From Astropecten irregularis (taxonomy: Eukaryota > Echinodermata > Asteroidea > Paxillosida > Astropectinidae): DNA of 64,000 bases. The notes below the pieces were generated by a model, which saw nothing but the letters and a program-made list of their open reading frames with translations, searched no databases and was not told where the DNA came from. The translations under genes were made by a program, and so were the position numbers. Positions 1 through 64,000 of the stretch are shown piece after piece. Numbering within the stretch: the stretch's first letter is position 1; each line of letters starts with the position of its first letter. Location: the NCBI GenBank assembly GCA_963971285.1, contig OZ020260.1, forward strand, positions 11,380,798 to 11,444,797, given 5' to 3'.

Positions 1-182
1 GTTTGAATCATTATGAAGAACGACCACTTTATCAGACAGTTCATTATATTTATAGCGGCATATACACGACGTATACACTATTCAGTCTAAGAAATGTATC
101 AGCGCATAACATAGTGAGTACAGTGGAGATATTTCAGTCAGTGCGTAGGAACTATTTATGCATTTGAGAAGAAGGTTATAAT

Positions 183-400
183 GGGCGTTTAGGAAACGGA
201 GGCTCGGGCTCCATTTCGTGAATCCATTCTAAAATAACGGGTATCAAAATATAGGCTTTTGGCTGCAGTTCGGAAGTAGGTTCTCTAGTTTGAAAAGGAA
301 AACAGAGCTTCAGCTTCAATGAAAAACCACAACGTATATTTTCAGCATATGGATGACAGAGCTGGAGCCTGAGCCCAAGCCTCCTTTTCGTAAACGCCCT
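183..400. repeat. Small inverted-repeat transposon, family G
   Basis: Both ends carry an inverted version of GGGCGTTTACGAAACGGAGG; the left copy has one change (AGGAAAC). The interior motifs (aaaggaaaacagagcttcag and gccaaaagcct) recur at 12934-13234 and 19275-19540. There is no coding capacity, so this is a MITE-like non-autonomous DNA element. The superfamily is not assigned. Confidence 0.7.
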
Positions 401-747
401 GTGAATCTTGCCTAGATATCACCAAGTTCACCAACTTCTGCAATTTAACAATTTGTATCAATGACACGCGTACATTGTCGCTCTGTGTATCTGCTGTGCA
501 CAGTATGTATGGAGCATCTTTTTGTATTAAGTGTATTGAGCTGGTTACCAGTGAAAATCGTCATGAGATGTATCATTGCATTCAGCTAATTCTCTGCTCA
601 GCGTATACCAGCAATATTTGCTTTTATAACAGTAACACTGGTACCAGTCTTGTACTGAGCATTTACATGTATTCCTTTGGCCGGTTCCTTGCTGTATTGG
701 GTCTGGTGAGGGACTTTATAAAGCAATATCTCCTTTGTAAAGACTCA
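401..747. other. No recognisable feature
   Basis: Ordinary AT-rich sequence. A 93-codon open frame covers part of it, but it has no recognisable domain or supporting context. Confidence 0.5.
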
Positions 748-1097
748 GGGCCTTAACGAGGCTTGAGGCAAGGCTTTATTTTGCTACCGCCATTTTGTAT
801 CCAAAATGAAATGAAGGACTTGAGATGCATGACGAAGCTGGAGCCTTTCTTCTGCTTGTCGTGTGGCCAAGTCCCTTCATTTTGTTTTTGGGATTCAAAT
901 GGCGGTAGCAAAATAAGTCCAAAGGCTAGCCTCAAACCTGGGGTCAATTTCACCAAACTCATCGTAACTTACTACCAATCGTAGGACTTCTGATGCATTG
1001 CAGTCCTGCATATGATACGATGGGTTATCCTTCGTAACTCGAGTTATGATTGATCGTAGGGCTTCGTCAAATCGACCCCTGGTTTCGTTTTAAAGGC
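748..1097. repeat. Inverted-repeat element, family H, interrupted by family D
   Basis: The arms around TTTTGCTACCGCCATTT (near 779) and AAATGGCGGTAGCAAAA (near 897) are inverted repeats. The ends resemble GGGCCTTAACGAGGCTTGAG and its complement. A second copy lies at 58968-59154, where the right end runs on uninterrupted (caagcctggtttcgtaaagg). Here the same end is split by a family D element. Confidence 0.7.
940..1080. repeat. Family D palindromic MITE inside family H
   Basis: The ends are GGGTCAATTTCACCAAACTC and the inverted equivalent finishing in ATCGACCC. It sits between ctcaaacctg and ctggtttcg of family H. Other copies are at 46155-46302, 59893-60192 and 21837-22908, the last two with their own insertions. 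It is about 140 bp with no coding capacity. Confidence 0.75.
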
Positions 1098-1387
1098 ATC
1101 ACTCTGCATTGATGGTGACTCTTCAATAATTATGGCAATAGTCTGGTGACAGTTTGACCGTCATATAGTTTCAACCCTGTTTGGAGATGGTTGCAAGATA
1201 TAGTTCATGCAACCTATTGTCTTCCTTGCAATTTTAATCCTTGTCTATTAAGGAATTAACTAATTAATAATCAATTAGGATTTATAATAATATTTAGAAG
1301 GTTTGGGGTGGGTAGAAAGGAAATTCCATGCCCAAATCTGTAGTTATTTTGGCTACAGTATAAATAGAATTCTTTGTTTCTAAAAAC

Positions 1388-1895
1388 ACGGAATTGTGTG
1401 TTTTTATGATACAGTGTCATATAATTCTGTCTTTCTAAAAACATGGAATTCTGTGTTTTTACGATACAGTATCATAGAATTATGTGTTTCTGAAACATAG
1501 AATTCTGTGTTTCTACGATACAGGTTCTTAGAAATCTGTGTTTTTGAAAACATGGAATTCTGTTTTTCTGTGATACAGGTTCTTAGAATTCTGTGTTTCT
1601 GAAAACATGAAATTCTGTGTTTTTGTGATTCAGTATCATCATAATATTCTGTGTTTCTGAAAACATGTAATTCTGTGTTTTTACAATACAGTATCATAAT
1701 ATTCTGTGTTTCTGAAAACATGGAATTCTGCGATACAGGTTCTTAGAATTCTGTGGGTTGTTTTTTTTTTACATGGAATTCTGGGTTTTTACGATACAGT
1801 ATTGTTGAATTCCATGTTTCCGAGATAAGCTAACATAGAATTCTGTGTTTCCACGTTAGCATATCATTGAATTCCATTTTTCCAAGATAAATTAT
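1388..1895. repeat. Minisatellite built on GAATTCTGTGTTT
   Basis: Modules containing GAATTCTGTGTTT alternate with acatgga, gatacagtatcat and gatacaggttctta segments. The compound period is roughly 55-60 bp over about 500 bp. The array also opens a 105-codon reverse frame, which is a by-product of the repeat. Confidence 0.85.
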
Positions 1896-2866
1896 CTTAG
1901 CAACATGGAAACTCGGAAGACAATTCAAGCTTCCGTAGTTATTTGTGGGTTGGCCCTCATGATTATATTCATCATTGACACTAACTTGACTTTTATTTCA
2001 TTGCCCTACCCATGTATTTATATTAAGATCCAAACCATAACTTACTGTGTTCGAACTACTTCGATTTTCTATGTCAGTGTCATATGCTTTCATGTAATAT
2101 TCATATAACTTAGTTGTATCACTTATTGTATTCCTCAGAATCTGTCAATATTATTGGGTCATTTATTTGTATATATTTCTCTGCACTCTTCAAAATCATG
2201 ATGATTGAATATACAGATCGGTATTTTAGTCAAAAGATATATTTATAGTACTTGTTCGTTGACGTCCAGATGTAATGATAACATGGTGGAATAATTTGTT
2301 TTATCGATAATTCAGAATATGGGAATTATTAACATTAAATATTGAGTTGTCATAGTATTTTATTACTTTATTGCAATGAAATATCAGTGGATTATTTTAG
2401 CTGGAAAATGTATTCATCTTGACTTTGAGAATATTATCTGTATAAATTAGGTATTACTCATAATGAAAGCTAGATAATTATGGAATTATGATTCCGACTT
2501 TGTAAGTTGAAAACTAATAGCCAATTGAATTCAAGTAAAAGTCATGTGACCAACATTATGTACTTTTGTTGGATGTTTGAAACACCATGAAAAAAAGAAC
2601 CTTAATTTACCAAAATGGTTCTAGTTTTGCCTGTGGTGTTACAAGGGGAAACGTGGGGTTGCAGCAGTTTTTCAAGAGGCCACAGAAAGGTTATACTTTC
2701 GAAATGGACTGAACTGTTCTCAGGAAAAAAATCTACCATTTTAAAACTGGAATCAATTTACTGAACACCATTTTGTTTTCTGACTATGTACATGTACTGT
2801 GAACAGTGTGAAGTATCATGAGACCTACATACTGTATGCCTTTGGAAAGTTGAACTCTTAAGCCTT
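1896..2866. other. No recognisable feature
   Basis: AT-rich non-coding DNA. No gene, RNA or repeat end was recognised. Confidence 0.5.
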
Positions 2867-2870
2867 TTAA

Positions 2871-3194
2871 AGGTATAATACATGATTGGAAAAGGTAACA
2901 GAATAGCACTCACACTTTGTCTGATCAATCGACTTCAATCAAACTTCCGGAAAGAAGAAAATAGCAAAAACCTGTCTCAATTTTTCTTATAAAACATAAA
3001 GAATGGTTTTGATCTTACCCTGAGATCAAAAATGCTTTCAGTCTCTGTTTTACCAATTTCTGGATAAAAACACCTTTTCAGGCAGAAGTATTTTAAAGGT
3101 ATGTTTCTACCAGCACTTTCTTCATAGTCTGAAACTTATAGGTAAATCTGCGAACATTTCTGTTTGAGTATGTTACCAATCCTGTAATATACCT
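2871..3194 (+). repeat. TTAA-flanked MITE, family A2
   Basis: The left end is AGGTATAATACATGATTGG and the right end CCAATCCTGTAATATACCT. TTAA flanks both sides (2867-2870, 3195-3198). The right half shares the block ctaccagcac...aacatttctgtttg with family A. TTAA target duplication is typical of piggyBac-like and a few other superfamilies. The element is 324 bp and non-coding. Confidence 0.8.
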
Positions 3195-4751
3195 TTAAAA
3201 AACAATGCTGTATTTGAGCTACCTCCATAACAGCTATGTAAGTCCTTGAAACCTGTCAAAACTAACAGATGTACATGTGAGGGGACATAAATGGACAAAC
3301 TTTAAAGTGACATTTATTTTATGCGTATTCAAAATATCAGGATGGTCTTAATATTGTAGAAACATCACCCATTATACTCATTAGTCTGAATCCTAATTAT
3401 TATACATCATAGTGATATGCCTGTCAAGATTCATGGTAACTTTCAAGGTAATTCTATTCATTTGTGATACTGTAATCGGTGTAACAAAATCTTGCACATT
3501 TAAACTAATGGTTTATAACTATAATGTGAGGGTATAGATTTTGTGTAAAAAGAAATTCAAATTAATTTATTCAGGTTTTTATTTCATCTTATTGGAAACA
3601 ATATTTTTATTGCTTTTATCACTTCATTTTATCAAGTCCTTTTTTATTACCCAAACATTTTTTTATCATCTGTAGGTACATGTATTTAACAAGGGTATTG
3701 GGTTTCAAGTTCAACCATAGGTCGTAGCGATTTTATTTTTAATTTAATTACTCAATTATTGTAAAATAACAAAACAGTTTTACGTCTAGGCCACATTTTT
3801 TTGTGCTGCCTGATTTTAGACCTGCCTAGCAAAATAATAACAAAATGCAAATGAAGTGTTCTTTCTTAATTGCCGTTTATGTGTACAGTTATAGAAACAT
3901 AACTATGAAGAATAGAATAAAGGAAAAAGTGGTTATTTTATTAGTGAATCTGACGTTATAGTTATTTCTGAATCACATTATTTCGTGCCGTAATTTGTTG
4001 TGCTTGTACCATGTCAAGCCTGATTCCCCCCTCCCCCATTATTGATTTATATTAGAAAATTGAACAACCAAAAAAAATCCATTAGAACCATACCGGCAGA
4101 GGGCGCTATTGATATTAAGACTCCACTGGGCACAAACCACAAACTGGATAATACTTCGTTTGATCATAATGTAATTTCTTAGAATTCTTTGGTTTTTGTC
4201 AAAGAAAATGCAGATTCATTGCAACATTGAATTTGGACATTGCGGCATATTTATCAGGATTGTACATTACACGAATACATTAGCATAATAACTGACACAT
4301 CATTGTAAAGAGGGGTAATCAAGCTTTCCAATGATACCAGTTTCATCGTTCATACATCAGCAAAAAAAAATATATCATTCCTCAAACTTGAGTTGAAGAC
4401 CTTTTTTTTTTTAATTTAGAATTTTGTTTAATCATTCAATAATTATTTTCCGAATTAATCATTAAGTTTGAGAATACAGACATTTTGTGTCCACTGGGGG
4501 ACACCAAAGAAGTATTGAAAGATTCGTAAAGGATGCGAATCTGAAAGAGGGGGGAAGAAAATGTTCGCTGACATTTCATTCGGATGTCCATTATTATCCG
4601 TCCAAAATAGTTATTATGGCCACACTCAAAGAAGAAGAAGAAGAAGAAATCAATAAAAATGATGATAATAAAATTAATAATACTTTTGTACAGTGCAAAT
4701 TTCGCCACTTGTTGGCGCTCAAGGCGCTTTACAATAAAAACTTTACAAACT
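3195..4751. other. AT-rich intergenic DNA
   Basis: Nothing gene-like was seen. Poly-A and poly-T runs and a C-rich run near 4027 are present, and a fragment near 4377 resembles one near 45136. Confidence 0.5.
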
Positions 4752-4755
4752 TTAA

Positions 4756-5078
4756 AGGTAGTATCGTACTTTGGTATAGCATAATTTTTATCATACTGAA
4801 ACAGAAATCTTTGCAGATTTACCTTTATCTTACAGGATAAAACAATGGTGATGGTAGAAATGTACCGTTCAAGTTTGAAGTGCTGTATTTATCAAGAAAA
4901 GAGTAAACCAATGACCAAAAACAAAAATTGATCTTTAAAAGATAAATTAAAAAAACCGTGAAAAGATTTAAAAGTTACCTTATATGGGCGTTTTTAATTG
5001 TTTTCTCAAAAAGTTGACACTGTATGGTACTGGGAATGTTTTATCTTTCTTGATAATTTTGCCCATGAATCTGAAGTA
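4756..5078 (-). repeat. Family A MITE, right side truncated
   Basis: It starts after TTAA (4752-4755) with AGGTAGTATCGTACTTTGG. The reversed family A interior follows, and the far terminal inverted repeat is missing. Confidence 0.7.
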
Positions 5079-5211
5079 AATAATTGGGACGATATATCGG
5101 TATGTGAGTGGTTTCAAGGCTTCTAAGTTCAGACGGTATATATAGGTCCATAATTATGTCGCTGTTTCGAATCCCGCTCCATGTCAATTTAAGTAGATAA
5201 AATAACATTAA

Positions 5212-5422
5212 AGGTATTATCAGGCTTTGGTTTTTGTCAAAGAAATGCAAAGAAGAAATCTCAAAGAAATGTTAAAGAAATCTTTAAAAGATCAAAAATA
5301 ATTTTGGTCATTGGAAGTTAATTACGGTGTGTGTCTTTCATCACCATCTTTGTACCCTGTAAGTTATAGATAAATCTGTGAAGATTTCTGTTTTGGTATG
5401 CTACCAAAGTATGATAGTACCT
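5212..5422 (+). repeat. Family A MITE with internal deletion
   Basis: The left end AGGTATTATCAGGCTTTGG follows TTAA (5208-5211). The right end is CCAAAGTATGATAGTACCT. The central part seen in full copies is missing and the right TTAA has decayed. Confidence 0.7.
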
Positions 5423-6789
5423 GTCCTGTAAGTCTTTTCTCTTTTATTTTATATCTTTAAAAGATCAAAATTTATTTTGGTCACTTTGTTCACTTGCTCC
5501 ATTTAATTTTCCTTTTTTCTTTGTTCACTTTTCAATGACTTTAATTAATTAACTTATCAGTTTCCCTTGTGGTTATTTGATGATCATTCAATTAATAGTT
5601 ATTTGTACGGAAAAATGAAAATGAAAACGGAAGCCCAAACCTTGTGTGTTTCCCGCGTGTCAATACACTGTCCCAAAATTTAACTTTAACACAAAAAATA
5701 TTGAGAAAGATCCTGATAGGATGGAAACTTCAGGCCATCTTAACTCCAAGCATTTTTTTAATTGACTTAAATATCATTTGAATGCTGATTTTAACGGACA
5801 ACAGTCCCCCAAAAAATCGTGGACCTTTCTGCTTACAATTACATTATACTTTTATTTTATCCTTCATGGCGGTCCATTTATCACATAATATTATTCACAA
5901 AACGTCAGTAAAAAAACTGTATGGATCACCACGTTGTAAAAAGGATCATTAATAATAATTATATCCATTAAACAGGTCATTCTGCTAACAACCTTCATTA
6001 GTTCATTTTCAGGGCCGTAATTTTATTCACTCGACTTTATTCCTACATCCATGATTTAACTTTCTTGTATTCATTTTGAAAGGAAATTATTATGCACTCA
6101 AACCAGTCATAGAGGGCGTTCTTTATGATACCGTGAATAAAATAATTCTGAACAAAAACACGACCTCAGATTTCTAATGCTGAACTTGAACTTGAATGTC
6201 GCCCTCTAGACGAATCTGTCCCATTGGCACGGTAAATCCACTTTTGAATAATAATCTAATAAGACAATAAACAAACAAAGGTAATAATTAAAACAATTTT
6301 TAGTTGGCAATTTGCTTCAATCATGTCACACAAGAAGCGAAGTCAGTCATTTTTGATCATGCTTATTATAATTATGTACTTAGCTATTATTTAAAATATT
6401 TCAACAATTAGGGGGCCTAATCAAATGTTTAGAAAAGATTTATGATTTGGTATTTTTTGTTGTTGTTGATAATTAACCAAGATGAAAGAAACCATGATAT
6501 CCCAGCAACCAATGTTTGATGCTAAAATCGTAAAATTGTATGTTTCGGGCAAAATTGAACCATAATCAGGTAAATAAAATTAACAGGGCCTAATTTAGCT
6601 TCGTCGCATATAAACAAGAAAAGAAATAAATTGATTCAACCAAAATATTCTCTTTGTAAAATTAAAGTCGCTTGATGGCCGAATCTATTAGTATTAATAA
6701 AAAAAGAGGCTGAATTGGTGAGAATTAATTTCATTTTGTGTGCACCTTTAAACGAACGTCGATCGTCAGCATAAAGGTCATGGCATGGT
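5423..6789. other. AT-rich DNA upstream of the putative promoter
   Basis: No gene or complete element was recognised. A motif near 5707 (agatcctgataggatggaaa) belongs to a dispersed hairpin family also seen near 24815, 30802, 35885 and 36122. Confidence 0.5.
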
Positions 6790-6960
6790 CAGTGTTGTGA
6801 CGTCAGAGGTATCGGGTCACTGTTCTCACCGTTAAAAATAATACACGAGTGAACGGCCAATGGGTACGTACGGGTATAACAGGTTCATAACATCATAGTA
6901 ATACACACGTACTATAGCATAGTATGCAGTACAGTATACACAAGGCCTGGCCAACGAACC
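6790..6960 (+). promoter_or_regulatory. Candidate betaglycan promoter with a CRE palindrome
   Basis: The region before the candidate first exon is richer in CpG than its surroundings and contains a full CRE octamer TGACGTCA at 6798-6805. No convincing TATA box at a fixed distance was found, and the transcription start is not known. The assignment rests on position and the nearby splice donor, so it is an inference. Confidence 0.35.
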
Positions 6961-7117
6961 TTACCACTCAGGGGTCTGTTTTGACCGGGTAATTTTCCAC
7001 ATTTCCCCGCCGAGAAATGTCAACGAATCTACCTCGAACGTGAAGAGTGTTTCGTCGACGTCGCTTTGTCAGTGGTACGGCGTGCATATTTGCAGGAGAA
7101 ATTAGGTCAATTCGCAG
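6961..7117 (+). other. Candidate non-coding first exon of the betaglycan-like gene
   Basis: A CpG-bearing stretch ends in TTCGCAG followed by GTAAGA (donor at 7118), a strong 5' splice site. The next good acceptor upstream of a start codon in this gene is at 16183. Vertebrate TGFBR3 genes also begin with non-coding sequence. The 5' boundary is a guess and there is no transcript evidence. Confidence 0.4.
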
Positions 7118-7475
7118 GTAAGATGGGATGGTGTTAGTGTGTTGGTCGCCGAAAAAAAATGTTGATGGTGCTGTTTATTTTAATACAGCGTGGTTTGGTT
7201 ATGAACTGCAGTGTCCATAGCATACCATGCTGGGTTGTGTATGTGTACTGTGTAGTTCTTGGTCAGCGTGGGTGACCCTGATTTTGTTAGGCCTATAAAA
7301 TCTTATTCTATACTAAGACATGATGGTGTGTACGTGTGATTAGAAAGACTGACTTGCTAGGGAGGAGAGGGGCTAGATAGAGAGTACATCCCATGCACTC
7401 ACTCATTGCGATTGGGCCCATTTGGGGTAGTGTGCTTTGTCAATAGGCCCCCCCCCCCTGATAGGCATTAGGCCA
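7118..7475. other. Start of intron 1, nothing recognised
   Basis: Non-coding sequence with a 10-base C run near 7450. Confidence 0.4.
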
Positions 7476-7706
7476 AGTGTCTTTTATGCCACCCATATTA
7501 TTTTCAGTAATTATTTGGGTAAGAAACCGTTGTTTTGTTTTTTCACTGAATTATTGCCGAAATAGGCCTATGTTCATTTTCTTAATTTAGGGTTTACAGG
7601 ACCCATGAATAAATTTGCTTTAACTTAACAAATCTCATTTTGGAACAGGAGAAGCTAGGGGGCTTAAATAAATACTGAAAATAATATGGGTGGCGTAAAC
7701 GACACT
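7476..7706. repeat. MITE with about 40-bp terminal inverted repeats
   Basis: The left arm is AGTGTCTTTTATGCCACCCA. The inverted right arm reads AGTGTCGTTTACGCCACCCA, and both continue into TATTATTTTCAGTA. The element is 231 bp with no coding content, in intron 1 if the first exon is right. Confidence 0.75.
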
Positions 7707-7796
7707 AATCCCGGAAGGATAATTTTCAGACCCCCATAATTTCCCTCAAAAATCAAAGCCCTGCCCTCTTTCTACAAATTTAACCTTGTTAATATT

Positions 7797-7968
7797 GAAG
7801 AGGGAAAGAATTCCACTGAGCTGATGACCATAATTTGTGCACAACTCTATGAAAGCAACAGAGGGCGTTTTGAGCAAAATGGCTGCCGCTGTAGTGTATT
7901 GGAAGTGTACAATTTGTAGGTAAAAAAACCTGTATTCCTGTAAAACTCACTTTTCAGATATGCTTCCC
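7797..7968 (+). repeat. Dispersed repeat, inverted copy at 59185-59335
   Basis: Blocks such as aattccactga, tgatgaccat, gagggcgttttga and aaaactcacttttcagata match the complement of 59185-59335. The function is unknown and it is non-coding. Confidence 0.65.
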
Positions 7969-8007
7969 AAGTTTTCCACACCTGAGAATGAAGTTCATCA
8001 TAATTTG

Positions 8008-8600
8008 TTGTGCTGTGCATTTTTGGAGCTTTCGAAAACCGGAAAACGCTTTGCCCGAGCTCCAATTTATGAAAATGAATGATAGTGCTATATATTGTGC
8101 ACACGTGTTGATGTGCACGATCAATGGATGCATAGCGCTGTATGTAGGAGTGTGTAAAACATGCTACAACGATCGTTGCGCCGACGTATACATTCAGTTT
8201 CTGGTCTCGATCTACGTGCGTGCTTGGGAATCTTGCGATGATTTGGTGCCGGCAACCTTACAGAATGTTCAGTCAGAATAGTTGATAACTTTCTCAGCGT
8301 GACATGTCACATTTCTTTCCGCAAAATCTGCATTTAAGCCAGCCGAAACCTACGATACCACCCGTGACTTGACTGCACCAAATACACACGTTGTACGTAC
8401 GATGTAGGCTTGGACTTCCTGCCCGATTGCGAATTTGCGACTGTGTACTTTGCTACTTTTCGTATGATTTGAATGGTGTGGCGCCTGTATACCAATTTTT
8501 GAATTTTCTGGATGCAATGCACTGCTGCATGGGCCGGGCCACGTGGTGTGCATGCGTTGTGCATTAATGCATCTCCTTTTGTGCGATCGTCTCCTTACAA
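8008..8600 (+). mobile_element. hAT-like non-autonomous element, truncated copy
   Basis: It starts with a decayed TGTGCTGTGCAT end and is similar, in reverse, to most of the complete element at 21905-22790 (shared blocks include aagttttgctg-like joins, cagcgtgacatgtcacattt and attgcgaatttgcgact). The far end is lost near 8600. Open frames here lack a transposase domain. Confidence 0.7.
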
Positions 8601-8934
8601 AAAGTTGTAATTCCCTTTATAGGTATCACTATCATACCCTAAAAGTAACTGTACAAAAGTTAAGTTTTAGCTTGGTAAACTCAAGGGCAAGACTGGCCCA
8701 AGGTTACCTACATGTAAGTACTGTACATGTATACATGACATTGCCCAGCTCTTGAAAAATTCAAGGTCTGAACTTACCTCCTCCACGGTCTGAATGAGTA
8801 TGACCATGGCCGGAGTCTCCTGGGCTGGCCAAAGTCTCCCAGGCTTGCGATAGGCAAGGTCAGGTGCTGACAATTCATTTCCTGGAACTTGTTATCAATT
8901 GGTGTTAACCCTGGCCCATGCTTTAGTTTGCCTT
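8601..8934. other. No recognisable feature
   Basis: Non-coding intronic DNA. No repeat end was recognised. Confidence 0.4.
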
Positions 8935-9090
8935 TAAAGAACACGACCTTATTCATTCGAAGCAGTGCAATCAAAGCGAAGCTTGGATTCAAAATAGTCT
9001 GGTCCCGTTTTCTTCTGAGAAGTGGTGGTGTTTTTTCTGGAGGGTATACAAGGAAGATGACAAAATGGATGCGCCGTGAATAAGAGGAGC
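8935..9090 (-). repeat. Dispersed MITE-like repeat, copy at 13237-13400
   Basis: The order of blocks (cttattcattcgaag, ggattcaaaatagtctgg, atacaaggaagatgac, gcgccgtgaataag) is the reverse of the element at 13237-13400, whose ends are inverted repeats. Confidence 0.6.
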
Positions 9091-9204
9091 TAGTGTGAAC
9101 AGAGAATTCAGGATCGAGGTACTGTACAAGGCTGTTACAACCAAGATCAAAACTGTTTGGTCTTTGTTCTAAATTATGGATATACACCATTCCAGTCGGA
9201 AACA

Positions 9205-9310
9205 AATTACAGAGTATGTTTCTACCAGCACCATCTTCATACCCTGAAAGTTATGTAAATCTGTGAACATTTCTGTTTGGGTATGATTCCAATCCTGTAC
9301 TGTACCTTTA
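9205..9310 (+). repeat. Family A2 fragment
   Basis: Only the right third of the TTAA-type element is present, from gtatgtttctaccagcacc to CAATCCTGTACTGTACCT followed by TTAA. Confidence 0.65.
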
Positions 9311-9381
9311 AGAACCACATTTTTATGCTCCTTTGTACAGAATAATGGATCTCCTTGAAAGGTGAACAAAAACAAAATTTG

Positions 9382-9452
9382 CTGGCCAGAGTGGGATTTG
9401 AACCTGCGGCCTCTGAAATACCGGCGCTCAACCAACTGAGCTATCCAGCCCT
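9382..9452 (-). repeat. tRNA-like SINE head
   Basis: On the minus strand an A box (TAGCTCAGTTGG) and B box (GGTTCAAATCC) are correctly spaced, as in a tRNA internal promoter. The T-stem has mismatches and the acceptor stem does not close well. It is better read as a SINE head or decayed tRNA than a working tRNA gene. Confidence 0.6.
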
Positions 9453-10104
9453 ATGTTGGTACTTGGTAGTGTCCCAAATTAGTCAATTATGGATCTGTTA
9501 GACACTTCTTTCAAAGTAACCTTTACATGTACATGTCTGTATGTCCTCCTGTGTTACACTTTTGAAAAGTTAACCTTTCAGACTTTCTTGTCGGAGCCTA
9601 CTGTAGTGTTGGGGCTGACATCCCGATTTATTGGTTATTTTCAAAATCAAGTCGCCCCAATTCATTGTCTACTTATACTATACATGTAGGCCTACATGTG
9701 GGTTTTCTGTACACACCAAGTAAATTGTGAGTCACAAATTAGGTTTAGGCTAAAAAGCAGAAATGAAGTTGCCTTGGCCCTGGTTGGTGTTAGTCACACT
9801 GTGAGGTCGATGGGCACAAACGGAAGAGTGGCGAGTGACAGGCATTTGTACAATGACAGCTTGTAAGTGATTATGGTGGCAATGTCTGTAATTACAGATA
9901 CAGAATTAAAGGGGGAAATGATGGTTGTGGAAAGGGATGCATCATCGTATACTGGAATGTACCAACGTTAAACCACAGCAATCAGGCCACCGAAAAAATA
10001 CTGAAAGTTTGTCATTTTTATTTGTTTACAGATTTTTTGTTGGTTTTTCTTTTACAGAACATTTTTCACTGCCCGTGGCTGTTTTTTGGGGTCAAAGAAA
10101 CAGA
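9453..10104. other. No recognisable feature
   Basis: Non-coding intronic DNA with scattered TACATGTA motifs. Confidence 0.4.
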
Positions 10105-10290
10105 ATACTGGTACATGTATTGCGAAAACACCATACATGTACATTAGGAATTGTTTGTACTTTCGCACAGTTTGCAAACAAAAATAGAAGTGCGAAAGCC
10201 ATAAGTACAAACGATTCTTACATTGTGTTTCCGCAAACCGATCCACATGCCAATTGTCACCATGCAAAGCCTCAAATCTTTCCTAAACAG
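10105..10290. repeat. Foldback repeat, relative of 39825-40015
   Basis: The arms tgcgaaaacaccat... and the reverse of ...attgtgtttccgcaaacc pair with each other over about 48 bp. The right part (ccgcaaaccgatccacat, ccaattgtcaccatgcaaag) is nearly identical to the foldback nested at 39825-40015. Confidence 0.65.
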
Positions 10291-11733
10291 AACACTGCTT
10301 CTTTTCAGAACCATTATTGACAAATGAGGTCTATAGGCCTACATGAATAGTGTAGCCCCAATCTCAATCCGTATGCAATTTTGCAGACTTGAAATATCAT
10401 AAACATGCATTATGTATTTTGCCAATTTGCATAGATTAGGCCCCTATGTGAACCACAATTCGTATTCTCAGGAGTACATAAATTTCCATTTTTCTAACCG
10501 GACCCACATTCCTTGCCACGATGTTTTGGATCTAGGCCTTATATCCTTGTTTTTACCATAGTACCGTAGTATTTTTACCATTGACATGAAGATTTATGTT
10601 TTGGTAAATTGCAGATGAAATTGTTGGCACACAATAGGCCTACTAGTATTGTACTGTAAGCCATTGAGTGCTAAATCCAATGTTGAAACTTTTAATTGTA
10701 TAAAATTTATATAAATCATACAAAGATTCTTGAAACACATGAGTTACGGCTTTTGTAAAACAACTCTTAGTGGGTCTGCACCTTTCAAGAACCAGTGGCG
10801 CTTGAATAAAAACGAGTTCATGCCAACTACAAATTTCACAGCTGCCTGGATGAACTGAATAACTGAATGAATGAAAAAAAAGAAGCTAAGAAAAAAAAAG
10901 ATTCCCCGGTACCCTGCATAGAATAAAGCCAAGAAAGCCTACCATGCTGTGTGCTGTTAACCGGCCCCCTGCACACCTTTCCTTATACAGCCAATGTATT
11001 TTAGGGTTGCAGGCATTGTGGTTTTTGTGGCTTGAATGAAACCCACTTGGGAGTTCTGGAGAGAAGAGTGGAATTTATACCAGGTTTGGGGTTGGCAGAT
11101 GTTATTCAACAAGATTTCCACCAGGGTTCTCAGTGCTAGTGACACAGTATATAATTCAAGGCCATTATGTACATTTTCATCTTACTAAGTTTAAATTGAG
11201 TCAAAACATCCATCCATTTGGAACTTGGAACTTGCAAAACGAGTGACTAAGGTCGCATTTTGTCCTTTAGAGAATAAAACATTTTTATGGCCTTCAGGAA
11301 TTGATCTCCATTTCCTCCTAATGTGGCAGTTATCAGAGGCTGTATAAATTGATGAAACAAGGAGACTTGCAAAACGTACATTAGCCATTTATTGGACAAA
11401 ATGTGAATTTTAGTGGGGTATACATGTATGTACATGTACGTGTACGTTCATAATTTGTACATTTACACGCACATATACATGTACTATACATGTACATAAA
11501 CTTCCAATTGAAGATGTTTTGTGTGTCAAAAAGAGGATCAGTAATTTCAGTATTCATGTCTTTATTTTTTTAATCAATCATTTTCTTATTATTAACTTTT
11601 GGAATTCAAACAATGTACATACATTTCATTGGACATTTGAAGGCATAGGCCTACTAAAGCAATGATGTATGTCTGTGTAGGCCCACACCTTTGTTGCTAA
11701 CAAATTTCACCGTAAACTGTTTAAATTGTTAAG
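10291..11733. other. Intron 1 DNA with TACATGTA motifs
   Basis: No gene or complete element was seen. Clusters of tacatgtac-type palindromes occur near 11424-11500. Confidence 0.4.
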
Positions 11734-11869
11734 TAGCGTTCCGCACTAATGACGTCACACCATGCATGCACGCGCAAACATACCTTCTCTCACCACACGT
11801 TTGCATGGCCACGTTGCAATGTTTGTCTGAGGTTCGGTGCTATTTTTAGCACAAGTGCGCAGTGCTATT
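11734..11869. repeat. Family F MITE with a CRE octamer
   Basis: The ends are related to TAGCGCTCCGCACTAATGAC and its complement. Copies are at 30548-30709 and 63451-63578. TGACGTCA lies at 11750-11757, and an internal block caatgtttgtctgag is shared by all three copies. Confidence 0.7.
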
Positions 11870-12439
11870 GGCAGATTCAGTGATGTGAAAAGTTTTCATT
11901 TGAATGTCTCGGCAGGCATTTATACCTTGCTAACGGGACGGTTTTTATTGTTTGAAAAAAATTGAACCAAGTTAAAGAGACGACCCTGTGTCCCCATACC
12001 AATTTTGCCCCCACATCTCATATTGTAAGAGAAATGGTAACAGTAGCTAGCTACATGTAGGTTTTTAATGATGTATAAAGTCAGTCTTTATTTATGTACA
12101 TGTGCACCTACCATCAAGTAGGATTTGCAAGGCCTCAACAAAAAAAATGATTGAGTTTGAGACAGAAAATGGACTCAACAGTTCGTAAACAGTACAAACA
12201 GTCAAAATGGGAAATCTTGGTTCATCAGATGGTGGGTTTTTTAAGCAAATCAAGATTTAGTGTCTTTTCCAAAGATAGTTCGTCCAAACGATTTTTGGAA
12301 CAAACATAAAGTAAACTATTCTTCATGTTTTATAAGAAAAATCGAATCGGGTTTTCAATATTTTCTCGTGACTCAAATGTCCGATTGAGCTCAAATTTTC
12401 ACAGGTGTATTATTTCATGTACATGTTTGATCAGACAAA

Positions 12440-12578
12440 GGGGTTCCTGAAGTTTAGTACACTCAGGTTAGGTTTAGTACACTCAGGATAGCTGGTACCC
12501 AGCTTCTACTCACCTAGAATTTAGGTCAGTAGAAGCTGGGTACCAGCTATCCTGAGTGTACTAAACTTCAGGAACCCC
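12440..12578. repeat. Near-perfect long palindrome
   Basis: The arms beginning ggggttcctgaagtttagta and ending with its complement pair for about 50 bp. The pairing runs through GGTACCAGCT into a loop that is itself palindromic (acctagaatttaggt). The only interruption is a 20-base partial duplication in the left arm. There is no coding capacity. Confidence 0.9.
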
Positions 12579-12933
12579 AATCATGTATTGTAACTTTAAT
12601 AGGAGTAGGTAGAGATGGAGTAGTTTGAGATGAAGGTGTGAAGGTGCTTTCCCATCCTGCCTCAAGGTGGATCTTTGTGCTCATGGACAATAAAGATAAA
12701 CAGGCTTGGTCTTTTGATGCATAGCCTGAGCATTGGGTACATGTGTAAAGGAGTACGTGTTCATGAAATATGTACATGTAACATGTAGGCCTACTGAATG
12801 TACTTGTACAAAAATGTACATTTGATGGATGTTGTGGGGGACAATGAATGTTTTTTCAAGGCATGAATGCCCGTGGACATTATGGTACATGTAGATCTGT
12901 CACACAGTAGGCCCAACAGCCCTGAGAAACATA

Positions 12934-13234
12934 GGACGTTTACGAAATGGAGGCTTAGGCTCAGCCTCAGGCTCAGGCTCCATATGCTGAAAATATCTAG
13001 GGCCCTGGCCCTTTAGGTTTTGGTTTTGGCTCAGGCTCAGGCTCCATGCTGAAAATAGTTTTAGGTTTTGGTTTTTCACTGAAGCTGAAACTCTGTTTTC
13101 CTTTTCAAACCAGACAATCTACAGTATGTACTTCAGAACGGCAGCCAAAAGCCTCTATTTTGATATGGGTTACATATTTCAGAATGGATTCATGAAATGG
13201 AGCTGGAGCCGGAGCCTCCGTTTCGTAAACGCCC
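12934..13234. repeat. Family G element, expanded copy
   Basis: It has the same ends as 183-400 (gacgtttacgaaatggaggc and cctccgtttcgtaaacgccc). The interior has repeated ggctcaggctc units and the shared blocks ctgttttccttttcaaac and gccaaaagcctctattttga. Confidence 0.7.
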
Positions 13235-13236
13235 AT

Positions 13237-13400
13237 AGACCCTATTCATGGGGCATCCATCTTGTCACCTTCCTTGTATACCCGTTGGAAAATATAACAC
13301 CCATTCTTTAAAGAAAACGGGTACCAGACTACTTTGAATCCAAGCCTCGGTTTGATTGCCGTGCTTCGAATGTAGGATGGATGCACCGTGAATAGGGTCT
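13237..13400. repeat. MITE with ends AGACCCTATTCAtgg
   Basis: Left agaccctattcatggggcat and right gatgcaccgtgaatagggtct are inverted repeats. It starts 2 bases after a family G element. A reverse, more diverged copy is at 8935-9090. Confidence 0.7.
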
Positions 13401-14480
13401 GTATAATAGTGTATGGTTGAGTCGAACACAGTACATAGGGGCCTGCGTATATACATATCATGTAAATGTATGTAGATGGGCCATTTACCAGCATAGCATG
13501 GAACATGCACTGCCGCAAATTCTGGATTTTTTCAGATGAAACTCGTACACAGTACAATTCTACATGTACAGTATGTATGTCACAAATGTTCACGTACATG
13601 TAAAAATGTTCACGTACACGTGTACTTGTATGTAAGTATAATGTACTGTACATGTACCGAAATATCATGCACATAGCACATACATGTATTAAAGTATACG
13701 TACACCATTCATGTTGGCCTACTTACATTAATGTTTCCCTAGTCATGAAGTTGACTCACACAGCAGTTGGTCCCACCTTTTGACCTTTATTTTGTTTTCT
13801 TAGAAAGAACATGCACATGTAGGCCTACATGTACAGTGTATATGCATACATGTCACCTACCCCAAGTGTATTCAAACAATACCCTCACTAGGAAACACTA
13901 GAAAACGATTGTACCCGTGTCCCAAATCAACAATAGTTCACTACGCACCCCTAACTCCACTTTATCTTATGTACACATTGTACTAACAATTTGTCATACA
14001 AATTGTACGTGTATGTTCAATGGGAATGCTGTAAGCTGGTGTGAAATGTTCCCATGCAGGGTAAGAACTTGGTTCCTATTAAAGGGATGCTGCACAGTTT
14101 TAACACTCAGTAGTTTTCACTTAATGGACGTGCATATTTAAACTGTATTGTGCCTTCAGTCTCAGGTCATTGAGGCAGTTGCCTTTAATATCCCTACAGT
14201 TCCTGTTGTGCTCATGCGCTGCATACAAGTACTGTATTACATGTATGTACAATATGTATTACATGTATGTATAATATACGATTTTAACGCTATAGGCCTT
14301 AGAAGGTTCACTTGGAATCAGAAATAGTTACAGATCATGCCTCATGGCAACGTTTCTAAATTCATGCCGGAAAATATATTCCGGGAAGATTTTTCGGATG
14401 GTCAACCTTGTCTTGTCTTCATGGGTTTAGGAGTCTGGACTACAGCCAATTTTATTTGCTGTAAAACAAATTTGAGTGAA
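13401..14480. other. Intron 1 DNA, nothing recognised
   Basis: Non-coding. Many TACATGTA and GTACATGTAC palindromes occur around 13560-13850 and 14230-14275. Confidence 0.4.
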
Positions 14481-14488
14481 CCAGTTTT

Positions 14489-16128
14489 CAGAGTTGTTGA
14501 CTCGAGTCGGTGACTTGGACTCGAGTCCGACTCGAGTCACTGATTTTAGTGACTTGCGACTTGACTTGACTTGAGCCAAAATGACTTGCGACTTGACTTG
14601 ACTTGAACCAAAATGACTTGAGACTTGACTTGACTTGAGCCGAAATTACTTGACTATTAAAAAAATGACTTGCAAGTCAACATTAGACCATCGTGTATTT
14701 TAAATGATTTGCCTCCCGAAAGAAGAAAAGTTTACTTTTCCTGACATAAAGCACCGAAACAATGTTCTGTAGCGTAAAACTTACACAGCACGTATACGGG
14801 CGACAGAGCTCACACAACGGTCGACATATCCCGATCGCACGGTGCCTACACAGCGACCACGCGGTATACGGTGTGCTGTGAAGAACGATGGGCCTGTTGT
14901 GCTCGGAATTATTAGACTTGCCTCAGTCTTCGGATTACTTTAACTACCGGGGTATTTTAAGTACGTATGACGTAATGATCAGCTCACGTGCGTTCGCGTG
15001 TGTAGCCTAGCTTTCGCCGGCCGTGTACACACTACACACGAGAGTCGAGTAATGTTGTTTACCGATGGACGAGCTTTTCGGGTAAAAGTTCCCATGATAT
15101 CGACTGATACAAGTTTACTATGTCTGGTTCGTGACTACTCTTGAGTCTCGTCTCTAGTTTACTATTTTGTGATTCCGTAACCAGACTTCCATTGCATACA
15201 CGGTATGTTTTGTGCCATGTGTGAAGGGAACACGAAGCAAGTGTTTCTGCTGCCGACATTTAGGACCTATTTTTTTGTTTCGCTGGGTAAGGAAATCTTC
15301 CATAACCCACACTGAATGTTCATTTTGCTTGTGCTTATAACTTGCAAATGGCAGGATCATTATGAAGTTGGATTATTAAAATGGAACGACAGGAACGCAC
15401 TACGTAACAAGTTTTTCACCACTAGCATGGAGGAAGGAAAAGCTAATGTCACCTATCGATTAACGTTAGTTTTAATATCATTTTTCGCTGAAGTGTAGGT
15501 GTTTCAATATATTATTCTTTATCTAAAATTTAATTCGCGATCACTTTACAATGTGATATTTTATACCGATATTTATTTACATGAATTTTTTGACGATCGA
15601 AAAACAAGTTTTCAGCCGTGTTGTGTTTATGGGTTCTTTATCTAGGCCTACCAGTACCAGTAAAATGGAACAGACTCACCGTGTCAACTTCAACTGTCGT
15701 GGCATGGCGGCTGCCATTTTATTCACACACTCCATGCCCAACTCTTGTAACATGAAGCTGGTGTCTTTTTAGTAAACACACAGTTATATACAACAGGCCG
15801 ATCTTTAAAAGCTCATTCTTGTTTCATAGGCACCCTCTAATGTGTTAGATGTCCCTTTTATTCAACGGCCATCTATTAAATAAATGTTTTCCCATCTGCA
15901 GCAAAGACTGTGCCGAGTAGTTTATTTTGGGGCAAAATATTTTATGTTTGACTTGTTGACTTGACTTGACTTGCGACGAAATGACTTGTGACTTGACTTG
16001 ACTTGCGACGAAATGACTTGCGACTTGACTTGACTTGCGACGAAATGACTTGTGACTTGACTTGACTTGAGACAGAATGACTTGCGACTTGACTTGACTT
16101 GTGAAAAAATGACTTGGTTACAACTCTG
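14489..16128. mobile_element. Non-autonomous hAT transposon with intact 8-bp target duplication
   Basis: It starts CAGAGTTGTTGACTCGAG and ends GGTTACAACTCTG. The 8-bp direct repeat CCAGTTTT flanks it (14481-14488, 16129-16136). Arrays of gacttgacttgacttg fill both subterminal regions (14560-14650, 15955-16110), as is common in hAT elements. The 1.2-kb centre has no identifiable transposase. The perfect duplication argues for a fairly recent insertion. Its right end lies 55 bp before the acceptor of the start-codon exon of the betaglycan-like gene. Confidence 0.88.
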
Positions 16129-16183
16129 CCAGTTTTCAAAATCAAACTTTGGATTTTTTTGTTCATCCTTGTTTCCTGTACAG

Positions 16184-16700
16184 ATTATAGAACATCTACT
16201 GGACGATATGTGCTAAGTGTGATCTGAACCTCTTGGTACAAATATTTGGACTGTTGAGGGTATTTGAAGTGGAACCTCTACCTCGTAGTATTTGACGTTA
16301 TCTCTTCTTTGGACTCTCACTGCCGCCTTGATGTCGAGGAGCAACCCGCCCCTGCCGTCAGGGTGCCCCCGCCCCACCAGAACCTAGAGGATGACAGCCA
16401 ATGCATGCTACAAGACAAACTTGGCAATTGTTGGCCACTAAATCAGGAGAGAAAAAAAACCAAAGCTACGGGACTCAAACTGGTGCGAGGGAGCACACCG
16501 GAAGCTGGGACCCCGCCCAGGCATTTTGTTGCCGGCCGTACAGTTGATGGAGGGTGGGGCAGCGTAGATTTGTATCCGCTTACATACGGACGTATTTATC
16601 ACGAACTACAAGCAAAGAATGCATTCAAACTCAGGAATGGCCGGTCATCAGACGGCAGTGTTTGCATCTTTGCTGTTGAGACTAGCAGGACTTATCTGTG
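16184..16700 (+). CDS. TGFBR3: TGFBR3-like exon 2: 5' UTR and signal peptide
   Basis: The acceptor tttcctgtacag ends at 16183 and the donor GTAAGT starts at 16701. Coding begins at ATG 16619 (A at -3), with ATG 16637 in the same frame, and an in-frame TAG at 16565 rules out anything further upstream. The peptide has a hydrophobic core AVFASLLLRLAGLIC typical of a secretory signal. It ends in phase 1 with G, joining GT of the next exon to give Gly, and signal-peptide exons often end in phase 1. A different frame of this exon is also open for a long way, as described in the findings. The gene's other exons make this frame the convincing one. Confidence 0.8.
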
Positions 16701-19700
16701 GTAAGTACGGTACATACATGTAAATTGCACTGTCATACATGTTCATTATTGTCGCATTAGAATAAGATCCATGCATTTTAAAGGACCTTATTGCATATTG
16801 CATTAAACACTTTCAGCGTCAAAAGGTACAATACAATATTAATACAATATTAACCAAAGAGCCGTGATATAATGAATGCACTAAATCTTTGATGTCAGAC
16901 TATTTATAACATCCTTTTGCATGTATGCATACTTATAATGCAAATGAAGACAATTTCCTTTTACAACTGTTGAATAATGACCTTTCATGTATGTGGGTAC
17001 CAGAGATTTTCTTGTGACAAATATTTAGGTAAATTTGTGAATCATTCTGAAATATGAAAAATGTATACATTTAGTTTGCGGTGCCAGGGTATTTCCTCCA
17101 GTTACATTGTAAATGGTCTTTTTTGTTTTACTTTGGAAAGGTCATTATTTTGGTCTCAGCCCAGTATAATAATGACCATTGACCAGTGCATGAATAATTC
17201 TCCTTGAGAATAATGAGCCCTTTGGAATTGAACCTTGGAAATTTTAGCCTTTGAGCATATGTGTAAATTTAAGAAATACATCATGTATCATGATCATCCA
17301 AACATTAGGTCCTCCTATGTACACAATGTATGTAAATCCTGGGCTGAAATTTCTGGCAAACGGCCCTTACATGTACATGTAGGCCTGCACGTACAGTATA
17401 ATTGTACGTTGTACTATATGAAATATTTCTCTTTGCGACAGATACAGTGCAGAGGAAGTTCCCCTTTTTTAAAATTAATGCCAAATATCAGTTTCATGAC
17501 GACCTTAGACCTGCATGTACTGTATGTATGTACATGTAGGCCCTACACCTTAAAAAAAATTTCCTTACAAGTGGAAACATAAAACTTAATAGGCACGTTC
17601 TCACACACGAAAAAGCGCAACTATTTGGGTCGCACTCCAAATCGCGACCCAAATAGTCGCGCTTTTTGATGTGTTCCCACAGCCAAAAAAGCGCGACCCA
17701 AATCGTACCGGTACGATTTCTATCAAACCGCCCGTGCGCAGTGAAGCGTGAAGTTGGCATGCATCCTTTGCTAAACTCGCGGACCCGCCTTGCATGATGG
17801 GATATAAAAAACCGGTATCTTTTGGTGCACTGTTCACACAGCAAATAATCGCGACTACCGTATTTGCAAAAAGACGCACTATTAGTGCGATTTGGAGTGC
17901 GCTCCAAATCGCACTAATAGTCACGATTATCGCGACCCAAATAGTCACGCTTTTTTGGTGTTTGAGAACGTGCCTATTGTGTTACATAGGTCTTCACAAG
18001 GCACCATGTACTGTACATAGGTCTACATGTATACCGATACATGTACATGTATCTTATAGGCCTATCACTGTCATGAGATATGGAGCCTTGCATACTACAA
18101 GTCTTCATTATTCAAGTGTGTTTGCTCATTATTGTACAGGTACAATGTACTTAATTTGCTGATTGAGGAATGCATATAATGTACCTGGGTTCACTTCTAG
18201 AATTGGCAATCAGAAACGTGGGAAGAAATTAACCAATGATGACATGGAAACAGTCAGCAGTGTACATGGACGGTGGAATGGATCGCCTTCCCACCGCTCG
18301 GAACCTTTAAAATGTATCGCTGTCATAGCTTCGGGCAGTTTCACAGTTTAGGCGCATTTCAATGCGGGAATTTGAAAGGGCACTGCGGCCACTGGGAAGT
18401 CTGGATGGATCAAGCAGGCCGTGGAGTGTCTCGGCCGGACTGGAGAGGCCAGTTTGAATTTATAAGCCAAAGGAACCTGTTTCCGAGACAAGAGGACCCA
18501 CCACAAAACACCCACTCTTTCCTTTCCCCTATCACATGAAGTCCCAAGCCAGTCGGGAAAAGGAAACTCTGTTTTCTCCTGTCTGAAACAAACAAGAAAC
18601 CCAAACTTTCACGTCTAATTAATACCGTACCTGTTTTCATGGCATGAGCTCCTTGATGATGCTCGAGATTCCAGCAAAATCAATATTTTGGCAGACCCCC
18701 TGAAAATGTATTTGATCAGTGGTTTTATATCGATGCATTTAGGGGACGTTCACCTTTTTCAAATGTACATTTCAGCAGTAGGCTATGCTCGGTTCCCAAC
18801 ATAATACGGTATCAGGTCTCTTGTCTTGATCTCGGTGTGTCCGTTGTGAATAATGAATATACAGGTATAAGACAACACCTAATCCACTGTTCACAACTGA
18901 ATAAAGAGCTCGGCATTAAACATGGTGAAGTTATTCCAAAGCTATGCACATGGCCACTGTGCAAGAGAGGCTTTCCCTGAAAACACACAACAGACCTGGG
19001 AAAGCTATAATTCCACTCGGTAGAGTTATGAGTAGAGGGAGAATATGAAATGTGCTCGTACACGTGCAGCTTGTTGTACAATTATTCAACATACGATTTG
19101 CAAGCGGCTTATTGTGATGTACCTGATAGAGCCCTTAGATGACGAATCTCCGCCATGAGGTGTGTTTATTGTAAAATTGAGGAGGCACACCTTCATGTTT
19201 AGTATGTAGCTCAGTATCCATGGAAGTATGTAAACACAGGTATACTTGATCTGTAGTTGGAACTGATGTCAGACTCCAGTCAAGAAGCAAATGGGGCTCA
19301 GGCTCAGGCTTCAGCTCTGACATCCATATGCTGAAAATATACATGTACATGTCATGTATGTTGTGGTTTTTCATTGAAGCTGAAGCTCTGTTTTCCTTTT
19401 CAAACTAGAGAATCTACTTCAGAAACGCAGCCAAAAGCCTATTTTGATACCCGTTATTTCAGAATTAATTCATGAAAATGGAGCCGGAGCATGAGACGGA
19501 GCCTGAGCCTCCGTTTCGAACATACATTGTAAACGCCTTAAGTAATCTGTGCACAGGTTTTGCAGAAAGCAGCAACAACGTACAAGCTGCAATGCACTGT
19601 GGGACAGTTTGCATTCAAATATTGTACAGAAAATCCCATCTACATGTACACCTGTAGGCCTATAGGCCAGCTTTCCACGTAAGCCAAGGGTACATAGAAT

Positions 19701-22700
19701 GCTTTGATATGTGTAAGGTGCTGGAAGATCTGTTCTTACATGTACATGTATATATGTACATGTATGTATTTGAAGATTTGTCATGGCATTGCCACATGTA
19801 TGCATACTGTACTATGTACTGTACAGTGTACATGTAGCAATAACACTCACCTCATAGTACTATGGGCAATAGTACAAGGACTTATTGGGATACTATGGGT
19901 AAAGGGATATGCGATATTATGTACATGTATGTGACCTGGGATATCCCAGGTGCAGGCTGGGTGTAGGAATGTACATGTACATGTAGGAGCATGGAGGAAG
20001 GAAAGGATGTCAATGTTCATGAACATGTACATGTACAGTGTATATGTTTTGCAAATACTGTACAATATCTTAACATGTAATACAGGGTGTACCGGTATCA
20101 CAGGATACATGTATGTTTGTCTGATTATCCACATAATAATATGCACTACAAATGAATACTAAGAATACAGTAATTTACATTCAATGTAGGGCTCGAAATA
20201 GTTCTAGCCCGGCGTACAGTACAAAGTAGCAAAAACCCCTCTAGGCTAGCTACATGTAGATTCACTTCCTAGTAAAACAAAATATTACATAAATACATTT
20301 ACGGGCCAGTAAAAATCTAAATGGGCTTCTGGGCTTGTACATGTAAAATCTTAAGTACATGTAAGCTTGGCTGGTGTGCTAGCCAGGAAAAAAAGTTAGC
20401 ACCACAAGGCCTTACTATTATGCCATTATGTGTGAATTACACATTAGTTGCTAATTAATGTACATGTAGGCCTACGTGTTGTACACATGTATACTGTGGA
20501 CTTGACATGGTCTCTGTATTATTCAAAGCCAGCATTTTATGCCTATACATGTACATGTATACGTGTACATAGCCAGATAGCCATGACATGGTTATTATAC
20601 AGTACTTACACTGTACAATACAAGACAGTACACAGGTTATAGTACTGCAGTACACATGTAGACAGTGTACGTACATGATACATACATGCTGGTACAGTAT
20701 GTACAGCTCCATCACCTGTTGTACATTGCACTCAACTTTGCATCAATTGGCTCATGATCATTGCATCTCTCTCTCTCACTCACTCCATCTTACGGAGAGA
20801 GAGCTAGATGTTTGGCCCAGGCCCTGCTCGGTTTGTGCAGCTCTCACCCTCTCACTTAACTCAGCCAGACATCCCGGCGCCGGAATATCTTAAAACTCTA
20901 ACAAGGACTTGGCTACTGACTCATTCTTGCGGAATAGCTTTGCAAATACAGATGACATCTTCAAGTTTATGGTTTGGGTCACTCGATATATATATGCGGC
21001 AGCACATTATATCAAAATTTTGTCCATGATGTTTTTTTTTTTCCCCTTCATTTTGCACTCGTCTTCAAGGATTTGGCAATGACTCCTCAGAGATTGGCCA
21101 TTGTTTCACTAGAAACGTGACACCTCCCACGAAAAACGCCCAAATTGTCCGGGAAAATGCTTGCAATATGCCCCTGGTATGCCCAGATTCTGACGAGAAA
21201 TTTCTGGATCTGGTTTCATGTACATGTATGCAGTAGGCATACAAGTATATGCGTTATTATCTCTGTTCTGTTAGAAAAAATAACATGCCATGAATTTATA
21301 TGGCTGTGGAATTTGCTGATGAAAATTCAGAGCACGAAGGAGGACATACGTACGTTGCTCATCGGGTCATAAACAAAAAAGAAGTCTCGGCGCAATCATG
21401 AATTAATTTATTTAATCAGCAGAGCAATTGGACAATGTTTGTCTGTTTAGTTATTTATTGCTCTCCTGTGAATGAAATATGGTTGCATAATGTCGGGTTT
21501 ACGATTAAAATCAACAAATTTGTCAAAACTTAATCCAGATGGGACTATATTTCATGTACATGTACATAAATTATGTGTACAGTGTGTATCTGTCCTGGGT
21601 ATTAAAAACCGGTTTAGAGAAATGGCCTTGACAAAAAATGGTGACATTTGAGTGGGGAGAATGCATGTTTTGTTATCTATGGAGTAGGCCCCCCTATTAT
21701 ATCTCAGAAAAATAACCGAAACATTTGGGTAGTTTGGGAATTCTTTGAAACAAAAACAGGTCTCAAAGAACACCTTCAAGACCAAGATCAAAATGACAAC
21801 TAAACGGCAATTGTACCTGCCACTGTTAAAAGTTCAGGGGTCAATTTCACGAAGCCCCACAATACATTATAGATTGTAACTCGAGTAACAAAGGCTACCT
21901 ATGCTAGTGCTGTGCATCAAAAACGGATTTACGGGCTCCCGCTTAAAATCTTGCCATCCGGTTTCAAAATTTCAAAAACGGTATACGAAACCAACATTTT
22001 AAAAAGTAGACTGACGTTTGCCCAATAAATAAATAACCCCAAAAGTGTAGACGTTATAATACATACTTGAATTTCAGTCGTTTTGGGTCCATTTTGCCAA
22101 GCAGAAACAAACTTTTCGCAAACTTGATTAAACAAATATTGCGAACAGCCTTCCGAACGCGACGATCGCTCGAAAGAAGACGTAAACATATCGCGTACGA
22201 TGCATCATGCAGACCCCATGCCCACCACGTGGCCGCATGGCCCGGACCATGCAGCAGCAGCATTGCATCCAGAAAATTCCACGATGTGTAATATGCGCCG
22301 CACCATTCAAAGCATACGTTGTACACCAGTACACAGTCGCCAATTCGCAATCGGGCCGGAAGTGGAAGCCTACATGTCGTACGTACAACGTGTGTATTTG
22401 GTGCATGCATTCAAGTTGCGCTCGGTACCGTGGATTTCGGCCGGCTTCAATGCAGATTTTTCGGTAAGAAATGTGACATGTCACGCTGAGCAAGTTATGA
22501 AAGATTCTGACTGAATATTCTGTAAGGTAGCCGGCACCAAATCATCGCAAGATTCCCAAACACGCACGTAGATCAAGACCAAAAACTGAATGTATACGTT
22601 GGCGCAACGATCTTTGTAGCATGTTTTACACACTCCTACATACAGCGCTATGCATCATTTGATCGTGCACATTATCGACACGTGCGTTATATAGCGCTAT

Positions 22701-25700
22701 CATTCATTTTTATGAATCGGAGCTCGGGCAACCGCTAATTTTTTCAAAGCGTTTTCTGGTTTTCAAAAGCTCCGAAAATGCACAGCACTAACCTATGCCC
22801 CCCATACCCATCATATCCTACCATGCCTACTTAGGGCTACAATGCATCACAAGAACACAGGTACAGTACTACTATTGATCGTAAGTTACATCAGTTGGTG
22901 AAATTTACAGTTTGGGGAAATCAACCCCTGACATGGTTATACATGTACACGTGTACATGTAATAGACGTACACATACGTACATTGTACATATTTTTTGTG
23001 TATCTTTGCATGTACTATCTCCAACAATAACGTATTGTGGAGCCCCATCATGAATACACAGCACCCTGGAATGTACCGGTTGCATCCAGGGAGCTCCGAA
23101 GCCCCGCCCCCCTTCAATGCAACCACTGTATGCACGCCAACATTCTTTGACTAGAAATGCCCGTGGCTCATGAATCCTTTGAAAGCTAACTAGTGCGCTG
23201 TGTCCCCAACTGTACGCTTTGAAGCGTAGAAATACTGTACACATGTGTACCTCTTGGCAAGATGGCATCAGAATGGAAACAGTTTTTGCAAATGTACATT
23301 ATCACTATAATGACGTGAATGCACATGTACAGTAAGAATTTAGGCAGGGCAGCAAGCTCACAACTTTATAAGCAGTAAAACACACCCTTACGTTTGCTGC
23401 TGTTATTATTTCATGATACATCTAGGCCTACTATTGCATTGCTGCCAATAGCAAAATAGAATTCACAAGGATTTTTTTTTTATTTCATGGAAACAGCTAG
23501 TTATGAAAAAACTAACTTTTTTACAATATAAAATATGTGTAGGCCCTAGATGTATACGTACATGTACATGTACAGTATGTACACATGTATTGTATGTTAC
23601 AAGTTGACGCCGTATACCTTAAGCACGCCTTGTGCTAACTTTTTTTCCTGGCTAGCTCATTGGGCCAGCTCACATTTACATTTACAGTACATACAGTATG
23701 TACATATTTTGCTCACCCATTTAGATTTTTACTATAGCCTGTACGTACATGTACATACATGTATGTTGATCCACACCTTAACATTTTAGGTTCTTTTTTT
23801 TTTACTAGCCCAACGGGCAACCAAGGAAGTGAGTCTGGCTAGCCCAGAGTGGTTTTTGCTAGACATTGTACATGTACGACGGGCAAGTACTATTTCGAGC
23901 CCTGTTACATGTAAGTAATGTGACAGGCATTGTACATCCCGTATTGTATGATGTATGATAACTAAAATGACACTGTCATCACAGCAGCCCTACATATTCA
24001 CTGCCAGACAAGTTTTCAGTTGAAGGACACAGAACTGTGCCCCCCCCCCCCCAACTTTACAAGCGCTGCGCTTTTTGGGGGATATTACTGTACTAGCCGT
24101 GATTTATGGGTTGACTGGGGCTTTCACAGTGTTCTCTGCGGCTTACAAATGGGACAGCTTGTGAACCGAAATACTGTAGATGTCGGAAGAATCTTTGAGC
24201 GATTTTTTTGGGGGGCACTCCGGTTATTGAACCAAGTGGCTTTTGATCCAAAAATTATAGTATGGAGCTTGCTTGTGGAACATGGCAAAGTTTACAAACA
24301 CGACATTTTTTACTCAGCAAAATTCAACCCTATAGCACAAATTTGTATTATAACTTGGTAAACTACATACAGCACCGGTACTTGTGTAGTGTACTCTCGG
24401 TTATGAATATTTTTGTTTTCAAGTTCGGCAGCTGTACTTGCCTGCAATATGTCTCGTGAGTCGTGAAGCAGGCTGCCTACTATAAAAACATTTGAACACA
24501 GAGAGTCTTGGCTGTGTTCAGTGCTGTACAAGTAGATTGGTTATGACTTGTGACTGGTACTCCAACTTGCCTACAATTGAATATTTGGGCTGGGTACCAG
24601 CTACACGGTATTTGGCATTTCAGCAGTTTTCAATTCCAGTTCAAGGTCTGGTTCAGTTAAGTTTACAGCCTTCCACATAAAATTGACTCTTATTTGAATT
24701 CCCACAGCACCGGCGCCGCTCATAGTCCATTGGAAGTTTTGTTTAAATCTAGGGCTGAAATGTTAGACCCTCATACACTGTAACTCAGAACATTTACATG
24801 TACTGCCTTCAAGAAAGATCCTGCTAGGATCGAAACGTCAGGCCCTCGTACAAACTCCATGATGCAGAATTCATGGAGCACAGTTTTCCCCATGTGTATT
24901 TATGAAGCCTTCATGTATACACTTGTAATTTTGGAGTTATATGTTGATAGGCCATCCCTGTTTAGTAATTGTCTCATTTTGAATGGAACCTGGGAAAATG
25001 TTTGCCTTTATTGTTGAGCCCATTCATGTACTAACATGAGTTCAGCATGTCAGGATCATGACCCGATATACACTCGTACCGGAATTTGCTCACACCAGTA
25101 ACCTTACCAGTCTACCGCGTTCTTTGGCTCCATTGGCTGATGAGCCAGAGGATCTTGGCTGGTTGCCAAGGGTATGGAAGGGGGAAAGACTCACAGTGCA
25201 GGGCACCGGTGCCTGGATATTATCGGTGTGTACTGAGTATGTGTCTCTGTGCGAGTGAATGTGCGGTTCACTGTACATGTACATGTACATGTAAATGCGG
25301 GCGTACATGTATTTGTATTTGGTTGGGCTTCACTATTCCAACCTGATCACATCTAGGTTGTCCTTGCGCGCTCACGTACACTGTACAGTATGTATGGCAC
25401 GTCAGTTGTGTTTTTGTGGTCGTTACAGTAGTTAGAATTTATGAATCTCATATGTACAAAATGTAGGCCTACATGTACATGTAAGATTCAGACTATGTAC
25501 ATGTAGGCCCTACACGTTCATGTATCTAACATACACAGTTTCTTAAGGTAAACAGTATTGGGCGTCTTACGTGTAGTCCAGTAATTGGTGGCAATTTCTT
25601 CTTTCTTTCATTTTTTGACAGACGTGGCTCGCCATAATAAGCCGACCCGCGGTGACCTAGTAACATACATAATTCGTTGCTTATGTTGATGCCTCGCAGC

Positions 25701-28700
25701 GCAGGACCAAGCGAGTCTATTTTAGGCAGAGTTAACATTCGTATGAATGTTCACTGTACGTGTGTACAATGTATGTGTACATACTACATGTAGTACATGT
25801 AGTACATAGTGTACATACTACATGTAGTACATGTAGTACATAGTGTACATACTACATGTAGTACATGTAGTACATAGTGTACATACTACATGTAGTACAT
25901 GTACATGTACAGTGTATGTTGGAAATGCACATTATAACCACTGAGCTGTGGATACTAGTTACTACACATTATTCTCATTACATACACACTTTAAGTTTTC
26001 AACGCTCTGTGTTCATACAATGTACATGTACATGTACATGTACAGTATATGTGCACTAGGGCAATTCCACGCAAGTGCGACATGAGGGTCAAAATTTCAA
26101 AATGCTTTTCTCCCAAATATCTTTTGCAAAATTGACAGGGTATATGCTGAAGCTTCTAGAAATAAAAAAAAATTGTCTCTAGACCAATTATTTTTAAAGT
26201 TACAGCACTCTGAAGTCGATGCTACATTTATGCTGCAAATTGGAGGTAAGAACATAAAATGTATTTCTTTTCATATTTTTCATCAATCTGATGATATCTA
26301 ATTTAATTTTGTGTTAAAATACCAGCTTTGAGTGTATGTTTTAAGGAACATAACTTTTATTTAAATAGATTTTGTAAGATACCCATGATGCATGATCAAA
26401 ATAATTGCTTAGGGTTGATGTAATGTCAGTCACGAAAAACAAACATTTTTCCTATAAAAGTAAGCAAGATAGTAATTAGAATCTGCCCTTCATTATTTTC
26501 TTGGTTTGGGCTGTGGGTAGTGCAGTAATGTTATAAAGTGACCTGATGATTGTTATTTAAAGATTTGGTAAATGGTACAAATGTGTAATGTCAGTCACAA
26601 TGTAATGTCAGTCACGATAAATTGCCATATTGTAATGTCAGTCACGTCAATACTTTTAGTCAATGGAAGAAATTTTGAACAGTGAATGGGCTGATAACTT
26701 CTCTAGTATAGTACCCACATTCCTACAATGACATTTAATCATGCTGAAATAATGCTCTTAGATCTAACATACTTGTTTTTGGTATTTTAAATCCACCATC
26801 TTCAATGTTATGCTTGTAAGTGAATAATAAATGGATTTTGTTTTGGTCAAATGCACCCCATGTTAACACTCATTCAACATGAATAATTATTTACATTTGA
26901 TTGAAGTAAAAGTAATTTTATGCAGTCTTTTACTTTTTTGAATAGGGGCATACATTACAAGGGTCTCACACTACATAAGTTGTACAGGAGAGTCAGGAGG
27001 ATGCCAGAGACAGGAGCAGAGAGACAGGCAGAGTGCAGGAAAAATGTGAAAGAAAGAGGATTAAATGCAGCATACAAGCAGACAAGGAAAGAAATGCGGA
27101 GGAACAAAGGTCACCAAAAAGAGAACAAGAGGACAAAATATCTAAGACTTGTCAGAGAAAGTTGTGAAAGGTGATGATTCAATTGCAGTCAATGATTGGT
27201 GTGTTGTTGAGTAATTATAAGGGTGAGCCCTTCCCTGGGGCATTAATTTAAGTTGTGTATCCGAATGACAACTCCGAAGTGTCGTCATGGTAAAAGCTGG
27301 TAATAATACTAGAAGTGGCCATTGAGAGAGGACAAAATACACTATAGTACACCACAGAAACAATAAGGAGAAAGTTGGAAGCACAAATGTCTGTGAACAT
27401 AACTTTGATGGCTTACAGCAATGCTTAATTTTTTTTAATACATATATACATGTACATATGTACAGTATATCAATGTACACTGTACATGTACTGTACATGT
27501 ACATGTACATACAGGTGTGTAGCCTTTTTTTCTCTCATTTCCAAGCTTTAATCATCTTAGAATTGTAATTATTCTTTTAAATATAGTATAAACAGTCAAT
27601 TGATACTTCTCTTGTTGACAGAAAGTGTATTATTTAAGTGTTGAATTGTTGCTACTGTTAACATCTATTATGGATCTAACATGTAATGTCAGTCACGGTA
27701 ATGTCAGTCACGGAGGTTAATTTGCATATTTGTTAAGAAATTAATTAAAAGTTTTTCCCATCTTACTACATTTGTTTGTAACCCTATTAGCAATAATGTC
27801 ATACGGATTTAGATCTGCAGCACTTTTAACTTGAAGAGAAATTTTAAAAACATGTTTGCCCTTTTTGGGTTGCGTCGCTTTTTGTAATGTCAGTCACGGC
27901 AATAAACAACCCCCCTGGTCAGAAAAGCTGAACATGAAATTTCAAAGTTTGATTACTGTAATGTGTATTGGGGTCCCAGTATCCCTCATGGCAAATATGG
28001 TTCTGCTGGCTGTAATTGTTTAGACATCAGAGCTGATTTGATATTCAAAATGTGTAAAAAATGTAATGTCAGTCACGGTGGAATTGCCCACTAAATGATC
28101 ATTGTGGTGACATTTTCTCAAAGAGAATGATCAATTCTTATGGCCTAGCTCTGCATGCAAATCTGTATGACATACACACCGTGAATTGGTGTAGATGTAC
28201 AGTGTACATGTACAGTGTAGGCCTACAGTAGTACAAAATGCAAATTAGTACATTTACATATAAAAAATTACATATATCTGCATGCAAACCAGTACCAAAC
28301 ACACACACATATCTAAAGTGCTTTGTGACTTTACTAGAAGAGGCACTTTATAAATAAAATAACTTGTGCAGCACATGATTGAATTAGATACTGTACATGA
28401 ACATGTTCAGCCATGTACATGTACATGTACCGTGTATGAAAATGTTGACAATGTATTGGGTAAATTACATGTAGCACACATAGGCCTACATGTAATTTGT
28501 TTGGGTAAATATTCATATGTACAGAGAAATTCAACACAGCGGTTGGTCCTTAATACAGTGTGTATACATGTGCTTTAATATCGTACATGTAACACTGTAC
28601 ACAATATACTGGTTAATATTCACCTTGATGTAAGTGTTAAATTTCACCTGTTCCTCAAGGTTGGTTAATGAAACCCAACTTGTCCATGAATTTTAGAATC

Positions 28701-31700
28701 ATTGGGTTTCGTTGTGGGTCACTTGTAATGTAGGTCACACCAGTGATGAAATTCACTCCTCACTCAGCCTCAAGTCTCAATTTTCCCCAAGAGGTTCCAA
28801 ATGTTCCGTAATTATTTTAAAAAAACATAGGACAGTAGGGAAAAGAAAACATTAGCATACAAATACTTCCCTATTTCTGCATCTCAATCCTGGCGTCGGT
28901 TTAAGGTACAGTAGCTGTGGTTTTTGTCAAAGAAATGCTGATTGTGAATATTAAATGATTTTGGTCGGGAACTTTTCCCGACCAAAATCATTTAATATTC
29001 ATGATTTACTGCGGTACCCACTGCGATATTGGATTTGATTCACCCTGCAGACCCCAGCTAGCTCGGTGGCCTAGCAGGTAAGGCATCTGCACTAGTAAGC
29101 AGAAGGTCGTGGGTTCGAATCCCACCTGAGCAAGCATGTGATTTTTTCTCACGTGCTCTCACAAACACTGAGTATACAGTGCTCATCCATGTCGGTGAAG
29201 GGCAAGCTTAATTTGCAAATGCTGATTGATGGGCAAAAAAGAAACGGCAACATTCATCTGAAATTTCCAGGCCCATACACTGCCCACTTTTATTAGAAAT
29301 CAGGGACAAACGCTCATGTGGTATTTTCAATATTTTCAAATCTGTAGTTTTGATCTTGCCTGAAGATAAACAATTCTAACGGTAGGGCCTTGGTTTCTAC
29401 CATCACCAACTTTATAGTCTACATAAATGTGTAAGGATTTCTTTTCTGGTGTGCTTCCTAAGTACTAGTATCTTTAATACGGTTCCGCGCTCGTGACGTC
29501 ACATTCAGAAGTTCGGACAAACAAGTCGCACGTTGCCCCATTAAAGGTAATATCATACTTTGGTTTTAGTGAACAAAATTCAGATTCTTAGGCAAAAATA
29601 TCAAGGAAGATACAGTAACAGTCATCTGTGAAAATTTCAGTCCCATACGATGCCCACTTTTTGAGAAAACAGTGAAAAACGGCCACGGTATTTCTTAAGT
29701 CTTTTCTTTTTTGATCTTTAAAATATCAAAAATAATTTTGGTCATTGGTTTTACTCTTTTTTGGATAAATATAGCCTTTCAGACAGAAACGTTTTAACCC
29801 TATGTTTCTACCAGCACCATCTTTATACCCTGTAAGTTAAAGATGAATCTGTGAACATTTCTGTTTTGGTTTGCTACCAATGTAGGCTACATGTATGTAT
29901 GATACTAACTTTAACTTAGCCGTAAACGTTGTGATATTTGTCCGAACATCCGGGTAACTATAGCTGTAGATATTAAAGTGCGTATTCTATAAATAGCTTG
30001 AGTGCGGAGCCCTACTGGAATGTATGGCCTGTCATGTGACCTGTGTAGCCATGATTCAATGACCTCTGACCCCGTCCCCAATAAATGCTTCAGCAGGATA
30101 CCTTTCTTCGGACTCTCTTGTAAACAAATGTTCAGCTGAAGGGTCATTGGTCTCACAAGTCTCTTCAGAAGTTCAGATAAATTTTTGATATTCGCCACCT
30201 GAGGGATGATGTTTGTCATCACCATACAATTTTTTACAATTTATAAACACTGCATATTTACGGAGCATTTCAAAGCAGTAAATAATTGATAGGAGTGTGC
30301 ACGAAGTTTGCCGAGGCAGCCATAGCATAAAAGCTTTGGCTTGAAAATAAAAAAAAACAAAAAAATGTTAAGGGCTTTTTAGGGACTACTTGTAATTATT
30401 CATCATTTAAATTCTGTTTTTATTCAGCCGTTTGTGCATTTGAACTGCACAGGGTATGGACTAGGGAAATGGATACATGTATTTGAAATTCAAATGACGT
30501 TGGTTCTGATATTTTGAGAAAATGAGACATTTGTCTCTCAGCTCAGGAATAGCGCTCCGCACTTACGCTAAAAATAGCAAAGGACCTCAGACAAACATTG
30601 CAAACAGGCACATGTGCGTGGGTGTGCGCGTGCATGTACACTACGTGTGTGAGTCAATGTTTGTCTGACATCCGGGGATTTTGTGACGTCATTAGTGCGG
30701 AGCGCTATTGCTTAAAAAGAGGGGTATTACATTTTGATCCAAGCAGGTTCTTTCATAAAGGGTAATGAGAGCAAGAAAAAAAAGGTGGAAGGCCATTTAG
30801 AAAGATCCTACCAGGATCTAAACATCAGACCCATGCTCCCTCCTAATATGGAACTCTGATTATACTGTACATGTATTTCAGGTCATTATTTTGATTGTTG
30901 AGCAGTCTGCAGCAGTTTATAACAACATGTATTTAATTGGCAACTTGGTTGTAGACAATTTTCAAGTGAAGGTACAAAGCGAAACATTTGGTGAGGTCGG
31001 GGTAGGTGGGGAAGAGGCATTCAATAAAGTAAGATTTGCAATTGCACCATGTATGGGTACAAAAAACCTTTTTAGTGTGGTTCTGAGAAGAACCGGTGGT
31101 TAACTCTCGACGTTTCGAACAGTGTGCTCTGTTCGTCTTCAGAAGAGTGACTCAGAACCCAATACAAGAGGTTTTTGTACGTATCCATGGTGCTGTGGCC
31201 AATCTTACTTTATTCAGTACTTCCACCATTCATAGCTTTAAAGGTAATATCATACATGTACATGTACTTTGGTTCTTGTCAAAGAAATGCAGTTTCATGG
31301 GCAAAAATATCAAGGAAGATACAGTAACAGTCATCTGTGAAATTTTCAGTTCCATACGTTGCCCACTTTTTGACATGTTTGAAAAAAAAGTTAAAAATAC
31401 CCACAGTAGTTCTTAAGTCTTTTCACTGTTAGTTTTGTTCTTTAAAGGGATTGCATACGTTTGGTAATTTGAGCCTATTGTTTGTTTCAAACCAATATAA
31501 TTGTATATATATACCATAAAACTAACCTGTGAAAGTTTCAATTCAAAAGGTGGTAGCGTTTGTGAGATTTTGGCGACAAACTAGACCGGTTATTTAACGC
31601 CAGATAACAGTAAGTCAATAGCTGAGAAGCGTTACGGCCATAACGCTTCTCAGATTCATAATTTTTGGAGATAAAAAGTGACATATTTTTCCATAACCGC

Positions 31701-34700
31701 GGTACTTCGAATTGAACGTTTCTCAATATGCATTATACTATCCAAAGCACCTGTACTTCTCACCAAGTAAGTTTTTATTGCCATAAATTTTCAGAGTCAT
31801 TACCAAACGTATGCAATGCCTTTAAAAGATCAAAATTGTTTTTTGGTCATTGGTTTGACTCTTTTCTGGATAAATACAACTGTACAGCATTTCAGGCAGA
31901 GAAATTTTATGTTTCTATCACATCACTATCTTTATGCCCTGTAAGATGTAAATCTATGAAGATTTCTGTTTCGATATGCTACCTAAAGTATGATAACTAC
32001 CTTTAAGAAGAGGCATTCTTTGTCCAAACCTATACAAAGGTCTACATGTAGACACTTACATTAGGCACGTTCTCACACTACAAAAAGCGCGACTATTTGG
32101 AACGCACTCCAAATCGCGACCCAAATAGTTGCGCTTTTTGTTGTGTTCCCATAGCCAAAAAAGCGTGACCCAAATCGTACCGGTACGATTTCTATCAAAC
32201 ATCGCGTACGCAGTGAAGCGTGAAGTTGGCATGCATCCTGTGCTAAACTCGCGGGCCCGCCTTGCATGATTGGATATAAAAAACCGGTATTTTATGGTGC
32301 ACCGTTCACACAGCAGATAATCGCGACTAGTTTGCAAAAAGATGCACTATTAGTGCGATTTCTAATAGTCGCGATTATTGTGTTCCCACACAAATAAGCG
32401 CGACTATTTGGGTCGCGCTGCAAATTTGACCCAAATAGTCACGCTTTTTTGTTGTGTGAGAACGTGCTTATTGTACACTAGCATAGCTTACTGACGGACA
32501 AAGTAAGAACAAGCAAACATGCATTTGATGCATCCTACCAAGCTTGCACGTGTACTGATGTATGTACATAATAATGTACATGTAACTTCAAAAAACTTTC
32601 CAAACTGTCCAAGCCTGTAAGCCTTTCCCAAATGATGTGAGACGGATGGTTTGATTTCTTGATTATTTGATGAACGGCCATACATCGAACGGTTCAGTTT
32701 TACTGATGCTGCATCTGCATGTACAGTTCTATGGAATGACTCACTTGTATTTGATTACACAATATGTTGGTATAAAGTGAGCATTTAGGAGCTCAATTGA
32801 AATATCGCTCGAGATTTGATACATTAGCGACAGCTACCCGCAGTTTGCGAAATTCACCATTTGTACGCATGAATTAATCAATTCAAGTAATAAACTGCTT
32901 TAATCTGCCCAGCAATCAAAATAATGACCTGAAATATACGTAGGCTTTAGAGTTACATGTAGGAGGGCCAGATGTTTTAATACTCGTTTGATCGTTTAGA
33001 AATGCTGCTAGTAAAGTATGTACATGAATTATTTCATTTGATTGATTGGCAGGTGTGTCAAGCTCGCAGACCTGCGTACCGCAGACTTTGCAGAGTTCCC
33101 AGCACAGTGTCCACGCCTACACGGAGCAGGCCCGGCAGTGCCTGTCGGGCTGCGTGGGTGCAGCCAAGTCAGATATCAACCTGCCGGAGGTGCACGTGGT
33201 CAACGCTCGCTGGCCGTCACCAGCATCTCCATCCTCTACCTCATCATCATCATCATCATCGTCAGCGACGGCAGACTCAGAGGCTGGCCAGCTGAGGGTT
33301 GCCGACTTCCACTTTGCAACGGCGCAGGCGGTCTTCTACGCTCGGTCGCTGGTCTTTGTGCTGAACTCCGCCACGCCGGTCCGGTGGAATGTGAAAGGCG
33401 AAGGCATGACCTCGATCCCTTTCTATACGATAAAAATTGTGGTAAGTACCTTTGGAAAATAAAATAAAACCCAAACAACTCACACGGTTTGATAGTGCCA
33501 GGATGGAAGTTTGGTGGGTGGCTAGTTTGTAAAGTTAAGCTCAGACCATAGAGCTATATATATTAAAGGGTTCATGCAGTGCTTTTTTTAGTTAGACAAG
33601 TTATTTTATTGCCTTCATACAGAGAATATACATGTACTGACAAATAATGAATGGCAAGTCTTATTTTGGTTTCAAACCAGCATTTGGTTTTCCTTTGAAT
33701 GGCTTTGTAATATATGTTACATGTACATGTATATTCCCATTGCAGAGACTCTTTAAAAGTACTAGTGCGCTAGCTTCTTGTAAAAAGTGATGCCTGCTGG
33801 GCGCATCCATGTTTGTTCACAAACCTATGGAAAACACAAAATTGTGTACGTTTTTTGTACGTTCATTTGCATATCTGCGTTGTATTTTATACAGGTGAAG
33901 CCAAATACGCCCGAAATCCGACACACCTTCGGTAAATGCACGTTTCATTTAGGACCGTGCACGCACACGCTCTGCACTTCAGTCACGCAATGATTGCATG
34001 TATCATCAAGACGCGGTACCTGTTGTGGGTATTTGTGCATTGCATATTGAGTACACTCTTCGAAAGGCATTCCAGTCAAAGTTTTCTTGTTAGCTACAGA
34101 CACGCACTCAAATTCAAAATGACTGCGCCCAGGACGGCTTCAAAGCGTCTACGCATGGAGAACGCGGAGCTAGCGCTCTAGTAATTTTAATATAGCTCTA
34201 TGGTTCAGACATAAACTTGCCAGACTTTGGTTACAAATCCCAAATTTCATGCACCATGCGATGCATGATGAACTAGCTCCTAGCTGAGTCTGTGTCCGCA
34301 TAACCCTCACCCCCTCCCAAACGACTTGCATAATTCCCATATAAAAGTTTTTTTTTAAATGACAAAGATGTCACAAAACCGACAGTCATCAGCAATCAAT
34401 TTTATTTACAACTTTGGGAAGGGGGGATTGTTGGTAGTACTATGCAGGTGACATAACACAGCTTTCGTAACACAGCTTTGACTGCCCTCTGACTAACCTT
34501 GAACCCCGAGCGACACAAGAGGTGAACGTGAATGACTCCCCTCCCGTACTAGCCCAGTAAATGTCAGCTCAGCGTTCATACACACACCCCCTCCCCCTTC
34601 TGTCTCTATGTATTCATTCCCTAGGCTGTCCCCCATTGATACAGGGGGCGGTTTAGAGGGGGGGGGGGTTCGCTATTCAGGATGAGCTATCCTGTTTTTT

Positions 34701-37700
34701 GTGGAGGGGAAGGTCTGTATAGGAAGGGGGGAGGGGTTGTATCGGTTGGCTCACTCGTTGGGATAGGTCATGTGTGGGGGAAGCGGAGGGGACTGAACTT
34801 TTGTTTGGATGCCTGCCGAGACACTCATTCAAACATCTGTTATCACCCCGTCACTGTGTCAGAGTACATTGGGCCCAGTGCCCAAGTATGTATTGTATGC
34901 ACTTCATGCCAACCTGAAACATTCGCCTCCCTCATCATATGAAAGACAACGAAACAAAAGTTGGCATTTTCTATTATAAGTTCAAATTGTGGTGCTTGCT
35001 GAATGTTTTTAAATTATTCTGTTGAAAGATTTGATTCGGAGGCAGCCATCCGCAGAAATTGTTTGGTTCAATTTGACTTATCGTTAATGTTTGTTAGTTT
35101 GTTGCTTTTTTGTGTGTGTGTTTAGTTCCTGTATTGTTGACATTTGTTTAGAAGCGGATGTCAGAACAAACTGAGACTGTCTGGATCAGATGCTCAGTCG
35201 ACCAAATGAACAGAAGCATTCATGTTCAGATCAGTCGTTGAACTCACATATGCAATTCATGATGTGGCCTGACTTGAACTATTGATGATTCGGTCTTACA
35301 TGTACATGTACACAGCACTCTACCTACAGTATAGGAATCATTTCTGCTTGCACTGCAAAATCCTTTTGGATTCAAAATGAAAATTCAATATTTAAGTGGG
35401 CTTTTGTATTGAAAACACAAATTCCAATCTTACTAGTCGCACATACAATATGCTCATATTTTATCTGGAATTAAAAAGTTGTCCTTGATACAAATGGACG
35501 AAAATTACGACTTGTTTGGGGTAAGATTAATAAAGAAATCTATAAAAATACAACCAATATTAAAACATTTTAAAGGTATAAAACATGATTGGTAAAGGTC
35601 ACATAAAATAACACACATCCCTGTGAAAATTTGAGCTCAATCAGACATCTGAGTCCCGAGAAAAAAAGCGAAAACCCGACTCAACTAGCACTATCTTCAT
35701 ACTCTGAAAGTACCGTAATATGTGAATCTGTGACCATTTCTGTTTAGGTACATGTTACCAATCCTGTACTGTACCTTTAACAAGACATGATATTTCACAA
35801 AAATTTATCAAGTCTCCATAGGTTTTTACATACATTTCAAGATTATTACAAATGCTTAAATTTAGGAGGGCCTGATGCGTTTTGATTCTAACAGGATCTT
35901 TCTCAAAGGCAAACATGTACAGGTAACATGTACCCAAACAGAAATGTTCACAGATTTACATATTACGGCACTTTCAGAGTATGAAGATAATGATGGTTTA
36001 GTCGGGTTTTCGCTTTTTTTCTCGCGACTCAGACGTCTGATTGAGCTCAAATTTTCACAGGGATGTGTGTTATTTTATGTGACCTTTACCAATCATGTAT
36101 TACATGTATGTACATGTATTAGAAAAATCCTGTTAGGCTCAAAATGCGTCAGGCCCTCCTAACTTTAAGCATTTGATATATTTCAGGTCATTTTGGCTGA
36201 TGAGCAGTTTGCAGCAGTTTATTACTTGTATTAAAATTATTTACAAACCGAAAAAATAGTTTTGATCTCAAGATCTCTAAGAATTTTCTTTGTTTGTTTG
36301 TGCTTTCCTTGCTGACAGGTACCGAACCATTCATGTGACTATGTCACTTGGAACGCTGAGATTTCACAGTCAGTCCGTCGTCTGTGCTCCTCATTACCTC
36401 AAGACAACTCAGAACTCTTAACCTTTGTTCAAGAACAATATGAAAATGTCAACACATTCAGTGAGGTGATGGATGCAAATGCCATCAGCCTTCTCATCGG
36501 GACGGGTAGGTGTAATACTGGCGTGGCACTCTGACCCTTGGTCTCCGTGTCAGTTTGCCTCTCTTTCCTGGACTGTCTGTCTTTGTCTTTCTGTCACCTT
36601 CTCCTGCTTTGTTTTTGTGTCCCTTTGTTCGTGTTTCATTGTGTCATTGTGTCCCTTTGTCCATGTGCTGTTGTGTCGGTATGTCCCAGTGGCCATGTGT
36701 CACTGTATCCATGCGTCACTGTGTCCTTGTATCCTTATGTCCCTGTGTCCCTTTATCTATTGTGCCAATTTGATGTTTCAATGTGTCATTGTCCGTGTGT
36801 CATTGTGTCCGTATGCCCCAGTGGCCATGTGTCTCTTATGTCACTGTGTCCCTGTATCCATGTGTCACTGTGTCCTTGTATCCTTACGTCCCTGTGTCCC
36901 TTTATCTATTGTGCCAATTGATGTTTCAATGTGTCATTGTCCGTGTGTCATTGTCTACCTGTGTCATCCTTGTGTACCAGTGTCCTTGTGGCCCAGTGTC
37001 TCTTGTTTCCCTGTGGGCTTGTGTCATTATGTCCCTGTGTCTCTTGTGTCCCTGTGGGCTTGTGTCATTTGATGTGTCCCTGTGTCAGTGTGACACTGTG
37101 TCTCTTGTGTCCCTGTGCCCTAGTTCCATTGTGTCTTTGTACCCATGTGTCCTTGTGTCACGGTGTTCCTGTGCCCTTGTGGCCCTTTGTCTGGTTTTCG
37201 ATTTGAGTTTGCAATACAGATATTTTCAGGAATGACCATTTTCACAAGCCCTATGACCAAGTTGTTGTATATATATTGAATCATTTGTAGTTCCAGATAA
37301 TGTCAGGGTTTTTGTAATATTTTCCTTCTTGAGCTTGATAAGTTATGAAATTGTCTTCTTTTTTGAAGGTGTGGGCTCCAAAACCCCCGCCACATGTGTG
37401 CTCCAGGAAAACTTCCAGACGCCAGACGTAACGGCTCGGCACATTGTCGAGCAACCTACCATCGGTTGCCAATCGAAGGACATCACCGGACCGCTGCAGC
37501 CGGAGTTCCACATCATCCTCCTAGACAATGTGGATGGTGCAGGGGCAGCTGCCGTCCCGACGCAGGGCGCCAGGGAGCTGCAGCAGGTCACAGTCGAACT
37601 GCAGCCCGGCAGCAACAGCGACGGCACCTGCGATGTCGTCCTAGTCTTGGTCGCTGAAGCCAACGTAACGTGGAGCCTCAGTGCCAAAGATAGGGGAGGA

Positions 37701-40700
37701 ATAACGCAAGTTATGGTATGTGGATTCAAGCCCGCCGGAGTCCAAAGAAATGCCAGTGTTTAATTTCCACTAGGAAGACAGACCTCTTGCTCACAGTTAA
37801 ACAACAATATTGTCAATATGTGTTGTGGCCTAGTGGTCCTATGTGTCGCACTCAATATCTTGTGGTCAATCTACAGATTGTGGGTTCGAATCAAGCCTTG
37901 GGCTGTAGATTGACCACAAGATCTTGAGTTACAACCATGACAACACGCCAGACCACTAGGCCAAGGCACCCCGGAATGATGAGGTTGTCATAACCATCCT
38001 CTTGGTATTCATCTTCAAGCCTGTCTTAATGACGGATTTTCTTTCCTTTCCTCCCAAACAGTCTCCCAACTTGGTGGACATGAGGAGAGACCAGATGTAT
38101 CGCTTGGAGAGGCTTGAGCTGCCCCGTAACATCGAGGGACTGCTGGCCTGGGCGGAGACGGAGGAATGGCCCTTAACAACCTTCACCAGGGCCGAATCGG
38201 CCAATAAGTTTGTCGTCGTCTTGGGTAAGAGATACTTTCAACATAGGTGTTGCATTTTGTTGGCAGGACAAGTTTCCTAGGGCCAATTTCATAGAGCTGC
38301 TTAGCACAAAAATTCGCCGAGCATGACATTGCTGTCTTCGTAAAAACAGGATTAACAACCAAATTTCCGTGTGTTGTGTATCACTTGCAATTTGTTCTTT
38401 GGCTGTTGTTCGCTGACCATGAATATCAAATGGAATTTTCAATGGTGGTTTGTTTTACTGGGCTAGCTATTTTTGTGCTAAGCAATTTATTGTGCTTAGC
38501 AGCTCTATGAAATTGGCCCCTGATGGTGAAGCATCTGTGGTTTGTGGGGCGTAGAATAATTTGGGGAATTCAGTGATGACAAGTTTTGAAATTCTTACAA
38601 TGCCAGCAAGGATAATACTGATACTGCCAAACCTTAAAGGTACTATCATACTTTGGTAGCATACCTAAACAGAAATCTCCACAGATTTACCTATAACTTA
38701 CAGGGTATAAAGATAGTGATGATAGAAACATACCATTCAAATTGTTCTGCCTGAAATGCTGGACTTATCCACAAAAGAGTAAAACCATTGACCAAAAATA
38801 ATGTTGATCTTTTAAAGATAAAAAATAACTGTAAGAAATACTGTCGGCATTTTTCACTGTTTTCTCAAAAAGTGGGCACCTTGTGGGACTGAAAATTTCA
38901 CAGATGACTGTTACTGTATCTACCTTGATAATTTTGCCCATGAATCTGTATTTCTTTGACAAAAACCAAAGACCAACGCCTTAAACACATTTCAGGAATA
39001 TTAGCTCTTGAAGTAAAAAAAAAAACATACTTCATCTAAAAACTTTCCCTTCCAACTCGCAGAGCACAAGAACAAGCCCACAAGTGATGCCCCCAAGTTG
39101 GACTTCACCAAGATGTTCACCCAGTTCACCTGCCTGCCGGACGGCATCCAAGTCCGCATCCTGCGCCGGGTCCTGGACCTGTACAAGCTGTCGGCCGACA
39201 ACATGATGCTGCGGGACCACTCCTGCAAGGCCGTGGAATCCGGCGACGATTACGTCATCGACACGCAACACGACGAATGCGGCACCACGCGGACGGAGAT
39301 GGATACTGGACGCGTTGTCTATCACAATGAGGTTAGCAATGTCACTTGTTTTGTCAGTGTCAATGACAGAGATGACATAACCGTCACCGAATCGTAAGGA
39401 CCTTTTGAGCCAGTGCAAGGACTACGCTTTCCATGAAGGCTAGGTTGTAAGACATAGCTGCCAACCATTCCTATTTTGGAGGAATCATTCCTGTTTTGGG
39501 GTTAAAATGTATCACTTTTTACAAGCTCTTGACAACAGATTCTGATTTTTGGCTTGGAAATGCACACGTATACCTATGTAGTTTGCTCTGTGATTCCTCT
39601 TTTTTAGCAGAAGTATTCCTAATTTCCTTTAAGATAGGTTGGCAGCTTTGGTAAGAGGTTATGCTTAAAGATGCCATCATACTTTGGTAGGAAACCAAAA
39701 CAGAAATCTTCACAGATTTCCCTATAACTTACAGAGTATAAAGATGGTGATGGTAGAATCATACCATTAAAATGTTTCTGTCTGAAATGCTGTTTTTATC
39801 TAGAAAAGAGTAAAACAAATTTCTGTGGATCAGTTTGCGGAAACACCATGTAAGAATCGTTCATACTTCTCATAAGGTCTCAACGTTTCGACTAGCCTGC
39901 TTTAGTCATCATCAGGAGATGAAGTGGGAAAATATGAACGATTCTTACATGGTGTTTCCGCAAACCGATCCACATACCAATTGTCACCATGCAAAGCCTC
40001 AAATCTTTCTTAAAACCAATTTACCAAAAAAATTTTGATCTTTGGAAGATCAAAGATAATGGTGGAAAGATTTTTAAAATACCCTGGGCATTTTTCACTG
40101 TTTTCTCTAAAAGTGACTGTTACTGTATCTGTCTTGATATCTTTGCACGTGAATCTGTATTTCTTTGACAGAAACCAAAGTAAGATATTACCTTTAAGAC
40201 TATCATAATCCTCGATTACAAAAGTTACAATATAAAGCAACCAACAAATAGCGATTCTTTCAAAGTTTTGAAATTTTACCTCTAGGTGATTTTCACCAAC
40301 TCGGAGAGTGTCATGGAAGGGAGCGGAGAGTCTGACCTAGAGAGACTGATGGGCGGGCTACCAGTCGACGATGAACAATCTCTGACATACCGCGTCCCAA
40401 TCACCTGTGAGTACAGCAGCACCGGTGAGGTCCTGACCGATGACTTGTTGACCCCTAGTAAGGTGAGTTGGATCAGGCATGCCGGGGTGCGAGTCCGTTA
40501 TTATTATTATCCGTTTTTTTTTTTTTTCTCCGAATCCTTAAGTATAAAAACTCAAAAATTTTGACAGAAAATGTAAGATTTAGCAGTAAAAAGCGTGTCT
40601 CCTCAAAACGACCCAAGACCGTTGATTTATAAGCCCTGGTGACCATACATTCTGTATTTATTCTTAAATGTTTGAAATTCGGCCAAAAAAAAACAAACCT

Positions 40701-43700
40701 GACCGACCGACCCAATATTTCAATTTTTCCACTTGAGGGCAACACAACAATTTTTTTTGTCGGCCTTATATGGTGCCGTTATGACCAATTCACACCCGTT
40801 GTGAAACAATTTATAAAGGATATCTGCCCATGTCAATTTATGTGATATAATAGTGTCTTAGTCTGGTTAATTCAAGTGTTGGCTGTGTACGTGATGTCTG
40901 ATAAGTCAGTGCACCAGACTTGAGTCAGAATGAACTCACAAGGGGCTTGAAAATGGGTGTGTGAAAGGTTGCTCTTAAACACAGGAATATATGCATCCAG
41001 ATAATTATACGCGTACGACGCAAGGACTGATGTACATTAATGATTATCACTGCGTACTTATTGCAGCCGGAGATTACGATCACCATGCACATGTTCACGG
41101 GTAACAACTTCCAGCAGAAGGTGGCTGCCTTTCCCCACACCGTGCAGACTGGCGAGCGGGTCTACTTCGAGGTGGCCCTCCTGGGCACCTCCCACCTGAG
41201 GATCGTGCCCAGCCAATGCTGGCTGTCCTCAGGCCTCAAGATGCTGACCGAGCAAATCCTCATGCTCATCTACAAAGGGTGAGTAGAGAGCACCAATGGA
41301 GACCAAGGTTTGGAAAAAGGACTTGCATATACAGGGCTCGAAATATCCACTAGACCGTGGACCGAGTCTAGTGATTTCAGTGTCGGTCTAGTGAAGTGTG
41401 TACTGCACTAGTCCAACTGTCTAGTGACTGAGTTTGTTTTCCTTGCACAATTAAAATGGTGCCTAAGTTGATGATTTTTGACACAATTTTTCATACAATT
41501 ATGGTTTTCCTATGTACATGAATGCCACAGGTCTAGTGAAAAATGTTCAGGTCTAGTAAAATGTTTCAGTTACTAGACCTGCTGCTGCTGTCCAGTGCTT
41601 TTTTTGTCACGAAATTCAAGCGCTGATATACGTTAGACGTTGACTCCAAATCCAATGCTTCATGCTGTTTGATAACCTGTTTTTGTTTAATTTTGTCTTG
41701 AAGCTGTGCAAGAGAGGAGTCTTTGATCTTCCACCGTGATGTCACAGGTTCAGGCCAGTCCACACGATTCAGCTATGAGGTACCGGACATACAGTGGGAT
41801 GCTGTGTACTACATACTCTGTGAGCTAGGCGTCTGCTCGGACGATGGCACCGGGAGCGATAAAGGCGTACCACTGGTAAGGCAAGAGTGAGGAAAGATAT
41901 GCCCATATTGACCATGCCCATATTGCCACGCCCATATTGGCCACACCCACATTGGCCACACCCATGCATGTGTGAGTGTGTTAGAATATCCACCTGTTTT
42001 GATTATTGTCAGTAGTCACTAGTATTGTACTTGGCCTTCGTCCATGCCACGCCCATTTCGCACACATGCTTGACACATGCCACAACCATGCCACACCCAT
42101 ACGTGTGTGAGTGTGTTAGAATATCCACCTGTTTTGATTCTCGTCAAGAGTCTCTAGTGTTGTACTTGGCCTTCGTCCATGCCACGCCCATGTCGCACAC
42201 ATGCCTGACACATGCCACACCCATGCGTGTGTGAGTGCCTTAGAATATCCACCTGTTTTGATTCTCGTCAAGAGTCACTAGTATTGTACTTGGCCTACGC
42301 CCATGCCACGCCTATGCTGTACCTATGCCACACCCATGCCACACCCTTCATATTCGTCACTTTCTTTGTCCTTGCAGTGTTCCAACATCATGGATCCAGA
42401 TACGGGATGCCTGGTAGTGAACAAGCAGAACGGCCTGGTGGTGGACTTCCCAACTGAGAGCATATACCTGGGACCGTTCAAGACGACAGCCGCGCCCATC
42501 AACACGGGCAACGAAGACCCCTTTGTATCCTCAGTTTCAGGTAGGGTCACTCTCATTGTGTCATATAGCAGGGATGATGATTTCCTAATATCGCAATACG
42601 CTAAGCAAAATGCTAACCATAGCAGCATGTGCATTGTGGGTTTGCATAGTTATAATGCACATTTGCTATTGTCAAGTCACTGAATGGTTAGCCTTGCCAT
42701 TTCCAGTGGTAACAGTCAGCCAGTAAATTGAAATGATACAGTAATCAGAAAAGAAGATTGTTAATTAATTGATTAAAAGATTATTAATTAGCTAAGTTGT
42801 TATTAAACTCAGCCCACATCTTCAAATTGTAGAAATACAGCAATGAGATATCGAGTCAAAACATGTCACACCCATCGGGGCTCAATTTCTCAGCTCTGCT
42901 AACCACAGAATTTGGTGCTTATGATCCTTATTCTACGCTTACTGAGTTAGCGTAGAATATTTGCGCTTGCTAAGTAAGTGAGAAAAACCTACATGCACAA
43001 CTTAAAATTCTCAGCTAATCCATGGATTTGGAACTTGTAAGCACGGTATTTGCAGCTTGCGTAAGCATCGATTTATCAATGGGGTTGAGAAAGTTTCATC
43101 TACGAATTCTTATTGATTACAATTCGCTTATTGATAAAATTACACACCATTGTCATGAATCTTTTATTTCACCCTTCATTAAAGGTAGTATCATACTTTG
43201 GTAAGAAACCAAAACAGAAATGTTCACAGATTTACTTATAACTATACAGGGTATGAAGATGGTGGTGGTAGAAACATACCGTTAACATTTTTCCGCCTGA
43301 AATGGTGTATTTATCCAGAAATTAGTAAAACAACGACCGAAAATCTTTTTGATCTTTTAAAAGATCAACAATAAAAGAGAAAAGACTTAAGAAATACTGT
43401 GGCTGTTTTTCACTGTTCTCTCAAAATATGGGCACCATATGGGACTGAAATGTTCATAGATGATTGTTACTGTATCTGTCTTGATATTTTTGCTCATGAA
43501 TCTGTATTTCTTTGACAAAAACCAAAGTATGATATTACCTTTAAGTACGCCTATTCAACAAATTTGACAAAAAAAATGAATTCTCTGATTTTAATGGCTT
43601 TGTATCAATCAAAAATTTGAAAAACCAAAATTACCTCCCCCCCCCCCCCACTTCATAAAAACAAATATTATGTCCAGTGTATATGTTACCATGGCACTAG

Positions 43701-46700
43701 GGGTTAGTAACTTAGTAGCCACCTGTGTGTCCCAGCAAATTCTCCCCTCTGTACGGTTCTCTACCCCTCACCCCTTCCCCTCCCACTCACAACACAACAA
43801 CAACACACACACACAAATTGATCTACTTCTCAATGTTCCATTCCTAATCCAATAACCCTTGTTTCTCGGTGGGGGTACCAAGCCGTACTCACCCTGCAGC
43901 CCCAGGAACAAATTAGATTACTTTGGAGTGCACACTCTTGCTGGGCCTGTGTACCCTCTGAGATGGTGTCGGGATATTTATCGTTGCACGTTGTGTTTGC
44001 CTCCCAGTTGGCTTGCAAGCAAAATAAATAAGTCCTCGATATTCTGACCTCGGTCTAGTTTTTTTTTTTTTTTTTTTAATTGAGATCATATTTTTTTTTA
44101 AAGGTAGGTCTTTGGCCTTGCTTGATTGTGACAAAGGGGAAAAGGTCGTTTGCCTCGAATGGTGTGAGATGTTTGGCAGTTCTGATGATCGTAGGTGCCC
44201 TTGGTGATTGCTTTGGTGCTCCTGGTGATTGCCTTGGTGCCCCTGGTCATTGCCTTGATGCACCTGGTGATTGCATAGATGCCCCTAGTTATTGCCTTGG
44301 TGCCCTTGGTCATTGCCTCGTTGCCTCTGGTCATTGCCCCTGTGCCTCTGGTCATTGCCTTGGTGTTCCTGGTCATTGCCTTGATGCCCCTGGTCATTGC
44401 CTCGGTGCCCCTGGTCATTGCCTTGGTGCCCCTGGTCATTGCCTCGGTGCCCCTGGTCATTGCCTTGATGCCCCTGGTCATTGCCTCAGTGCCCCTGGTC
44501 ATTGCCTCGGTGCCCCTGGTCATTGCCTTGATGCCCCTGGTCATTGCCTTGGTGCCCCTGGTCATTGCCTTGGTGCCCCTTGTCATTTCCTTAGTGCCCA
44601 TTGTTATTGTCTTGGATTCACTAGTCATTGCCTTGGCCCCTCTGGTCATTGCCTTGGTGGCCCTAGTCATTGCTTCGGTGCCCCTGGTCATTGCCATGGT
44701 GCCCCTGGTCATTGCCTTGGTGCCCCTGGTCATTGCCATGGTGCCCCTGGTCATTGCCTTGGTGCTCCTGGTCATTGCCTTTGTTAACCCTAGTCATTGC
44801 CTTTGTCAAATGTACTTAAAATGTGTAAGTTAAATTTCATCAGTGTTGCTTGCTGACACAGTGTTAAATTGTATGACATAAATGTCCTTTAACATGTTTA
44901 ACCTCTGTATCAATAAAAACAGTTATAATTTATTGAAATTTTTATTTTCAGGTGTTAGGAAAGAACCGGATAAAGTGTCTGAGCCAACTGAGGAATGCAG
45001 AGGTATTGAATTTGAATATCGATTCGGAATCTTAATCAAAAGCCATGTGCAACATTGGTAACAAACCAAAACAGTCTGTTCACAGTCAGACGTATAACTT
45101 TCGGTTTATGGTGCCGGAGCAATGAGAAATGTATTACCCCTCAAATTTGAGTTGCAGAACATTTTTTGGAGGAGTTTTTAGATTCGCTTTTTAAGATCAA
45201 TCTCAGTGGTACGTGAAAATGGACCCCGCGGTACTACCAGTGTTATTGTACGCGTACTCAAACTCGAACTCGAGTACAACTCAAGTACCACTAAGTTCTT
45301 GGCACGTAATCGGTCATAAGTACTCGTAGAAAACAAGTTCTCGGCCCGTACTCATAATTTTGTACTCGGACTCTTCCCCGAACTCTACAAATTGTATTAG
45401 GTGAACTCGAGCCCAGTTGCAAGTACTCGAAAGAAAATTCAATTTTTGTTTATATCAATTTTTTTGGCCAATGACTTGATTAAAAAGTACTCGGACTCGG
45501 CCCGTACTCGGCACTGTGTGTACTCGGAAAACCCGGTACTCAAATTTTGGTACTCAACTACAACACTGTACTACTGTAGATGCATTGGAATGTATTTGGG
45601 ACGCAAAGGATTTTTCGTTCATAGTCAAAGATTTCTGTGTATTTATGTTTTTGATATGTCGTTTAAGCATGGTATTTTTGGTCTTGTCCCCAACCTCCAG
45701 ATGAAGGATTGGGTACAGGGCCAGCCACAGCCATAGCCGCAGCCTCGTTCGTCATGGGCTTGGTGCTCATGGCGGCTTTGTGGTTCATCCATACGCACAC
45801 AGGTAAATGTCTCCAGTTTCCTCCTCGCCTTGAGTTTGTTCTCAGTCCACTAGCAAATGCTGGTAGCAAGGACTTTAAGAAAAGCAAACTGGGTTTACTT
45901 GTATCAGGTGCGTTTTCCTACAAGGGACTCTTAGGCTGCGTTCTAGCAGTTACTCCTGGTAACACGAGTATGATGCGCATGCAATACTTTCTGGTGCAGG
46001 AGTATACTCCCCATATCTAGAGAGTATACTCTCGCTGACCTGAGTGTCGTACTCTAGCCGTTCAAGCGCTCAGGAATATACTTGTGTTAACACGAGTAGC
46101 TCGCTCGAACACAGCCTCTGAGAGTCGATTGATCATGAGAGAAGAAATGGTACAGGGGTCAATTTCACAAAGCCCTACGATCGATCGTAACTCGAGTTAT
46201 GAAGGATAACCCATTGTATCATGCGTAGTGCTGCAATACATCACATGTCCTACGATTGAAAGTACCGGGTAAGTTACGATGAGTTTGGTGAAATCGACTC
46301 CTGGTCTCTTTATGAATGAATAGTGCAGACTTCGATGTTAAAGAGGATGTTCAACACTCAACAAACCTCGCCTTATTTGTTAGAACTATAATCCTTGAAT
46401 TACTTGACATGAGAAAACAAAATATTTATCTCACACTGAACACAGAAAGAGAGTCTTTTTGGATGATTTTTCTCTCATAATTATGCTCAGCCTGCAAGCT
46501 CCCCAAAATTCAGATTCTCTGAATTTCGTCAATGGGGGCAGCAGACAAATCTGTGTGATTTTGTGACGTCAGATATGGGAGCCTTGTTTTTTTCTCATGT
46601 CAAGTAATTTAAGGATTATAGTTCCAACAAATAAAGCGAGGTTTGTTGAGTGTTGAACATCCTCTATAAACCTTGGCAGGGATTTTCGGGAGATTCTGGA

Positions 46701-47101
46701 AAATTACTTGAAGGATTTGTAGGAATTTAGAGAACTTTTGTTGGAATTTTGCAGGCTGTGTATGATCTTGGAAGATAGAGGAGGCCAGAGTGTAGGAGCT
46801 TGTATTTGAATTTGTTGGTGTTTCTTTAACAGGTCCACACACCGGGCCACCCCCCTCAGCCTCTCCATGTACGGTCAGCACAGCCAGTTCACCCTCTGCC
46901 AACGGACACTTGATGAATGGCACCATCCCCAACGGCGCCATCCCTAACGGCGCCATTCCCAACGGTGTCCTCCCAAACCACCCCGTGGTTGCAGTTGGCA
47001 ATGGCCACCTTCCGAGTGGCTTCATGGCCAGCAAACTCAACCCGAACGGGATCCCCTTGCAAGGAATGCGACACGTGGATCCACTTCCGGAGGACGTTTG
47101 A
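16619..47101 (+). CDS. TGFBR3: Betaglycan (TGF-beta receptor type III)-like co-receptor, whole gene span
   Basis: This is the spliced coding region: 13 coding exons, 860 codons from the ATG at 16619, or 854 from the next in-frame ATG at 16637, whose context (gga before, G after) is also strong. Human betaglycan has 851 residues. Layout: signal peptide (about 1-27), orphan domain (28-389), ZP-N (about 404-490), Ser-Gly site (Ser492), ZP-C (about 540-720), membrane helix (about 746-767) and cytoplasmic tail. Seen matches include NLPEVHVVNARW with human PQEVHVLNLR, CKAVESGDDYVI...ECGT with CKAKMNGTHFVL...GCGT, and ALWFIHTHTG with ALWYIYSHTG. Endoglin shares this layout but fits less well in ZP-N and lacks the glycosaminoglycan site. 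The family presents TGF-beta ligands and inhibin at the cell surface. All twelve junctions are GT-AG with matching phases. Whether it is a one-to-one orthologue or predates the TGFBR3/ENG split is not shown here. Confidence 0.93.
16701..17589. other. Start of intron 2, nothing recognised
   Basis: AT-rich intronic DNA without identifiable features. TACATGTA motifs begin near 17370. Confidence 0.4.
17590..17976 (+). repeat. Long inverted-repeat element, family I
   Basis: The ends are TAGGCACGTTCTCACAC and the inverted GTTTGAGAACGTGCCTA. The subterminal parts are built of aaaagcgcgactatttgggt and aaatcgcgaccc units in both orientations. The unique centre (gaagcgtgaagttggcatgc) also occurs in the copy at 32062-32470, same orientation. 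About 390 bp, no protein. Confidence 0.8.
17977..19274. other. Intron 2 DNA, nothing recognised
   Basis: Non-coding. Frames of 60-90 codons here have no domain or splice context. Confidence 0.4.
19275..19540 (-). repeat. Family G element, diverged copy
   Basis: It shares ggctcaggctcaggctt, ctgttttccttttcaaact, gcagccaaaagcctattttga and gcctgagcctccgtttcg with 183-400 and 12934-13234. The outer left end is lost. Confidence 0.6.
20187..20410 (+). repeat. hAT-like short element, end TAGGGCTCGAAATA
   Basis: It begins TAGGGCTCGAAATAGTTCTAG and runs to ggaaaaaaagttagcac near 20400. The reverse-oriented relative at 23621-23904 ends TATTTCGAGCCCTG. The content (ctagcc, cacttcct, ttagcac blocks) matches in inverted order. 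No 8-bp duplication was found. Confidence 0.5.
20411..21836. other. Intron 2 DNA, nothing recognised
   Basis: TACATGTA-rich to about 20720, with a short CT run near 20767, then ordinary AT-rich DNA. Confidence 0.4.
21837..22908. repeat. Family D MITE split by a hAT element
   Basis: The left part starts GGGGTCAATTTCACGAAGCC at 21837. The right part after 22799 contains gggctacaatgcatcac and finishes gatcgtaagttacatcagtt...gtgaaattt. Together they match the blocks of family D in order. The right part looks older and more altered. Confidence 0.6.
21905..22790 (-). mobile_element. Non-autonomous hAT element with perfect target duplication
   Basis: It begins TAGTGCTGTGCAT and ends ATGCACAGCACTA. 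ACCTATGC is duplicated at 21897-21904 and 22791-22798. At 886 bp its open frames show no transposase. A truncated relative in the other orientation is at 8008-8600. It sits inside a family D MITE. Confidence 0.9.
22909..23620. other. Intron 2 DNA, nothing recognised
   Basis: Non-coding with TACATGTA clusters near 22940-22990 and 23555-23590. Confidence 0.4.
23621..23904 (-). repeat. hAT-like short element, relative of 20187-20410
   Basis: It ends TACTATTTCGAGCCCTG at 23904, the inverted form of the TAGGGCTCGAAATA end. The internal blocks ttttttcctggctagc and ggaagtgagtctggctagcc match the complement of the other copy. Confidence 0.5.
23905..25759. other. Intron 2 DNA with a hairpin-GAAACGTC motif
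   Basis: No gene was recognised. A 10-base C run lies near 24040. The block agatcctgctaggatcgaaa at 24815-24834 followed by cgtcaggccctc belongs to a dispersed hairpin family found at several other sites. Confidence 0.4.
25760..25910. repeat. Tandem repeat of TACATGTAGTACATAGTG units
   Basis: A unit of about 44 bp made of gtacatactacatgtagtac and atgtagtacatagt is repeated about three and a half times. It looks like local amplification of the TACATGTA palindrome that is common across this intron. Confidence 0.85.
26059..28089. mobile_element. Unclassified DNA transposon with TAATGTCAGTCAC repeats
   Basis: The ends are GGGCAATTCCAC and GTGGAATTGCCC, flanked by ACTA on both sides (26055-26058, 28090-28093), a likely 4-bp target duplication. 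Inside are eight direct copies of TAATGTCAGTCAC (26421, 26586, 26603, 26633, 27684, 27699, 27885, 28064). Such repeats could bind a transposase. One short basic reading frame (26920-27174) is present and no catalytic domain was recognised, so it is probably non-autonomous. A sound superfamily call cannot be made from this sequence. Confidence 0.75.
26920..27174 (+). CDS. Short basic transposase-like frame inside the 26059-28089 element
   Basis: This 84-codon frame ends in TGA. After about 25 ordinary residues it turns strongly basic, with RMPETGAERQAECRKNVKE and RGLNAAYKQTRKEMRRN. The AERQ-x-x-R pattern followed by a charged helix recalls N-terminal regions of several invertebrate transposase-like proteins. 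That is a recollection of a pattern, not a database match. The first part contains tttttgaatag, which could be a splice acceptor, so this may be one exon of a longer original gene. It is perhaps only a remnant. Confidence 0.35.
   Translation: MQSFTFLNRGIHYKGLTLHKLYRRVRRMPETGAERQAECRKNVKERGLNAAYKQTRKEMRRNKGHQKENKRTKYLRLVRESCER
28094..28944. other. Intron 2 DNA, nothing recognised
   Basis: Non-coding with TACATGTA motifs near 28200-28230 and 28410-28500. Confidence 0.4.
28945..29001. repeat. Perfect 27-bp palindrome with a 3-base loop
   Basis: TGAATATTAAATGATTTTGG...GGGA is followed by the loop CTT and its exact complement. Bits of family A sequence (tttttgtcaaagaaatgc) lie just upstream. It may have arisen by strand switching during replication. 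Confidence 0.95.
29060..29133 (+). repeat. tRNA-like sequence (Thr-type anticodon AGT), probably a SINE head
   Basis: The A box TGGCCTAGCAGG and B box GGTTCGAATCC are well formed. The T arm GTGGG/CCCAC and anticodon stem TCTGC/GCAGA pair fully. The anticodon loop has eight bases instead of seven, and the acceptor stem has an imperfect outer pair. If read as a tRNA the anticodon would be AGT (Thr). These defects and the non-coding setting favour a tRNA-derived repeat. Confidence 0.6.
29481..30013. repeat. Family E MITE interrupted by family A
   Basis: The ends are GGTTCCGCGCTC and GAGTGCGGAGCCCT. Family A is inserted at 29545-29910. The uninterrupted relative at 59902-60065 (reverse) shows the empty target as ccaattaac. 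TGACGTCA lies at 29494-29501. Confidence 0.85.
29545..29910 (+). repeat. Family A MITE inside family E, TTAA duplication proven by an empty site
   Basis: It begins AGGTAATATCATACTTTGG after TTAA (29541-29544) and ends ATGATACTAACT before TTAA (29911-29914). The 59902-60065 copy of family E has a single TTAA at this place. The 366-bp interior is shared by the other family A copies and does not code. Confidence 0.88.
30014..30547. other. Intron 2 DNA, nothing recognised
   Basis: Non-coding. A reverse 104-codon frame overlapping the family E element has no recognisable domain. Confidence 0.4.
30548..30709. repeat. Family F MITE with a CRE octamer
   Basis: The ends are AATAGCGCTCCGCACTTA and TTAGTGCGGAGCGCTATT. 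TGACGTCA lies at 30684-30691. The block cagacaaacattgcaa and its inverted mate are shared with 11734-11869 and 63451-63578. Confidence 0.85.
30798..31237. repeat. Fragments of hairpin-GAAACGTC repeats
   Basis: The block agaaagatcctaccaggatct at 30800-30820 and the later gagcagtctgcagcagttta match blocks near 36120-36230. On the minus strand near 31155-31105, CTGAAGA, a 6-bp stem (GAACAG/CTGTTC) and GAAACGTCGAGAG follow in order. Confidence 0.5.
31242..32002 (+). repeat. Family A MITE interrupted by family B
   Basis: TTAA flanks both sides (31238-31241, 32003-32006). The left end is AGGTAATATCATAC, split by a small tgtacatgtac insertion, and the right end is AAGTATGATAACTACCT. Family B occupies 31446-31821 and the family A interior resumes directly after it. 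Confidence 0.85.
31446..31821. repeat. Family B MITE nested in family A
   Basis: The ends are AGGGATTGCATACGTTTGG and CCAAACGTATGCAATGCCT, flanked by TTAA at 31442-31445 and 31822-31825. It contains a small palindrome, ctgagaagcgttacggccat...cttctcag. It is 376 bp and non-coding. Confidence 0.9.
32062..32470 (+). repeat. Family I element, second copy
   Basis: It has the same ends (TAGGCACGTTCTCACAC, GTGTGAGAACGTGCTTA), the same centre and the same orientation as 17590-17976. The arrangement of the tattag/gcgatt units near the right end differs. Confidence 0.8.
32471..33052. other. End of intron 2
   Basis: Non-coding. The part at about 32866-32985 is an inverted fragment of the hairpin-GAAACGTC family (caaaataatgacctgaaata, aggagggccagatg). 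The acceptor ttgattgattggcag closes the intron. Confidence 0.5.
33053..33441 (+). CDS. TGFBR3: TGFBR3-like exon 3: orphan domain, first part
   Basis: Residues 28-157, acceptor ag at 33051-33052, donor GTAAGT at 33442; phases 1 in and 0 out. Two stretches match the start of vertebrate betaglycan: CLSGCVGAAKSDINLPEVHV, and LVFVLNSATPVRWNV against human VVFLLNSPHPLVWHL. Between them an inserted serine run coded by TCA repeats (33236-33262) has no counterpart in the human protein. All three forward frames are open across this exon, but only this frame shows the family motifs. Confidence 0.92.
33442..33539. other. Start of intron 3
   Basis: Short non-coding stretch, nothing recognised. Confidence 0.3.
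33540..34210. repeat. Possible element with ends CAGACCATAGAGCTATAT
   Basis: The sequence tcagaccatagagctatatata near 33541 is mirrored by atatagctctatggttcagac ending at 34211. The 600 bp between is non-coding. Only the ends support an element. Confidence 0.5.
34211..35573. other. Intron 3 DNA with a G-rich stretch
   Basis: A G-rich tract (about 34620-34790, with a 10-base G run near 34660) stands out. The remainder is ordinary non-coding sequence. Confidence 0.5.
35574..35776 (+). repeat. Family A2 MITE, short copy
   Basis: The ends are AGGTATAAAACATGATTGG and CCAATCCTGTACTGTACCT, with TTAA on both sides (35570-35573, 35777-35780). It is shorter in the centre than 2871-3194. Confidence 0.8.
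35849..36172. repeat. Foldback repeat around a family A2 copy
   Basis: The arms aaatgcttaaatttaggagg...(35849-35902) and ...cctcctaactttaagcattt (to 36172) pair over about 54 bp. Each arm holds the hairpin block atcctgttag/ctaacaggat. Between them is a reversed family A2 copy (about 35905-36110). Confidence 0.65.
36319..36505 (+). CDS. TGFBR3: TGFBR3-like exon 4: orphan domain
   Basis: Residues 158-219, acceptor gctgacag, donor GTAGGT; phase 0 in, 1 out. NSELLTFVQEQYENVNTFSE matches human betaglycan NEHLLNWARKEYGAVTSFTE in position and spacing. It is too short to stand out as a long open frame. Confidence 0.9.
36590..37195. repeat. Intron 4 minisatellite of TGTGTC/CCTGTGTCCC units
   Basis: About 600 bp of tgtgtccctgtgtcccttt-like short units, with a longer-range duplication (36705-36775 resembles 36845-36930). 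It opens long Cys-Val-Pro-Ser frames in all three phases, which are artefacts of the repeat. Confidence 0.9.
37369..37715 (+). CDS. TGFBR3: TGFBR3-like exon 5: orphan domain, second half
   Basis: Residues 220-335, acceptor ttttttgaag, donor GTATGT; phase 1 in, 0 out. IVEQPTIGCQSKDITGPLQP followed by EFHIILLDN matches human GCVMSSQPQNEEVHIIELI, and VVLVLVAEANVTWSLSAKD matches LILILKCKKSVNWVIKSFD. NVT is a possible N-glycosylation site. The exon is GC-rich against its introns. Confidence 0.92.
37825..37962. repeat. Foldback of a tRNA-like repeat
   Basis: The arms tggcctagtggtc...gtggtcaatctacag and the complement ctgtagattgaccac...gaccactaggcca pair over about 55 bp with mismatches. The loop carries a B-box-like gggttcgaatc. 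This suggests an inverted duplication of a tRNA-derived SINE in intron 5. Confidence 0.75.
38062..38224 (+). CDS. TGFBR3: TGFBR3-like exon 6: end of orphan domain
   Basis: Residues 336-389, acceptor ctcccaaacag, donor GTAAGA; phase 0 in, 1 out. IEGLLAWAETEEWPLTTFTR and ANKFVVVL match human GNLVKWALDNGYSPITSYTM and ANRFHLRL. Confidence 0.92.
38280..38520. repeat. Family C MITE
   Basis: The ends are GGGCCAATTTCATAGAGCTG and CAGCTCTATGAAATTGGCCC, with inner ttagcaca motifs in both orientations. The reverse copy is at 50409-50616. It is in intron 6. Confidence 0.85.
38638..38980 (-). repeat. Family A MITE
   Basis: The left end is AGGTACTATCATACTTTGG after TTAA (38634-38637). The other end is CCAAAGACCAACGCC before TTAA (38981-38984). 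The full reversed interior is present, in intron 6. Confidence 0.85.
39063..39331 (+). CDS. TGFBR3: TGFBR3-like exon 7: linker and ZP-N
   Basis: Residues 390-479, acceptor ccaactcgcag, donor GTTAGC; phase 1 in, 0 out. After a linker of under 20 residues the ZP-N half begins. MLRDHSCKAVESGDDYVIDT and ECGTTRTEMDTGRVVYHNE match human TLLDPTCKAKMNGTHFVLES and GCGTRPRWSALDGVVYYNS. Human betaglycan has roughly 80-90 residues between orphan domain and ZP, so the linker here is much shorter. Confidence 0.93.
39667..40199 (-). repeat. Family A MITE interrupted by a foldback repeat
   Basis: It begins near ATGCCATCATACTTTGG and ends CCAAAGTAAGATATTACCT before TTAA. The element at 39825-40015 splits it. 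It is in intron 7. Confidence 0.75.
39825..40015. repeat. Foldback repeat with a hammerhead-like core in its loop
   Basis: The arms gtggatcagtttgcggaaac...gttcat and the complement atgaac...gtttccgcaaaccgatccac pair over about 40 bp. On the minus strand the loop reads CTGATGA, T, GACTA, an 8-base loop, TAGTC, GAAAC. The tail (ccaattgtcaccatgcaaag) recurs at 10250-10270. Confidence 0.75.
40286..40462 (+). CDS. TGFBR3: TGFBR3-like exon 8: glycosaminoglycan site and ZP linker
   Basis: Residues 480-538, acceptor tacctctag, donor GTGAGT; phase 0 in and out. VMEGSGESDLERLMGGLP contains E-G-S-G-E (Ser492), the classic acidic Ser-Gly context for glycosaminoglycan chains. Human betaglycan carries its attachment serines in the corresponding segment. 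VPITCEYSS supplies the next ZP cysteine, matching IVVFNCSLQ. Confidence 0.9.
40463..41066. other. Intron 8, nothing recognised
   Basis: Non-coding apart from a T-rich run near 40515. Confidence 0.5.
41067..41278 (+). CDS. TGFBR3: TGFBR3-like exon 9: ZP-C
   Basis: Residues 539-608, acceptor ttattgcag, donor GTGAGT; phase 0 in, 2 out. ITITMHMFTGNNFQ, TGERVYFEVALLG and LRIVPSQCWLSS follow the order of human NITFNMELYNTDLF, NGHVYVEVSVTK and LGFAIQTCFISP. Confidence 0.93.
41332..41600 (+). repeat. Possible hAT-like fragment, start CAGGGCTCGAAATA
   Basis: The start CAGGGCTCGAAATATCC resembles the ends at 20187 and 23904. Many tctagtga/cactaga units follow. No matching right end was found, so the boundaries are rough. 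Confidence 0.4.
41704..41875 (+). CDS. TGFBR3: TGFBR3-like exon 10: ZP-C
   Basis: Residues 609-666, acceptor gtcttgaag, donor GTAAGG; phase 2 in, 0 out. CAREESLIFHRDVTG and YYILCELGVCSDD match human CPKDESVKFYSPKRV and LLFLQCELTLCTKM, preserving the cysteine spacing. Confidence 0.92.
41890..42355. repeat. Intron 10 minisatellite, 125-135 bp unit
   Basis: About three copies of a unit with ttagaatatccacctgtttt (41981, 42116, 42240) plus catgccacgcccat blocks. Shorter catattggccac units lie at the left edge. Confidence 0.9.
42378..42540 (+). CDS. TGFBR3: TGFBR3-like exon 11: end of ZP-C
   Basis: Residues 667-720, acceptor tgtccttgcag, donor GTAGGG; phase 0 in, 1 out. It opens with CSNIMDPDTGC, supplying the last cysteines of the domain, then GLVVDFPTESIYLGPFK. 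Similarity to vertebrates fades beyond the cysteines, as expected for the juxtamembrane part. Confidence 0.9.
42541..43178. other. Intron 11, first part
   Basis: AT-rich, nothing recognised. Confidence 0.4.
43183..43540 (-). repeat. Family A MITE, best preserved copy
   Basis: Perfect-looking ends AGGTAGTATCATACTTTGG and CCAAAGTATGATATTACCT with TTAA on both sides (43179-43182, 43541-43544). It is 358 bp, in intron 11. Confidence 0.9.
43545..44171. other. Intron 11, middle part
   Basis: A 13-base C run near 43637, an ACACAC tract near 43807 and a long T run near 44057. No gene or complete element. Confidence 0.4.
44172..44805. repeat. Intron 11 minisatellite, 21-bp unit
   Basis: About 30 copies of a 21-bp unit like ggtgcccctggtcattgcct. 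Because 21 is a multiple of three, all frames stay open, giving long repetitive false proteins on both strands. Confidence 0.95.
44952..45002 (+). CDS. TGFBR3: TGFBR3-like exon 12: juxtamembrane micro-exon
   Basis: Residues 721-737, acceptor ttattttcag, donor GTATTG; phase 1 in and out. It codes a 17-residue charged, probably extracellular stalk (VRKEPDKVSEPTEECR). The exon was found by phase and splice sites, and leaving it out would not shift the frame, so it could be alternatively used. Confidence 0.8.
45239..45567. mobile_element. Short hAT-like element in intron 12
   Basis: Ends AGTGTT and AACACT with flanking GTACTACC (45231-45238) and GTACTACT (45568-45575), seven of eight bases alike. 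The interior is made of tactcg/cgagta repeats, similar in style to the subterminal arrays of 14489-16128. Confidence 0.65.
45701..45802 (+). CDS. TGFBR3: TGFBR3-like exon 13: transmembrane helix
   Basis: Residues 738-771, acceptor caacctccag, donor GTAAAT; phase 1 in and out. The helix ATAIAAASFVMGLVLMAALW is followed by FIHTHTG. Human betaglycan has FAAFVIGALLTGALWYIYSHTG and endoglin a near-identical stretch, so this exon is the clearest family marker. Confidence 0.95.
45803..46154. other. Start of intron 13
   Basis: Non-coding. An agtatact/agtatactc cluster near 46000-46030 and acacgagta motifs occur, nothing identified. Confidence 0.4.
46155..46302. repeat. Family D MITE, uninterrupted copy
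   Basis: GGGGTCAATTTCACAAAGCC at the left, inverted ...tttggtgaaatcgactcct at the right, with cgatcgtaactcgagttatg inside. This copy shows the layout of the interrupted ones. Confidence 0.8.
46342..46675. repeat. MITE with about 77-bp terminal inverted repeats
   Basis: The arms AGAGGATGTTCAACACTCAA... extend to acttgacatgagaaaa on both sides with only a few differences. TGACGTCA lies at 46564-46571. The element is in intron 13; the high arm identity suggests recent activity. Confidence 0.85.
46833..47101 (+). CDS. TGFBR3: TGFBR3-like exon 14: cytoplasmic tail and stop
   Basis: Residues 772-860, acceptor tttctttaacag, TGA at 47099-47101; phase 1 in. The tail is about 93 residues from the membrane, against about 42 in human. 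It starts with a Ser/Thr/Pro-rich part (SASPCTVSTASSPS) like the vertebrate tail. Then come three to four NGxIP units (NGTIPNGAIPNGAIPNGVLP). It ends PLPEDV, not the vertebrate STA PDZ ligand. Confidence 0.92.
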
Positions 47102-49675
47102 GAAACGACCCCAAAACCAGCAACGAAAAACCAAAACCAAAAACCCAGAACAGATTCCCAGCAGCCACAGGATTGAAAGTGCTACCAGCGTCATGTCACG
47201 TCACGTCACGTCACGTCACTCCCCCTATGAAGAAGAGGGGTCTTTCCACTCAAGTTTGCATGGATTTACCACACATCCTCAGCCTGCAGTTTTCTGTACC
47301 GCGTTGAAAAACAAAAACAAAAGTGGTATATTATTAAGAGTGTCAGAAGATTATTTTTTTATTTAACCAGTATAACCTTGACTGGTATATTTTTGTTCGG
47401 TGACGTCAAAACTTCCACCGTCGCTGGCAGAAGCGAAAATGGCCGTACCTCCAGCGTATGTTTGTCGCTCGATTCAGTTCACAGTGTTGATGTATTCTAC
47501 CTCCTGTTACTGTATTTCCAAGAACGAAAACGAAAAAACACAAACAACAACAACTAATCAAAAACTCCTGAGGCACTGCCACTGCGTTGTATATATATAT
47601 GGACAGTGAAGTTGTTGACCGGTTTGTGTCGGATACCAGTCGCGGATGCTGGAGACATCGTGGCTTTTTCAGAGGAGCAGCAAACGTTTCGTCATTCTGT
47701 TGAACACCCTCCAGCTAGAGTCCACTTTTAATACCAGCCCAAACATTTGGCTGGTCATCTTGTCTTATTATTTTTTTTTTGTCATTTTTAAAAATCTTTT
47801 TTGTTTATTATTTATTTCCTTATCCTTTTTTTTCTCCTTCTTGCTCCTGAATGGTCTTATAATTGCAGACTGGTTTCAAAAGTAGTCTGGTGCCTTTCTT
47901 GTCATAACCAACTCCATTGCAACCACTGCTGTATCCTTTGGGAAACAAGACCAAGATGGCTGCCGCGGCCAAGTGGGAAAGTCTTAATACTCCTCGGCAG
48001 TATTACGATTTAAAAAAATCTCAGGATTTGTACTTTATTTGTTTAATTTTTAAAAAGACAAAAAAAAAATGCCCCGCCTCTTCCCCTGACTAAACATGCG
48101 GCTATATTAATATCTGTAAAAAAACATAAACAACAACAAAAATATTTTATTTACTTGATCGAAATTTTGCTGTGTGTATTCCTCCCATAGAATCAAACCT
48201 TGAACCGACATGTATGTGTATATATATATAATATATATGTACACGCGAATTATGTGGCAGCTGCTTAAATAATGAAGGGGGAAAAAATGTGATTTTCCTG
48301 AAAATCTGTGTAAAGCACCTTTAATGATATGATTTTTTTTGTTTTATTTGGCTGAAATGTGATAGTGTCCGTGTAGCCAGTTTGAGCACAATCTCTGTAG
48401 ATTTGCAAACCCCGGTAACTTGTAGGGGTGGATCAAGTCAGTCAAAGAGTTACCACTGGATTTCCCTGCCTGTATCTACTGTGTAAAGGTTTATCCCAAA
48501 GTCCTGGATTATCGGTGGTTGCGGATGACCATTAGCCTCGCTGTGAGCTGGACATGGTCAGCTAGTCTATTGGTCAGATCATCATCTTTGACTGGACAGT
48601 ATCAGCTCAAGTGCCATTGGTCTTGGGCAAACTTGATCTTCAGATCAGGATCGACTCTTCCGACGTGAGAATGGGCTCTGCAAGTTGGTGAAGGAAGGCA
48701 CAGACACAAGCCTTTCAGCTTCCAGGACGTCCATGCACGACTAGAGCTCAAAATCCTCCGAGAGTCTCATCGATTCGTTCACACCTTCGAAGCATTGCAA
48801 CCAGAGAACAGCCCTTCTGAGACCACCCCACCGTCTGGAAAGGATCTGACCCCGTTTATGGGTTTGAGAAACTGACCCACTTTGGAGGATCAGACACAGT
48901 AGTGTGAACGGTGTGTGTCAATTGATTCACTTGAATAGGGTCAGCCCAGGGTCAAAGAAAGACAAGACAGGGTTGGAACTGGCCCCGCCCATAATAAGAC
49001 TTCGGAATCTCAGTGTGGATCTTGAATTATTCTGGCAAAATGGTTGGACCAACCCTGGGTTTGTTTGACCCGGGGTCAGCTAACACGAGTGCGAAACAGC
49101 CCCATACCTGCCAAATTTTACTTGGTTGGGTAACAATTAATTAACAGGCAGCTGAATTATGTAGCAAAACTCCCATGAAATGTCAATAAGCTTGGCATAA
49201 TTAATTTTACAGAAACGTAGGTTTGCTGGGGCGTAGATATTAGACCATTTGAAAACTTAAGGTGTGACAGCGCTTCAATATTAGTTTATTTATTTCATTT
49301 TTTTTGTTCATTCAGTTCAATGCAATGCTAATTTGAAGCGCAACTAAAGGCTAAGATTGTATGATACAAACAATTGTAGACATTTTTAAAAAATTAACTT
49401 GACAAAAAAAAAAATTCTTTTCTTGCAGTAGATTTCTAGCTTGAGAAGCAGTCGGTGTGTTTGTTCTCTATCTCCATAGCTATTTGCCAGTTTGTCTGTT
49501 TATCATTGCACCAAAAGTTTTTTAAACAATGGTTGCGACAGGAAGTTTGACCGTGATTTTGGCCGTAGAATTGTGCTTGAGCTATCCCTTCACTTACATT
49601 GAGAGAAGACCCGCCCCTCTGTAACACGGCGAAATAGACCTTGCCACTGCTTACTCATTATGTACCATTGGTCGA
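47102..49675 (+). other. 3' UTR and downstream DNA
   Basis: It follows the stop codon directly. It holds a TCACG repeat at 47189-47219, a CRE octamer at 47401-47408 and an AT dinucleotide tract near 48225. A diverged gggtcag-bearing segment with opposing gtgtgaac/gttcacac motifs lies at about 48775-49100. No AATAAA was found before 50081, so the transcript end is uncertain. Confidence 0.45.
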
Positions 49676-49678
49676 GTC

Positions 49679-50046
49679 CAATAAGCCATTTGCGAGTTGA
49701 ATCTGAATTGTATCTGGTACACAGACTTCTTTCATTGCATATAAACACCCCAGATTGACTTCCCCAGACTAAAGACTCTGTTGCTATATCACATGATTCG
49801 GGGCAAGCTTTTGCATAGCGATACCCATCTCTGGAATGGACTGGTTCCTTTGTACCATTCTTATCCATTATGAACTCTGCATTGGTGCAAGACGTCTGTT
49901 ATTTAACCAAGCAAAAGCTTGCCCTGAATCATGTGATATAGCAACAGTGTCTTTTTTCTGGAGAATTCAGGTTTTGATGTTAATGTACAGGCAAAGAATT
50001 CAGTGTACCAGATATTGTTCAATTTTAACTCGCGAAAGGCTTAATT
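49679..50046. repeat. Foldback element with coding-like arms, copy 1
   Basis: The ends AATAAGCCATTTGCGAGTTG and the inverted AACTCGCGAAAGGCTTAATT bound two arms of about 140-165 bp. Both arms contain gcaagcttttgc-type and tgctatatcacatgatt blocks. On the minus strand a frame reads YRYAKACPESCDIATESLVW. A second copy at 62343-62692 keeps the same peptide. Confidence 0.75.
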
Positions 50047-50080
50047 CTCCAGAAAAAGTAGCATTCATGATGCATTTCAA

Positions 50081-50217
50081 AATAAACTAATCACTTTGCA
50101 GTAATCGCTTGTATCATAAGAAAAAATAAGCTTATGCGAACATAAAATAAAAAGAAAAAAGCTAAAATGACAATAATTATTTCTTATCAGGTGGACGCAA
50201 ATAGTAAACAAAATAAA
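50081..50217 (+). promoter_or_regulatory. First possible poly(A) signals after the gene
   Basis: AATAAA occurs at 50081-50086 and 50212-50217, the first canonical signals after the betaglycan stop, about 3 kb downstream. They could serve that transcript or be chance matches in AT-rich DNA. Confidence 0.25.
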
Positions 50218-50408
50218 GATTTGTTGGACCATTCTCACTATACAGGGATATTTAATACAAATCTACCTCACCAGTATAAACCATACAATAACCTCACATA
50301 GCCAATAACAATCAGCGTATTCAGTGTTACATACTATCAGGGAATTGTGCTTAAAAAGGTCAAATTGTATTCGGAATGACCTTTGACCTGAGGGCTCCAT
50401 TCCTGCCA

Positions 50409-50616
50409 GGGGCCAATTTCATGGCGCTGCTAAGCACAAAAATTTGCTAAGCACAAAAATGTCTTGCACAATGAAACAAACCACCGTTAAACATTTCATT
50501 TGATGTTCATGGTCAGTGAACAACAGAAAAGAACAATGAAAAGCGATACACAACACAAGACAGAAATGTCATGCTTAGCAAATGTTTGTGCTAAGCAGCG
50601 CTGTGAAATTGGCCCC
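50409..50616. repeat. Family C MITE between 40-bp direct repeats
   Basis: The ends GGGGCCAATTTCATGGCGCT and its complement match family C. The flank tattcggaatgacctttgac...ttcctgcca is present on both sides (50369-50408 and 50622-50662), far too long for a normal target duplication. Confidence 0.85.
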
Positions 50617-50662
50617 AGATGTATTCGGAATGACCTTTGACCTGAGGGCTTCATTCCTGCCA

Positions 50663-51235
50663 GTACATCGTGAGACATGCTTAGCAACGGAACTAGAATG
50701 CAAGACTTACTTCTTCTTTTGTCTGCTCAATTAAAATCAAATAATAACTTCTGCCATACAAATGTTCAAAAAACCTACTTTTTAACACCAGCAAAAAACT
50801 TTGTTCCCAGCATTACAAAATTCAAACAGCAAAAATGTCTTCGATGTTTCCATGGATATTTTTAGATACATATTGAAGAGAAGTCGCTGTTGAATATTCA
50901 AAGTTTATGTTATTCATGCAGTCAGTTGTGTGACCACTCCACTTCATTCAGAGTTCAGTCCTTCAGTGTTTTTTGTACGTAGATGTATCGTATTGTATTT
51001 TATTTATATATTTAATTCAATGGTTGGGGAAACATTGCTAACTGACTAATATGCCGTATTACCAACTTTAAAGCATGCTTGCCCTTCATAGACGTTTCTC
51101 TCAATTTTTGAGAGATTTTTTACGGATTTTAATGCACAATTTCGCACCTTTTGAAGTTATGAACCTGTGGATGTGAGAAAAATCCCATTGATTGTATTTT
51201 AAATCAACTCAGAGAATTTTTTCAACACTACCTTA
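50663..51235. other. No recognisable feature
   Basis: AT-rich non-coding DNA. Confidence 0.4.
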
Positions 51236-51602
51236 AGCCCCTTTCACACCGGGCCTACGTAGAGTTGCGTAGTGTTGCGTATGGTGTACGCCAAAATAAG
51301 GCTGCGTACTCTAGGTGAGCCTGCTTAGATGTACTTAGTGCGATGGATATGGTTACGTACCTTGTGCAGAGGCACCGCGTACCTACAAGAATAATATAAT
51401 TGGCGTACATGCGCATGGGATTGCGTATAACGGACGTAGGGTTGCGTACTATTGCGTAGGCATGGCGTACAGTAGCATAGTGTTGCGTAGACTTGCGTAC
51501 ATGTCGCATACTCCTTCTGCGTACTCAGCGTATTGTTACGTAAGCCAGCGTAGGGCAGCGTAGTCCCTACGCAATGCTACGCAACTGTACATAAGGCTTA
51601 AG
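51236..51602. repeat. Inverted-repeat element filled with TTGCGTA units
   Basis: It starts AAGCCCCTTTCACACCGGGC and ends gtacataaggctta. Inside are many ttgcgta and tacgcaa units in both orientations. MITE-like, superfamily not assigned. Confidence 0.65.
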
Positions 51603-52107
51603 AAGAAAATTAATACCGAGGTAATCATTTTAGCAAAATCACTCGCGGAAGATTTTGCGTTTTACTGCTAATTTTGTTTTAATTTTTTTTTTAAATGGCC
51701 TCTTGTTTTAACATATTGCTGCAGTTAAGTATTGTATTTTCATTGCTGCACTAAATATTCTATTATCACCACAGATAGAACAGATTGCTGCCGAAGATTA
51801 CAAAAAAAATCCTGGAAAAAAAAGTCCTTAGGAGATGTTGTAAGTCATACAGGTGTACATATTATTGATCACCCGATCACAAGTTAATTTGTAGCGTAAT
51901 ATTATACCTTGTGAATATTATATATTTTTATTTCTTTTGTGCTGATTGTAATTTTTTTTGGTCCAGCCACAAACAATAGCACCATTGTGTACGGGAAGGA
52001 TTAATTAATCATTGTAATACAATATAGCATGTGTTTTTATGTGTACATATAGAACAATAGTACAATTTGTTGTATTATTATTATTCTTTAAGTAAAATGC
52101 ATGTTAA

Positions 52108-52139
<32 letters not shown>

Positions 52140-52640
52140 GCTATTTTATTAATCTTGTTGCTATGGTGACCAGTGAACCTGATTATTAACTCATCTGCTT
52201 AATACAAAAGTGATGCAGGAATATATTTTGTGTTTCCTTTTTTGTGCTGCAAGAAAATCGAGAGAGAACAATTTCTGTAGGATTGAGGGAAAAGAGCGGG
52301 AAAAAAATACACGCTTGTGATTTTTTCTTAAAGAAATTCACACCTTGCAAATATGGCTTCTCCGATTGAAGGTTTTGTCAGGGGAATAATTCCACTGACG
52401 ACCTTTCTGAGTTACCTTACTGGATACAATTTATGGGCCTTTTACGAAATGAGATTTATTTTGATACCAACATTTTGTCAGGGGTCGAAATTAAAGTACA
52501 TTGCTAACTAGCCGGCAGGGACAGCAGAAAAAAAAAGTTACTGGCCCGCCAGAAAATTTGGTGGCCCGACACCATTTTGTATTTAATCAGCAGCATTAGG
52601 GGGATACCTGTCATTTCCTCGCCATCTGTCTGTTTATATA
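51603..52640. other. AT-rich DNA before the retrotransposon
   Basis: A run of about 27 T near 52110-52135. The fragment near 52490-52560 (ggtcgaaatt, ggcccgccag) resembles hAT-like debris. Nothing else recognised. Confidence 0.4.
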
Positions 52641-52794
52641 GTCTACTGCATTCAACCTACCCCAGACGGTTACTACTAAATGCAAATTCCCCTGCGCCTA
52701 TTTGCTACTTCGCTGAAAAGACTTGATCAACCGTAGTGCACCCTGACCTCCCACAATGCCTACCGCCATAGCCGCCATGATCGTCCTTCTTTTC
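52641..52794 (+). repeat. Left inverted terminal repeat of the DIRS1-like element
   Basis: It starts GTCTACTGCATTCAACCTAC. From about 52677 inward it is complementary to the right repeat almost base for base. Confidence 0.9.
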
Positions 52795-53865
52795 TCAGCG
52801 CCGCTATGAAACGGACGTGCCCTTCACGGGCTCTTTCGATTCTCGAGTTTCCGTTTCCCGCTGCTTATCTAGACTGTTTAGACTTGACATTTTTCCTTTA
52901 TTTATCTGATTAACCGTTACCATTAACAGTTTTTTATTTTGTGTGCCTGTTTTTGGTATTTTTCTTTCTCGTTTTTTCTTTGTGCATCCTACAGGTACCG
53001 CGGCCCTACATCGCCGCGGTCTACGTGTATTCTCCTACGTGATGCCGGGGTATGCACAGTTGGCTCTGTGCTTACGACCCGATGAAAGGCCTATATGCGG
53101 GGGGAATGGATTGAGAGTTTACCCTCATTCCCGCCGCGGTACAGCAAATCGGAATGGCCGAGTTTGGGTTCGTCCCCTCATTCCGGGCTACTGCTGCTAC
53201 CACTGCCAGTCCGAAGGAATTCCGGGCGGTTAGATGCTAGGCATGCCTTGAAGGCTACGCGTCTAATCGTCCCGAAGAGGCCTACGGCCGGGGGTAGCTC
53301 GATACCACGGTCGCTACCAGAGCGAAGGGAGAACGCTCGCTACCAGAAGCGACGAAGGATGCCGCCACATCTGACTGACTGGCCCGGGCGTAACAAGCTC
53401 CTTTTTAGGCTCCATGTTACGACCCGCTGAACAGAGGCTATGACTCCCGGGGTAAGAGCCACGATGTGACTACGCCTCCTCCATGTCTGGCCCGACTCCA
53501 TTGCGGACGTCGCAGGAATGCTCCATGACGACCCTCCGCTACGGCCACGGGACTGGCCCCGCCTACGTGGGTCCCCACTACCTGTCGCCCTGCTCTCCAT
53601 TCAGCACTCCACGCCTTTGTCCGACTCTACCAGAGCGGAGGGCTATGGAATTTCTGCACTCTATTCATCGGCCACGCCGGCCCTGCCCTTCGGGACAATG
53701 CGGGCTCCATCGTAATCCGGCCGCCTTTGTCCGACTCTACCCGAGCGGAAAGCGGACCGCTTGTACCAACGGCCGTACTACTCAACGACCACAACACCCT
53801 GTTCTATACCACTGGAAACAGCGTGTTTTTTCTTGTGCTCTGAAACTACGTTCTTCTGCACCATC

Positions 53866-55467
53866 ATGGCTCAGAATGCTCAACGTGGGGACGACCCCGA
53901 CGTTCACACGATGTCTCTTGCGGGCTCTCCTTCCACCGAGTCAGCCCCACCTTTGACTGGCGATGATTTCCCGGTAATTCCTGTGGAACCTCCACGCCTG
54001 CCACATCGTCGGGGATTTAAACCACCGCCTCCCGGGGCCACAACGGGCGCTACTCCCACGGCCCCTCCTGCTACCAGGGCTCCGCCTGCAACCCGGAAAA
54101 GGAAGGTGAACTGCCCTTCTCCTTCGCCGGCCCCGCCGGCAGCCAAGAAGAAACGACAGGTGGAACCCCAGCAACAACCGGAATGGATGGCGGCCTTCCA
54201 GTCCATCAACGAGGCCCTGTCCTCTATCGCCAAGAATATGGCTGACAGGCCCCCTCCAGCCTCTACTGCTCCTGACCCGGACCCTCTGGACCTGGCTTCA
54301 CCATCTGCACCCGAAGGTCATGACGGCGTTCAGGAGATCGATGTGACGTCCATTTCATCGAATGTTTCTCAACGCTCACGTCCTGCCTCACGGGAGAACA
54401 ACCCGACGGCCCCGCGATCTGCGTCGCCGTGCACGTCTTCAGACGATGGAGAAATCGCATCGGCTGGTGACCTTACCCCAAATGAGAGTCGCCTTCGCCT
54501 GCTACAGCGAGACATGATACAGGTCCTGGGCCTACCCGAAGGCACCTCGCCCCCGGAAGACACCGGACACGCCTCCTTTAAGAGGCATGCGTCTCATCTT
54601 GAATCCTCCGGGCCGACCTTTCCAGAGATACCATTAGACCGGTCATGCGTCAATATGTTCAAGACCATCTCCAAGTCCAAGCCGTGGCGTCCCTCCTCTA
54701 AGAGATCGCTCAGCTACTACCACTTCCCGTCAGAGGACTCGGAGAACTTCCTCTCTACCCCGGCCATCCCGGAACCTGCTAAAGACAAAATCACGGCAGA
54801 CTCCGGCAAACCATCGATCAAGGCGGTCTTCCGGGACAAGGACAAGGCCCTGATAGAGTCAACGATGTCCAAGCTCGACAAGGCATCTCGTCACGGTCTC
54901 CGTTGCACGGCCTTTCTTCTCCTTCTGTCCGAGTACATCGCCCGGGCCTGTGAGGAGAACTCCCCTGTTGCTCCGGATTTTGCCGCCCTCGCCCTCCGAG
55001 GTCTCGACGACGGCCTGAACTCCCTATTCGAGCAGTTTTCACGCATTGCCTGCCTCACGACGTCTGCACGCCGTTCCAACGCAGTAGAGGCGATGCATAT
55101 CCCGCACGAAGGAGTGAAGACCAGACTTCGGGAACTTCCTCTCTTCGGCAAGGACCTCTTCGGTGGAAAATTCCTGGAGCTCCTCGAAACGGAAGTCAAA
55201 CGCATAGATACTACCAACAAGCTTTCGCTTCGCCCGACTCCGGCAGCGAAACCTCCTCAGTCCCAACCACGTCGAGGCTCCTACCGCCCGCGTGCTCCGG
55301 CCATCCAGGATCGACAGACGGACAGACAGACGCGTCAGTCCTTTCGCCCCCCACTCCGTCGCCAGAACCAACGCCCGTCGACACCGGCAGCCAGACAGAA
55401 CGACACACGCCAGAGACGTGGGTCCTCATCGCGCACCCCCCGCTCATTCGGGGGGCGGCGGCGGTGA
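53866..55467 (+). CDS. Gag-like frame of the DIRS1-like element
   Basis: First frame of the element, in the usual position of the structural (gag-like) protein. It is Pro/Ser/Ala-rich at the start and Arg-rich at the end, with no recognised enzyme domain. It belongs to a retroelement and is not a host gene. Confidence 0.75.
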   Translation: MAQNAQRGDDPDVHTMSLAGSPSTESAPPLTGDDFPVIPVEPPRLPHRRGFKPPPPGATTGATPTAPPATRAPPATRKRKVNCPSPSPAPPAAKKKRQVEPQQQPEWMAAFQSINEALSSIAKNMADRPPPASTAPDPDPLDLASPSAPEGHDGVQEIDVTSISSNVSQRSRPASRENNPTAPRSASPCTSSDDGEIASAGDLTPNESRLRLLQRDMIQVLGLPEGTSPPEDTGHASFKRHASHLESSGPTFPEIPLDRSCVNMFKTISKSKPWRPSSKRSLSYYHFPSEDSENFLSTPAIPEPAKDKITADSGKPSIKAVFRDKDKALIESTMSKLDKASRHGLRCTAFLLLLSEYIARACEENSPVAPDFAALALRGLDDGLNSLFEQFSRIACLTTSARRSNAVEAMHIPHEGVKTRLRELPLFGKDLFGGKFLELLETEVKRIDTTNKLSLRPTPAAKPPQSQPRRGSYRPRAPAIQDRQTDRQTRQSFRPPLRRQNQRPSTPAARQNDTRQRRGSSSRTPRSFGGRRR

Positions 55468-57541
55468 CTGTCCCGCTTCTCCTTCTATGACCGTCGATCC
55501 CGAACCCGTCGGCGGCCGCCTACAGTCTTTCGTAGGGTTCTGGCGGGAGATCTCCAAGGACGGATGGGTCCTTACTACTCTCACGGACGGATACTCCCTC
55601 GAGTTCACAAGCACCCCTCCATCCAAGGCAATCCCAAGGGAGACCCCAGTACCACGCGAACTGGATCAACGCCTGGCACTGGAGTCGGAGATAGACGCCC
55701 TCCTCCACAAACGAGCCATTCTCCCGGTGCCCCACAACGACATCGGCGACGGGTTCATCTCCACCTTCTTCCTGACACCGAAGAAAGGAACAGGCAAGTG
55801 GCGCCCTATCATAAATCTCAAACCACTGAACAAGTTCATCCGCCCAAGACGTTTCCGCATGGAAACCCTCAAAACAGTGATGAGCTCCCTGCCTATCCCC
55901 TCCTGGGCGACATCCATCGACCTACGGGACGCTTACCTGCACGTGCCCATCCATCCTCGGGACCGAAAGTTCCTCCGCTTCACCTACAGGAACCAGTCCT
56001 ACGAGTTCCGGTGTCTACCTTTCGGCCTCTCCACCTCGCCTCGGGTGTTCACCCGCGTGGTCCGGGCCGTTGCGGCCCACCTCCGTCAACGAGACGTCAT
56101 GATTTTCCAGTACCTGGACGACTGGCTCATCGTAGGCCGTACTCGACACGAGACGGAAGCCGCCACTCGTCTGACACTCGATCTCACGACCCAGCTGGGT
56201 TTCCTGGTAAACTACGAAAAATCCCACCTTCATCCTTCACAGCTGCCAACCTACCTCGGGGCATCCCTCGACCTTCGCTCCGGCACCGCCTACCCGACGC
56301 CGGAGAGAATAGCCAATCTCCGAGAGTGCGCGTCACTCCTCCACCAAGCCAACTCCGCCCCAGCCGTAGCATGGCTCCGCCTCCTCGGTCTGATGGCCAG
56401 TATGGTGGACCTGATTCCTTGGTGCCGACTTCACATGAGACCTCACCAGCTCCACCTGCTCTCCCGATACCGGCCAAAGTTCGACTCCATCGACACGGCC
56501 GTCGAGGTGACGCAGCTCTCCCGCCAGCACCTCCTCTGGTGGATGACGGAAGACCACCTATCCATCGGCAGCCCGTTCTCGACAAGCGGAACCGACGTGG
56601 TGATCACGACGGACGCCTCACTCACGGGATGGGGCGCCTCCCTTCCTCCTCATCAAGCATCCGGGAGCTGGGACCGTGGTTTTCTACACAACCACATCAA
56701 TGTGCTAGAACTGCAGGCCGTCTTCAACGCCCTGCGTCACTTCCACAAGCTCGTCAGGGGAAGACGCATACTGGTTCGCTCCGACAACACCACAACCGTG
56801 GCCTACATCAATCACGAAGGGGGCACACGGTCCCCCCAGCTGTGCGTTTTAGCCTGGCGAATCCTACAGTGGACAAAGGACAACGGGATCCACCTACAAG
56901 CGATCCACATCGCCGGAGAGGACAACGTGACGGCCGATGCACTCTCCCGCGGGACGATCAAACCCACGGAGTGGACCCTCCACTCTGGCGTCGTCAGAAC
57001 CCTCTTCCTCCAGCTGGAAAGGCCCCATGTCGACCTATTCGCATCAGCCGACAACGCTCAGCTACCGACCTTCTGCACCAGGTATCCTCACCCACAAGCC
57101 TGGGCAACGGACGCCCTACAGACCGACTGGACAGGCCTCCTGGCTTATGCCTTTCCACCTATCTCCCTGATACCCCGCGTCCTCCTCAAACTGGAGCAGG
57201 AGCGGTGTCGAGTCCTCCTGATCGCCCCACTCTGGCCACGACAGCCCTGGTTCATCAGACTGACCAGACTTCTAGTTCGACTGCCAGTCATCCTCCCGGA
57301 CAGACCAGACATCCTCCACCAACCACGGTCCGGGATCCTACATCCAGCACCCCGGGACCTACACCTAACGTGCTGGACTCTGTCCAACGATCCCTCATCT
57401 CGGCAGGACTTTCTGGCCACGCTGCCGCCCTGGCCGCACGGGGACGACGCCCGTCAACTCGCAAGATCTACGACAGCAGAATACGCCTTTTCGCTGCGTG
57501 GTGCGTCGACCATGCTCTCCGTCCAGCCGATGCTCCTGTAA
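55292..57541 (+). CDS. Reverse transcriptase and RNase H frame of the DIRS1-like element
   Basis: It contains the DIRS-type reverse transcriptase active-site box (YLDD followed by WLIVG), an upstream KKGTGKWRPIINL-type motif, and an RNase H-like region further on. It overlaps the gag-like frame at its start. Confidence 0.9.
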   Translation: MLRPSRIDRRTDRRVSPFAPHSVARTNARRHRQPDRTTHARDVGPHRAPPAHSGGGGGDCPASPSMTVDPEPVGGRLQSFVGFWREISKDGWVLTTLTDGYSLEFTSTPPSKAIPRETPVPRELDQRLALESEIDALLHKRAILPVPHNDIGDGFISTFFLTPKKGTGKWRPIINLKPLNKFIRPRRFRMETLKTVMSSLPIPSWATSIDLRDAYLHVPIHPRDRKFLRFTYRNQSYEFRCLPFGLSTSPRVFTRVVRAVAAHLRQRDVMIFQYLDDWLIVGRTRHETEAATRLTLDLTTQLGFLVNYEKSHLHPSQLPTYLGASLDLRSGTAYPTPERIANLRECASLLHQANSAPAVAWLRLLGLMASMVDLIPWCRLHMRPHQLHLLSRYRPKFDSIDTAVEVTQLSRQHLLWWMTEDHLSIGSPFSTSGTDVVITTDASLTGWGASLPPHQASGSWDRGFLHNHINVLELQAVFNALRHFHKLVRGRRILVRSDNTTTVAYINHEGGTRSPQLCVLAWRILQWTKDNGIHLQAIHIAGEDNVTADALSRGTIKPTEWTLHSGVVRTLFLQLERPHVDLFASADNAQLPTFCTRYPHPQAWATDALQTDWTGLLAYAFPPISLIPRVLLKLEQERCRVLLIAPLWPRQPWFIRLTRLLVRLPVILPDRPDILHQPRSGILHPAPRDLHLTCWTLSNDPSSRQDFLATLPPWPHGDDARQLARSTTAEYAFSLRGASTMLSVQPMLL

Positions 57542-58473
57542 CAGCAGTGGCGGACTTCTTCATGCACCTGTTCCATTCCGGACTCCAAGTCTCGACGATC
57601 CGCAACTACAGATCTGCCCTGGCGGCCATACATGAGGGCTTCGGGGACGGCTCGTCCATTACATCCAACGTGGCTCTCCATCACCTCCTTCGGGGCATGT
57701 TCGTCGAACGACCCCCCGAGAGACGTCTGATCCCGTCCTGGAACCTGGACGCCGTGCTCCAGCTCCTCGCAGCCCCTCCGTTTGAACCCCTCTACAAGGC
57801 TTCACTGATGCTAACCTCCATCAAGCTTGCCTTCCTTCTGGCGGTAGCTACGTCTAGGAGGACCAGTGAAATCAGGGCCCTCTCCATAGCTGACGGTCAC
57901 ATACGCTGGGAACCACATGGCGTCCGTCTCATCCCAACCATCGGCTTCCTCACCAAGAACCAGTCCCCCGCCTTTGAGCCGCCGGACATCTTCGTTCCGT
58001 CCCTGTCATCCCATACTGGCGACACATCTGACAAGCTGTGGTGCCCCGTCAGGTCCCTGAAATGGTATCTAGCCAGGACGAAGGACTTGAGAGGGAACTC
58101 TCCCCAGCTCTTCATCACTACCACGAAGCCTCACCACCCAGCGTCGAAAGACACAATCGCTCGCTGGATCGTCTCGGCCATCAGGTTTGCAAGCCCGGAG
58201 TGGCCATCTAACCCAGACCAACAAACCCAGCGATACATCAGAGCCCATGACGTGAGAGCGGTCTCCTCATCCTGGTCCTACTTCAGAGGAGTCCCGGTCT
58301 CGAACATCTGCAAGGCTGCTTGCTGGAAATGCCCTTCCACCTTCACCACTTGCTATCTGAAGGACGTCCTACGAGCCGACTCTGCTCACGCCAGGGCGCT
58401 CCTGGCCTCATCTGCTCACGAGCCAGGAACCACTCAGACTTCCCATCGAACGGATGGAACCCACACAGACTAA
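57380..58473 (+). CDS. Tyrosine recombinase frame of the DIRS1-like element
   Basis: It has the tyrosine recombinase layout: an N-terminal SAM-like part, then an Arg box (RRTSEIRAL), H-x-x-R (HDVRA) and a C-terminal Tyr region (TTCYLKD). The frame lies over the end of the reverse transcriptase frame in another phase. This enzyme replaces the integrase of LTR elements. Confidence 0.88.
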
Positions 58474-58592
58474 CTCATGATGGGTATTATACCTGCTGGT
58501 TTTTACCCTCACCTGCTCACCTGGCTCATAGCCTCCCATACCTTTCTGGCTCTCTTCATAGCCAACCCTCCACCGCTATACGGTGCCACTCT

Positions 58593-58689
58593 GCATTTAG
58601 TAGTAACCGTCTGGGGTAGGTTGAATGCAGTAGACTCTCCCCACCTCTTGTGGGTTGAGTCTACTAGTTCATACCTACCCCAGACGGTT
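58593..58689 (+). repeat. Internal complementary region of the DIRS1-like element
   Basis: The first 43 bases are the complement of the left outer end and the rest the complement of the right outer end. They meet at 58635/58636. The known model uses this region to line up the ends when forming a circular DNA intermediate. Confidence 0.9.
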
Positions 58690-58735
58690 GCGTCCCGCCC
58701 GTCCTCCCCACTTTTGGCTTGAGCCTCCTGGCTTC

Positions 58736-58912
58736 GAAAAGAAGGACGATCATGGCGGCTATGGCGGTAGGCATTGTGGGAGGTCAGGGTGCACTACGGT
58801 TGATCAAGTCTTTTCAGCGAAGTAGCAAATAGGCGCAGGGGAATTTGCATTTAGTAGTAACCGTCTGGGGTAGGTATGAACTAGTAGACTCAACCCACAA
58901 GAGGTGGGGAGA
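58736..58912 (+). repeat. Right inverted terminal repeat of the DIRS1-like element
   Basis: It runs from gaaaagaaggacgatcatgg to caagaggtggggaga. The inner part matches the complement of the left repeat, and the outer end differs as expected for DIRS1-type elements. Confidence 0.9.
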
Positions 58913-58967
58913 TTTTACCATATTTAGCTGTTTCGCATGCAGCGGAACAGCTTTTGTTTTTCTTATT

Positions 58968-59154
58968 TTGTTTTTCTTATTTTTGTTTTTTTTTGTCCTA
59001 AATGATATGAAGGGCTTGAGATACATGGCGAAGCTGGAGCCTTTCTTCGGCTTTGTCATGTGGCCCAGTCCCTTCATTTCGTTTATGTGCCTCACATGAC
59101 GGAAGCGAAATAAGTCCCAAGCCCTAGCCTCAAGCCTGGTTTCGTAAAGGCCCT
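58968..59154 (+). repeat. Family H element, left part lost
   Basis: It matches 748-1097 from aatgatatgaagggcttgag to caagcctggtttcgtaaagg and shows the junction that is split by family D in that other copy. Confidence 0.7.
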
Positions 59155-59184
59155 ATGATTGTCCCAGCCGTATAACACTGGGGC

Positions 59185-59335
59185 AGCATATCTGAAAAGT
59201 GAGTTTTCTTGTTGTTTTTGTACCTACAATGATACACTTTGAATGCAGCGACAGCCATTTTTTCAAAACGCCCTCTGTTGGTTCCTTGCATAGAATTGTG
59301 TACAAGTGATGGTCATCAGTGGAATTCTTCCCGTT
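59185..59335 (-). repeat. Dispersed repeat, reverse copy of 7797-7968
   Basis: Shared blocks: tatctgaaaagtgagttt, tcaaaacgccctctgttg, atggtcatcagtggaattc. Confidence 0.65.
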
Positions 59336-59892
59336 ATTGTTATAACTATAATATTTTTATTTGATTTTAATTTCAAACAGATGTCATTTTTTATTATTTG
59401 GGTTTTTTTTTAAGTTGTATTTGTACATAGAGGATTCTATTCGGTCCATATGCAGATGTAGGTTATGAACGGTTAATCCTACATGTATCTGAGAAATGAC
59501 AATGTTCCAGTGGCTGTAATTAGTCTAATTAGTCTCGGCAACGTTAATGAGCTAATAACTCCAGACAAATGCCACTGTGAATTGAATAACACTATTGAGT
59601 ATACAAAACAGTCCCAATATCACAAATACGCTATGACATTCAAAATGCTTATTTATGAATTATAATTAAAACATTTAAAAAGACAAAATAAACAAATAAT
59701 ATTCAAATAAATAAGATGTAACGTATGAACAAACCACCAGATTGATTTCTCAGGTGTTAAAAAAAAAATGTACCATCCGTGCCTCTTGCCAATTTTTTAC
59801 GGTGAAAACAAGATTTTCGGTGATTCATGATTTGTATGTCAGAATTCTCCCATGGTACAAGTTAATAAGATGAGGTCAAAGGTCACCAATCA
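59336..59892. other. AT-rich DNA, nothing recognised
   Basis: Non-coding. Confidence 0.4.
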
Positions 59893-60192
59893 GGGGTCAA
59901 TAGGGCTCCACGCTCGAGCTATTTATAGAATACGCCCTTTATATCGAAAGCTATAGTTACCCGGATATTCGGACAAATTTCACAATGTTTACGTGTAAGT
60001 TAATTGGGCAACGTGCGACTTGTTTGTCCGAACATCTGAATGTGACGTCAAGAGCGCGGAGCCCTATTTCACCGAACTCATCGTAACTTGGTATCAATCA
60101 TAGGACTTGCATTGCAGCCCTAAATTGGATATGATGGGTTATCCGTCATAACTTGAGTTAGATCGATCGTTGGGCTTTGTGAAATTGACCCC
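59893..60192. repeat. Family D MITE interrupted by family E
   Basis: GGGGTCAAT at 59893-59901 is continued after 60065 by atttcaccgaactcatcgta and ends ttgacccc. Removing the family E piece restores the uninterrupted junction seen in the other copies. Confidence 0.8.
59902..60065 (-). repeat. Family E MITE, uninterrupted copy
   Basis: The ends are AGGGCTCCACGCTC and GAGCGCGGAGCCCT with AT on both flanks. It contains a single TTAA in gtaagttaattgggc, the target occupied by family A at 29545-29910, and TGACGTCA at 60044-60051. Confidence 0.88.
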
Positions 60193-60541
60193 ACTAGATC
60201 TGATGTAGAAAGATGAAGGTAAATTCTGAGCTTCATACTTTGCGTTGTGCTGAGTCCGTTAATCTTATTTCAAAGTTCATTATGCGGAGAATTCTGGCAA
60301 ATATCTCATAGCATCATTGAGGCAATTTTTTCTTTTTGAATTTTTCACCCTAAAATTCTGACAAGCACTGACGGTACGTCTTTCAAATGCCAGATGTCGT
60401 ATCCAGACTATTCTGGCTGTTATGGCTTATAGATTACCACAGGAGTCTATGTGAGCCACTGCCATTAACTTGTGTAATAATTGCAGCCGTAGCCAAACAA
60501 TCCGGATTAGACCTTTAATACGTGCTGCATTATGAATCTAT
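60193..60541. other. No recognisable feature
   Basis: AT-rich non-coding DNA. Confidence 0.4.
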
Positions 60542-60672
60542 GGGCCTGTTTGTTTCGGACGAATCCTGGGGATCCGGATCCCATTTTTCGGATCCACTTC
60601 CTATGCAGGGTACGCTAAAATGGGATCCGGATCTGAAGGATTCATGATCCTTTGCATGAAACAAACAGGCCC
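60542..60672. repeat. MITE with GATCCGGATCC motifs
   Basis: The ends are GGGCCTGTTTGTTTC and GAAACAAACAGGCCC. Inside are inverted gggatccggatc blocks. 131 bp. Confidence 0.8.
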
Positions 60673-61009
60673 TTAATCAAAGACTGGAAGTAGGATTGAG
60701 GGGTTTGGGCTGGGTAAAATTTAAATACATAACAAAGCTAATGTTTAAAGGAGAAATGAGAGATGACAGGTTTATGGAATTAAAATTTCCATTTGAGTTT
60801 GTAAATTGTTATTAAGGTCGGTTTGTGTCCTCTAATGCTTTTGCCTCTCCTGGCCCCGCCCCTTGAGGGTTGAAAAAGGGGGGGATAGAAAAACACATTG
60901 ACAGAACACAGACATAAATTGAGGTCCCAAGTTGAAGACGTTATCGTTCAAGTCACATGCTGCCTGTTGTGTGTCAACTAGAGATATATATATATTTGTT
61001 TTACTAATT
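60673..61009. other. No recognisable feature
   Basis: AT-rich non-coding DNA with a short G run near 60880. Confidence 0.4.
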
Positions 61010-61148
61010 TCGGGATAAATACACCATTTCTGGCGGAAATATTTTTACGGTATGTTTCTACCAGCACCATCTTCATACCTGTAAGTTATAGGTGAATCTA
61101 TGAACATTTTTGTTTGGGTATTTTACCAATCCTGTACTGTATCTTTAA
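61010..61148 (+). repeat. Family A2 fragment
   Basis: It runs from ttactaatttcgggataaat to CAATCCTGTACTGTATCTTTAA. Only the right part of the element is present. Confidence 0.65.
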
Positions 61149-61983
61149 TTGTCTTTGTCTAATAATATGCACTGTTTCAAATCAAAACAATTGACCTTTT
61201 CCATTGAATGTATGGAGTCATCATTTTAAGCTCTGAACTTTTTTAAACTTCCCAATTTTCATTCTCAGATTTTTATGGTTTTTTTTTTGTATTACTCATT
61301 ATTGTTATTCAGATTATTAGCTGCTGGTTTTTGTTGACAATTGACGCCTTTTTCCTAGTTTGTCAGAAAATGAAACAATCCTTGAAAGTTTTGGGGTTTA
61401 TAGGTGATTTTCAGAGAAAAAAATAATGGATTTTAAGAAAAATGAAACCAATTACTATAACACTTTGACGATCTATCTAAACCGAGCTGGACTCGTAATA
61501 GGGTAATTTATTTAATATTAGATAAATAAAAAGGAATACATGTACTAAAAATGGGGAAAAAATACGGAAATTTTTAAAGAACCCCACCAGCCAATGTAAT
61601 TGACTTTTAGTCGTAATTTTTCCACCAGGTAAACAAATACATTTAATCCTAATATTATAGTGACTGCCTTTTTTGGAAAGAAATATCGGACCCTTTTAAA
61701 ACTAAACAAACTTCCATAGCGATGGAAACCAGTGGAATTTAAAATCATGCCATACTAAAGTAATTTTTTAGGAGATATGCAAAGAAATGTCATCATGCGA
61801 ATCAACAGGAATTTGTTTGAAACTCTTGTTTAAAATTGTGACCGATTTATACTGTTTATTTGTTGTTTCTGTTGAAAGGCTGTTTCGTATGGTGTGAAAA
61901 GAACAATGCATGCCTACCATATTACCTCAGGATATTAATGTTGTTACTCCATGAGAACAGTCAACCTTTGAGTACTATGCCAA
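61149..61983. other. AT-rich DNA, nothing recognised
   Basis: Non-coding. Confidence 0.4.
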
Positions 61984-61987
61984 TTAA

Positions 61988-62340
61988 AGGTAGTATCATA
62001 CTTTGGTTTTTGTCAAAGAAATACAGATTCATGGCACAATTATCAAGGAAGATACAGTAACAGTCATCTGTGAAAATTCCAGCCCCATACGGTACCCACT
62101 TTTTGAGAAAACAGTGAAAAACGGCCTCAGTATTTCTGAAGTCTTTTCTCTTTTATTTTTGATCTTTTCAAAGATCAAAAAGGTTTGGTCATTGTTTGAC
62201 TAATTTCTGGATAAATATACCATTTCCGGCGGAACAATTTTAACGGCATGTTTCTACCACCACCATCTTCATACTCTGTACATTATACGTAAATCTGTGA
62301 ACATTTGTGTTTTGGTCTCTTACCAAAGTATGATACTTAT
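61988..62340 (+). repeat. Family A MITE with a decayed right end
   Basis: It begins AGGTAGTATCATACTTTGG after TTAA (61984-61987) and ends CCAAAGTATGATACTTA. The next TTAA (62344-62347) lies at the edge of a foldback element. Confidence 0.8.
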
Positions 62341-62342
62341 AC

Positions 62343-62692
62343 AATTAAGCCATTTGCAAGTTGAATTTGAATAGTATCTGGTACACAGACTTCTTTCATT
62401 TGAAGTTCCCAGACTAAAGACTCTGTTGCTATATCACATGATTCGGGGCAAGCTTTTGCATAGCGATACCCATCTCTGGTATGGACTGGTTCATTTGTGC
62501 CATTCTTATCCATTATGAACAGTGCATTGGTGCAAAACGTCTGTTATGTAACTAAGCAAAAGCTTGTCACAAATCATGTGATATAGCAACATTGTCTTTA
62601 GTCTGGAGAATTCAGGTTTTGATGTTAATGTACAGTAAAAGAATTCAGCGTACCAGATATTGTTCAATTTTAACTCATGTACAAGGCTGATA
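62343..62692. repeat. Foldback element with coding-like arms, copy 2
   Basis: Same arrangement as 49679-50046, with arms around tgctatatcacatgattcgg and its mate. The minus strand again reads YRYAKACPESCDIATESLVW, although the sequence just beyond differs by a deletion. Confidence 0.75.
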
Positions 62693-62885
62693 GACCTTTC
62701 TTTTGTTTACAAAGACTGACATGCTGGTTTGCAAAGTGTATGGACGGCCAAATGTTGCAAATCATTTCGTCTTCTTGATAGACGGCGTGACCACATTCAA
62801 CAAAATTTGCAAACTTTCCATAGCTGTACAAATTCATACCATCATTGCTTGTGTTGTTTCCATTACATTCAGTAATATCTTGCAA
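62670..62885 (-). CDS. Unidentified small cysteine-containing frame, possible exon
   Basis: 71 codons, composition like a folded secreted protein (ECNGNNTSNDGMNLYSYGKF, then ECGHAVYQEDEMIC), but no family recognised. It lies immediately upstream, in the minus direction, of the coding-like arm in copy 2 of the foldback element. It could be an exon of an unrecognised or dead gene carried along with it. Confidence 0.2.
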   Translation of the reverse strand: MQDITECNGNNTSNDGMNLYSYGKFANFVECGHAVYQEDEMICNIWPSIHFANQHVSLCKQKKGLSALYMS

Positions 62886-63450
62886 TGTTTATGAATCGTT
62901 GTGTACAAATTGTGGTTATTTTTTGCCTGGCTTTGATGGCTTGCCATAGTTTCCGCCATCTTGGTTGGCAAAAACTCAGGCTGTGACGTTGCAAAAGAAA
63001 GGTCTATTGAGAGTCGCTAGTAGGACAGTTCATTTAATTGCTATAGTTATTGGGCTTGTCTTGTTATTATTTGGCGTTAAACAAAGATTATGCATACCAT
63101 GGGACACATCCTTGGCCAATCACAAGACCGAATACAAACAACAATACAATGCCTCGGAATTCAGTTTAGCTGCCCCTAGCTCACAATCTCAACGTTCGTT
63201 ATCAAGAAACCATTTTTCATCTTCTTCTTTTCTGATAGGAACAGCATCATTACTTATATTCAAATACATCTTAATGTATTCATCAAACATCGTCAGGGAA
63301 ATTTTGCGGCTCTGTGGGCGCAAATTAACTCTCTGTTTTAGCTGTGGCTCGGGTAGTGTATCTTTCACAAGTCACAAGTTTACCTGACTTTGTAACAATG
63401 CAAATGTAAGAAATGTAGACATTTTGAAGGGACTCTATTTGTCTTCACTG
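62886..63450. other. Open frame with hydrophobic segments, not assigned
   Basis: A + strand frame is open from 62950 to 63387 after an acceptor-like gatggcttgccatag. It has two hydrophobic stretches (AIVIGLVLLLFGV and SLLIFKYILMYSS). It lacks an early ATG and no family was recognised, so it is not called as a gene. Confidence 0.2.
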
Positions 63451-63578
63451 AATAGGGCTCCGCATCTGCACTAAAAATAGCATCCGATCTCAGACAAACA
63501 TTGCAACCATGCAAACGTGTGTGCAATGTTTGTCTGACATCCGGGGATTTTGTGACGTCATTAGTGCGGAGCGCTATT
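63451..63578. repeat. Family F MITE with a CRE octamer
   Basis: The ends are AATAGGGCTCCGCAT and TTAGTGCGGAGCGCTATT. TGACGTCA lies at 63553-63560. It is shorter than the copy at 30548-30709 but shares cagacaaacattgcaa. Confidence 0.85.
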
Positions 63579-64000
63579 ACCCTTGTTTTAAGTCGGGTGT
63601 TATTTTGAGTGACGTAGCGGACGTCAGTGGCGCATGTATTCAATATTTGAATCCCTTTGATAGCACACAATTAGTTTGTTGTTTTGCCAACGTGGTGTTT
63701 GGCTTGCTGTTGGTCAAACGTCCAGCCCAAGTACGCAGTGTGTGTACATGGTCAAAGGGTACCAGACCGGCCATGCTGAGGTAATAGTGGTTGCTATGCA
63801 ATAACTTGACTCAACAAAGCCAAATTGCGTTTAGTCAGGGGAATTCAAATATTCAGTATACTGATAACCGGATAAAGTCAGTGTACCAGACTTAAGTTAA
63901 ATTTAATCGATAAAAAGGCTTACTCATTGTATTCATGTTTTTCTTTCGTTATTTATAGGTTTTTTTGTACACCTCATAAACTTTTATCTGAAAAATGAAA
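63579..64000. other. No recognisable feature
   Basis: Ordinary non-coding DNA to the window edge. Confidence 0.4.

Follow-up and report, generated by a model that had tools for sequence, protein, structure and literature searches.

Betaglycan and endoglin differ in their ligands and in the surfaces involved, as described in the available part of PMC11865472. The gene studied here bears on the origin of this difference. The window was a stretch of 64,000 nucleotides from Astropecten irregularis (contig OZ020260.1), in which a sequence-only reading had proposed a complete betaglycan gene of 13 coding exons. The locus raised the question of whether this gene is real, whether its product belongs with betaglycan, and what that product might bind. 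Judged from the sequence, it is a real gene of the betaglycan/endoglin family, because of the exon model, the PDB and Pfam matches, and the introns common with ENG. We consider it highly likely that its product is a co-receptor with type I membrane topology from the betaglycan/endoglin (TGF-beta type III receptor) family, and the gene is probably a working one.

Exon model and surrounding repeats

The gene was rebuilt from the DNA. On the plus strand, 13 exons between positions 16637 and 47101 were joined into 2565 nt, giving 854 codons and a stop codon without internal stops (Table 1). The splice sites were rechecked, and 12/12 introns had GT-AG ends. The intron phases after exons 1 to 12 were 1, 0, 1, 0, 1, 0, 0, 2, 0, 1, 1, and 1. 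An alternative in-frame ATG at 16619 gave 860 codons, with an in-frame stop upstream of it. The exons, coordinates, and codon numbers (860 or 854) claimed in the sequence-only reading were borne out. The claimed order of landmarks was also upheld, namely signal peptide, orphan domain, ZP-N, Ser-Gly site, ZP-C, membrane helix, and tail. It had further been claimed that phase reveals the short exons. This did not hold for exon 11, which has phase 1 at each end, so that phase cannot demand it. The short exons at 36319 and 38062 stood, and they were strongly similar to betaglycan on their own.

For each exon, the similarity of the peptide to human betaglycan was tested with 1000 shuffles. Exons 2, 3, 4, 5, 6, and 12 were co-linear with human betaglycan, and the similarity of each was matched by 0/1000 shuffles. 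For exon 9, the similarity was matched by 17/1000 shuffles. Exons 1, 7, 8, 10, 11, and 13 were not significant singly against 1000 shuffles each; exons 7 and 8 were covered by the Pfam matches to ZP-N and ZP-C, which were significant. The third-codon-position GC of the joined exons was 0.68, against an overall GC of 0.40 in the introns, and it was low in exons 1 (0.43), 3 (0.47), and 11 (0.38). Intron 1 was 16,352 bases long. The candidates for the first exon were the 489 open stretches from an ATG to a phase-1 donor in the first 33 kb, and exon 1, with either ATG, was alone among them in attaining its donor and hydrophobic-core scores jointly. Downstream, neither AATAAA nor ATTAAA was found on the plus strand from the stop codon to 50081 (47102-50080 scanned), which leaves the transcript without a placed 3' end. 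The putative completeness of the gene model rests on splice signals and is least secure for exon 11 and the tail.

Table 1. Coding exons of the Astropecten gene and dispersed repeat families of the window
Feature	Positions	Strand	Basis
Exon 1: signal peptide with the start codon (codons 1-22), phase 1 at its end	16637..16700	+	splice model, first-exon scan
Exon 2: N-terminal part of the first orphan half (OD2), phase 1 to 0	33053..33441	+	phmmer, 0/1000 shuffles
Exon 3: C-terminal part of the first orphan half, phase 0 to 1	36319..36505	+	phmmer, 0/1000 shuffles
Exon 4: second orphan half (OD1), phase 1 to 0; includes the stretch aligning to the TGF-beta binding loop	37369..37715	+	phmmer, 0/1000 shuffles
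Exon 5: C-terminal part of the second orphan half, phase 0 to 1	38062..38224	+	phmmer, 0/1000 shuffles
Exon 6: linker and ZP-N	39063..39331	+	Pfam ZP-N, 0/1000 shuffles
Exon 7: last part of ZP-N and the acidic Ser-Gly EGSGESD (Ser486)	40286..40462	+	Pfam, alignment
Exon 8: ZP-C first part	41067..41278	+	Pfam ZP-C
Exon 9: ZP-C second part (CELGVC)	41704..41875	+	Pfam ZP-C, 17/1000 shuffles
Exon 10: ZP-C end with C661, C671, FG loop/G strand region	42378..42540	+	cysteine columns
Exon 11: juxtamembrane GVRKEPDKVSEPTEECR with Cys730, phase 1-1 cassette	44952..45002	+	splice and similarity ranks
Exon 12: membrane helix, phase 1-1	45701..45802	+	hydropathy, 0/1000 shuffles against human helix
Exon 13: cytoplasmic tail, 89 residues, ends PEDV, stop 47099-47101	46833..47101	+	splice model
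Dispersed repeat family	17584-17893, 32054-32361
Dispersed repeat family	8051-8541, 22238-22731
Dispersed repeat family	29541-29890, 38634-38971, 43187-43544, 61984-62337

Repeats were found in and around the gene. The copies of the dispersed families were 81-91% identical and were spread over the flanks and introns 1, 5, and 10. Tandem arrays were present in short introns, at 36616-37191 (intron 3) and 42073-42346 (intron 9). A minisatellite in intron 10 (44194-44803) consisted of 29 copies of a 21-bp unit. It had stop-to-stop open frames of 235 and 231 codons, one on each strand, and is easily mistaken for coding sequence adjoining exon 11; its plus-strand frame had no Pfam match. Rfam tRNA matches at 29060-29133 (53.1 bits) and 9383-9450 (36.4 bits) may be short repeats derived from tRNAs and not genes. 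A DIRS-like retrotransposon at 52640-58918 carried a reverse transcriptase (PF00078, 7.4e-24), and its matches to RNase H-like and integrase SAM-like domains fell short of their cut-offs. Its inverted repeats (52640-52799 and 58731-58890) were 95% complementary, and the element coincided with a GC-rich block at 52-60 kb.

Domains of the betaglycan/endoglin family and introns shared with endoglin

The protein was searched against the PDB using phmmer. Three orphan-only betaglycan chains were matched at E values of 7.4e-19, 1.2e-18, and 1.4e-18. The human betaglycan ectodomain chain was matched at 7.2e-22, with values of 9.2e-15 for the orphan stretch alone and 0.0011 for the ZP stretch. All four distinct orphan-domain-bearing betaglycan chains in the PDB were matched in this search. 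Endoglin was not among the PDB matches at E values up to 1, where the remaining entries were uromodulin (0.0082, ZP part, residues 404-652) and a sulfurtransferase (E 1). Human endoglin matched the orphan-only betaglycan chains more weakly, at 4.8e-8 to 1e-6; therefore, endoglin is further from betaglycan than the Astropecten protein is. Identity in the orphan domain was 25.1% with human, 27.1% with rat, and 29.4% with zebrafish betaglycan, and 20.5% with endoglin. Between human betaglycan and human endoglin, it was 23.3%. The 25-29% identity to vertebrate betaglycans suggests that the protein comes from an invertebrate, most likely a deuterostome. Endoglin as the closer relative was disfavored by this pairwise evidence from PDB matches and orphan identities.

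The ZP models agreed with the part of the sequence-only reading that concerned them. Pfam ZP-N (PF23344) was found at 7.5e-12 over residues 407-517 and ZP-C (PF00100) at 7.8e-13 over residues 534-650, both above the gathering cut-offs. Four orphan cysteines were common to the Astropecten protein, betaglycan, and endoglin. All 6/6 ZP-C cysteines of human and rat betaglycan were kept; in the same alignment, three were missing from endoglin and four were present in uromodulin. The acidic Ser-Gly motif between ZP-N and ZP-C aligned beside SSGW and ESGD of human betaglycan, sites which bear glycosaminoglycan. The membrane helix (residues 743-761) was the best 19-residue hydropathy window of the protein, with a value of 2.37, and exon 12 was similar to the human betaglycan helix at a level reached by 0/1000 shuffles. 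The tail of 89 residues after HT contained NG[TAV][IL]P repeats and no kinase. No Pfam domain in the tail reached the gathering score, with DUF4589 below it (11.7 bits versus 27). STA, the C-terminal PDZ ligand of human betaglycan, was absent from the PEDV end and occurred internally at residues 781-783.

Intron positions were compared with 13 boundaries of human ENG. Three of the 12 introns had the same column and phase as in ENG, and seven were no more than six columns from an ENG intron of the same phase, where 1.0 would be expected. Each of these counts was reached by 0/5000 random placements. The exact matches were at codons 214, 330, and 766, corresponding to ENG c.523, c.816, and c.1852, so that the intron after exon 3 equals c.523/524 and that after exon 4 equals c.816/817. 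A tolerance of one column gave three introns (6/5000 random placements), and a tolerance of three columns gave four (9/5000). The other five of the 12 had no in-phase ENG partner within six columns. These were at codons 22, 384, 533, 603, and 715, where the nearest ENG introns were 7, 17, 29, 64, and 14 columns off, respectively. The intron before exon 13 interrupts the codon that follows HT, and ENG c.1852 has the same placement in endoglin. Six of the 13 ENG boundaries are in print as splice variants (available parts of PMC8070971, PMC8432115, and PMC8647423). These six alone gave two exact matches (10/20000 random placements), two within three columns (410/20000), and four within six columns (9/20000). 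The sharing of introns is independent of the reasoning in the sequence-only reading, and it supports the exon model and the homology.

An intron-retaining form of endoglin has 14 cytoplasmic residues versus 47 (PMC7033222, in the part available). These tail lengths are in keeping with an endoglin intron after HTR. If the last intron of the Astropecten gene were kept, the reading frame would continue beyond HTG through 45803-46020, where 46020 is the last base of a stop codon. An alternative tail through such retention, parallel to the intron-retaining S-endoglin form, is a possibility only.

The duplication of the orphan-domain halves is already known from structures. In the Astropecten gene, the orphan domain was encoded by exons 2 and 3 and by exons 4 and 5, and each pair had phases 1-0-1. 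Exon 3 resembled exon 5 (15/2000 shuffles), exon 2 had no significant resemblance to exon 4 (391/2000 shuffles), and both pairs taken jointly gave 27/1000 shuffles. The two halves of human betaglycan resembled each other at a level reached by 0/1000 shuffles. Endoglin has one further internal intron per orphan half, ENG c.219 and c.689, and these had no partner introns in the Astropecten gene. Both orphan halves of the Astropecten protein, human betaglycan, and endoglin were placed in a six-row alignment. Here the four internal phase-0 introns, two from Astropecten and the two ENG introns c.360 and c.816 given in the printed sources, fell within 0-4 columns in 6/6 MAFFT settings. We infer that a two-exon unit with phases 1-0-1 was tandemly duplicated into the orphan domain before betaglycan and endoglin split. 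The intron evidence for this does not depend on residue similarity.

Juxtamembrane cysteine and ligand contacts

Exon 11 is frame-neutral, and the junction of exon 10 with exon 12 stays in frame. Its splice score ranked 7 among 206 open phase-1 cassettes in intron 10, with a weak donor (87th percentile). When each cassette was joined to exon 12, exon 11 ranked 1 of 206 (one tie) against the human betaglycan juxtamembrane segment and 16 of 206 against endoglin. Among 5000 shuffles of the exon 11 peptide, 174 reached the betaglycan score, 170 the endoglin score, and 2 both, in tests run after the similarity had already been noticed. Exon 11 is probably genuine, on modest support that falls short of proof. 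Exons 11 and 12 could each be skipped without a frameshift, both being phase 1-1, and a form without the helix through skipping of exon 12 is a possibility only.

Exon 11 carries Cys730. It was located 26 residues before ALW of the helix, the same spacing as that of endoglin Cys582. Between the signal peptide and the helix, the number of cysteines was 19, which is odd. The column of endoglin C516 was occupied by serine. In endoglin, C516 and C582 are the dimer cysteines and the C582 bond is interchain, whereas betaglycan is a monomer, as stated in the available text of PMC8396367 and PMC12492590. Endoglin monomers also occur on cells, according to part of PMC12824264. By analogy with Cys582 in endoglin, Cys730 may link two chains.

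The residues that contact TGF-beta in vertebrate betaglycan were then compared. In the portion of Wieteska et al. 2025 (PMC11865472) that was available, mutations of F49, L210, L213, F250, and D253 in the zebrafish orphan domain abolish TGF-beta binding, mutation of L208 strongly reduces it, and mutations of N82, A158, and I161 in rat ZP-C abolish it. The authors caution that the D253A change disturbs the structure or leads to aggregation. The numbering was fixed on the printed sequences, with an offset of 27 for zebrafish. By alignment, zebrafish F49, L208, L210, L213, F250, and D253 corresponded to R, Q, P, T, V, and Q in the Astropecten protein, and rat N82, A158, and I161 corresponded to K, K, and G. 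This meant that 0/9 binding residues, eight abolishing and one strongly reducing, were kept among those given in that portion. The alignments of L208-L213 and N82 were firm, since they lie in equal-length stretches between conserved cysteines. Those of F250, D253, A158, and I161 were uncertain, and F250 was aligned to V by MAFFT and to A by phmmer.

As background, 66/164 orphan columns invariant in human, rat, and zebrafish and 34/128 invariant ZP-C columns were kept. The chance of keeping 0/6 in the orphan domain was 0.046, that of 0/3 in ZP-C was 0.40, and the joint chance was 0.018, figures to be read with the caveat that surface residues change faster than average. Only 1/5 hydrophobic orphan contacts stayed hydrophobic (F250 to V), versus 22/30 invariant F/L columns. 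Among the other rat contacts, E130 was kept, K86 and D88 were replaced by R and E, and P71, D72, and E81 by M, L, and Y. Zebrafish A249 was aligned to A in an unreliable stretch. Endoglin likewise kept 0/6 orphan binding residues. The pattern is suggestive, but not strong, for a loss of the vertebrate TGF-beta contacts.

Position in the family and comparison with known systems

A tree was built from 179 ungapped ZP-region columns of four sequences, with uromodulin as the sole outgroup. On these columns and sequences, betaglycan and endoglin as sisters was the best placement (AU p 0.73), followed by the Astropecten protein with endoglin (0.35) and with betaglycan (0.20). From the claim of betaglycan identity, membership in the betaglycan/endoglin family stood, and strict betaglycan identity is one possibility among three placements, none of them rejected by the tree test.

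We give about even credence to a single pre-duplication (pro-orthologous) type III receptor, the features of which were later divided, the Ser-Gly site going to betaglycan and the juxtamembrane dimer cysteine to endoglin. It agrees with the best of the three trees, although not significantly, and with the endoglin-like spacing of Cys730, the odd number of cysteines, and the introns common with ENG. In addition, one TGFBR3 gene per echinoderm is stated in the available part of PMC10381214. However, Cys730 depends on the least certain of the exons, exon 11, and the introns beside it are three columns apart from those of ENG. The serine in the C516 column also counts against it, as does the presence of endoglin as a cell-surface monomer (PMC12824264, in part). 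It is a speculative and rather unlikely proposal that the protein is a living form of the single ancestral type III receptor, both a proteoglycan and a disulfide-linked dimer, with a ligand from the TGF-beta family that is not TGF-beta itself. In that case, the vertebrate TGF-beta contact patches (the orphan binding loop, the L208/L210/L213 ridge, and the ZP-C FG helix) would be later inventions of the betaglycan line. The gene supplies a sequence that can be expressed to find out which ligand the ancestral co-receptor captured and whether it formed a dimer.

A one-to-one betaglycan orthologue is possible but doubtful. In that case, endoglin would have split off before or apart from it, and TGF-beta would be bound through the two sites of vertebrate betaglycan. 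The orphan domain was closer to betaglycan (25.1-29.4%) than to endoglin (20.5%), the acidic Ser-Gly was at the matching place, and the six ZP-C cysteines were as in betaglycan. However, the identity gap is small next to the 23.3% between human betaglycan and endoglin, and the ZP-C cysteines can be ancestral because uromodulin has four of the six. Moreover, the AU test rejected none of the three placements, and all nine residues important for TGF-beta binding were changed.

A uromodulin-like ZP-module matrix protein unrelated to growth-factor capture is very improbable. ZP-N and ZP-C are common to many polymerizing proteins, and uromodulin was the next PDB match, but the orphan domain matched betaglycan-only chains at 7e-19 to 1e-18, the other PDB entries at E values up to 1 were the ZP part of uromodulin and the sulfurtransferase, and the helix region matched the human betaglycan helix. 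Just as hard to credit is a decayed copy or an assembly of unrelated exons, since the 2565 nt were open, 12/12 splice sites were intact, and the exons were co-linear with human betaglycan with raised third-position GC, even though the introns are repeat-rich, with tandem arrays in introns 3, 9, and 10.

For a co-receptor of the betaglycan/endoglin family, a mode of action can be proposed by analogy. The ectodomain would capture a dimeric TGF-beta-family ligand through the orphan domain and ZP-C, and a glycosaminoglycan chain may sit on Ser486. The captured ligand would be handed to kinase receptors, and the co-receptor itself would not signal. With less certainty, the ligand contacts probably differ from those of vertebrate betaglycan, and Cys730 may join two chains in the manner of endoglin Cys582.

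The Astropecten protein resembled betaglycan in domain order, orphan domain (25-29% identity), ZP-N, Ser-Gly, six ZP-C cysteines, helix, and length, which was 854 residues compared with 851 in human betaglycan. It differed from betaglycan by four extra orphan cysteines, the loss of one vertebrate cysteine column, the juxtamembrane cysteine, and the 89-residue tail ending in PEDV. With endoglin, it had in common an equally spaced juxtamembrane cysteine and seven introns within six columns, three of them exact in column and phase. In contrast, endoglin was gapped at the Ser-Gly stretch and lacked three ZP-C cysteines, and the Astropecten protein had no RGD and had serine in the C516 column. The likeness to uromodulin lay in ZP-N and ZP-C, and the match was limited to residues 404-652. 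As for other echinoderms, information on betaglycan function is described as lacking in the available text of PMC10381214. The same text records one TGFBR3 gene in each echinoderm; therefore, the family is not new outside vertebrates and the novelty is small. The Astropecten gene may be one of these TGFBR3 genes.
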